DNA from: Bacteroidota bacterium
GTDB lineage: Bacteria > Bacteroidota > Ignavibacteria > Ignavibacteriales > Ignavibacteriaceae
Length of the DNA stretch: 38,098 nt
Direction of reading: 5' to 3'
Assembly: GCA_021813585.1 (NCBI GenBank)
Contig: JAKAJV010000024.1
Span: 1 to 38,098, forward strand
The position numbers and the translations under genes are program-made. Numbering within the stretch: position 1 is the first letter of the stretch; the number at the start of each line of letters is the position of its first letter. Below the pieces are notes generated by a model. It was not told where the DNA came from. It worked only from the letters and a program-made list of their open reading frames with translations, and ran no database searches. Shown here one piece after another: positions 1 to 38,098 of the stretch.

Positions 1-1
1 T

Positions 2-88
2 AAATGGTATAAACAGTTAACTACAGGGGAAGCCCGGGCATACACTTTAAAAGATATTTTCGGCAAATGGAAGCCGGAGGTGAATTAG
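2..88 (+). CDS. C-terminal end of probable pectinesterase (CE8), 5' truncated by window edge
   Basis: An open frame enters the window from the left and stops at TAG 86-88, giving 28 residues that end in TLKDIFGKWKPEVN. The stretch QLTTGEARAYTLKDIFGKW closely parallels the CE8 end of the methylesterase at 25969-29799, which reads QLTDAEAAGYTLNNIFSKN. This internal resemblance is the only evidence for the family. The stop lies 2 nt before the next start codon and the GGAGGTG ribosome site of the next gene lies inside this frame, so the two are probably co-transcribed. The body of the protein is outside the window. Confidence 0.5.
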   Translation, partial: KWYKQLTTGEARAYTLKDIFGKWKPEVN

Positions 89-90
89 TA

Positions 91-1914
91 ATGAACGATG
101 GAAAAGTAAGTAGTAAGAAGTATGCAGTAGGTAGTAGGCAAAAACAAGTAGGCAGTAGACAATTCTATAAAAGGAATGAAGATTGTAAAAAGTTTAATGG
201 CTATAGTTCAAAAATAAAATTTAGAAAAAGCCATTCGATCATTCATGCATGTATTCACGTTGCCTTACCATTAATAACTTTTTTCTTGTTTTTCACCTCC
301 GTTCTGCCTGCTCAGGAGATTAAGAATAAATCTAAGATGGCTGTCGAAGCCTGGGTGCCGGATTTGGAAAACGGCAAATATAAAAACCCGATTATCTATG
401 CCGATTATTCCGATCCTGATGTAATTAGGGTTGGTGATGATTTTTATTTGGTTGCTTCCAGTTTTGATCAAGTTCCCGGCTTACCGATTCTGCATTCCAG
501 GGATTTGGTAAACTGGACAATCATCGGGCATGCGCTTCTTCGCCAGCCGCCTTTTGATGTGTATTCCAAAACGCAGCACGGCAACGGTGTTTGGGCGCCT
601 TCAATAAGATACCACAAAGGAGAATTCTATATTTATTACCCGGATGTTGATTACGGTATTTACATGGTTAAAGCAAAAAATCCTGCCGGGCCATGGTCTG
701 TTCCTTTTTTAGTTCAGGAAGGAAAAGGTTTGGAAGACCCTTGTCCTTTGTGGGATACTGACGGCAAAGCGTATCTTATTCATGCTTATGCAGGCAGCAG
801 GGCTGGCAGCAAAAGTATTCTAGTAATTAATAAAATGAATCCGGAAGGCACCAAGCTTCTAGACCAGGGAGTGATTGTTTACGACGGCCACGGAATTGAT
901 CCTACTGTTGAAGGACCAAAGTTGTATAAACGGGACGGCTATTATTACATTTTTGCACCTGCCGGGGGAGTAGCCGAAGGATGGCAGATAGTCCTTCGCT
1001 CAAAATATATTTACGGACCTTATGAAAGAAGGGAGGTACTGGCTAAGGGAAAAACCGATATCAACGGGCCGCATCAGGGTGCATGGGTGGAAACCAAATC
1101 CGGCCGGTCCTGGTTCATCCATTTTCAGGACAGAGGTCCATACGGCAGAGTTGATTTATTGGAACCGATGAAGTGGAAAGACAACTGGCCGTTAATCGGA
1201 ATCAATCAGAATAGCGAAGGAGTAGGTGAGCCTGTTTTGACTTATAGTAAGCCGGATGTCAGTCCCAGCAAAGATGGGCCTCGACAGGTCGGCAAGACTT
1301 ACCCGGTTCAGGTTCCTCAAACATCGGATGAATTTAACAGCGTTGAATTAGGGCCGCAGTGGCAGTGGCAGGCAAATCCGGGAGCGACATGGGTATTTAC
1401 ATCGGGTTACGGTTATCTGCGTTTGTATGCGCAAATGTTACCCAAGGATTATAAAAATTATTGGGATGTGCCGAATATTTTAACTCAGAAATTTCCTGCT
1501 GAAAAATTTACAGCAACGACTAAACTAACATTTAAGCCTTTATCAATCGGTGACAAAGTAGGTTTCATAGTAATGGGTGCAAGCTATGCATATCTTTCGT
1601 TAACCAACAAGGAAGACGGAATCCATCTTGCATATACAACATGTCTTAATGCAGATAAAGGCAAAGCGGAAGACGAACATGAAATAAAAAAATTGGATAG
1701 CGGTACAATTTATTTTAAAGTAAATGTAGATAGCGGGGCTGTCTGTCATTTAAGCTACAGTACCAACGGTAAAAATTTTGTCGCTGCCGGAGAACCGTTT
1801 TCGGCAGTAGCGGGAAGATGGATTGGTGCAAAAGTGGGAATGTTCTGTACAAAAACCGTAAAGACTAATGATTCGGGCTTTGCAGATTTTGATTGGTTCA
1901 GAATTACTCAGTAA
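91..1914 (+). CDS. Secreted GH43 glycosidase with C-terminal concanavalin-like domain
   Basis: This is a retaining-fold-free, inverting five-blade beta-propeller glycosidase of family GH43, the group that contains beta-xylosidases and alpha-L-arabinofuranosidases; in a pectin locus it probably trims neutral sugar side chains. Visible motifs are YSDPDVIR near residue 106 (general base Asp), EDPCPLWD near 216 and VEGPKLYK near 273 (general acid Glu). Residues about 415-605 form the beta-sandwich typical of GH43 C-terminal modules. ATG 91 was chosen because GGAGGTG sits about 9 nt upstream; an ATG at 67 has no such site. The hydrophobic signal (ALPLITFFLFFTSVLPAQ) comes only after roughly 60 residues, an unusually long N-region encoded partly by short tandem repeats. 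Substrate is inferred, not seen. Confidence 0.85.
   Translation: MNDGKVSSKKYAVGSRQKQVGSRQFYKRNEDCKKFNGYSSKIKFRKSHSIIHACIHVALPLITFFLFFTSVLPAQEIKNKSKMAVEAWVPDLENGKYKNPIIYADYSDPDVIRVGDDFYLVASSFDQVPGLPILHSRDLVNWTIIGHALLRQPPFDVYSKTQHGNGVWAPSIRYHKGEFYIYYPDVDYGIYMVKAKNPAGPWSVPFLVQEGKGLEDPCPLWDTDGKAYLIHAYAGSRAGSKSILVINKMNPEGTKLLDQGVIVYDGHGIDPTVEGPKLYKRDGYYYIFAPAGGVAEGWQIVLRSKYIYGPYERREVLAKGKTDINGPHQGAWVETKSGRSWFIHFQDRGPYGRVDLLEPMKWKDNWPLIGINQNSEGVGEPVLTYSKPDVSPSKDGPRQVGKTYPVQVPQTSDEFNSVELGPQWQWQANPGATWVFTSGYGYLRLYAQMLPKDYKNYWDVPNILTQKFPAEKFTATTKLTFKPLSIGDKVGFIVMGASYAYLSLTNKEDGIHLAYTTCLNADKGKAEDEHEIKKLDSGTIYFKVNVDSGAVCHLSYSTNGKNFVAAGEPFSAVAGRWIGAKVGMFCTKTVKTNDSGFADFDWFRITQ
105..160 (+). repeat. Short GTAG/GTAAG microrepeat inside the GH43 leader
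   Basis: AGTAAG, TAGTAAG, CAGTAGGTAGTAGGCA and AAGTAGGCAGTAG follow each other in the first codons of the GH43 gene. The tract encodes a low-complexity basic stretch (VGSRQKQVGSRQ) ahead of the true hydrophobic signal, so it looks like a repeat expansion that was tolerated in frame. Confidence 0.6.
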
Positions 1915-2000
1915 AATTAATGATTGTAATTGCTAATTCACTTAAAGACATTATTCAATTTGTAAGTTAAAAGATATCCTTGATTTTTCGTAGCGACAGG

Positions 2001-2046
2001 GCTGGGGCTTGCCACGAGGTTCATACCACTGATTAGAATGCTCTTC
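2001..2046. repeat. Dispersed repeat, copy 1 (GGGGCTTGCC...GTTCATACCA)
   Basis: GGGGCTTGCCACGAGGTTCA followed by TACCACTGATT is nearly repeated at 30127-30155 as GGGGCTTGCCCCGAAGTTCA then TACCATTGATT. In the second copy GGGGC and GCCCC form a clean hairpin; here one arm has decayed (GCCACG). The match suggests a genome-wide intergenic repeat rather than a gene-specific signal. Confidence 0.55.
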
Positions 2047-2136
2047 GGTTCTAAACCTGCTTAGTGTTTTCTAACCCGGAATAATTGAGAAAAGGGATCA
2101 TTTTTTAATTTTTATTTGTTTAGTCAAAAATTTTAC

Positions 2137-2142
2137 TTGACA
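2137..2142 (+). promoter_or_regulatory. Possible -35 box TTGACA
   Basis: TTGACA lies 31 bp before the end-of-promoter region where the operator starts. A matching TTGACA occurs at a similar distance (32 bp) before the operator at 7825. No good -10 box is visible at 16-18 bp, so the promoter assignment is tentative. Confidence 0.3.
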
Positions 2143-2169
2143 TTAACAAATTTTTTCAGGAAGTTACGT

Positions 2170-2198
2170 AAGCGATAAAGTTATCAATAACTTTATCG
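2170..2198. promoter_or_regulatory. LacI-type operator, two overlapping copies
   Basis: AAGCGATAAAGTTATCA (2170-2186) matches the 17-bp motif found at three other sites. It overlaps a second inverted copy so that CGATAAAGTTAT and ATAACTTTATCG form a perfect 12-bp inverted repeat around a CA centre (2173-2198). The regulator is probably the LacI-family protein encoded at 24064, whose own promoter carries the same motif. Confidence 0.65.
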
Positions 2199-2226
2199 AT
2201 TAAATTTTTCTCCAATTACCGTATTT

Positions 2227-2328
2227 AATCCGGGTACATGTTATTTTTATATGGGTGGACTCTTTCAGTAAACAACATCAATAACTTCTCTTCTTCTTAC
2301 ATTATTGATAAAGCCACATACCCGGATT
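2227..2328. repeat. Inverted repeat AATCCGGGTA / TACCCGGATT in receptor leader
   Basis: Perfect 10-bp arms at 2227-2236 and 2319-2328 enclose about 80 bp that contain a smaller inverted pair CAATAA / TTATTG. It may be a structured mRNA leader or an old palindromic insertion; the sequence does not decide between them. Confidence 0.4.
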
Positions 2329-2635
2329 TCGCCATCTCTGTTTTTTAGGTTATTAAATATTGCTGATAAATGTTTTTCATTTTAGAAGATGAAAAATAGT
2401 ATGCTATAAGCGGGAATATACTTGTTTGCGCAAAATATTGGGAATAACAAGCAAATAGGGACTCAGCAAGTTTTTAAAAATTAGTAATCCGGATAAGTTG
2501 ACCCTTTTGATGTGTTAAGAAAATACCACTTTGTTTTCCCATTACCTTAAGGAGTCGTCATATATACCTGCACAATCATCTTCTAATTTTTTTTAAGAAA
2601 AATTTTACGGAGAGATTTACTAAAGAGGTATTAAC

Positions 2636-5600
2636 ATGGTAAGGTCAACTTTCGTTAAAGCATGTCTAATTTTTATCTGGCTCATATCTAGCACCATTTT
2701 TTCACAAGGAGTAATGCGCGGAATAGTTGTCGATTCCCTAACTTCAAAACCGTTAGTGGGCGCTAATGTTTTTTTAATAGGTACCTCATTAGGCAATGCG
2801 ACTAATCTGGAAGGGGAATATTCAATAACTACAATTCCCGCCGGGGCGTATAACGTAAAGATTTCTTATATAGGATACAAATCCAAAACGGTAGGTATTA
2901 ATATTAAAAAGGATGAGACGCTTCAATTGAATTTTGAATTGACTCCGGATGTAATAGAGGGAAAGGTGGTTTATGTAACTGCCCAGGCTTCCGGGCAGGC
3001 TGCTGCTATAAACCAGCAGGTAAGATCGAATACAATCATCAATGTAGTTTCTGAAGAGAAGATTAGGGAACTGCCGGATGCAAATGCAGCAGAAGCGATA
3101 GGACGGCTGCCTGGCGTATCGCTTATAAGATCCGGCGGCGAAGCAAACCAGGTAATCCTAAGAGGGTTAAGCGAGAAGTTTACGAATATTACCATCGATG
3201 GTATCCAGATACCTTCCACCGATTCTACGGAAAGGAACGTCGACTTAAGTACAATTTCTCAAAGCTCACTTGCGGGTATAGAATTATATAAAGCCTTAAC
3301 TCCGGATAAGGATGGCGATGCAATAGCTGGGAGTATAAACCTTGTAACGAAGAAAGCGCCTGCTGAAAGAAAGGTAAGAGTTGAAATGAAAGGTGACTAC
3401 AACGAGTTGATGAATTCTGCAAAGCAATATGATTTTGCTTTTAAGTACGGTGAAAGATTCTTAAATAGTTTTCTCGGCGTTCAACTGTTCGGTAATTTGG
3501 AGAACAGGGTTAGAAGCAGTGAAAACTTTGATCTGAATTATAACCAGGGACTAAACAACCAGACAGATTATGCAATAAGCAATTTTATAGTTCAGTTTAA
3601 CAACGAAATAAGGAAGCGTAACGGTTTTAGTTTGCTTTTAGATCTCAATACTCCCGATGATGGCTCTATAAGAATAAATAATGTTTACAGCGGGACAAAG
3701 AGGGATATCTTTATTTCAACCAGGGATTATCCGACTTCAAGCGGCGGCACTACCAGCGGATCGAGCGTTAATTATTCGGCTCAAGACCAGATAGAGGAAA
3801 TTAAGACTTTTAGCAGCGCAGTAACCGGAGACAATTATGTATCCGGCCTAGCATTAAATTGGGGACTTTCTTTTGCACAGTCTTCTTCAGAATTCCCGTA
3901 CGATTTTCTGGCAGATTTTTTAGAGCCGTCCTTATTGAGAGATTCCGTCGTTATTTCAGGAATGGATCAAACGCCTACAATTAAAAATAATCCGGAGTTG
4001 CTGGTGCCTTACGCTACAAATAATTTTAAGGCAGCTACTTTGTACGATGGATACTATTCTACAAAAAATAATTATGACAAGCAGCGCGTTCTATACCTTA
4101 ACGTTGCAAGAGACTATCTGTTCAGCAGCCTTTTTTCGGGGCAGCTTAAGATAGGAGGAAAATATAAGATTCAGGATAAATCTAATCTTCAGGGAAAAAT
4201 GTACTCGCCCTACTATCTGGGCAGCTGGCAGGCTTTTAACATTAATCCCAACGGTTCCATTCAGCCTAAAAATTTAAGCGGAACCTACTTTGATACATTT
4301 TATCAGAACTATTTAAAATCCTCTTCTAATGTCTATCCATCTTTCTATTATTTCCTCAACTCGAATCCAGACTCGAGAGATATTTTTAATAAGTATACTT
4401 TAAATCCAATAGTTAACCGCGATAAGCTTAAACAGTGGTACGAATTAAATAAGAACGGCGTCGATCAGAATGGAAAGTCTTATGAATACATGGATGACCC
4501 TACCGCAAAGACTTACAATTATTCTATAACAGAGAAAGTAGGCGCAGCATATGTAATGAACACTCTGAATATCGGGCAGAAGGCTACTTTAATTGCCGGT
4601 CTTAGAGTTGAGAGCGAGAACAACAATTATATTTCCAGGTATTCCCCTGTACAGACGGGGGGATTTCCAATTCCCCCGGATGCAAGTAGGGATACGACTG
4701 CATCGCATAAAGAAACAGTCTGGCTACCCAACTTTCATGTAAATTACAGAGCTACAGATTTCTTAAACCTACGAATTGCCGCATACAGGGCGCTTGCAAG
4801 GCCGGATTTTAACTTCCGGCTGAATACGTATTTCGCATGGCGGGATGTTCAGGCCGGCGGCTCTAAACAGCTGCTTCTTGGCAATCCGCAGTTGAAAGAC
4901 GCCAAGGCCTGGAACTATGAGATCAATCTTTCTTACTTTGGAAATGAAATAGGATTGGTATCTCTTTCGGCATTTTACAAAAATATTACCGATATGTACC
5001 ACATGCTGAACCAGTTGAATACAAGCGGCAGTGGACTAATTCAGTATCTTGGGCTCAACTGGAAATCTCTGCACACAGGCACTTATGCATTAACTGTGCC
5101 TTACAATTCAGATAAGCCTACAAAAGTTTGGGGATTCGAATTCGAGCATCAAATAAATTTTACATTCCTGCCGGGGTTGCTCCAGAATTTCGTTCTCTCG
5201 TACAATGCGTCGGTTGTCCGTTCGGAGACGCATATAATAGCAACCACAATAGATACTGTTAAATATTATGTTGAGGGTATTCCCGTTCCATTCTATAGAT
5301 ACGATGAACGGGTAATAGATAAAAAACAAAACCTGGAAAACCAGCCGGAATTTTACGGCAACATATCTTTGGGATATGATATAGGGGGCTTTTCAGCAAG
5401 GGTGTCGCTTTTCCATCAATCCCAGTATAATGTTTCTTTTACTCCGAGCGGAGTAGGCGATATCGTGTCGAATGAATTTACGCGTCTAGATCTGGCTCTA
5501 AAACAGAAAGTGAACGATTACATATCTGTGCTGTTGAACGTAAGCAATCTTACAAACGTTAAAGAAGGAGATTCGTTGTACGACAGAGTTAACGGATACA

Positions 5601-5665
5601 AAATTCTAAATACACAGCAGCGGTACGGAATTACTGCAGACTTTGGAGTAATACTTCAACTCTGA
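2636..5665 (+). CDS. TonB-dependent outer-membrane receptor with carboxypeptidase-regulatory-like domain
   Basis: A 1009-residue receptor predicted to import pectin oligosaccharides across the outer membrane using TonB energy. Signal peptide 1-23; a carboxypeptidase-regulatory-like beta-sandwich at about 25-108 (GVMRGIVVDSLTSKPLVGAN); plug domain at about 122-240 with ELPDANAAEAIGRLPGVSL and VILRGL; the rest is a beta-barrel ending in an aromatic-type C-terminus (TADFGVILQL). The plug wording resembles the receptor class common in Xanthomonas and Caulobacter carbohydrate loci rather than true SusC, and no SusD gene follows. AGAGG 8 nt upstream supports the ATG. It sits downstream of an operator (2170-2198) and is followed by a T9SS-secreted protein, probably in one transcript. 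Substrate is inferred from neighbours. Confidence 0.85.
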   Translation: MVRSTFVKACLIFIWLISSTIFSQGVMRGIVVDSLTSKPLVGANVFLIGTSLGNATNLEGEYSITTIPAGAYNVKISYIGYKSKTVGINIKKDETLQLNFELTPDVIEGKVVYVTAQASGQAAAINQQVRSNTIINVVSEEKIRELPDANAAEAIGRLPGVSLIRSGGEANQVILRGLSEKFTNITIDGIQIPSTDSTERNVDLSTISQSSLAGIELYKALTPDKDGDAIAGSINLVTKKAPAERKVRVEMKGDYNELMNSAKQYDFAFKYGERFLNSFLGVQLFGNLENRVRSSENFDLNYNQGLNNQTDYAISNFIVQFNNEIRKRNGFSLLLDLNTPDDGSIRINNVYSGTKRDIFISTRDYPTSSGGTTSGSSVNYSAQDQIEEIKTFSSAVTGDNYVSGLALNWGLSFAQSSSEFPYDFLADFLEPSLLRDSVVISGMDQTPTIKNNPELLVPYATNNFKAATLYDGYYSTKNNYDKQRVLYLNVARDYLFSSLFSGQLKIGGKYKIQDKSNLQGKMYSPYYLGSWQAFNINPNGSIQPKNLSGTYFDTFYQNYLKSSSNVYPSFYYFLNSNPDSRDIFNKYTLNPIVNRDKLKQWYELNKNGVDQNGKSYEYMDDPTAKTYNYSITEKVGAAYVMNTLNIGQKATLIAGLRVESENNNYISRYSPVQTGGFPIPPDASRDTTASHKETVWLPNFHVNYRATDFLNLRIAAYRALARPDFNFRLNTYFAWRDVQAGGSKQLLLGNPQLKDAKAWNYEINLSYFGNEIGLVSLSAFYKNITDMYHMLNQLNTSGSGLIQYLGLNWKSLHTGTYALTVPYNSDKPTKVWGFEFEHQINFTFLPGLLQNFVLSYNASVVRSETHIIATTIDTVKYYVEGIPVPFYRYDERVIDKKQNLENQPEFYGNISLGYDIGGFSARVSLFHQSQYNVSFTPSGVGDIVSNEFTRLDLALKQKVNDYISVLLNVSNLTNVKEGDSLYDRVNGYKILNTQQRYGITADFGVILQL

Positions 5666-5806
5666 TCTCCATAAGGCGTTTACCGTAATTATGAAGGAAG
5701 TTAAAAATTTTTTTTATAAAAAACCGTAGCTAAAGGAGGTGCTGTTAAAAGGAAGCAAAAAGAATTTCTAAATAAATATTATTAACAAATAAAATTTGGA
5801 GGCTTT

Positions 5807-7477
5807 ATGTTTGTAAAGAATTTCTGTTCATTTTTCTTTTTGACGTTTTTTTTCGCTTCAGTTATCTCATATGGGCAAGAAAATGTTAAAGCGCTAAATC
5901 CATATGACGGTACAACGAATTCTTATATCATGGCGCAGATTAAAGCAGATACAGCTGCGAACCATGGTATACTTCCAAACAGAGTTTACGAATTGCAGAG
6001 GGACGGATTGTATTTGAACACCGAGGTGTTTAACGTCCCGGCCGGAAGCACCATGAGGTTAAGAGCCGCAAGCGGGACAGGAAAAAGACCTGTAATTTAT
6101 CAATATCCTACCGGTACCGGTGCTACCCCGTCTAGGCCTCCCGGAAATATATTTGTATTGCTGGGTGGAAACCTTGAAATGAAAAATATAGTTATTTCCG
6201 GGTACTTTGAACCTGTTGATACAAATTTTAATAACGTACAGGGCGGCCTGGTTAATACAACTCAGCCGGGCTCTTCTATTATTGTAGATAGCTGTATATT
6301 GACGAACATAAACGGGCAGCACCTTAGGACAGGCAGCGCATCTATAAAGGTTCAGGTAACGAATTCAATTTTTGCAAATATGGGCGCGTTGAGTACTTCC
6401 AATTTGGGCGCCGGTAAAGCGATTGATCTGCGAGAAGTTTCTTGCGACTCATTAATTCTTACCAACAATACGTTTGTTAATTACCAGGACAGGATAGTAC
6501 GCCACTATAATTATTCAAATCCCGAGGCAGGTACCGGGGGACTAAACTACGCCCTAATTGATCATAATACTTTTATTAACGGAATGGGATTCCACGGCTT
6601 GCTTTCACTTGGCAATGTTGGCTCAAAAATTATTATTTCCAACAACCTATTCCATGATGCATTTGCCTGCGGAGAAGATACCGGTGATGTTACGCGTTCT
6701 GCCGAGTGGGCTAATACCGGCGAGAAATACCCGAACGGCAATAACAGGATGTCTTGGATTTTTTCAGCACCAAACGATACTACTTCCTGGGTTATTAAAA
6801 ATAATTATGTAAGCATTTCGGATTCGGGGCTGGCATATTTGAACGATTTCAAATTAACCTGCATTAATCCGTTATCATGGCACATTAATAAAAGGATAGC
6901 TGCAGATTCGTTGACTGCATTTAAATACGAAAAAATTACGTTCCAAAATATTCCGAGACTAATGACGAACGAGATGCGCTGGTACAGAGATCCCAACGGT
7001 GGAAACATGTTGAAGAATACTCCTTCATCTCTGTGGCACAGTAAAACCGATGATATGGACCGCAGGGTATTCCGCTATTTTGCCGATACGATGAGTGCAA
7101 AATATTCCACTTCTTTAAGCGCATATACCGGCGCCGATAAAGGTCTGCCCGTAGGTGATTTGAACTGGTGGGGCCTGGTAACGAGTGTCGGCAGCAGCAT
7201 TAACAATCGAGTGAGTGAATATCGACTCGACCAAAACTTCCCTAACCCGTTTAATCCGTCGACCATAATTTCGTTCAGTTTGGCTAAGGCCGGCTTTACA
7301 TCGTTAACTATCTATAATATCCTTGGTCAGAAGATAGCCTCGCTCTATTCAGGCAATTTACAAAAGGGCTATCATGAATTTTCATTTGATGCTTCAAAAT
7401 TGGCCTCAGGAATTTATTTTTACAGATTGGAGTCGGGAACTTATTCATCCATGAAAAAAATGATACATTTAAAATAA
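5807..7477 (+). CDS. T9SS-secreted right-handed beta-helix protein, probable pectin-active
   Basis: A 556-residue secreted protein. Signal peptide 1-23 (cleavage near SYGQ); the body has repeated short turns such as NIVISG, IIVDSCILTNI, VQVTNSIFANM, LILTNNTFVNY and IIISNNLFHDA, the pattern of a parallel beta-helix as in pectate lyases and related proteins; residues about 468-556 are a T9SS type A sorting domain (NFPNPFNPST, ending MKKMIHLK). No clear catalytic signature of PL1, PL9 or CE8 was found, so it could be a lyase of a less familiar family or a surface binding protein of the DUF5123/DUF4957 type often seen in pectin loci. GGAGG lies 6 nt before the ATG. It follows the receptor by 141 bp. 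Confidence 0.7.
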   Translation: MFVKNFCSFFFLTFFFASVISYGQENVKALNPYDGTTNSYIMAQIKADTAANHGILPNRVYELQRDGLYLNTEVFNVPAGSTMRLRAASGTGKRPVIYQYPTGTGATPSRPPGNIFVLLGGNLEMKNIVISGYFEPVDTNFNNVQGGLVNTTQPGSSIIVDSCILTNINGQHLRTGSASIKVQVTNSIFANMGALSTSNLGAGKAIDLREVSCDSLILTNNTFVNYQDRIVRHYNYSNPEAGTGGLNYALIDHNTFINGMGFHGLLSLGNVGSKIIISNNLFHDAFACGEDTGDVTRSAEWANTGEKYPNGNNRMSWIFSAPNDTTSWVIKNNYVSISDSGLAYLNDFKLTCINPLSWHINKRIAADSLTAFKYEKITFQNIPRLMTNEMRWYRDPNGGNMLKNTPSSLWHSKTDDMDRRVFRYFADTMSAKYSTSLSAYTGADKGLPVGDLNWWGLVTSVGSSINNRVSEYRLDQNFPNPFNPSTIISFSLAKAGFTSLTIYNILGQKIASLYSGNLQKGYHEFSFDASKLASGIYFYRLESGTYSSMKKMIHLK

Positions 7478-7517
7478 TGGTGCACTCAGGATAATATTTA
7501 CTCAAAACAGAAATAAC

Positions 7518-7560
7518 GGAAATGATAAGCCATATTTAATAAAGATGGTTTATCATTTCC
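7518..7560 (+). terminator. Hairpin terminator after beta-helix gene
   Basis: GGAAATGATAAGCCAT pairs with ATGGTTTATCATTTCC (16 bp, one G-U) around an 11-nt AT-rich loop, 40 bp after the stop codon. There is no strong T-run directly after it, so it may be a terminator or an mRNA-stabilising stem. Confidence 0.6.
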
Positions 7561-7824
7561 ATTTAAATTGATTCTGCCTTTTTCCTTGAGCTAAAAATTT
7601 TTCTAGATTTAATGTGCAATTCAATTTTCCGGAAATTCAAGTACGTAGATGAATTTTGCTAGAAAAAAATATAGCAACAACAAATAATAATTAAGAAAAA
7701 AAGCTTTAGACTAAATGTTTAAGCTACAATCTATTAAGCCGAAAAATATCTTACAGTAATTCTTAAAAAGAATTACCACGCAAAAAAAATCCTTGACAAT
7801 TAACTTTAAATTTCCCAAATTGAC

Positions 7825-7853
7825 AACCGATAAAGTTATCGTTTACTTAACCG
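7825..7853. promoter_or_regulatory. LacI-type operator, two overlapping copies
   Basis: AACCGATAAAGTTATCG (7825-7841) is an exact fit to the shared 17-bp motif; CGTTTACTTAACCG (7840-7853) is a second, inverted copy offset by 12 bp and sharing the CG at 7840-7841. The same 12-bp offset is seen at 2173-2198. TTGACA stands 27 bp upstream. Confidence 0.65.
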
Positions 7854-8287
7854 TTTACTTTCTTTGTTACTTTATTACGAAAGGCAAATAATCTGAAGGT
7901 TTGTTACATCTTAACGTCAGTTACTGGAAAAGTAATTCTTGATTTTAATCTTTCCGAAATAAATAGCTTTCAACTACAAACCTTTAATCTATTCTGTCCA
8001 TTTGTTCATTAGAAATTCTTTCTGTGTAAGAAAATGATTTTTCGGGTTCTGCTTTAACTACAAATTTAAGAACAACAGATAGATAATTTATAATATTTTC
8101 TAAAAGTTTTGTGACTTACTGTGGCGAAGCCGTGCCCGGCCGTATTGAGTAAGACAATAATCCAATAGAAATTTAGTAACTGAAAAAATAACCTTCTTGC
8201 CAAAGCAAAATTTTTAAGTATACCGGAAGTAATTCTTAATTAGAAATTCATTTAATTAAATCTTCAACAAAAAGAAAGGAATACATC

Positions 8288-9259
8288 ATGAAGACTCGTC
8301 TATTATATTCACTGATTACTGCTGTATTGTTCTGGGGGATGTCGACAGTAATAACTTACAGCCAGACATATTCTTCTATTACATGGTATCTGGATCAAGT
8401 GGACAGCACAACTCCTACCGTAATTTACGGGCCTTTAACAGGCCAGCCAATTGTCGGCTCGCCTTTGAAGGATAATGTTCAATTTGTAATTAGAAGTTAT
8501 ACCGGCGGTTTTACCGGTACGGGTCCTATCCCTGGGGTTTCGTCCTCAATGCGCTGGTGGCCGGTAGACGGTTCCGGCACTGCAGTATCCTGGGGAAATG
8601 AAACAGGTCAAAACAACGACCGATATGTTCAATTGCAAGCCGCGCCGAAACCGGGTTATTCGTGGACTGTTGATACGCTATCTATTTGGCTAGCCGGCGG
8701 CGGTACATCTTATGTAAGAGCGCGTATCTATTGGTCAACTGATCCGTTGTTTATTGTTCAGAACGAGCTTACTCCGGACACGGGCATTGCACTACAGCAT
8801 GCAACCAACGTTGGAATTGCACAATATACATACCCTGTTAATATATCCGTAAGCGATGGCCAATCACTGTATTTTAGAGTATATCCGTGGTACACTGCTT
8901 CGCCTTCAACTTCCAAGTATTTGTATACTCAATATGCTTACTTCTCCGGTACTACCTCACCAACAACAGCAGTTAAGGAAAGTCCCGAATTACCTAAGAC
9001 ATATTCGCTTTTACAAAACTATCCAAACCCGTTCAACCCATCTACTGTAATTGAATATCAGGTCCCTAAAAGCAGCTTTGTAAAGATTACTGTCTATAAT
9101 CTTCTGGGAAACGTGGTTGAAAATCTTGTAAACGAACAGCAGTCGGCAGGAGACTATACGGTTACTTTTAATGCGGTAAATTTACCTAGCGGAATATATT
9201 TCTATACCATAAATGCGGGCAGCTTTACCCAAACAAAAAAGATGATGCTGATTAAATGA
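8288..9259 (+). CDS. Small T9SS-secreted protein: one candidate carbohydrate-binding domain plus sorting domain
   Basis: A 323-residue protein with no recognisable catalytic domain. Signal peptide 1-26; residues about 28-225 are a beta-rich domain that begins SSITWYL and contains RYVQLQAAPKPGYSW, RARIYWSTDP and SDGQSLYFRVYPW; residues about 232-323 are a T9SS type A sorting domain (NYPNPFNPST, ending KKMMLIK). The same beta-rich domain occurs once in the next gene (pectate lyase) and three times in the methylesterase at 25969, which suggests that it binds pectin or the cell surface. AAAGGA lies 8 nt before the ATG. Its leader carries the double operator at 7825-7853, so it is probably induced early with the receptor. 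Function is inferred from domain sharing only. Confidence 0.75.
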   Translation: MKTRLLYSLITAVLFWGMSTVITYSQTYSSITWYLDQVDSTTPTVIYGPLTGQPIVGSPLKDNVQFVIRSYTGGFTGTGPIPGVSSSMRWWPVDGSGTAVSWGNETGQNNDRYVQLQAAPKPGYSWTVDTLSIWLAGGGTSYVRARIYWSTDPLFIVQNELTPDTGIALQHATNVGIAQYTYPVNISVSDGQSLYFRVYPWYTASPSTSKYLYTQYAYFSGTTSPTTAVKESPELPKTYSLLQNYPNPFNPSTVIEYQVPKSSFVKITVYNLLGNVVENLVNEQQSAGDYTVTFNAVNLPSGIYFYTINAGSFTQTKKMMLIK

Positions 9260-9289
9260 TTTTTAAATTTATTGTTAGTAGAATTAATC

Positions 9290-9323
9290 GAACCGGCCCG
9301 GGTAAATATTTATGGGCCGGTTC
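9290..9323 (+). terminator. Hairpin between small T9SS protein and pectate lyase
   Basis: GAACCGGCCC and GGGCCGGTTC form a perfect GC-rich 10-bp stem with a 14-nt loop, followed by a pyrimidine-rich tract (TACTTACTTTTC). It is a good partial terminator that would make the small binding protein more abundant than the lyase. Confidence 0.65.
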
Positions 9324-9377
9324 TACTTACTTTTCTAAAATTAATTACCTTTTCGGAATATAATAGTCGGGATTAAA

Positions 9378-11933
9378 GTGGGACAAATAAAATCTACGTT
9401 CTCTTTCTCTGTCTTCTTTCTTTTATTAATTTTCTCATCATATTCACTTGCTCAGAACACATCTTCTGTAAAATGGAATCTTGTTCCGCCGGATTCGCAG
9501 CGCGTTTCATCCGATTCCGGTTTTGTAAGCGGTTATAATGTTGCAGGCAGCAATATTATTATTAGAGATTATACCGGCGTTCTTAACGATGGGGTTAGTA
9601 CCGGTCCCCTTGGTAAATACCAAAGATGGTATTTGAACGCTAATTGGCCGAGCGAGACTTCGCAGAATAATTCTCGCTTCATTCAATTTGAAGTAAGAGC
9701 CGATGCCGGTTATACACTCAGCATAAATTCAATTTCATTTTATATTAATGCCGGCGGTACCGGTAATATGCTGGCAAATTTTTATTATTCAACCGATACA
9801 AGTTTTACTTCACCCATCCTATTAAATACCGGCGGTCCGTTTGCCGTTTCTAGAGATGTTGCTGCTCAGATAAAATATTCTGTTCAGGCTTCTGTTGGAA
9901 ACGGACAATCATTTTATTTTAGAATTTATCCCTGGCTGCCTGGCGGCTCAACCAACACAGGAAAATATATTTACCTTCAGGAAGTAATCATTTCCGGGAT
10001 TACATTTAGTTTCGGCGACACTACATCTCCATCTCTGCCGGTTCTTACAACATCAAATATTACGAATATAAAATCCACATCTGCAGCCTGCGGCGGCAAT
10101 GTTACTTCAGACGGTGGCGCTGCTGTTACACAAAGAGGCGTCTGCTGGAATACGACTGAGAATCCGTCAACCGGCGCAAGCAAGACGTCCGACGGCACCG
10201 GCACCGGCAGTTATACAAGCACGTTGACGAATCTAAAGCCAGGCACTACATACTACGTACGCGCTTACGCTGTAAACAGCGCCGGAACAAATTACGGCCA
10301 GCAGCTTGCATTTACAACTAATACGGATACAACCGGAGCGCTGCTTGCCTTTCCGGGGGCTGAAGGTTTCGGCAGATATACCAGCGGAGGCAGAGGAGGA
10401 AGAATTATTCAAGTTACTAATTTGAAAGACGACAACAATCCCGGAAGCTTTAGATATGCTATCAACCAGTCCGGACCTAGAATCATCGTGTTTACCGTTT
10501 CGGGAACCATAATGCTGAATTCCGATTTAAATATTTCAAACGGTAATTTAACTATTGCCGGTCAGACTGCACCGGGCGACGGAATTTGCATTGCCAACCA
10601 TACGGTGGAATGCAAAGCTAGCAATGTTATCGTTCGTTATTTGCGCTTCAGGCTTGGCGATTTAACCAAGGAGGCAAATGATTCGTTCTGGGGAAGAGAG
10701 CAAAAAAATATTATAATTGATCATTGCTCATTCAGCTGGGCAATTGATGAAAACGGCAGCTGGTATGACAATACAAATTTTACAATGCAATGGTGCATAT
10801 ACAGCGAGAGCCTGTATCATTCGTTTCATCCGAAGGGCGACCACGGCTACGGCGGCATTTGGGGCGGTATCGGAGCTACTTTTCACCACAACTTAATTGC
10901 GGACAACTCCAGCCGCAATCCCAGGTTTAACGGTGCAAGGTACATTTCTACTCATGCAACGGAACTAGTAGATTTTAGGAACAATGTAATTTTCAACTGG
11001 GGCTTTAACAGCGCTTACGGCGGCGAGTCGGGCAATCAAAATATTATAAACAATTATTATAAGCCGGGTCCTGCAACCAGCTCTAGCAAAACAGATAGGA
11101 TAGTCAATCCTTCCGATCCGTTAAATCCGGGTACCGGCTACAGCAAGTGGTATGTTGCCGGCAATTATGTTGAAGGGAATTCCACCGTCTCGGCAGACAA
11201 TTGGAACGGCGGTGTTCAGCCGGAAGACGCCCCGCTGGATTCTATTAAACTTAATAATCCGCTGCCTGCGGCGCCTGTAGTTACACAGTCGGCCCAGGAT
11301 GCTTACAATTCTGTTTTACAAAATGCAGGCGCAAATTTCCCTGCAAGAGATTCCGCCGATTTAAGAGTAGTTAATGAAGTTAAAACCGGATACGCTCCTT
11401 TTGGAGCCACTTATAACGGCGGCAAAAAAGGAATTATCGACTCTCAAAAGGATGTAGGCGGCTGGCCGGTACTTAAAAGTCTGCCTGCGCCTTTGGATTC
11501 CGATCATGATGGTATGCCGGATGACTGGGAGATTGCGCGTGGATTGAATCCTAACGATTCAACAGATTCGCATAAGACAGCGCCCGACGGTTACACTTAT
11601 ATTGAAGATTACATAAACGGTCTCGTTCCTCAAAATATAATGGCAGTAAAAGAGACGAGCCAAATTCCAAGCTCATTAGCATTATTGCAGAACTTCCCGA
11701 ACCCGTTCAATCCCAATACTAAAATTGAATATCAAATCCCTAGAACAGAAAAGGTGAGAATTGAAGTCTTCGATTTGCTTGGCAGAAGACTGGCTGTCTT
11801 AGTAGATGGTATTATTTCGGCGGGAGAACATAATATTAATTTTAATGCATCCGGCTTAAGCTCCGGTGTATATATTTATAGATTGTCATCTTCCAATCAA
11901 ATTATTTCCAGGAAGATGATCGTTATAAAATAA
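9378..11933 (+). CDS. T9SS-secreted PL1 pectate lyase with N-terminal candidate binding domain
   Basis: An 851-residue modular pectate lyase (beta-elimination of polygalacturonate). Signal peptide 1-26; candidate binding domain about 30-208 (SSVKWNLVPPDS to LQEVIISG); a fibronectin-III-like domain about 218-312 ending PGTTYYVRAYAVNSAGTNYG; PL1 beta-helix about 320-690 starting AFPGAEGFG, with IDHCSFSW near 447 (calcium-binding Asp region) and SRNPRFNGAR near 510 (catalytic Arg region); a calcium-loop segment DSDHDGMPDDWE near 708; T9SS domain about 765-851 (NFPNPFNPNT). The start is a GTG at 9378 since no in-frame ATG precedes the signal sequence; its ribosome site is weak. The N-terminal domain is about 60 percent like the first one in the methylesterase at 25969 by eye. 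Family call is firm; start is less so. Confidence 0.9.
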   Translation: MGQIKSTFSFSVFFLLLIFSSYSLAQNTSSVKWNLVPPDSQRVSSDSGFVSGYNVAGSNIIIRDYTGVLNDGVSTGPLGKYQRWYLNANWPSETSQNNSRFIQFEVRADAGYTLSINSISFYINAGGTGNMLANFYYSTDTSFTSPILLNTGGPFAVSRDVAAQIKYSVQASVGNGQSFYFRIYPWLPGGSTNTGKYIYLQEVIISGITFSFGDTTSPSLPVLTTSNITNIKSTSAACGGNVTSDGGAAVTQRGVCWNTTENPSTGASKTSDGTGTGSYTSTLTNLKPGTTYYVRAYAVNSAGTNYGQQLAFTTNTDTTGALLAFPGAEGFGRYTSGGRGGRIIQVTNLKDDNNPGSFRYAINQSGPRIIVFTVSGTIMLNSDLNISNGNLTIAGQTAPGDGICIANHTVECKASNVIVRYLRFRLGDLTKEANDSFWGREQKNIIIDHCSFSWAIDENGSWYDNTNFTMQWCIYSESLYHSFHPKGDHGYGGIWGGIGATFHHNLIADNSSRNPRFNGARYISTHATELVDFRNNVIFNWGFNSAYGGESGNQNIINNYYKPGPATSSSKTDRIVNPSDPLNPGTGYSKWYVAGNYVEGNSTVSADNWNGGVQPEDAPLDSIKLNNPLPAAPVVTQSAQDAYNSVLQNAGANFPARDSADLRVVNEVKTGYAPFGATYNGGKKGIIDSQKDVGGWPVLKSLPAPLDSDHDGMPDDWEIARGLNPNDSTDSHKTAPDGYTYIEDYINGLVPQNIMAVKETSQIPSSLALLQNFPNPFNPNTKIEYQIPRTEKVRIEVFDLLGRRLAVLVDGIISAGEHNINFNASGLSSGVYIYRLSSSNQIISRKMIVIK

Positions 11934-12056
11934 TAGCGACGTGTACGGCAAATAGAAATTTAATTCTTCCCCGGCAGTTATTAGTTCAATAAAAATTTAT
12001 AAGCGGTTAAAGATTAATAAACAAAGAAAAAAAAATATTTTTAGGAGAGTAAGAAA

Positions 12057-15000
12057 ATGCTACTAAAAATTCTACGAAGGTACCTTGATCTTTTTAAGAT
12101 AGGGATCATTCTTATCTCCGTTCTCACTGTAGTTACTTCCAGCGCCGATGCGCAAAACAGAAGCAGGATTACGGGAACGGTAAAGGATGCTAAATCGGGT
12201 GAGAACCTGGTTGGAGTAAACGTGGTAGTGCAAGGTACATCTTTAGGTGCTGCAACTGATATAAACGGTCAATACTTTATTGTAAACGTACCGGTCGGTA
12301 CTTACAATTTGAAAGTATCCATGATTGGTTACAAGACTCAAATAATAACAGGAGTTGTTGTATCGCTAGACCGTGTAACCCAGGAAGACATTTCCATGGA
12401 GCCCTCGGTTATAGAAGCACAGGCAGTTGTAGTAACCGCTAAAAGGGACGAGCTGCACAAGGAGGTTTCTAGTACGCAGCTTGTGGTTAACGACAGGGAG
12501 ATTAACAGTACTTCCGGAATTAGGGCGATAAATACTTTCCTTGAGAAACTGCCCGGTGTAGGTGAAAACGACAACGGCTATCTAACCATTAGAGGAGGCA
12601 GCGCCGACCAGACTGGTACGTTTGTAAACGGACTGGCATTTAACAACGCGTCAAACGGAAATGCTGAAACCTCGATTCCCTTAAGCGCAATCGAACAGGT
12701 ATCTCTAATGTCCGGCGGCTACAATGCGGAATACGGAAATTTCCGCTCCGGCTTAATTAACATAACTACTAAGAGCGGCTCTACAAGCGGCTACCACGGT
12801 ACATTCAGTTTGTCTACCGATCAGTCCCATATGAGAAGATTCGGCCAGTCGTACTTCGACCCTCACAACGATTTTTTAGTATCATACTTAGACCCATCGG
12901 TCGCTTTCCAGGGAACTTCAAAAGCGTGGGCTAATGACCCGTACATGCAGCAGCAGCATCCTAAATTCGACGGCTATAATTTACTCGCCGCATCCAGGAC
13001 TTACCAGGTGAACTACCCCGGCGTTACAGCGCTGGACATGTATTTGTTAACTGCATGGCAGTTTAGAGTAATACCGGATTATGCAGGGCTGTCTAAATTA
13101 GGATATACTGTTCCCGAGGACCAGCAAAAATTATTTGCCGCAAGGGCAGGCAACGAAAGCTTCAGCGATTTTAACTTCGACGGCGGCTTCGGCGGTCCTG
13201 TTCCTTTTGTAAGCCATCTATTGGGCGATGCTACCTTTTACGTTTCCAATAATACAAAGCAGCAGCATTACACTATGCCCGTAACCCTGGACCACGATTT
13301 TTCATCGACAACACTGCTGACCATGAAATCCACCCCTGCGCAGAGCATGACGTTGACTCTTAACGGGCTGTGGAAAAGAGAGATCGGCGTTACTCCGATT
13401 ATTCCCGTAAACGGCGATGCACCCGATGCCAACGATAGAGGCGGCTTCATGCCTATCGATAATATCCAGTACAAATCGGATGACTTCGTTTATTCTTACG
13501 ATCCGAACTATTACCCGATACTCGATCAGACAACCGTAATGTCTGGCTTAACTTTAAACCAGATGCTTAGCACAAAAACTTTTTATGAATTAACATTAAG
13601 CTATTTAAGAATACAAGATCATACCCCGTTCGGCGACAACCGGGATACCACTACAATTACGCACTTCGGACCGTTCGGTGTTGATATGACGCCTTTCGGC
13701 AAATCTCAATTCAATCCCGAACAATACAGCGCTTATTCGTTTACAATACCCTGGGTAAGCAACATGGTGCTAGGGCACAGAGAAGGCGACCTGCACGACA
13801 ACCAGGTAACCGAGCAGTATGCAGCAAAGTTTAATATCGCTTCCCAGCTGGATGACCATAACTACGTTAAGGCGGGAATCGAATATAATATGATTCATCT
13901 TAACCATTTGTTCTATGAAGTTTGGAACCAGAACTCGTACAACACTTATGAATATAACTACGACCGGAAGCCGAGCCAGACGGGATTGTTCGTTCAAGAC
14001 CAAATGACATACGGCAGCATTGTAGCAAATTTAGGCGTAAGGTTCGATTATTACTACGGCGGCGGCGGGCTTTGGCCGGCACAGCCGTTTGCGTACGATG
14101 CCTACGCTCCTCAATCTATTGGTAAAGCCAACGACAGTACGCTGTATGAATACTTAGCTTCCGGTAAATCCTATATCTGGGATTACTGGTATCAATATAA
14201 TCAAACACACCCCGGGTTCCTTGAACCAATTAAAAATTATTTTACCGTAAGCCCCAGGCTCGGAGTTTCATTCCCGGTAACTACCAACTCCAAGTTTTAT
14301 TTTAATTACGGTCAGTTCAGGTCCAATCCGCCTTATTACACAATGTACCAGTTCAAATACAGGTATACAAAGAACGGTCTGTACCAGATGTCCAACCCGA
14401 ACCTGGAACCGCCGAGGACAATTTCTTATGAGCTTGGCGTGGCGTATAATTTTTATCAAAACTATGTTGTAAGAATATCAGGCTATTATAAAGATGTTAC
14501 CGGCCAGTACGGCACAGTTACATATCAGTCGGCTCAGCCGGAACATCCGAATTTGAATTACAAATCGTATTTGAATAACCAGTACCAGGATATTCAGGGC
14601 GTTGAGGTTAATTTATCCAAGAACGACAACAGCTGGTTTACCGGCTGGGTAAATTTTAATTATATGCTTACCAAAACGGGCAACACCGGTGTAAGTACAA
14701 TAACGGATATTGTAATCAACAATTCTTCTTCTACATTGTACCAGGGCAACGAATCGCGTGCATTGCCGCAGCCGAGTGTTAACGCAAACGTTACTCTGCG
14801 CTCCCCGGATAAATGGGGCCCCCAGCTTGGCGGTCTAGATATCTTCGGTAACTGGAGCCTTACATTATTCGCGCAGTGGAGAGCAGGCGATTATTTTACA
14901 TGGAACCCGCTTAACGATCCGTTTACCAACAACAACCTTACGTGGCCCAATTATTACATGGTCGATCTTAAATTAAGTAAAACATTTAATATTGCCGGAA

Positions 15001-15308
15001 CCCAGGCAACATTTTATGTAGACTGCACTAATCTTCTTAACCTGAAAGTAAATCAGCTGAGCCAGGGCTACCCGTTCCAGGATGCATCCGACGAGCAGCA
15101 GTACCTGGCATCGCTGCACCTGCCGATGTATAATTCTCCGCAGTTCGATCAACTAAGGAAACAGAATCCCGGATTGTACATTGCGGGCAACGATAAAGTC
15201 GGCGATCTGAGATCAGGTTCCAAACCGTATATTAATGATCCGAATTATTCTTTCTTTATGTACGATCAGCCCAGGGATATTTGGTTTGGAATGAAGGTTG
15301 ATTTTTAA
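12057..15308 (+). CDS. TonB-dependent receptor, first gene of a SusD-less uptake unit
   Basis: A 1083-residue outer-membrane receptor. Signal peptide 1-33; carboxypeptidase-regulatory-like domain about 34-117 (ITGTVKDAKSGENLVGVNV); plug about 135-245 with FLEKLPGVGENDNGYLTIRG and SGGYNAEYGNFRSGLINITT; barrel to the C-terminus, which ends IWFGMKVDF. The domain order resembles SusC/RagA, but the gene is followed after 24 bp by a large secreted protein unlike SusD and then by a PorV/PorQ-like gene, so the uptake unit has a different composition. AGGAG lies about 8 nt before the ATG. Codon use is slightly more GC-rich than the flanking intergenic DNA but like its two partners. Ligand is inferred to be a pectin fragment from the neighbourhood. 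Confidence 0.85.
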   Translation: MLLKILRRYLDLFKIGIILISVLTVVTSSADAQNRSRITGTVKDAKSGENLVGVNVVVQGTSLGAATDINGQYFIVNVPVGTYNLKVSMIGYKTQIITGVVVSLDRVTQEDISMEPSVIEAQAVVVTAKRDELHKEVSSTQLVVNDREINSTSGIRAINTFLEKLPGVGENDNGYLTIRGGSADQTGTFVNGLAFNNASNGNAETSIPLSAIEQVSLMSGGYNAEYGNFRSGLINITTKSGSTSGYHGTFSLSTDQSHMRRFGQSYFDPHNDFLVSYLDPSVAFQGTSKAWANDPYMQQQHPKFDGYNLLAASRTYQVNYPGVTALDMYLLTAWQFRVIPDYAGLSKLGYTVPEDQQKLFAARAGNESFSDFNFDGGFGGPVPFVSHLLGDATFYVSNNTKQQHYTMPVTLDHDFSSTTLLTMKSTPAQSMTLTLNGLWKREIGVTPIIPVNGDAPDANDRGGFMPIDNIQYKSDDFVYSYDPNYYPILDQTTVMSGLTLNQMLSTKTFYELTLSYLRIQDHTPFGDNRDTTTITHFGPFGVDMTPFGKSQFNPEQYSAYSFTIPWVSNMVLGHREGDLHDNQVTEQYAAKFNIASQLDDHNYVKAGIEYNMIHLNHLFYEVWNQNSYNTYEYNYDRKPSQTGLFVQDQMTYGSIVANLGVRFDYYYGGGGLWPAQPFAYDAYAPQSIGKANDSTLYEYLASGKSYIWDYWYQYNQTHPGFLEPIKNYFTVSPRLGVSFPVTTNSKFYFNYGQFRSNPPYYTMYQFKYRYTKNGLYQMSNPNLEPPRTISYELGVAYNFYQNYVVRISGYYKDVTGQYGTVTYQSAQPEHPNLNYKSYLNNQYQDIQGVEVNLSKNDNSWFTGWVNFNYMLTKTGNTGVSTITDIVINNSSSTLYQGNESRALPQPSVNANVTLRSPDKWGPQLGGLDIFGNWSLTLFAQWRAGDYFTWNPLNDPFTNNNLTWPNYYMVDLKLSKTFNIAGTQATFYVDCTNLLNLKVNQLSQGYPFQDASDEQQYLASLHLPMYNSPQFDQLRKQNPGLYIAGNDKVGDLRSGSKPYINDPNYSFFMYDQPRDIWFGMKVDF

Positions 15309-15332
15309 AAATTTAAGAGATTGGAGATCAAA

Positions 15333-17507
15333 ATGAATAATGTTAAAAATAAACTGCCGGGAGCTGCAATATTTAAAGCCGGTATTTTTCTGATGCTGTT
15401 TTTATTAATTAATCCTGAGTTAAAAGCCCAAACTCAACCGGAACTGCAAACTGCGGTTATGAAGCTGGGGCATCTATGGCTGGGTGTGGCTGCCAATGGC
15501 TACCGGTCTAGCTTTGAATACCTGTCCGGGTACTTCCCGAACGATTTTGATATTATGGCAAACCGCGGGCAGTATGCGGAAAGCTATACGGGCGCGGGAA
15601 TAGTACTTACGGCTCTGCACTGGTTTAATCCTCTGGTCGATTCGGTTCAAACAGTATCGCAGTACAGCTTTACTAGCAGTCTTTATCCTGCCTGGCAGGC
15701 CGGTAAGGTTCTCGTTCCTATTACAAACTATTTAAGGTACGGCTACCCGGATCAAGTGGTTAATTTTACAACCGTACCGCTGGATAACTTCGGTACCGTT
15801 AATCCGGCGTACGGCGCGTTTCAAAATCATACCTACGATGAGATTGTTCAGGTTACCGATTCGACAATTCTCGGTATAAATGTAAGCAGAACACTGCTCG
15901 GGTGGTCTCAAAATTATAACGACGATTACGTAATTGCCGACCTTATGTTTACCAATGCAAGCGCAGATACACTGGACAGCGTTTATATCAATTTAAATTT
16001 TTCTAAAGACAACCTTGAATATTCAAACGGGCACAATCCCGCGCCTGGAACAAGCGATAACTTTAAGCTGGGCAGCAACGACTGGCATCATTACTACGGA
16101 GGAAAGCCGGGCGATTCGCTGAGAGTATTTTACGAATACAGTGCTGACGATCCTCAGAAGCCGGGAGACAATATGGGCTCTCCCGCAGTTACGCAGAACG
16201 GAAGACTGCTTGACCCGGATTTTACTTACATGACGGTACTTCATGCTTCCAAACAGCCGTTTACGGATGCCAGCCAGGATGTAGATGATTTTATGCAGCC
16301 AAAGGTTACGTATTTCGGAAGGAACTTTCCAAAGACGGTTCAAAACGATGTTTACAACAGCAGCAACTTTTATGTAATCCGAGGCGGATTTTCGGACGAC
16401 TACCCGATGCCCGGCGCCTTCCCGGATACCCACCACGAGGCTAACGGCGACGAGATGGGCTTTGCAGATAATTCCCAAACTCCCGCCGCTTACCCTGAAA
16501 ACGCATCGTACAGATATGTAAGCTTCGGGCCTTACACAATGCTTCCCGGTCAAAAGGTTCACATTGTTTATGCAAACGGCTACACAGGCATCGGCTTTAA
16601 GAAAGGCCAGGAGGTTGGACAGGAATGGCTGGACGGTACTTTGCAGGATCCGCCCAACATGCCCAACCCTAATACAGGCTGGCTGCCCGCTAATTTCCAG
16701 TTCCCCTCCGGCGCAACCGAAATGGATAAGAGGAAAGACAAATGGATTAGCATGGGATTAGATTCCGTAATGCTTAGCGCATACAGAGCTAAATGGAACT
16801 ATGACCATAACTATAACATACCGCAGGCTCCGCCTCCACCGGAGACGGTGAGTGTTACAGGCTACGGCGACGGAGTTGAAATTGACTGGACTGATCCGCA
16901 GGCGGAAACAATGCCGGACTTTGCCGGCTACAGGATAATGGCGAGAATATCCAACGCCGATACCATTTTTTATAGCCCGGTTTATAATTCCGATGCGTCG
17001 GATAAATCGGCTAAGCATTCATTCAAATTAAAGGATGTACTTTTCGGCGCTCAATATTATTTTTATGTCCAGTCCAAGGCGTTAATTGCATCAGACGACC
17101 CGAATGCAGACTCCACAACGCGCGGGAAAATGATGTACAGCAGCCGGCTGCTGTTCCCGGATATAAATTCGGTGCAGCCGCCTCACTTCCCGCAGGGCGA
17201 TTTGTCGAAGATAAGAATAGTGCCTAACCCGTATAACATTAAAGACCCTCTCTTAATTACGTATGGATTTACAAATCAGAGGAACATAGCATTTTACAAT
17301 TTGCCGTCGCAGTGCACTATAAAAATATTTACCGAGAACGGCGACCTTGTTCAGACAATTCAGCACAACAATCCGCTGGGAACCGGATCTGAAAATTGGA
17401 ATATGCTGACTAGCAGCCAGCAGGTTATTAACAGCGGTGTTTATATTGCGGTTTTCCAAAAACCGAGCGGTGAAATATCTTATCAAAAGTTTATCGTAGT
17501 ACGGTAA
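15333..17507 (+). CDS. Large secreted partner protein of TonB receptor, FN3-like and T9SS-like tail
   Basis: A 724-residue protein of unrecognised family. Signal peptide about 1-33 (ending ELKAQ); an N-terminal region rich in aromatic residues (LGHLWLGVAANGY, GIVLTALHWFNP); a middle beta-rich region with SRTLLGWSQNYNDDYVIADL; a fibronectin-III-like domain about 496-586 (GDGVEIDWTDP, YYFYVQSKAL); and a C-terminal sandwich about 625-724 with RIVPNPYN and SGVYIAVFQKPSG that resembles a T9SS/FlgD-type tail. ATG 15333 was chosen because GGAG lies 6 nt upstream; a TTG at 15321 overlaps that site. Placed 24 bp after the receptor and 18 bp before the PorV-like gene, it is the natural candidate for a surface lid or glycan-capture subunit replacing SusD, which is an inference. 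Confidence 0.7.
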   Translation: MNNVKNKLPGAAIFKAGIFLMLFLLINPELKAQTQPELQTAVMKLGHLWLGVAANGYRSSFEYLSGYFPNDFDIMANRGQYAESYTGAGIVLTALHWFNPLVDSVQTVSQYSFTSSLYPAWQAGKVLVPITNYLRYGYPDQVVNFTTVPLDNFGTVNPAYGAFQNHTYDEIVQVTDSTILGINVSRTLLGWSQNYNDDYVIADLMFTNASADTLDSVYINLNFSKDNLEYSNGHNPAPGTSDNFKLGSNDWHHYYGGKPGDSLRVFYEYSADDPQKPGDNMGSPAVTQNGRLLDPDFTYMTVLHASKQPFTDASQDVDDFMQPKVTYFGRNFPKTVQNDVYNSSNFYVIRGGFSDDYPMPGAFPDTHHEANGDEMGFADNSQTPAAYPENASYRYVSFGPYTMLPGQKVHIVYANGYTGIGFKKGQEVGQEWLDGTLQDPPNMPNPNTGWLPANFQFPSGATEMDKRKDKWISMGLDSVMLSAYRAKWNYDHNYNIPQAPPPPETVSVTGYGDGVEIDWTDPQAETMPDFAGYRIMARISNADTIFYSPVYNSDASDKSAKHSFKLKDVLFGAQYYFYVQSKALIASDDPNADSTTRGKMMYSSRLLFPDINSVQPPHFPQGDLSKIRIVPNPYNIKDPLLITYGFTNQRNIAFYNLPSQCTIKIFTENGDLVQTIQHNNPLGTGSENWNMLTSSQQVINSGVYIAVFQKPSGEISYQKFIVVR

Positions 17508-17525
17508 AAAATAAGGAGTTTAAAA

Positions 17526-18542
17526 ATGAATTTGAAAATAAATTCTAAAATAATTTTGACGATGTTTGCCGTTTTTGCCTTGGTAATAGACGGCTACGGA
17601 CAAGTGGGTCTAAACAAGCTGGCCCAAAGCACGATGAACTTTCAGCTAGTAAGCCTTTCTCCCAAAGCAAGCGCAATGGGAGAGGCATATTACGCTGTAG
17701 GTAAAGGTGCGGAAAGCATTTTCTACAATCCTGCCGGTCTGGCCGATATGGATAAAACATTTAACGTTGTAGTAGATTATACTCAATGGATTGCCGGTAT
17801 AAATTACATAGGCGGTGCCGCAGCATGGAACCTGGATAATTACGGCGTAGTCGGCTTAAGCCTTATGTCGGTTAATTACGGAACGATCTACGGTACTAGC
17901 CTGGACCCTAACACCGGCAGCGCATTGGGCTATATAGACAACGGGGCTCTATCAAACGTCAGCGCATACTCCTTTGGTGTTAGCTACGCAAAGGCGATAA
18001 GCACACAGTTCTCAATAGGCGGCAATATAAGGATTGCCGGACAAAACCTGGGCGAGAACCAGTTTATTAACGGCGCAACGGTTAAAAACAACGCTACCAA
18101 GCTCGTCTTCGATGCTGGAGTTAAATATTATACCGGCTTTAAAAATTTCAGGTTCGGCATGGCAATAAGGAACTTTTCTTCCAACATACTACGCGAAGCT
18201 ATTTACGAGCAGCTGCCTCTTACATTTACTGTAGGAACGGCGATAGACCTGATGGACTTTATCAACCCGATGCATTCGCAGGAAGATGCTCTTACATTGG
18301 CAGTCGATTTCCTTCATTCCAACAATTACTCCGAGAGGTTTAACGTTGGAGCCGAATACAAGCTGCTCGGTATGCTTGCTTTAAGAGCCGGCTACCAGAC
18401 CAACAGGGATATAGCATCGTGGTCTGCGGGTATAGGAGTGAACAAGACGATTGCAGGCAACGAGATTGAAGTAAATTATTCGTTCTCCAAGATGGATATC
18501 TTTAAGAACGTCAACAGGCTTTCGATAGGCTTATCTCTGTAA
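17526..18542 (+). CDS. PorV/PorQ-family outer-membrane beta-barrel protein
   Basis: A 338-residue protein with signal peptide 1-26 and a barrel of the PorV/PorQ (FadL-like) type: conserved opening LSPKASAMGEAYYAVGKGAE, then FYNPAGLAD, alternating beta-strands and a terminal strand VNRLSIGLSL. In T9SS organisms PorV ferries sorting-domain proteins to the sortase, and paralogues accompany particular cargo or receptors. AAGGAG lies 6 nt before the ATG and the gap to the preceding gene is 18 bp, so it is the third member of a receptor unit. Its role could be anchoring or exporting the 724-residue partner protein, which ends in a T9SS-like tail; that is inference. Confidence 0.8.
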   Translation: MNLKINSKIILTMFAVFALVIDGYGQVGLNKLAQSTMNFQLVSLSPKASAMGEAYYAVGKGAESIFYNPAGLADMDKTFNVVVDYTQWIAGINYIGGAAAWNLDNYGVVGLSLMSVNYGTIYGTSLDPNTGSALGYIDNGALSNVSAYSFGVSYAKAISTQFSIGGNIRIAGQNLGENQFINGATVKNNATKLVFDAGVKYYTGFKNFRFGMAIRNFSSNILREAIYEQLPLTFTVGTAIDLMDFINPMHSQEDALTLAVDFLHSNNYSERFNVGAEYKLLGMLALRAGYQTNRDIASWSAGIGVNKTIAGNEIEVNYSFSKMDIFKNVNRLSIGLSL

Positions 18543-18597
18543 TAAAATACATAATGCCCCTGCTGTTTACTCAATCTTTAAAGGAATGCCAAATAAA

Positions 18598-20712
18598 ATG
18601 AGAAACAAAAAATATTTTCATCGTATGTTTTTCCTTTCCTTGTTGATTGCAGCAAATACATTCGGCTCGGTTAAAGAATCTCCGGCTGCAGGCGCAGCAA
18701 AGCCCGGTGATCGAGTCTGTTGCAGAACTGTTAAACTGGGATGTAACGAACCATTCCGTGACATAAAAAACTCACAATTCAGTCATGGTTTGGACCATGA
18801 CTGCCCTGCACTCGAGTTGTGCAACAGACTCGATCGGCAAGAGAGTGTAATAAAATCTTCCCGCAGGTGGCCTGTGCTTTTATGTGACGCGGTTATTGCG
18901 AGCTATCCCGGTTTGGCTGTTTACGATACGAACAAAGCTTCATGGAATTATGAGCTGGGAGTTGTTCTCGGTGCTATGTGGAAGGTGTGGCTGAAGACTG
19001 ATGACCCGGAATACTATAACTACATCAAAAAGAATATTGACTATTTTATTACCGGCGGCGGTGAAATAAAAACATATGATTTTAAAAAATTCAGGCTGGA
19101 CGATATTGCGCCCGGACGGGTACTTCTGGATCTTTATAGTAAAACCGGCGACGAAAAATATAAAGCTGCTGCTGAAACTCTAAGAAAACAATTAAGCGAA
19201 CAGCCCAGGACGAAAGACGGCGGTTTCTGGCATAAGGAAATTTATCCGCATCAAATGTGGCTGGACGGTTTGTATATGGCCGAGCCTTTTTATGCCGAGT
19301 ATGCAAAGATGTTCAACGAGCCTAAAGATTATAACGACATCCTTATGCAGTTTACTCTTATGTACAAACATTCGCTCGATCCTAAAACCGGCCTGCTGTA
19401 CCACGGCTGGGATGAAAGCAAAACTCAAAAATGGGCCAACCCTAAAACCGGCGACTCACCGAGCTTCTGGGGGAGATCCATCGGCTGGTACCTAATGGGA
19501 CTGGTTGACGTGCTTGATTATTTCCCTGAAAATAATCCTGGCAGGAAAGAACTGATTTCTATTCTGCAGAAGGAATGCCGCGCATTGTGGAGCTTTAGAG
19601 ATAAAAAAACAAACCTTTGGTATCTTATACTTGATAAGCCGTCTGAGGCAGGCAACTATCTAGAGGCTTCTTCTTCGGCAATGTTCTGCTACGTGTTTGC
19701 TAAGGGCGCTAATAAAGGCTATCTTAATAAAAAGTATTTCAATTATGCTCATATTATTTTTAAGGGCATTGAGCAAAATCTTATTAAGACAGGAAAGGAC
19801 GGCCTGCCGGAATTAATAAATACGATTAGCAGCGCCGGTCTTGGAGGCAAGCCTTATAGGGACGGCAGCTTTGAATATTATGCCGGCGAGCCAAAGCGTA
19901 CAAATGATTTCAAAGGGCTCGGTCCTCTTATCTCAGCTTCGCTTGAGCTTGAGCAGCCGCCCGCCGGATTGAAAAAGGGGAATGGAAAGGTTGTCGGCCT
20001 TGATTATTATTTTAACCATGAGATGAAGAAAGATAAAAGCGGAAAGGAAGTTCAATACCATTACATCTGGGAGGACACTGCAAACTCAGGTTACTCCGAG
20101 CTGGGCAGTGTAATAAAAAATCTGGGTGCGGAAATAGAAGAGCTTCATACTGCGCCTTCGTTAACCGGTTTGAAAAAATTCAGTATCTATATTATTGTCG
20201 ATCCCGATACGCCGATGGAAAATCCCCACCCAAATTATATTGACGATGCATCCATCAAGAACATTGTTGATTGGGTAAAGGCAGGCGGCGTGCTGGCCTT
20301 ATTCGCAAACGATAAGGGCAACTGCGAATTCGAACATCTTAACAAGCTTGCAGGGAGTTTCGGAATACATTTTAATGAAGACAGCCGCAACGATGTTGTG
20401 GGCAAGAACTACGATATGGGCAGATTCAATAACCTGCCGGAGATTCCATTATTTAAAGGAGTAAAGAATATTTATCTTAAAGAGATAAGCACATTGAAAG
20501 TTGCTTACCCGGCAAAGCCGCTTCTAACCGATAAAGGCGATGTAATTATGGCTGCTTCCAAATTTGGGAAAGGCTATGTATTCGCGGTCGGCGATCCCTG
20601 GCTGTATAACGAATACATCAACAACAGGAAGCTTCCCGCCGAATTTGAAAATGAAAAAGCAGCAGTGAATTTGTTTACCTGGCTGCTGGGCAAAGCGAAG
20701 AAAATATTCTGA
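18598..20712 (+). CDS. GH105 unsaturated rhamnogalacturonyl/galacturonyl hydrolase with C-terminal DUF4350-like domain
   Basis: A 704-residue protein. Signal peptide about 1-24; residues about 38-80 come from an inserted palindromic element; GH105 (alpha/alpha)6-barrel about 85-450 with WNYELGVVLGAMW, PHQMWLDGLYMAEPF (catalytic Asp region near 222) and FWGRSIGWYLMGLVDVL; then a C-terminal domain about 455-704 of the DUF4350/GATase-like type (KFSIYIIVDPDTP, GGVLALFANDKGN, KGYVFAVGDPWLYNE). GH105 removes the unsaturated uronic acid from lyase products, feeding KduI. The start at 18598 is preferred to 18586 because the AAGGA site abuts the latter with no spacing. It stands 55 bp after the receptor unit. 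The family assignment is firm; the function of the C-terminal domain is unknown. Confidence 0.9.
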   Translation: MRNKKYFHRMFFLSLLIAANTFGSVKESPAAGAAKPGDRVCCRTVKLGCNEPFRDIKNSQFSHGLDHDCPALELCNRLDRQESVIKSSRRWPVLLCDAVIASYPGLAVYDTNKASWNYELGVVLGAMWKVWLKTDDPEYYNYIKKNIDYFITGGGEIKTYDFKKFRLDDIAPGRVLLDLYSKTGDEKYKAAAETLRKQLSEQPRTKDGGFWHKEIYPHQMWLDGLYMAEPFYAEYAKMFNEPKDYNDILMQFTLMYKHSLDPKTGLLYHGWDESKTQKWANPKTGDSPSFWGRSIGWYLMGLVDVLDYFPENNPGRKELISILQKECRALWSFRDKKTNLWYLILDKPSEAGNYLEASSSAMFCYVFAKGANKGYLNKKYFNYAHIIFKGIEQNLIKTGKDGLPELINTISSAGLGGKPYRDGSFEYYAGEPKRTNDFKGLGPLISASLELEQPPAGLKKGNGKVVGLDYYFNHEMKKDKSGKEVQYHYIWEDTANSGYSELGSVIKNLGAEIEELHTAPSLTGLKKFSIYIIVDPDTPMENPHPNYIDDASIKNIVDWVKAGGVLALFANDKGNCEFEHLNKLAGSFGIHFNEDSRNDVVGKNYDMGRFNNLPEIPLFKGVKNIYLKEISTLKVAYPAKPLLTDKGDVIMAASKFGKGYVFAVGDPWLYNEYINNRKLPAEFENEKAAVNLFTWLLGKAKKIF
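18709..18835. mobile_element. 127-bp palindromic element inserted in frame in the GH105 gene
   Basis: GATCGAGTCTGTTGCA at 18709-18724 is exactly inverted at 18820-18835 (TGCAACAGACTCGATC), extendable to 21 bp with one mismatch. An inner hairpin AGTCATGGT/ACCATGACT lies at 18781-18802. The reading frame runs through the element and encodes about 43 residues with four cysteines, unlike the rest of the protein, between the signal peptide and the catalytic domain. It resembles in behaviour the Rickettsia palindromic elements, which also insert in frame. No transposase is nearby. Confidence 0.75.
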
Positions 20713-20720
20713 AATAATTA

Positions 20721-20811
20721 TTACGCAAAATAACTTTATCCTGTGGAATAATGGAGTATTGGAGTAATGGATAATATGGTCTAATCCATTTCTCCACTAC
20801 TCCACTATTCC
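20721..20811 (+). repeat. TTACGCA-bounded palindromic repeat, copy 1
   Basis: Starts TTACGCAAAA, then TTTATCCTGTGGAATAATGG. Inside, GGAATAATGGAGT (20745-20757) is inverted as ACTCCACTATTCC (20799-20811, one mismatch). The first 48 bp match the reverse strand of 35558-35605 with two differences, so this is a dispersed element. It lies between the GH105 gene and uxaC and may act as a stem after the GH105 transcript. Confidence 0.7.
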
Positions 20812-20852
20812 GAAAGGTTGAGAAACATCAGTAAATAAAATAGAAAGGAAAT

Positions 20853-22265
20853 ATGAACGGTTCAGTATTAGACAAATATCGTTTTTTTGATACCGATGAA
20901 AGGATAAGGCAGATTGCTTTTGATTTGTATTCTAGCGTAAAAGATTTACCTATCATCAGCCCGCACGGCCATGTGGACCCCGCCCTGCTTGCCGGTAACG
21001 AGCCTTTCCCGGATCCTACCGAGCTGTTTATAATTCCCGATCATTATATCTACAGGATGCTATACTCGCAGGGAATAAAACTGGAAGGCCTCGGCATTCC
21101 TACCGTTGACGGTACTGAAGTAGAGAAGGACCATAGAAAGATATGGCAAATCTTCGGCGATAATTTTTATCTTTTTGCCGGAACTCCTACCGGTGTGTGG
21201 CTTAGGCATGAGTTTGTGGAAGTCTTCGGCATCGAAGAGAAATTAAATTCTAAAAATGCGATGGATATTTATGACCGCATTCAGGAAAAATTGAAGACTA
21301 AAGAATTTTTGCCGAGAACCTTGTTTGATAAATTTAATATCGAAGTCCTTTCCACAACCGACGGCGCTGCCGATACTCTTGAGCATCATAAAAAAATAAA
21401 AGAATCGGGCTGGAAAGGAAGAGTTGTCCCCTGCTTCCGTCCCGATGCCGTTGTAAATATTTTAACAAAGAACTGGAAGAACGAGATCGACAGATTAAGC
21501 TCCGCCAGCAAAATAGAAATTAATTCTTATAAGGATTTTATTAAAGCCATTGAGAACCGGAGGGAATATTTCAAAGCCAACGGAGCGGTCTCTACCGATC
21601 AGGGAACAATCAGCCCGTATACACATAAGCTTTCTTACGGCGAGGCGGATGCAATTTTTAGCCGCGCGCTAAAAGGACTGGCAAGCGAAAGCGATTGGAT
21701 GCTTTTTACGGCCAATATGCTTATGGAAATGGCAAGGATGAGTACTGAGGACGGATTGGTTATGCAGTTACATCCCGGCTCTTTAAGGAACCATAACCAA
21801 AAATTGTATGAAAGATTCGGACTGGATAAGGGAGCCGATATTCCCGTACAAACCGAATACACGAAAAATCTTTACGAGCTTTTAAATAAGTACGGCAGTT
21901 ATCCGGGCTTCACGGTAATTGTTTTTACGCTTGATGAATCGACCTATTCAAGGGAACTGGCCACACTTGCCGGGCATTACCCTGCGATGAGATTGGGACC
22001 GCCGTGGTGGTTCCATGATAGTATTCAGGGCATGACGCGTTTCAGGCAGAGCGTTACGGAGACTGCAGGCTTTTATAATACCGTCGGATTTAACGACGAC
22101 ACACGGGCATTCCTGTCTATTCCGGCTCGGCACGATCTAGCCAGGAGAATGGATTCCAACTTTTTAGCCGGCCTGGTTGCAAGGCATATAATCGATATGG
22201 ATGAGGCAAGGCAATTAAGCCGTGCGCTTGCTTATGAACTGGTGAAAAAGGCATACAAACTTTAA
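20853..22265 (+). CDS. uxaC: Glucuronate/galacturonate isomerase
   Basis: Uronate isomerase, 470 residues, the usual length for UxaC. It converts D-galacturonate to D-tagaturonate (and D-glucuronate to D-fructuronate) in the cytoplasm. The N-terminal metal motif SPHGHVDP near residue 37 is the amidohydrolase-superfamily HxH, and RLGPPWWFHDSIQGM plus VGFNDDTRAF near the C-terminus are characteristic of the family. There is no signal peptide. AAAGGAA lies 5 nt before the ATG. It heads a tight run with kduI (46-bp gap) and kduD. The next steps after tagaturonate (UxaB, UxaA) are not encoded in the window. Confidence 0.95.
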   Translation: MNGSVLDKYRFFDTDERIRQIAFDLYSSVKDLPIISPHGHVDPALLAGNEPFPDPTELFIIPDHYIYRMLYSQGIKLEGLGIPTVDGTEVEKDHRKIWQIFGDNFYLFAGTPTGVWLRHEFVEVFGIEEKLNSKNAMDIYDRIQEKLKTKEFLPRTLFDKFNIEVLSTTDGAADTLEHHKKIKESGWKGRVVPCFRPDAVVNILTKNWKNEIDRLSSASKIEINSYKDFIKAIENRREYFKANGAVSTDQGTISPYTHKLSYGEADAIFSRALKGLASESDWMLFTANMLMEMARMSTEDGLVMQLHPGSLRNHNQKLYERFGLDKGADIPVQTEYTKNLYELLNKYGSYPGFTVIVFTLDESTYSRELATLAGHYPAMRLGPPWWFHDSIQGMTRFRQSVTETAGFYNTVGFNDDTRAFLSIPARHDLARRMDSNFLAGLVARHIIDMDEARQLSRALAYELVKKAYKL

Positions 22266-22311
22266 GGAAAATGTTTTATCTTGAATTAGCAACAAAAGAG
22301 GAATTAGAATA

Positions 22312-23145
22312 ATGGAAGTAAGATATTCTCCCGATCGGGTTAGTTTTAAAAAAATGAATACCGGGGAATTAAGAAAGGCATTTTTAATCGATTCGCTTTT
22401 TCAGCACGGTAAAGTAGAGATGATTTATTCGGATATCGACAGATCGATTACCGGCAGCGCGGTTCCAACCAATAACAATCTAAAGCTGCTTGCCAGCAGA
22501 AAAGAAATGGCCGCCGATTACTTTACTGAAAGGAGAGAGGTAGGTATTATTAATATCGGTGAGAAAGGAATTATTACTGTTGACGGCGAAAAGTTTTTGA
22601 TGGAACACAAGGACTGCTTATACATTGGCCGCGGTTCTAAGGAAGTAGAGTTCGGCAGCAGCGATCCGGTAAAACCGGCTAAGTTTTATTTTACCAGTTA
22701 TCCCGCCCATAAGGAATATCCGGTTAAGCATTTGAAATTTACAGACGCAGAGCCCGCAAAATTGGGCGAGCTTAAAAATGCAAATAAGCGGACTATATAT
22801 AAATATATTCATGAGAAAAACGTAAAGACCTGCCAGCTTGTAATGGGCTTAACCGAGCTTGAGACCGGCTGCAACTGGAATACAATGCCGGTGCATACGC
22901 ATCAAAGAAGATCAGAAGTTTACATGTATTTCAATTTAAGTGAAGACTCGTGTGTCTTTCATTTTCTCGGCGAGCCCGATGAAACGAGGCACATTATAGT
23001 CCGCAGCGGCCAGGCAGTTCTTTCGCCCAGCTACTCAATACACTCGGGCGTTGGTACGCAGAATTATTCTTTCATTTGGTCGATGGGCGGAGAAAACCAG
23101 GACTTTGATGACATGGACTGGGTAGAGACAAAAAATTTAAAATAA
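22312..23145 (+). CDS. kduI: 5-dehydro-4-deoxy-D-glucuronate isomerase
   Basis: Isomerase of 277 residues that converts the rearranged unsaturated uronate (4-deoxy-L-threo-5-hexosulose uronate) to 3-deoxy-D-glycero-2,5-hexodiulosonate. The zinc ligands of the family are all visible: His195 and His197 in MPVHTHQRRSE, Glu202, and His244 in SIHSGVG, one residue off the E. coli numbering. It is cytoplasmic, with no signal. AGAGGAA precedes the ATG by 9 nt. It uses the product released by the GH105 enzyme and hands on to KduD, encoded 18 bp downstream. Confidence 0.96.
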   Translation: MEVRYSPDRVSFKKMNTGELRKAFLIDSLFQHGKVEMIYSDIDRSITGSAVPTNNNLKLLASRKEMAADYFTERREVGIINIGEKGIITVDGEKFLMEHKDCLYIGRGSKEVEFGSSDPVKPAKFYFTSYPAHKEYPVKHLKFTDAEPAKLGELKNANKRTIYKYIHEKNVKTCQLVMGLTELETGCNWNTMPVHTHQRRSEVYMYFNLSEDSCVFHFLGEPDETRHIIVRSGQAVLSPSYSIHSGVGTQNYSFIWSMGGENQDFDDMDWVETKNLK

Positions 23146-23163
23146 ATTATATAAAGGGTATAA

Positions 23164-23925
23164 ATGATTTTAGATAAATTTAATCTTAACGGAAGGACGG
23201 CAGTTGTAACCGGTTCTAACAAAGGCATTGGGCAGGCATACGCATTAGCACTTGCAGAGGCCGGTGCCGATGTAATCGGAGTTTCCTTCGAAGATGATTT
23301 TTCGGAAACGGAAAAACTGATTACTAGTTTGGGCAGAAAATTTAAATCCTACCGCAGCGATTTTTCGATACGTGAATCGCTTTATGATTTTATTAAGAAT
23401 GTAAAAAATGATTTCCCGAAAATCGACATACTTGTTAATAATGCAGGCACTATTTTAAGAAAGCCTATAGCAGAGCATCCGGATGAATACTGGGATAAGG
23501 TAATTGAAGTAAATCTGAACTCTCAGTTTATCCTTACTAGAGAAATAGGTAAGGATATGGCAGAAAGAGGATACGGGAAAATTGTTTTTATTGCTTCGCT
23601 TCTTTCGTTTCAGGGCGGTATTTTAGTGCCCGGCTATGCAGCTTCGAAAGGCGGCGTAAAGCAATTGACAATGGCGTTTGCAAATGAGTGGGCATCTAGG
23701 GGTGTTACAATAAATGCAATTGCGCCCGGCTATATTGCGACTGATAATACCAAAGCTCTAAGAGAAGATACAGTGCGGGACAAAGCTATTGTTGACAGGA
23801 TACCCGCCGGCAGGTGGGGTACCCCGGAGGACTTAATGGGTACGGTAGTCTTTCTATGCTCTGATGCTTCCGCCTATTTAAATGGAAGCGTTGTTACGGT
23901 AGACGGCGGGTGGATGGGAAGATAA
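23164..23925 (+). CDS. kduD: 2-deoxy-D-gluconate 3-dehydrogenase / DKII reductase (SDR family)
   Basis: Short-chain dehydrogenase of 253 residues that reduces 3-deoxy-hexodiulosonate to 2-keto-3-deoxygluconate. It has the nucleotide motif TGSNKGIG at 16-23, NNAG at 92-95, Ser145 and the Tyr158/Lys162 pair in YAASKGG, and ends with the SDR tail LNGSVVTVDGGWMGR. SDR enzymes are numerous, but length, context directly after kduI and the start IldkFnLnGr fit KduD. Weak ribosome site AAAGGG 9 nt before the ATG. Last gene of the uxaC-kduI-kduD run. Confidence 0.93.
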   Translation: MILDKFNLNGRTAVVTGSNKGIGQAYALALAEAGADVIGVSFEDDFSETEKLITSLGRKFKSYRSDFSIRESLYDFIKNVKNDFPKIDILVNNAGTILRKPIAEHPDEYWDKVIEVNLNSQFILTREIGKDMAERGYGKIVFIASLLSFQGGILVPGYAASKGGVKQLTMAFANEWASRGVTINAIAPGYIATDNTKALREDTVRDKAIVDRIPAGRWGTPEDLMGTVVFLCSDASAYLNGSVVTVDGGWMGR

Positions 23926-23928
23926 AAA

Positions 23929-23943
23929 AATCTCCCGGAGATT
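23929..23943 (+). terminator. Short hairpin after kduD
   Basis: AATCTCCCGGAGATT, 6 bp stem and 3-nt loop, directly after the kduD stop and preceded by A7. It is too short for a confident terminator but positioned correctly, before the separate promoter of the LacI gene. Confidence 0.3.
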
Positions 23944-24003
23944 CATCCTTAAATAAATGCATTAATAATTTTCATTATAAGTATTGTTTTTGGTAAATTT
24001 TTC

Positions 24004-24009
24004 TATAAT
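24004..24009 (+). promoter_or_regulatory. -10 box TATAAT of the LacI gene
   Basis: Consensus TATAAT located 6 bp upstream of the operator motif, so a start of transcription would fall in the operator, the layout expected for repression. No clear -35 box (a T-rich TTGTTT is 14 bp upstream). Confidence 0.5.
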
Positions 24010-24015
24010 ATTACT

Positions 24016-24044
24016 AACCGTTAAAGTAATCGATAAAGTTATAA
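24016..24044. promoter_or_regulatory. LacI-type operator in front of its own regulator
   Basis: AACCGTTAAAGTAATCG (24016-24032) fits the shared motif and is followed, with the usual 12-bp offset, by CGATAAAGTTATAA (24031-24044). It lies 20 bp before the start codon of the LacI-family gene, which suggests autoregulation. Confidence 0.65.
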
Positions 24045-24063
24045 CTGCAAAGGGATTAATAAT

Positions 24064-25122
24064 TTGAATAAAAGGCTTCAGATTACACTTGATGATATTG
24101 CAAAGCAATTAAACGTATCAAAAGTTACTGTATCCAAGGCACTCCGCGGGCATCCCGACATATCGAAAGAAACTACCCAGCTTGTAAAAAAGGTGGCGCA
24201 TGAGCTGGGTTATACGCCTAATTACATGGCCAGGAATTTGTCATCCAAGAGATCGAACACGATCGGAGTAGTCGTTCCTAAAATTGCTCATTTCTTTTTT
24301 AGCGCGGTTATAGAATCAATTTACGATACTGCCTTCCATAACAATTACGAGATCATTTTAACTGCATCCCAGGAAAATGCAGCCAGAGAAATAAAGCATA
24401 TCGAGTCTTTACTGGCTATGCGTGTTGACGGCTTGATAGTGTCTATTACTCAGGAAACCCGCGATCATGCCATTTTCGAAAAGGTTATAAAATCCGGTGT
24501 GCCATTAATTTTTATGGATAGAATCTTAGACATCCAGGGCACAAGCTCTGTTGCTGTAAACGACAGGGAAGGTACTTTCCACGCCATCGATCATGCAATA
24601 AAACTCGGATACACTAAAATCGGTCACCTAGCCGGGTATCCTGAAATAAATATCGGATTGAACAGGTTCCTGGGCTTTGAAGATGCGATGAAGCAATACG
24701 GGCTTCCGATAAATCCTGATTGGGTTATATACGGCGGGTTCGGCGAAGAATTCGGCTACAGCGGCTTTATGAAATTATATCAGAGCAAAAATCTGCCCGA
24801 ATTTATTTTCACGGTTACATATCCGGTTGCTTTAGGTGTTTATGCAGCAGTAGAAGAACTCGGATTAAAAATTCCCGACGACATAGATATAATGTGCTTC
24901 GGCAACAGCGATGTAAACAGGTTTATTTCGCCTTCGTTAAGCTGTGTTAACCAGCCTACTGACAAGCTTGGAAAAGTTTCCGTTGAATTGATGATAGATC
25001 AAATTAAGAATATTGAGTCGTTCGAGCCTCAGCATATTGTTATTCCCACCGATTTGATATTTAGGGAAACTTGTTCTAAAAAGAAATTTGATTCTTACCC
25101 AAAAGCTTCGAGCAGGCCTTAG
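24064..25122 (+). CDS. LacI-family transcriptional regulator of the pectin locus
   Basis: A 352-residue regulator with an N-terminal helix-turn-helix (LDDIAKQLNVSKVTVSKALRG, start about residue 8) and hinge NYMARNLSSKRSNTIGVVVP, followed by a periplasmic-binding-type sensor domain (VDGLIVSITQE, DRILDIQ, GHLAG, FGNSDVNRFISPSLSCVNQP). The ligand is unknown; KDG or a galacturonate oligomer is likely given the neighbours. The start is TTG 24064 with AGGGA 8 nt upstream; the domain begins immediately, so an earlier start is unlikely. Four copies of a 17-bp motif in the window, including one in this promoter, are probable binding sites. Confidence 0.92.
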   Translation: MNKRLQITLDDIAKQLNVSKVTVSKALRGHPDISKETTQLVKKVAHELGYTPNYMARNLSSKRSNTIGVVVPKIAHFFFSAVIESIYDTAFHNNYEIILTASQENAAREIKHIESLLAMRVDGLIVSITQETRDHAIFEKVIKSGVPLIFMDRILDIQGTSSVAVNDREGTFHAIDHAIKLGYTKIGHLAGYPEINIGLNRFLGFEDAMKQYGLPINPDWVIYGGFGEEFGYSGFMKLYQSKNLPEFIFTVTYPVALGVYAAVEELGLKIPDDIDIMCFGNSDVNRFISPSLSCVNQPTDKLGKVSVELMIDQIKNIESFEPQHIVIPTDLIFRETCSKKKFDSYPKASSRP

Positions 25123-25169
25123 TTCATTTGGGTTAATAGGTAACTGAAAAATTTTTTAAATATATAAGT

Positions 25170-25186
25170 AACCGATAAAGTAAACG
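25170..25186. promoter_or_regulatory. LacI-type operator before the aldolase gene
   Basis: AACCGATAAAGTAAACG, an exact fit to the shared 17-bp motif, 15 bp before the ATG at 25202 and just downstream of TATAAG (25163-25168), a possible -10 box. The second overlapping copy seen at the other three sites is degenerate here. Confidence 0.6.
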
Positions 25187-25201
25187 ATATTGAGAAATCA
25201 A

Positions 25202-25843
25202 ATGAGCAGGCAAGAAATAATAAGTACACTTATAGAATCGAAGGCAATTGCTGTAATCAGATTATCCGATCCGGGCAAACTGATAAGAGTGGCTGAGGCT
25301 ATTTATAACGGCGGTGTGAAAGGGATAGAAATTACCATGACAGTTCCCGATGCAATAAACGTTATAAGGACTGCGGTTAAAGAACTCGGAAGCCGGATGA
25401 ATATTGGTGTCGGTTCCGTTCTAGATGCAGGCACTGCCCAGCGCGCTATAGATGCCGGTGCAAGCTATGTTGTCAGCCCTATTTTTAAAAAGGAAATAAT
25501 TGAAACAGCTCATAGGAACGATGTACCTGCAATGCCGGGAGCTTTTACGCCAACGGAAATTCAAGCCGCATTTGAGGCAGGTGCGGATATAATAAAAATT
25601 TTTCCCGCAGATGTAGTCGGGATGGCATTCTTTAAAGGAGTGCTGGCTCCGATGCCTCATCTAAAGTTGATGCCGACGGGCGGAGTTACACTAAGCAACG
25701 CGGGCGAATGGTTAAAAGCAGGCGCATGTGCAGTGGGGGTAGGTTCTGCACTGCTAGATAAAAAAGCAATCGATTCGGGTAATTATAAAATTCTTACGGA
25801 CAATGCCCTTGTTCTGATTGAAAGTATTAAAAAGGCATTATAG
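25202..25843 (+). CDS. eda: Bifunctional KDPG/KHG aldolase
   Basis: Class I aldolase of 213 residues that cleaves 2-keto-3-deoxy-6-phosphogluconate to pyruvate and glyceraldehyde 3-phosphate, the last step of uronate catabolism. The Schiff-base Lys132 lies in ADIIKIFPADVVG and the catalytic Glu43 in GIEITMTVP, both in the expected places. Other family marks are VGSVLDAGTAQRAIDAGA and MPTGGV. ATG 25202 was preferred; a TTG at 25190 would add four residues and lies 3 bp from the operator. The gene has its own operator, separate from kduD, so it responds to the same regulator. No KDG kinase is adjacent. Confidence 0.94.
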   Translation: MSRQEIISTLIESKAIAVIRLSDPGKLIRVAEAIYNGGVKGIEITMTVPDAINVIRTAVKELGSRMNIGVGSVLDAGTAQRAIDAGASYVVSPIFKKEIIETAHRNDVPAMPGAFTPTEIQAAFEAGADIIKIFPADVVGMAFFKGVLAPMPHLKLMPTGGVTLSNAGEWLKAGACAVGVGSALLDKKAIDSGNYKILTDNALVLIESIKKAL

Positions 25844-25968
25844 AAACCATGTTAGTAGAGAATTCTTAAAGACTAGTATACCGGTAAATCCTAAGCCTCA
25901 TCTTTCTCAAAACATTTTAATCAAAATTAATTCCATTAATTAATCACCTATAAACTACTGGAGTAAGC

Positions 25969-28900
25969 ATGAATAAATATACTGTATTCGTACTTTCGGC
26001 AATTGCTGGATTAATATTTTCTACCAGCATTCTTGCTCAAAGTGCCGCATCCGTTGAATGGAAATGCGTTCCGCCTGACAGCCTTAATGTATCGGCAGTT
26101 GCAGGGAATGTAGCCGGGCAGCCTCTGGGCGGTACTATGATTGCGAGAGATTATGCAGGGGTATTGAGTAACGGCACTACAACCGGTCCCTTAGGAAAAT
26201 ATCAAAGATGGTATTTGAATGCAAACTGGCCGAATGATACCGTCATGAATCCGGCCCGCTACATTCAGGCAACGGCATCTCCTCAGAAGACCTATACTTT
26301 TAATGTAACGTCAATTTCGTTTTACCTTAATTCCGGGGGAACGGGTAATATGAAAGCTAGCGTTTATTGTTCAACTGACCCGTCTTTTTCTACTTCCACA
26401 TTACTGGATACAGGCTTTGCGGTTTCCAGGGATACTGTTGCTCAGCATGTCTATTCCGTAAATTTAACGGTAGCAGACGGACAGTCAATCTATCTTAGAA
26501 TATTCCCTTGGCTGCCGGGCGGCTCCACAAATTCTGGCAAATACATTTATCTTCAGGATGTAATAATCTCCGGTACCTCGATGGGTGTTACGTATCCTGC
26601 TTCTGCAACATGGCCTTTAACAAATCCCAGTTCCGGGGGAACCGGTCAATCGGTAACTACAGCAGGGCAGGTACTATCCGGCGACGAATATCTTAATAAC
26701 ATGGGCATCAACCAATATTCCGGCCCTAACTCAAGTCAGAGGCTGAGAATTTCCAATAACAGCTGGCCTGCAAACCAGACAACGCAGATTGACACTGTAT
26801 TTGCTCAGTTTGCCGTATCGCCGAAGCCGGGCTTTAAGCTTCATGTTAATTCGGTTTCACTCGGCATTGCCGCCGCATCAATAAATACGATGAAGGCGAA
26901 TATTTATTATTCTACAGATTCTACTTTCGCTACTAAAACATTAATTAATTATTCAACCGGCGATACTGCTAACAACTATTTAAGATTGGACTCGCTTACT
27001 ACAGTAACGGCTTCGCCGGGCGTAGTTGTTAATTCCGGCGGGACTTTTTATGTAAGAATCTATCCTTGGGTAAATAACGATCCTAGCGTTAGAACAGGAA
27101 AATATGTCTGCATTCAAAATGTGGTAATAGGCGGAGCTATAGAAGGGACTCCGAATCCGGCTTCTTCAATTTGGCCTTTGCAGACAGATCAGAACCCCAT
27201 TACCACCGGCTCGGTAAATGCAGCGGCTCAGGCTTTCAGTTCTGCAATGAAGTTTTATGGATTTACACAATTGCCGACGGTTGCAGGTTATCAGACTACA
27301 GTGGGTGCAATTCAAACTGTTGTAAAAACCTGGAACGCAGAGCCGAACCCGGTAGACAGCATGTGGTTTCAATATGCCGTTTCGCCTAAGCACGGCGGCA
27401 CATTTTATGTTGATAGTGTTTCGTTCTTTTTAGGCGGATGGTTTTCTAGTAATTTGAGAGCCGCAGTTTATTATTCCAAAGATTCTACATTCGCAACAAA
27501 GACGTTGTTAATTCCGGATACTGCATTACCTGGAAATGCAGTGGCTCCTTTCGGCGCTTCGCTTAACCAGACTGTAAACTCCGGCGAAACATTTTATTTG
27601 AGGTTTTACCCCCACGATACAAAAGCCGAAGGCTGGGCGAAGCTTATTGCAGTCGATAGTATTATGATCGCGGGGACAACCGTCGGTGTAACAGCCGATC
27701 CTCCTACTGTAACCACCGCAAATGTTACAAATATATCAACAACATTCGCTGCAAGCGGAGGTAATATTTCTACCGACGGCGGCGCCCCCGTTACTGCACG
27801 GGGAGTTGTGTGGGATACTGCAAGCGCTCCGACAGTTGCAGGGCACAAGACGAACGACGGTGCAGGCTCAGGCTCATTTGTTAGTACCGTAACCAACTTG
27901 ACGGCAGGCAGGACATATCATCTGCGCGCATACGCCACTAACAGTGCGGGAACCTCATACGGCAGCGAAGTAGTATTTACGACTCTTGATTCTACGCAGG
28001 TGCCCACCGTTATAACAACTGCGGTTACAAATATTCTTGTTGCCACTGCAATATCCGGCGGGCAGGTTACTGCCTGGGGCGGAGATACCGTAAGCGCCCG
28101 CGGAGTTTGCTGGAATACAACCGGCAATCCTACAATTGCAGACAGCAAAACAGTAGACGGTAGCGGTTTGGGAACTTACACAAGTACGCTATATCCTCTA
28201 ACTGCCAACACTACATACTACGTTAGAGCCTATGCAACCAACAGCATCGGCACAGGGTACGGAGTTGTAGATACGTTTATGACTCAGTCTCCTGCACCTC
28301 CGGTTACTAAAGTTGTTGCCAAAGATGGCAGCGGAGACTACACCACAGTACAAGCCGCCTTCGATGCCGTACCGGATAACTATACAGGCACATATACAAT
28401 TTTCGTTAAGAACGGCGTGTACAAGGAAAAGCTGATGCTGGCACAAACCAAAGTGAACGTAGTGCTCGAAGGTGAAAGCCGGGACAGCACCATTTTAACA
28501 TACGATGATTATGCCGGTAAAAATAATCTCGGAACGTCCGGTTCCTACAGTGTTGATATTGAAGGAACGGATTTTACTGCCAAGAATATTACTTTCCAGA
28601 ATACGGTTGTTAACGACGGTTCTGTTGCCAATCAGCAGGCGGTGGCCCTAGAAACCAACGGCGACAGACAGAGTTATTACAACTGTAAAATACTCGGTTA
28701 CCAGGATACCTATTACTCCAGAGGCGCGCATGGAACTGACCGCATCTACATGAAGGACTGTTATATTGCCGGCTCGGTCGATTTTATTTTCGGGCGCGAT
28801 ATAGTAGTATTCGACAGCTGCGAAATTCATATCAACAGGAACGGAGGCACATTAACGGCAGCGTCTACAGATGCTGCATCAAGCTTCGGGTACGTATTCC

Positions 28901-29799
28901 TTAATTGTAAGATAAGTGCCGACTCAATCGGCTTTGACGGTACACCGATTACCTCGTTCGCTTTGGGAAGGCCCTGGCAGGGCGCACCTAGAACAGTTTA
29001 CATTAATTGCTATGAGCCCGCAAGCTTAAGTCCGGGCGGCTGGCTAACATGGAACGTTACACCTGGTCTCTATGCAGAGTACAAATGTACGGGTCCGGGA
29101 TTTTTACCGGCACAAAGAATTTCCATTGGCCGTCAGCTTACAGATGCAGAAGCAGCAGGCTACACCCTAAACAATATTTTCTCAAAGAATTCAAATCCTT
29201 CATTTGCATATGATTGGGTTGTTAACCAGTCGGTTTTGCCCGTAGAGCTGGTTACCTTTACTGCGGATGTAGAAAATGAAAATGTTGTTTTGAAATGGGC
29301 AACTGCGACTGAAATAAACAACCGAGGCTTCGAAGTAGAAAGAGCTCCGGCGGGAAGCAGCAGCTATGAAGATATCGGATTCGTTAACGGTTCCGGAACC
29401 AGTACATCAACAAAGCAGTATTCATATGTTGATAAAATTCCTTCCGGCAGCAGCGGGTTTACTTACAGGCTGAAGCAGATAGACTACGACGGAACTTTCA
29501 AATATTCAAACACGATTGAAGTTAAGGTCGTTCCGCTGCAATTTAATCTTTACCAGAATTATCCTAACCCGTTTAACCCATCTACAACCATAAAGTACAG
29601 CCTGCCCGAAGCGCAGAATGTTACTATTAAGGTGTACGATATGCTCGGTCAGGAAGTAGCTACGTTGATAAATACGTTCCAGAAGCCGGGAAATTACCAG
29701 TTGACATTTAATGCTGATAAATATGCCAGCGGTATTTACTTCTATACCATACATGCGGGCAAATTTAATTCCACAAAGAAGATGATGCTTCTTAAATAA
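25969..29799 (+). CDS. Modular T9SS-secreted pectin methylesterase (CE8) with three candidate binding domains
   Basis: A 1276-residue enzyme. Signal peptide 1-24; three divergent copies of a beta-rich domain at about 26-205, 207-392 and 396-570; two fibronectin-III-like domains about 578-668 and 674-770; CE8 beta-helix about 778-1080; a pre-sorting beta-sandwich about 1089-1185; T9SS type A domain about 1190-1276 (NYPNPFNPST, ending KKMMLLK). CE8 signatures are clear: VVAKDGSGDYTTVQAAFDAV, QQAVALETNGDR, YQDTYY (catalytic Asp near 912), GSVDFIFG (second Asp near 938) and LGRPW (Arg near 1002). It removes methyl groups from homogalacturonan so that pectate lyases can act. Domain 1 is most like the one in the pectate lyase at 9378; copies 2 and 3 have diverged. 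GGAG precedes the ATG by 8 nt. Confidence 0.92.
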   Translation: MNKYTVFVLSAIAGLIFSTSILAQSAASVEWKCVPPDSLNVSAVAGNVAGQPLGGTMIARDYAGVLSNGTTTGPLGKYQRWYLNANWPNDTVMNPARYIQATASPQKTYTFNVTSISFYLNSGGTGNMKASVYCSTDPSFSTSTLLDTGFAVSRDTVAQHVYSVNLTVADGQSIYLRIFPWLPGGSTNSGKYIYLQDVIISGTSMGVTYPASATWPLTNPSSGGTGQSVTTAGQVLSGDEYLNNMGINQYSGPNSSQRLRISNNSWPANQTTQIDTVFAQFAVSPKPGFKLHVNSVSLGIAAASINTMKANIYYSTDSTFATKTLINYSTGDTANNYLRLDSLTTVTASPGVVVNSGGTFYVRIYPWVNNDPSVRTGKYVCIQNVVIGGAIEGTPNPASSIWPLQTDQNPITTGSVNAAAQAFSSAMKFYGFTQLPTVAGYQTTVGAIQTVVKTWNAEPNPVDSMWFQYAVSPKHGGTFYVDSVSFFLGGWFSSNLRAAVYYSKDSTFATKTLLIPDTALPGNAVAPFGASLNQTVNSGETFYLRFYPHDTKAEGWAKLIAVDSIMIAGTTVGVTADPPTVTTANVTNISTTFAASGGNISTDGGAPVTARGVVWDTASAPTVAGHKTNDGAGSGSFVSTVTNLTAGRTYHLRAYATNSAGTSYGSEVVFTTLDSTQVPTVITTAVTNILVATAISGGQVTAWGGDTVSARGVCWNTTGNPTIADSKTVDGSGLGTYTSTLYPLTANTTYYVRAYATNSIGTGYGVVDTFMTQSPAPPVTKVVAKDGSGDYTTVQAAFDAVPDNYTGTYTIFVKNGVYKEKLMLAQTKVNVVLEGESRDSTILTYDDYAGKNNLGTSGSYSVDIEGTDFTAKNITFQNTVVNDGSVANQQAVALETNGDRQSYYNCKILGYQDTYYSRGAHGTDRIYMKDCYIAGSVDFIFGRDIVVFDSCEIHINRNGGTLTAASTDAASSFGYVFLNCKISADSIGFDGTPITSFALGRPWQGAPRTVYINCYEPASLSPGGWLTWNVTPGLYAEYKCTGPGFLPAQRISIGRQLTDAEAAGYTLNNIFSKNSNPSFAYDWVVNQSVLPVELVTFTADVENENVVLKWATATEINNRGFEVERAPAGSSSYEDIGFVNGSGTSTSTKQYSYVDKIPSGSSGFTYRLKQIDYDGTFKYSNTIEVKVVPLQFNLYQNYPNPFNPSTTIKYSLPEAQNVTIKVYDMLGQEVATLINTFQKPGNYQLTFNADKYASGIYFYTIHAGKFNSTKKMMLLK

Positions 29800-29808
29800 C
29801 GACATTCA

Positions 29809-29848
29809 ACTGCCTTGAAGGCTTAACTGGCTTTCAAGGCAGTTTTAT
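29809..29848 (+). terminator. Intrinsic terminator of the methylesterase gene
   Basis: ACTGCCTTGAA and TTCAAGGCAGT form an 11-bp perfect stem with a 13-nt loop, immediately followed by TTTTATTA, 10 bp after the stop codon. Confidence 0.8.
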
Positions 29849-29854
29849 TAATAT

Positions 29855-29995
29855 CTCATGTTACGCAAAATTATAAAGCTTGAGTGTCATACCCGCGAAA
29901 GCGGGTATCCAAGATGCGAATATGATAAAAAATGGATTCCCACTTTCGTGGGAATGACAATGCGGACATCAAAATGTATTCCTGCGTAACATGAG
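29855..29995. mobile_element. 141-bp TTACGCA inverted-repeat element with probable target duplication
   Basis: CTCATGTTACGCA (29855-29867) is exactly inverted at the other end as TGCGTAACATGAG (29983-29995). TTAATAT stands directly outside both ends (29848-29854 and 29996-30002), as expected for a 7-bp target-site duplication. Inside is a second inverted pair of the kind TGTCATacCCGCGAAAGCGGG and CCACTTTCGTGGGaatgaca, a common bacterial repeat. No transposase is encoded, so it is a non-autonomous (MITE-like) element. Confidence 0.7.
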
Positions 29996-30045
29996 TTAAT
30001 ATATCAACCGGTAAGCTGAAGTAATGATGATGCGGCTTTAATCCG

Positions 30046-30160
30046 CCTTCTCCCGTAAGTTTTCGGGATTCGGCGGACGAGAAGGTTGGATATAATTTCC
30101 CGTCGCTTGCGACGGAACAGAGTTCGGGGCTTGCCCCGAAGTTCATACCATTGATTTGAG
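30046..30160. repeat. Three consecutive hairpins and dispersed repeat copy 2
   Basis: CCTTCTC/GAGAAGG (30046-30085), CCGTCGCTTGCGACGG (30100-30115) and TTCGGGGCTTGCCCCGAA (30123-30140) are followed by GTTCATACCATTGATT. The last part matches 2001-2046. This looks like a composite intergenic repeat rather than a gene-specific regulator. Confidence 0.6.
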
Positions 30161-30194
30161 TTGATGCGATTATAATTGATAATATGGAGAAATA

Positions 30195-31820
30195 ATGAGA
30201 GTTAATAGTAAGCGGCTTAATCCGGTTAGGTTAAAATTTTTTAGTGTAATACTTTTTACGCTTATTGCCTGCGGGCTTACCTTATCGTTGGGAAGCAACG
30301 CAGCAGAACAAAAAAATAGTAAGTCAAAAATTTTAGTAGACGGTGCCGGCAGCAGTTTTGTAGGAGACGGACTAACCGACAATACAAAAGCTATCCAGGC
30401 CGCTATAGACAGTGTTTATAATGCAGGCGGCGGAGTAGTGGAGTTTTCGAACGGAAAATTTCTTACCGGTCCCTTTGTCTTAAGAAGCAATATAACTCTG
30501 CAAATTGATAGTTCGGCTACAATTTTGGCAACTCAAAATCAAAAGGCTTATTACTATCCCAATACAGATACTACCAAACCGCCGGCATCATTACAAAATT
30601 TTATTTATGCAAAAAATGCGGTGAACATAACTATTACGGGAGGCGGTACAATTGACGGGCAGGGACAGCCGTGGTGGGATTCGGTTAACGCAGCAAAAGC
30701 GAAGGGACTATCCACATTGCCTTTAAGGCCGAGACTAATTGAGCTGGATAATTCAAAGCATATTTTAATAACAAACATAACGTTAAAAAATGCGCCGATG
30801 TTTCATCTGTGCCCGCAGTACTCTTACGATGTGAACATCAACCACATTAAGATACTGGCGCCGTCAAATTCACCCAACACCGATGGTATCGATCCGGCGC
30901 AATGCCATCATGTAAGGATATCATATTGCACAATAGACAACGGAGACGACGATATCGCTGTCGGCGCCAGCCACAACGATCCTTCGTGGCCGGGGGCTGC
31001 TGCTAATACCGATATAATAATTTCTCACTGCACATTCCTTCACGGACACGGGTGCTCTATCGGAAGCTATACATCCGGCGGAGTAGACAGCATGCTTGTT
31101 GACAGCTGCACATTTAACGGTACTGATAACGGCTTCAGGATAAAATCCGAGAGAGGAAGAGGCGGCGATATTAGAGGAATTACATACAGCAACGTTACCA
31201 TGACGAATGTTCGATACCCGATTTATTTTTCCGAATATTATCCGCATATTCCATCTCAGACTGATCCTGCTCAAACCGTAAATTCTACCACGCCGCATTA
31301 CCATGATATAACAATTAAGAATTTAACTTCAACCGGATCGCCTTATGCCGGCGTAATTGTAGGGCTTCCCGAAATGTTTATTAATAATATTCATCTTCAA
31401 AATGTAAATATCTCTGCCGGCTCCGGAATGCAAATAAGAAACGCAAGCGTTGATACGGTAAATACGAACGTAAAGGTCAATTCAGGTACTGCATTCCTAA
31501 TGGAAGTGAACAGTACAGTGAGCGGCGTAACCGCTGTTAATGATGCTGTTGTACCTGCCGGATTTTTACTGGAACAAAATTATCCGAATCCTTTTAATCC
31601 GACTACAAAATTGTCATTTGTCATTGGTCATTCGTCATTTGTTTCATTAAAAGTTTATGACGCTCTGGGAAGAGAAATTGAAACACTTGTAAATGAAGAA
31701 AAGCCTGCCGGTATTTACTGGGCTGAATTCGACGGAAGTAAATATTCCAGCGGAATATATTTCTACATGATTCATGCTGGTAATTTTTCTGCAGTAAGAA
31801 AAATGGTTTTAATAAAATAA
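30195..31820 (+). CDS. T9SS-secreted GH28 polygalacturonase
   Basis: A 541-residue hydrolase of homogalacturonan. N-terminal signal about 1-36; GH28 beta-helix about 45-440, starting ILVDGAGSSFVGDGLTDNTK; the four family motifs are visible as NTDGID near 229, GDDDIA near 251 (catalytic Asp pair), GHGCSIGS near 285 and RIKSERGRGG near 315; T9SS domain about 456-541 (NYPNPFNPTT, ending RKMVLIK). GGAG lies 6 nt before the ATG. The sorting domain contains a 7-bp tandem repeat (31613-31640). The enzyme probably works outside the cell alongside the lyases. It could be an exo- or endo-enzyme; the sequence alone does not settle that. Confidence 0.92.
   Translation: MRVNSKRLNPVRLKFFSVILFTLIACGLTLSLGSNAAEQKNSKSKILVDGAGSSFVGDGLTDNTKAIQAAIDSVYNAGGGVVEFSNGKFLTGPFVLRSNITLQIDSSATILATQNQKAYYYPNTDTTKPPASLQNFIYAKNAVNITITGGGTIDGQGQPWWDSVNAAKAKGLSTLPLRPRLIELDNSKHILITNITLKNAPMFHLCPQYSYDVNINHIKILAPSNSPNTDGIDPAQCHHVRISYCTIDNGDDDIAVGASHNDPSWPGAAANTDIIISHCTFLHGHGCSIGSYTSGGVDSMLVDSCTFNGTDNGFRIKSERGRGGDIRGITYSNVTMTNVRYPIYFSEYYPHIPSQTDPAQTVNSTTPHYHDITIKNLTSTGSPYAGVIVGLPEMFINNIHLQNVNISAGSGMQIRNASVDTVNTNVKVNSGTAFLMEVNSTVSGVTAVNDAVVPAGFLLEQNYPNPFNPTTKLSFVIGHSSFVSLKVYDALGREIETLVNEEKPAGIYWAEFDGSKYSSGIYFYMIHAGNFSAVRKMVLIK
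31613..31640 (+). repeat. Four 7-bp tandem units GTCATTN inside the GH28 sorting domain
   Basis: GTCATTT, GTCATTG, GTCATTC, GTCATTT in direct succession encode FVIGHSSF. The segment has the same length as the matching strand in other sorting domains of the window (for example YQVPKSSF in the protein at 8288), so the repeat replaces rather than lengthens the domain. Confidence 0.65.
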
Positions 31821-31846
31821 CGACATTAATCATATAAATTACAAAA

Positions 31847-32026
31847 ATGAAAAATGCCGGTATTATAGCTATAGTATTAGCTATTGTACTTGCTTTCAAA
31901 GCTTATCAAAGTAAAGTAATTGTGTACACAATCGGCGATTCAACAATGTGTTTGTTCGGCACTGCGAATGCAAAGCACCAGCGGGGCTGGGCACAGATGC
32001 TGCCGCAGTTCTTTACCCTTGGGTGA
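31847..32026 (+). pseudogene. Truncated N-terminus of a CE12 rhamnogalacturonan acetylesterase
   Basis: A 59-codon frame starts with a membrane/signal segment (GIIAIVLAIVLAFKAY) and continues VIVYTIGDSTMCLFG and RGWAQMLPQFF, the first block of SGNH esterases of family CE12, then stops at TGA 32024-32026. Family members usually run to over 200 residues, and the catalytic Asp-His block is missing, so this is a broken remnant. The intact CE12 function would deacetylate rhamnogalacturonan. No continuation was found in the next 60 bp before the PL10 gene. Confidence 0.7.
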
Positions 32027-32092
32027 ATTTTATTCTTATTTGAAACTTTTCCCATATACATAACTATTAGCCACAACGAACCAGAGCCAAGA

Positions 32093-33283
32093 ATGAATTA
32101 TAAAAATCTCCCGGCAAAAAACAATCTATTATTTCTAATTTTTATTTTATGCTTCTTTTTCTCTTTGGCATATTCACAGCCAACAAAGAGATTGCCGGAA
32201 AAAGCAATTGATGTCTCGGGATTTTATGACAGCGCTCATCATTGGAAAGATATTACCGGCGATGAACAGGTAATTAGATTGCTTCCGGATCAGAAGAGAT
32301 ACAAACCTAAGCAGGTAAAAGAAATTGCCGGCAACATTTTACTATACCAGCAGAAGAACGGAGGCTGGCCAAAGAACTATGACATGCTTGCGATATTAAC
32401 TGCTGATCAAAAAAAAATTTTGAAGGAAGGCAAGGATTCTCTCCGGACAACTTTCGATAACGGTGCTACTCATTCGCAGGTTGAATACCTTGCAAAAGCA
32501 TATTCTTTATTGAAAGATAAAAGATATGCCGATGCTGCATTAAGAGGAATTCAATTTATGCTGGACGCACAATATCCGAACGGCGGTTTCCCTCAGTTCT
32601 ATCCGGATACAAGCGGCTACAGAAAATATATTACTTTCAACGACGGCGCGATGATAGGCGTAATGAAAGTATTTTATAATATCGTACGGAATGACCCCGA
32701 CTTTTCTTTTGTTGATGAAGCAGCGCGCGAAAGGGTTGAGAAAGCTTATAACAAAGGAATAGATTGTATTTTGAAATGCCAGATAGTTGAAAATGGAAAG
32801 CTTACTGTCTGGTGCCAGCAGCATGATAATATTGATTTCAGCCCCCGCGGTGCAAGGACGTTTGAACTGCCGTCTAAGTGCGGAGATGAAAGTGCTGATA
32901 TAGTTTTATTTTTAATGAGCATTCAAAATCCGGGTGAAGCAATAATCAGTTCGGTTAAAAGTGCGGTTGAGTGGTTTAAGGAATCGGAGCTTCACGGAAT
33001 AAGAGAAGTAACAATAAAAGCACCAAAAGTTGTTTTTAAATACCGCACAAGCGTGACAGATAGAATTGTAGTTAAAGACCCGAACGCGCCGCCGGTCTGG
33101 GCACGCTTTTATGCACTTGGAACAAACAAACCGTTTTTCAGCGACCGCAACGGCATTGCAGTTGACTCGCTTTCCAAAGTCGGCAGAGAGCGCCGCGACG
33201 GCTATACATGGTACAATTACGAGCCGCAGAAAGTGCTGGATAAGTATCCAAGGTGGTTAAAAGAAATTGAAAGAAAAGATTAA
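32093..33283 (+). CDS. Secreted PL10 pectate lyase
   Basis: A 396-residue lyase of family PL10 ((alpha/alpha)3 barrel). Signal peptide about 1-28 (FLIFILCFFFSLAYSQ); conserved blocks include ILLYQQKNGGWPKNYDM, TTFDNGATHSQVEYL, MLDAQYPNGGFPQFYP, ITFNDGAMIGVMKV, WCQQHD and WARFYALGTNKPFFSDRNG, which fit this family well. No sorting domain, so it is probably periplasmic or released differently from the PL1 enzyme. The ribosome site before ATG 32093 is weak. It follows a decayed acetylesterase and precedes an SGNH esterase in the same direction. Confidence 0.92.
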   Translation: MNYKNLPAKNNLLFLIFILCFFFSLAYSQPTKRLPEKAIDVSGFYDSAHHWKDITGDEQVIRLLPDQKRYKPKQVKEIAGNILLYQQKNGGWPKNYDMLAILTADQKKILKEGKDSLRTTFDNGATHSQVEYLAKAYSLLKDKRYADAALRGIQFMLDAQYPNGGFPQFYPDTSGYRKYITFNDGAMIGVMKVFYNIVRNDPDFSFVDEAARERVEKAYNKGIDCILKCQIVENGKLTVWCQQHDNIDFSPRGARTFELPSKCGDESADIVLFLMSIQNPGEAIISSVKSAVEWFKESELHGIREVTIKAPKVVFKYRTSVTDRIVVKDPNAPPVWARFYALGTNKPFFSDRNGIAVDSLSKVGRERRDGYTWYNYEPQKVLDKYPRWLKEIERKD

Positions 33284-33295
33284 CCATTTTCTTAA

Positions 33296-33372
33296 ACTTG
33301 AACTCAAAGCTTGGATAGTTCAAGTGTAAGTTCAAGTTCAAGTGTAAGTTCAAGTTCAAGTTCAAGTGTAAG
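33296..33372. repeat. Hairpin plus TTCAAG/TGTAAG microrepeat before the SGNH gene
   Basis: ACTTGAACT (33296-33304) is inverted as AGTTCAAGT (33317-33325), and the right arm runs into a tract of TTCAAG and TGTAAG hexamers up to about 33372, 20 bp before the next ATG. The ribosome site of that gene is embedded in the end of the tract (AGGAAA). Confidence 0.65.
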
Positions 33373-33392
33373 AATAGGAAATACATTATTAA

Positions 33393-34043
33393 ATGAGAAT
33401 AAAAAATTTTTTCATCGCAGTAATATTTTTAACTTTCTTTATGGCGATGACATCCAGCAGCGGGATAAAAGGTAAGGTTGTTTGTTTCGGAGATTCAATT
33501 ACTCACGGCGCAAAGGTTGACGGTCATAGCTGGGTTTACTTTCTTTCGAAGGGACACAAAAATATTAATTTTGTAAATGCCGGAAGAAACGGGAGAAAGA
33601 CATCTGATAAAGATCAAATTCTTCCGGTACTAAAAGAAAATCCTGATGCGGATTATTTTTTGATTTTTCTCGGGGTAAATGATCTTAAAGACGGCAACGA
33701 TAGTCTTGTAAACGTATGTGTCGAGAACATGAAATGGATGATTGAGAAAATTAGAGAGGCTAACAGCAAAACAAAAATAGTTATACTATCTCCGTCGGAT
33801 ATAAATCTCAAAACAATGTCGGCACTTAACCGGAAGAAAAAATATAATGAGAACACAAAACGCTCGCTTAAAAAGCTGGAGGCAGGTTATAAGCATCTAG
33901 CTGATGAAGATTCGGTGGGATTTATTTCGTTGCTTAATAAAGTATCACCGCCGAACTATGTTGATGGTCTTCACCCAAACTTAAAAGGTCAGCAGCAGAT
34001 TGCTAATGCGGTTTGGATAGAGATGAATAGATTATTCAAGTAG
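33393..34043 (+). CDS. Secreted SGNH/GDSL-family esterase
   Basis: A 216-residue hydrolase with signal peptide about 1-23 and all SGNH blocks: GDSIT near 33 (nucleophile Ser), NAGRNG (block II), GVND near 94 (block III) and DGLHPN near 191 (Asp-His pair). Such small esterases commonly remove acetyl groups from polysaccharides; in this locus pectin is the likely substrate, but the exact ester is not shown by sequence. It is bounded on both sides by short-repeat hairpins (33296-33372 and 34059-34132), as though it were a cassette. Confidence 0.85.
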   Translation: MRIKNFFIAVIFLTFFMAMTSSSGIKGKVVCFGDSITHGAKVDGHSWVYFLSKGHKNINFVNAGRNGRKTSDKDQILPVLKENPDADYFLIFLGVNDLKDGNDSLVNVCVENMKWMIEKIREANSKTKIVILSPSDINLKTMSALNRKKKYNENTKRSLKKLEAGYKHLADEDSVGFISLLNKVSPPNYVDGLHPNLKGQQQIANAVWIEMNRLFK

Positions 34044-34058
34044 TGATATTTACTTTTT

Positions 34059-34132
34059 CTTACTCTTACTCTTACTCCCTTTGAAAATTAGATTAAGAGT
34101 AAGAGTAAGAGTAAGATCAAGATCAAGAGTAA
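34059..34132. repeat. 19-bp perfect hairpin of CTTACT units
   Basis: CTTACTCTTACTCTTACTC (34059-34077) is exactly inverted at 34097-34115, with the right arm continuing as AAGATC/AAGAGT units to 34132. The tract ends exactly at the broken start of the pectinesterase fragment that follows. It may act as a terminator of the SGNH gene. Confidence 0.7.
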
Positions 34133-34447
34133 GATGTTGTGCATGAAAATCTTACGATTGAAAATAACCAGCCGGAAGTCGGTCCGCATGCATTTGCCGT
34201 TTACGGCACCGGTACGCGGACAATAATTGAAAATTGCAAAGTGCTGAGCAAAGGCGGCGATACGGTTTCTCTTTGGAATTATAAGACAGGGATGTATTAC
34301 CATGCTGGCTGCACGTTTGAAGGCTCGGTGGATTTTGTTTGTCCACGAGGCTGGTGCTTCATTAAGAATTCCAAATTCTTCGAATTGAAACAAACTGCTT
34401 CGATCTGGCATACGGACGGATATTATATAAATCAAGTAGAAAATTAA
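34133..34447 (+). pseudogene. Internal fragment of a CE8 pectinesterase
   Basis: The frame opens directly after the CTTACT/AAGAGT repeat as DVVHENLTIENN and continues with GTRTIIENCKVLSKGGDTVSL, GMYYHAGCTFEGSVDFVCP and GWCFIKNSKF, the central turns of a CE8 beta-helix including the FEGSVDFVCPRGW block that corresponds to GSVDFIFG. The first 200 residues (active-site Gln/Asp region before it) and everything after ASIWHTDG are missing, and the start codon would be GTG 34139. It ends one base before the next gene. It is a remnant, not a functional enzyme. Confidence 0.75.
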
Positions 34448-34448
34448 G

Positions 34449-35432
34449 TTGAAAAAGATTTTTATTTTACTCTCAATCCTTTCAAGCTTTGCATTTGCAC
34501 AGCACATTGTTACGATAGACGGAATTCCCAGGGATACTTCTTACACTTTATATAGTGCCGACAAAAAAATGTTAAAGGAGTTTCCGGAAGCAAAGCTGGT
34601 AACGAGACAACTTCCCGCAGCAGTTAAGGAAGAATCCAATTTAGTATATGCAAGAATTGGAAAGAGGGAGCTTCATCTAAATGTTTTTTATTACGAAAAG
34701 GCAGGAAGGAAAGAACACCCGGCAATATTGATGATACACGGAGGCGGTTGGGCATCCGGGGATACTTCATTAATAATCCCGATGGCGGAAAAATTAGCTG
34801 CCAAAGGTTTTGTTACTGTTACTCCGGAGTATCGTCTTTCGCCGGAAGCATTATATCCTGCATCGGTCTTCGATTTGAAAGCTGCCGTAAGATGGATGAG
34901 GGCGAATGCGGGTAAATATCATATCGACAAAAATAAAATTGCAGTTTACGGCTGTTCTGCCGGCGGTCAGCTTGCGGCGCTGCTGGGTACAACAAACGGC
35001 GATAAAAAATTTGAAGGTGGCGAGGGCAATGCAAATTATTCAAGCAGTGTTCAGGCAATTGTGGATGTGGACGGCGTTGTTGATTTTTTCGGTAAAGGTT
35101 CGGAGGAAGTAAAAAATAATCCGGCAAAGCCAAGCGCTGCTCACCGATGGTTCGGCGTATCTGCAAAAGATAATCCGCAAGTTTGGAAAGATGCCGGCGC
35201 GTATAATCATACCAACGGTAAGACACCGCCGATTGCTTTTATAAACAGCGCCGTGCCCCGTTTCCATGCCGGAAGAGATGAGATGATACGGCTTCTGAAA
35301 AAGTATAATATATATTATGAAGTCCATACTCTGCCGAATACAATTCATACGTTCTGGCTGTTCCAGCCGTGGTTTGATAAGACTCTTGATTACACAAAGA
35401 AATTTCTTGACAAAGTTTTTGATACAAAATAA
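34449..35432 (+). CDS. Secreted alpha/beta-hydrolase esterase
   Basis: A 327-residue esterase/lipase of the hormone-sensitive-lipase-like group: oxyanion motif HGGGW near 98, nucleophile in YGCSAGGQ near 169, catalytic His in NTIHTFW near 298, Asp probably in GRDEMIR. Signal peptide 1-17 (ILLSILSSFAFAQ). The start is TTG 34449, since the next in-frame ATG would remove the signal; it begins one base after the stop of the pectinesterase fragment. In a pectin locus it most likely removes acetyl or other acyl groups from oligosaccharides. The exact ester is unknown. Confidence 0.85.
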   Translation: MKKIFILLSILSSFAFAQHIVTIDGIPRDTSYTLYSADKKMLKEFPEAKLVTRQLPAAVKEESNLVYARIGKRELHLNVFYYEKAGRKEHPAILMIHGGGWASGDTSLIIPMAEKLAAKGFVTVTPEYRLSPEALYPASVFDLKAAVRWMRANAGKYHIDKNKIAVYGCSAGGQLAALLGTTNGDKKFEGGEGNANYSSSVQAIVDVDGVVDFFGKGSEEVKNNPAKPSAAHRWFGVSAKDNPQVWKDAGAYNHTNGKTPPIAFINSAVPRFHAGRDEMIRLLKKYNIYYEVHTLPNTIHTFWLFQPWFDKTLDYTKKFLDKVFDTK

Positions 35433-35536
35433 ATCTGTCGGCTAAGCGCAATGTGTAAAGGACAAAGAGCATAGCGTAATATTGTATTTAATTGTTCGAC
35501 AGATAATATATTAGTAATTCATGTTGTGCAATCCTT

Positions 35537-35605
35537 CGGAATAATGGAGTAGACCAAATTACTCCAATACTCCATTATTCCACAGGATAAAATCATTTTG
35601 CGTAA
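35537..35605 (-). repeat. TTACGCA-bounded palindromic repeat, copy 2 (inverted)
   Basis: Reading on the - strand it starts TTACGCAAAATGATTTTATC and matches copy 1 at 20721 with two differences over 48 bp. Its inner arms GGAATAATGGAGT (35538-35550) and ACTCCATTATTCC (35569-35581) are a perfect 13-bp inverted pair. The flanks also carry ATCTGTCG/CGACAGAT (35433-35440 and 35497-35504) and several GCGC-rich short repeats. Confidence 0.7.
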
Positions 35606-35669
35606 CTTTTGTTAGTTAATATTCGCTATGCGCTTAGTCCTATGCGCTATACTAAAAACGGAGACATAA

Positions 35670-37331
35670 ATGACTTTTACATTAAGAACATCCAGCATCC
35701 TTAAATTTCTATTATTGCTTTTTTTAGGGAGCGCTTTTAGTTTTCTCTATGCTCAGGAAAATCTTCAGGCTGAAGTTGACTCTTATCTAACAGGCTTGCC
35801 TTTTAATTCATTTAAAATTCAACTGCCGGATTTTCCCGACAGAACATATAATATAAAGAATTTCGGTGCAGTCGGCGATGGACACACGATGAATACCGCT
35901 GCATTTAAAAAAGCTATAGATGCATGCTCTGATGCCGGAGGAGGAAAAGTTGTAGTACCTGCCGGGTTGTGGCTAACCGGACCCATTGAACTAAAAAGCA
36001 ATGTCAACTTCCACGTGGAAAGAGGTGCGTTCATTCTTTTTAGTCCCGACCATAACGACTACCCGATAATAAAAATGCCGCACGGAGGTTTTGTCGTAGC
36101 TTCGCCTATTTACGGATCCGATCTTGAAAACATTGCTATTACGGGCACGGGAATTCTGGACGGAAACGGCACTACCTGGCGGCCTTTGAAAAAATCGAAA
36201 GTGAACGAATCGCTTTGGCGGAAGTTTGTCAGCTCCGGCGGAGTTGTAAGCGATGACGGCTCTATGTGGTGGCCTTCCGAAGCTGCTAGAGACGGACTTA
36301 AGAAGCTTGAGGAGCTTAGGAAAACCAAAAAAGAAATTACAGCTGAAGATCTGCTTCCGCTAAGAGATGCATTCAGGCCGAAGATGGTTTCACTGCAATA
36401 CTGCAAGAGAGTATTAATTGAAGGAGTAACCATCCAGAACTCGCCGTCATTCGGCTTTAATCCGAATTTTTGTGAAGACATGGTTGTGCGCGATTTGAAA
36501 ATAAACAACGAGTACTGGGCGCAGAACGGCGACGGAATCGATATAGGCTCAAGCAAAAATGTGCTGCTGTATAAATGCACCGTAACGGCGGGAGACGACG
36601 GCATATGCATGAAAGCAAGTCCCGTAAAAAATTCCGGCGAAGCTGTACTGCAAAATGTGGTTATTGCAGACTGCGTGGTTTACCATGCCCACGGCGGTTT
36701 CGTTACAGGCAGCAATACCAACGGCGGCATGCACAATATTTACGTCCATAACTGCGACTTCGTCGGAACCGATGTGGGACTTCGTTTTAAAAGCTCAAGA
36801 GGCAGAGGAGGACTGGTTGACAACATTTACATCAAGAATATTTTTATGAAAGATATTGTGAACGAAACAATTCTCTTCAATACTTATTATGAAAGTTCCG
36901 GGAATAACGGGAAGGTTTATCCGGTTACCGACAGAACGCCAGTCTTCAAAAATATTTTTATCGACAGCATCTTCTGCGACGGTGCAAGACAAGCCGCTTC
37001 GGTAGTAGGCCTGCCGGAAATGCCAATCCAGAATATTCACATTTCCAATTCATATATTTTAGCCGGCAAGGGATTCGAGACCGAATACGCAAAAGGTATA
37101 ACACTTAAGAATGTAGAAATTGTTCCGGCAAAGGGACCGGTGTTTAATTTAAATCAAACTTGGGATATTTTGCTGGATAAGATAATGTATCCGCCGGGGG
37201 CAGCCGGTTTTATGTACCTCTCCGGGAAAGATACAAAATCAATCTCAATTGAGAATACCGATCTGTCAAAACTTAATACGCCGTTTAATTATTCCGGCGG
37301 AGCCGATAAGAACGCGGTAATAATAAAGTAG
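35670..37331 (+). CDS. Second GH28 polygalacturonase-type glycosidase, no sorting domain
   Basis: A 553-residue GH28 enzyme. Signal peptide about 1-28 (LLLLFLGSAFSFLYAQ); beta-helix from RTYNIKNFGAVGDG to the end. Family motifs are NGDGIDIGSSKNV near 286, AGDDGICMK near 309 (Asp pair), AHGGFVTGS near 340 and RFKSSRGRGG near 371. An insertion of about 60 residues (SLWRKF through ITAEDLLPLRDAF) before the helix core is absent from the GH28 at 30195; such long loops often mark exo-acting members. It lacks a T9SS domain and so is probably periplasmic, acting on imported oligomers. GGAG lies 8 nt before the ATG. Confidence 0.9.
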   Translation: MTFTLRTSSILKFLLLLFLGSAFSFLYAQENLQAEVDSYLTGLPFNSFKIQLPDFPDRTYNIKNFGAVGDGHTMNTAAFKKAIDACSDAGGGKVVVPAGLWLTGPIELKSNVNFHVERGAFILFSPDHNDYPIIKMPHGGFVVASPIYGSDLENIAITGTGILDGNGTTWRPLKKSKVNESLWRKFVSSGGVVSDDGSMWWPSEAARDGLKKLEELRKTKKEITAEDLLPLRDAFRPKMVSLQYCKRVLIEGVTIQNSPSFGFNPNFCEDMVVRDLKINNEYWAQNGDGIDIGSSKNVLLYKCTVTAGDDGICMKASPVKNSGEAVLQNVVIADCVVYHAHGGFVTGSNTNGGMHNIYVHNCDFVGTDVGLRFKSSRGRGGLVDNIYIKNIFMKDIVNETILFNTYYESSGNNGKVYPVTDRTPVFKNIFIDSIFCDGARQAASVVGLPEMPIQNIHISNSYILAGKGFETEYAKGITLKNVEIVPAKGPVFNLNQTWDILLDKIMYPPGAAGFMYLSGKDTKSISIENTDLSKLNTPFNYSGGADKNAVIIK

Positions 37332-37470
37332 CTGATAAGAAATAAATTATGGTTGTGTCAAAAGCTTTATGAAAAAAAAGGATATGAAATGAAAATACGA
37401 AAAGAGAGGATGGGTTAAAGATATAGATAAAAACGGGAAGCGTTTTCTTAGGCATGGTAAAATATTAAAT

Positions 37471-37590
37471 AAGTCACCTTACGCAGGATTTATCTGTTTG
37501 AAGAGAAACTCAACCCCCCCCGTCCCCCTTCTCTTGCCAAGAAAAGGGGGACGGGGGGGATGAGTTCTGATTTTTTGCGTTGGGTGATTA
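37471..37590. repeat. Inverted-repeat block with a C-rich/G-rich hairpin
   Basis: AGTCACCTTACGCA at the left and TGCGTTGGGTGATT at the right are imperfect inverted ends. Between them a run of eight C, GTCCCCCTT and CTCTTG pairs with CCAAGAAAAGGGGG, AC and seven G (about 37508-37565), a very stable hairpin with almost no loop. It is found directly next to the following element. Confidence 0.6.
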
Positions 37591-37596
37591 AATAAC

Positions 37597-37829
37597 TGAA
37601 GTTACGCATGATACGTTATTGAACCCTTTCTGGGTTCGTAGAAACTTTTTTCCCTATAGCCGAGGGCGTTGCCCCCGGCTAAGATATTTGTCCCTTTCAG
37701 GGACTATTTCCTTCTAAATGACACTGAAAGCGTCATATATTCAAGGTCGGGATAGCATCCCGACATAATGAAATAGAAAGCCCATTGATTTACTTTGAAA
37801 GAGTTAAATATGCGTTTTGCGTAACTTCA
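37597..37829. mobile_element. 233-bp TTACGCA inverted-repeat element
   Basis: TGAAGTTACGCA (37597-37608) is exactly inverted at 37818-37829 (TGCGTAACTTCA). Inside are short hairpins GAACCC/GGGTTC (37621-37637), AGCCGaGGGC/GCCCcCGGCT (37658-37680), GTCCCTTTCAGGGAC (37690-37704) and GTCGGGAT/ATCCCGAC (37746-37764). No clear target duplication and no transposase. Confidence 0.6.
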
Positions 37830-37857
37830 ATAAATAAAATAAGAATGAATTTCAGAA

Positions 37858-38050
37858 GTCCCGTAAGGGACTAAATATCTATAGAGAATAAATAACCCAA
37901 TAAAAGCATCGTCCCGTTAGGGACGTAATATGAAAGGATTAGAATATTGAGAAAGAGCAATGAATTAAAATTTTTATAGCGTCCCTAAAGGGACTCAGGT
38001 GTGTCTTCCTAGAATAATTAATTTTATAAATATATTGTCCCTATCGGGAC
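37858..38050. repeat. Array of four GTCCC palindromes
   Basis: GTCCCGTAAGGGAC (37858), GTCCCGTTAGGGAC (37911), GTCCCTAAAGGGAC (37981) and GTCCCTATCGGGAC (38037) are 14-bp palindromes with constant arms and a variable 4-base centre, spaced 53, 70 and 56 bp. The variable centres and uneven, AT-rich spacers argue for REP-like elements, not CRISPR. Confidence 0.7.
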
Positions 38051-38098
38051 AAAAGATGAAACAAATATGAAAAAAAATTGAATAAAGGAGGGAGATAG

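Follow-up and report, generated by a model that had tools for sequence, protein, structure and literature searches.

Several carbohydrate-binding modules with a jelly-roll fold are appended to enzymes that act on the plant cell wall, among them CBM4, CBM22, CBM11, CBM35 and CBM61. BT0996-C (7zvo), from an RG-II enzyme of Bacteroides thetaiotaomicron, is a CBM35/CBM6-like module that was shown to bind polygalacturonic acid by charge, through lysines and arginines; it has a pI of 9.4, a broad lysine patch and no exposed aromatic groove (PMC9843283). CBM77, of the beta-sandwich class, has homogalacturonan as its ligand (PMC9668655). A further structure, 8x8h, is titled in the PDB 'a carbohydrate binding domain of a putative pectate lyase', and no accompanying paper was found in the open-access literature. 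The jelly-roll class also takes in MAM domains and the K1 and K3 adhesins of the gingipain Kgp. The Kgp adhesins are cargo of the type IX secretion system (T9SS), and we know of no link between either of these groups and pectin enzymes.

The window analysed here is a stretch of 38,098 nucleotides from an Ignavibacteriaceae (Bacteroidota) assembly, contig JAKAJV010000024.1. A first-pass annotation had placed five copies of one domain in three secreted pectin proteins, and copy-by-copy mapping returned the same copies at the same positions. The relevant features are as follows.

5807..7477, + strand: T9SS protein of beta-helix type to which Pfam assigns no catalytic model
8288..9259, + strand: stand-alone protein (p8288), 323 aa, with a signal peptide, D1 and a T9SS sorting tail (about 9020-9247)
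8369-8959, + strand: domain copy D1, 197 aa, in the stand-alone protein
9378..11933, + strand: lyase protein (p9378), 851 aa, with D2, an fn3-like module, a PL1-type pectate lyase (about 10341-11477) and a T9SS tail (about 11694-11924)
9459-10007, + strand: domain copy D2, 183 aa, in the lyase protein; the copy whose structure was predicted and whose residue numbering is used (W63, R155, W159, K169)
25969..29799, + strand: esterase protein (p25969), 1276 aa, with D3, D4, D5, two fn3-like modules, a CE8 pectinesterase (28312-29178) and a T9SS tail (about 29560-29787)
26044-26583, + strand: domain copy D3, 180 aa, in the esterase protein; nearest copy D2
26596-27144, + strand: domain copy D4, 183 aa, in the esterase protein; clusters with the second copy in other CE8 proteins that have three domains
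27157-27684, + strand: domain copy D5, 176 aa, in the esterase protein; clusters with the last copy found in other CE8 proteins

The C-terminal type A sorting domain (TIGR04183/PF18962) scored above cut-off in all three domain-bearing proteins. The stand-alone form is thus a T9SS protein, as had been proposed, and also has a signal peptide, read directly from the sequence. The lyase region matched the PelZ model at E 9.8e-40, under that model's own cut-off. In both enzymes short fn3-like modules separate the domain copies from the catalytic domain. A relative of the beta-helix protein, in locus L043, is fused to the domain.

The five copies, 176-197 aa long, share 19 invariant columns, and all pairs were similar by blastp, some across part of their length only. 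The strongest pair was D2-D3 (about 59-60% identity, E 9e-77) and the weakest D2-D5 (28% identity, E 5e-13). When D2 alone was used to search the whole genome, D5 was the weakest copy (E 4.5e-10). The stretch previously singled out as near-identical in the lyase copy and the first esterase copy is a run of 16 residues, GPLGKYQRWYLNANWP, identical in D2 and D3. The motifs proposed for the domain as a whole fit D2 and D3 closely and fit D1, D4 and D5 only in part. The genome has a sixth copy, on a different contig (G000:C36:41393-41950) and outside any pectin locus.

No Pfam, NCBIfam or PHROGs model covers the domain copies. Searching the whole genome to E 10 with the CBM77 profile (PF18283, 108 positions) gave a single match on contig C132 and none on C13, while the CBM35 profile (PF16990) matched only on C18, C19 and C73 and the CBM4/9 profile (PF02018) only on C142 and C51, neither reaching a domain copy. 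This agrees with the earlier view that the domain is not a named family such as CBM77, and the three libraries likewise held no match to an existing family with a known non-binding role. Weak Pfam matches of single copies were scattered across 14 families (best E 0.0024, at most three members of 104) and were rejected. With E 10 as the limit, a 104-row profile of the domain matched 10 distinct PDB sequences, of which the top eight were designed beta-trefoils (E 0.0016 at best, over about 40 residues); no stretch passed on its own, and we rejected all of these matches as chance or composition. The sole match of the stand-alone protein to sequences of solved structures was its T9SS tail. Viral contigs gave 25 pattern matches and no relatives of the domain, and no title or abstract found in the open-access literature named it, subscription papers lying outside the scope of that search.

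D2 is predicted with high confidence (pLDDT 97.3, pTM 0.92) to form a galactose-binding-like jelly roll of twelve strands and no helix, as expected of the beta-rich, beta-sandwich domain first described. Fold matches at Z 10 or more align 124-152 of its 183 residues, and TM-scores on the query are modest, at 0.21-0.46 among the 50 Foldseek matches listed. The majority of the nearest folds are binding modules. Foldseek neighbours include CBM11, CBM35 with glucuronic acid (4qb2), 8x8h and 7zvo, and CBM4, CBM22 and CBM61 chains matched at Z about 10-12 over 131-152 residues. Sequence identity in the CBM4, CBM22, CBM11, CBM35 and CBM61 matches is about 7-15%, and the Pfam models CBM_35 and CBM_4_9 do not reach the copies at E 10. 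The domain resembles 8x8h in fold (Foldseek E 3.6e-4, prob 1.00, TM 0.56 on the target) and in the association with a pectate lyase given by the PDB title, but identity is 12% and 8x8h, with 144 residues, is not among the PDB profile-search matches. It resembles BT0996-C as a jelly roll (Foldseek E 6.5e-4, prob 1.00, TM 0.49 on the target) in a Bacteroidota pectin enzyme, but 131 residues were solved there against about 180 here, identity is 10%, the domain copies are on the whole less basic, and the lack of an exposed aromatic groove reported for BT0996-C is a further difference (PMC9843283). CBM77 shares the supposed job and the beta-sandwich class, but its Pfam model matches no copy.

We found the domain in 112 non-redundant proteins, four of them from this genome. 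They are what remained of 175 ORFs once any that lay inside a longer ORF, or had a domain copy in common with one, was dropped. Locus ends truncate several of the 112, and some members of the set are near-identical relatives. Partner domains were counted with iterated HMMs built for the purpose, and the calls were checked against Pfam in 38 relatives' ORFs (L028 and L134 being one protein) and nine window proteins. A pectin-type partner (CE8, PL1, PL9, GDSL esterase or PL6-like beta-helix) was present in 76 of the 112, although pectin-linked relatives were favoured because the search started from pectin proteins. CE8 was the partner in 38 proteins, GDSL in 21, PL1 types in nine, GDSL with CE8 in four, PL9 in two, PL1 with CE8 in one and the beta-helix in one; 36 had none of these. 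The domain had been thought to travel between a lyase, an esterase and a stand-alone protein, and in other genomes it is indeed fused to CE8, PL1, PL9 and GDSL esterases. With one compact predicted fold joined to these enzymes in many orders, it is a discrete appended domain.

This recurrence in pectin-degrading enzymes of related bacteria suggests that the domain most likely holds enzymes or the cell on pectin. On balance we favour a jelly-roll module, absent from Pfam, NCBIfam and PHROGs, which is probably non-catalytic, binds pectic polysaccharide and has a stand-alone surface form. The proposal of a candidate carbohydrate-binding module therefore stands, as the domain is uncatalogued in the libraries searched, has a CBM-type predicted fold and has pectin-enzyme partners elsewhere. 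We infer sugar binding, its specificity, its site and the surface role, and the most likely ligand would be the galacturonic-acid backbone of pectin. Fused to a lyase or esterase, the domain would keep the enzyme on pectin, and three tandem copies would give the esterase higher avidity. As type IX cargo, the stand-alone copy could hold pectin at the cell surface.

Stand-alone forms sit among pectin genes in six of seven loci (the window, L121, L132, L139, L140 and L053), a count that uses the longer loci and the window; the neighbourhood count covers three long loci, two of which have pectin enzymes. Of 23 GDSL-linked copies, 16 had CE8 either in the same protein or elsewhere in the fetched locus, and two more copies lay in loci too short to judge. 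Of the 26 genomes that encode the domain, 24 contained CE8 at E 0.001, against 16 of the 171 that lack it; above the Pfam cut-off the figures were 23 of 26 and 11 of 171. The GH10 control was enriched too (14 of 26 against 16 of 171), indicating that part of the CE8 co-occurrence is general plant-polymer use.

The alignment column that best separates the partner classes is K169. With 28 of 159 aligned copies omitted (20 of unknown partner, seven stand-alone, one in a cut-off ORF), this lysine is present in 108 of the 110 copies that have a pectin-type partner and in 1 of the 21 that have another partner. The next best column gave 76 of 110 against 2 of 21. Pfam was used to check the partner labels of the 21. 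Twelve of them come from L113 (cut at both ends), L118-L120, L146 and L149, where a Pfam scan, using longer frames for L118-L120, found Ig, cadherin-like, PA14, SdrD-type and similar domains and no pectin domain. The contrast is suggestive only, because there were just three independent partner switches, two concordant with K169 and one without difference. With three switches a sign test cannot reach 0.05, and we rejected K169 as a proven determinant. A cohesin-bearing protein (L124) retains K at this position. Loop 161-168 is a candidate sugar-binding site, flanked by W159 and K169, which border one loop as read from the strand list of the predicted model only.

The module might instead bind a pectin side chain (galactan or arabinan), RG-I or a wall glycan beside pectin. 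The galactan binder CBM61 (2xom) is among the near folds, as are xylan/glucan CBMs, and GDSL esterases, enzymes of a type expected on rhamnogalacturonan, rank second to CE8 among the partners. The copies are also on the whole not basic, with a median pI of 5.0 in the 67 CE8-linked copies; values are 7.8-8.8 in D2-D4 of the window and the median is 8.6 in the seven stand-alones. Another glycan target nevertheless seems unlikely, given the retention of K169 in copies with a pectin-type partner and given that CE8, PL1 and PL9, families that all target galacturonan, are among the partners. Bulk positive charge as a general binding mode is not supported by the pI values.

MAM, reelin and Kgp adhesin chains matched D2 at Z 11-13, equal to or above the CBMs, and a fold common to these and to two enzymes cannot alone choose a function. 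The domain could be a cell-surface adhesion or protein-protein module, or a structural spacer, common in T9SS cargo and lacking any sugar ligand. At least 65 of the 112 proteins have a T9SS tail. One subclade of 10 copies belongs to propeller, Ig-like or LamG proteins, and its fetched neighbourhood showed no pectin genes. Some low-scoring relatives share with it a setting of propeller, Ig, cadherin-like, PA14 and LamG proteins; 'pectin' is thus not apt for the whole family. However, a T9SS tail is missing from the open frame of every one of the 25 GDSL-linked proteins (for L093, a further frame immediately downstream carries the domain end and such a tail), so there is no fixed tie between the domain and T9SS. 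The strong partner bias to pectin enzymes and the lack of K169 in the non-pectin subclade also make a purely adhesive or structural role quite unlikely. No Pfam match joins the copies to gingipain-adhesin or MAM families. It is very improbable that the domain is catalytic, or an inhibitor or pro-domain of the adjoining enzyme: it is frequently right behind the signal peptide, the usual place of a pro-domain, and the fold matches with E below 0.001 include two enzymes whose catalytic domain is a jelly roll, 6al6 and 8jmr, but it also occurs N-terminally, between two catalytic domains (L065, L125) and C-terminally (GDSL proteins, L043), up to three times per protein and alone, and binding modules predominate among its nearest folds.

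Binding to pectic polysaccharide thus remains our preferred reading. A wider version, which we put forward tentatively as possible rather than probable, is an unnumbered pectin-specific CBM family across Ignavibacteria, KSB1, Rhodothermia and Bacteroidales. Its stand-alone T9SS form would be a surface pectin receptor serving the cluster, with the type IX system taking on a task that falls elsewhere to SusE/SusF-like glycan-binding lipoproteins. One lineage would have been transferred to different surface proteins, losing the lysine used for binding.

The novelty lies in the family, as the kind of system is familiar. If the domain binds pectin, about 180 residues that family searches leave unassigned in pectinesterases, pectate lyases and GDSL esterases from gut and environmental Bacteroidota and related bacteria would gain a function. 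The domain could then be used as a pectin probe, and annotation would have a marker of proteins directed at pectin, among them short T9SS proteins now resembling unknowns.

The domain of about 180 residues that the first-pass annotation had seen five times in the window is truly repeated. Every pair of copies aligns by blastp, from 59% identity for the closest (D2 and D3, E 9e-77) to 28% for the farthest (D2 and D5, E 5e-13). The copies lie in three proteins, named here by start coordinate:

8369-8959, + strand: D1, in p8288, a 323-aa protein with a signal peptide, a T9SS tail and nothing else
9459-10007, + strand: D2, in p9378, N-terminal to a PL1-type lyase
26044-27684, + strand: D3, D4 and D5, in p25969, N-terminal to a CE8 pectinesterase

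A search of the whole genome raised the total to six copies, spread over four proteins. The additional copy belongs to a T9SS protein of 607 aa on contig C36, where the surrounding genes have no pectin-related look. No Pfam or NCBIfam model covered the five window copies at E up to 10, a threshold at which HMMER discards most matches above 0.1. Matches in these proteins fell on fn3-like modules, CE8, PelZ-type PL1 and T9SS tails, and the BT0360-type arabinosidase model of NCBIfam matched the fn3-like modules, not the domain. When 104 relatives were scanned one by one against Pfam, each family matched at most three (best E 0.0024). PHROGs gave no match to the domain at E 0.1, and the CBM77, CBM35 and CBM4_9 profiles, run against the whole genome to E 10, matched other contigs only. 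The copies are a real family without a model in Pfam, NCBIfam or PHROGs; the first-pass annotation had not recognised a named family such as CBM77 either.

The window is a locus for pectin use. Pfam places in it:

2636: TonB receptor
18586: GH88
25969, + strand: CE8
32093: Pec_lyase (pectic acid lyase)
33393: GDSL esterase

From translations, we take the gene at 67-1914 to be GH43-like, that at 20853 uronate isomerase-like, those at 22312 and 23164 KduI-like and KduD-like, that at 25190 KDPG-aldolase-like and those at 30195 and 35670 GH28-like. A 728-aa ORF with a TTG start (15321-17507) has no Pfam match at E 0.01; its neighbours are presumably a TonB-receptor-like gene on one side and a PorV-like gene on the other.

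Next to p8288 lies p5807 (5807-7477), which has no Pfam catalytic model and only T9SS-tail-type matches at E 0.01. Its structure model is a beta-helix (pLDDT 86.7, 19 rows), for which the closest Foldseek matches are PL6 alginate lyases (E 5e-5) and RbmB (E 1.6e-4). The protein is a candidate uncatalogued polysaccharide lyase in the pectin cluster. Relatives occur in 36/197 genomes of the class. One, L171 (G033:C11), lies within a 2330-aa open frame. Another locus, L043:4525-6867, joins a p5807-type beta-helix, the domain and a T9SS tail in a single protein. The window counterparts of these parts are the separate, adjoining genes p5807 and p8288, which suggests that the two proteins act together.

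The domain is strongly tied to pectin enzymes, and we infer that it binds pectin. The six-copy profile matched 26/197 genomes of the class, source genome counted, and a wider profile 44/395 genomes drawn from the phylum, many with low scores. A single pattern scan over genome contigs returned 57 loci, including some from Ignavibacteria, KSB1, Caldithrix, Rhodothermia, Rufibacter, Pontibacter and gut Bacteroidaceae. With duplicates removed there were 112 domain proteins, four from the source genome, with partner make-up checked by Pfam for selected relatives. A pectin-type partner was present in 76: CE8 (38), GDSL (21), pectate-lyase-4 type (6), GDSL with CE8 (4), PL1 (3), PL9 (2), PL1 with CE8 (1) and beta-helix (1). 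The GDSL partner is read from context as the rhamnogalacturonan-acetylesterase kind; counting CE8, PL1 and PL9 alone leaves 54/112. Of the other 36, seven were short stand-alone T9SS proteins; the rest were cut ORFs, surface proteins with no link to pectin and proteins of unassigned make-up. The domain lies N-terminal to, C-terminal to or between catalytic domains, in tandem runs of 1-3.

Pectin enzymes were close by at six of the seven stand-alone loci (the window, L132, L139, L140, L053 and L121, of which L041 is a near copy); at the seventh, L055, nothing beyond a GH43-like gene and a TonB receptor was seen. Among the genomes sampled from the class, CE8 (E 0.001) occurred in 24/26 genomes with the domain against 16/171 without it (Fisher p 4e-18, genomes taken as unrelated), or 23/26 against 11/171 above the Pfam cut-off. 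The control, GH10 xylanase, gave 14/26 against 16/171 (p 5e-7). Co-occurrence is stronger for pectin than for GH10, yet not exclusive. Genomes G113 and G191 had the domain without CE8 and G149 a CE8 match under the cut-off; all three carry copies from a non-pectin subclade.

This subclade (L134-L138, L146, L029, L113; 10 copies, 97% SH-aLRT) is found in T9SS-type proteins that also carry propeller, Ig-like, SdrD or LamG domains, and no pectin genes were found nearby in the six long loci examined. Low-scoring tandem pairs, lacking the lysine discussed below, start large Big_9/cadherin-like proteins with PA14 (L149, L177, L178, L179). At L124:4598-6880 the domain is part of a T9SS protein whose other domains are of cohesin type or cadherin-like, and here the lysine is kept. 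In gut-derived Bacteroidaceae a divergent version (25-45 bits; L061:6382-6903, L063, L072, L074, L081 and others) lies N-terminal to CE8, with the lysine kept in 5/5 CE8 proteins, and may represent another branch of the family. A single protein with GDSL, domain and CE8 (L086) comes from a MAG titled Bacillota; the same make-up occurs in Bacteroidaceae, and the L086 contig may have been misassigned.

The tree of 145 copies suggests how the domain has moved. D4 clusters with second copies (11 rows, 92% SH-aLRT) and D5 with last copies (15 rows, 100%) of other CE8 proteins, at 72% and 74% identity to their L051 counterparts; the second and last slots are thus old. D2 and D3 share a 10-row set (99%), whose other members are a PL1 copy in a different genome (L125), the L037 first copy and six copies that two Rhodothermia-type proteins contribute. 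In the seven other complete triple-domain CE8 proteins the first copies lie outside it, so the first slot is the exchangeable one. A copy has passed between esterase and lyase, in one direction or the other, and not recently, as D2 and D3 share 68% of letters over 403 bases of DNA. D1 groups with L043 in a set of 7 rows (95%).

Structure prediction, proposed earlier as a check, gave a clear, confidently predicted jelly roll with many CBMs among its fold matches. The D2 model, from a 104-row alignment, has twelve strands and no helices (mean pLDDT 97.3, pTM 0.92). Foldseek matched 40 PDB chains with an E of at most 0.001. CBMs are numerous among them (1wky, CBM4, CBM22, CBM11, CBM15, CBM35, 8x8h, 7zvo); MAM and reelin also appear, as do the jelly-roll enzymes 6al6 and 8jmr. 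VIA-align 2 ranked meprin MAM and reelin top (Z 12-13), ahead of CBMs (Z 10-12) and the adhesins of Kgp (Z 11). With all of these near in fold, the fold alone cannot tell sugar from protein binding.

W6, W63, G149, R155, Y157, P158 and G180 (D2 numbering) are near-invariant. The column best separating copies by partner is K169, a lysine in 108/110 copies that have a pectin-type partner and 1/21 that have another (next-best column, 76/110 against 2/21), and in all five window copies. The exceptions are L092 (Q), L093 (a gap in a cut ORF) and the cohesin protein L124 (K); the 10-copy subclade has S or T. As the tree holds only three partner switches, two concordant with K169 and one without a difference, the association is a lead. 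In the strand list of the model, W159 falls towards the close of strand 151-160 and K169 comes just before strand 170-182, so the two would flank one predicted loop.

BT0996-C, a jelly roll near the domain in fold, is a precedent, with measured polygalacturonate binding via Lys/Arg (PMC9843283). In contrast, most copies of our domain are not basic. The median pI is 5.0 for 67 CE8-linked copies and 8.6 for stand-alones, with calculated values in the window of 5.1 (D1), 7.8 (D2), 8.0 (D3), 8.8 (D4) and 6.1 (D5). In most copies binding would therefore have to come from a site and not from a charged face.

The window domain proteins carry T9SS tails and would be exported by Sec and then the type IX system. 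The module would meet pectin in solution or on the wall and may hold it close to loop 161-168, through a site both aromatic and basic. Enzymes fused to the module would be kept on their substrate, with the esterase triplet acting through avidity, while the stand-alone protein may retain pectin at the cell.
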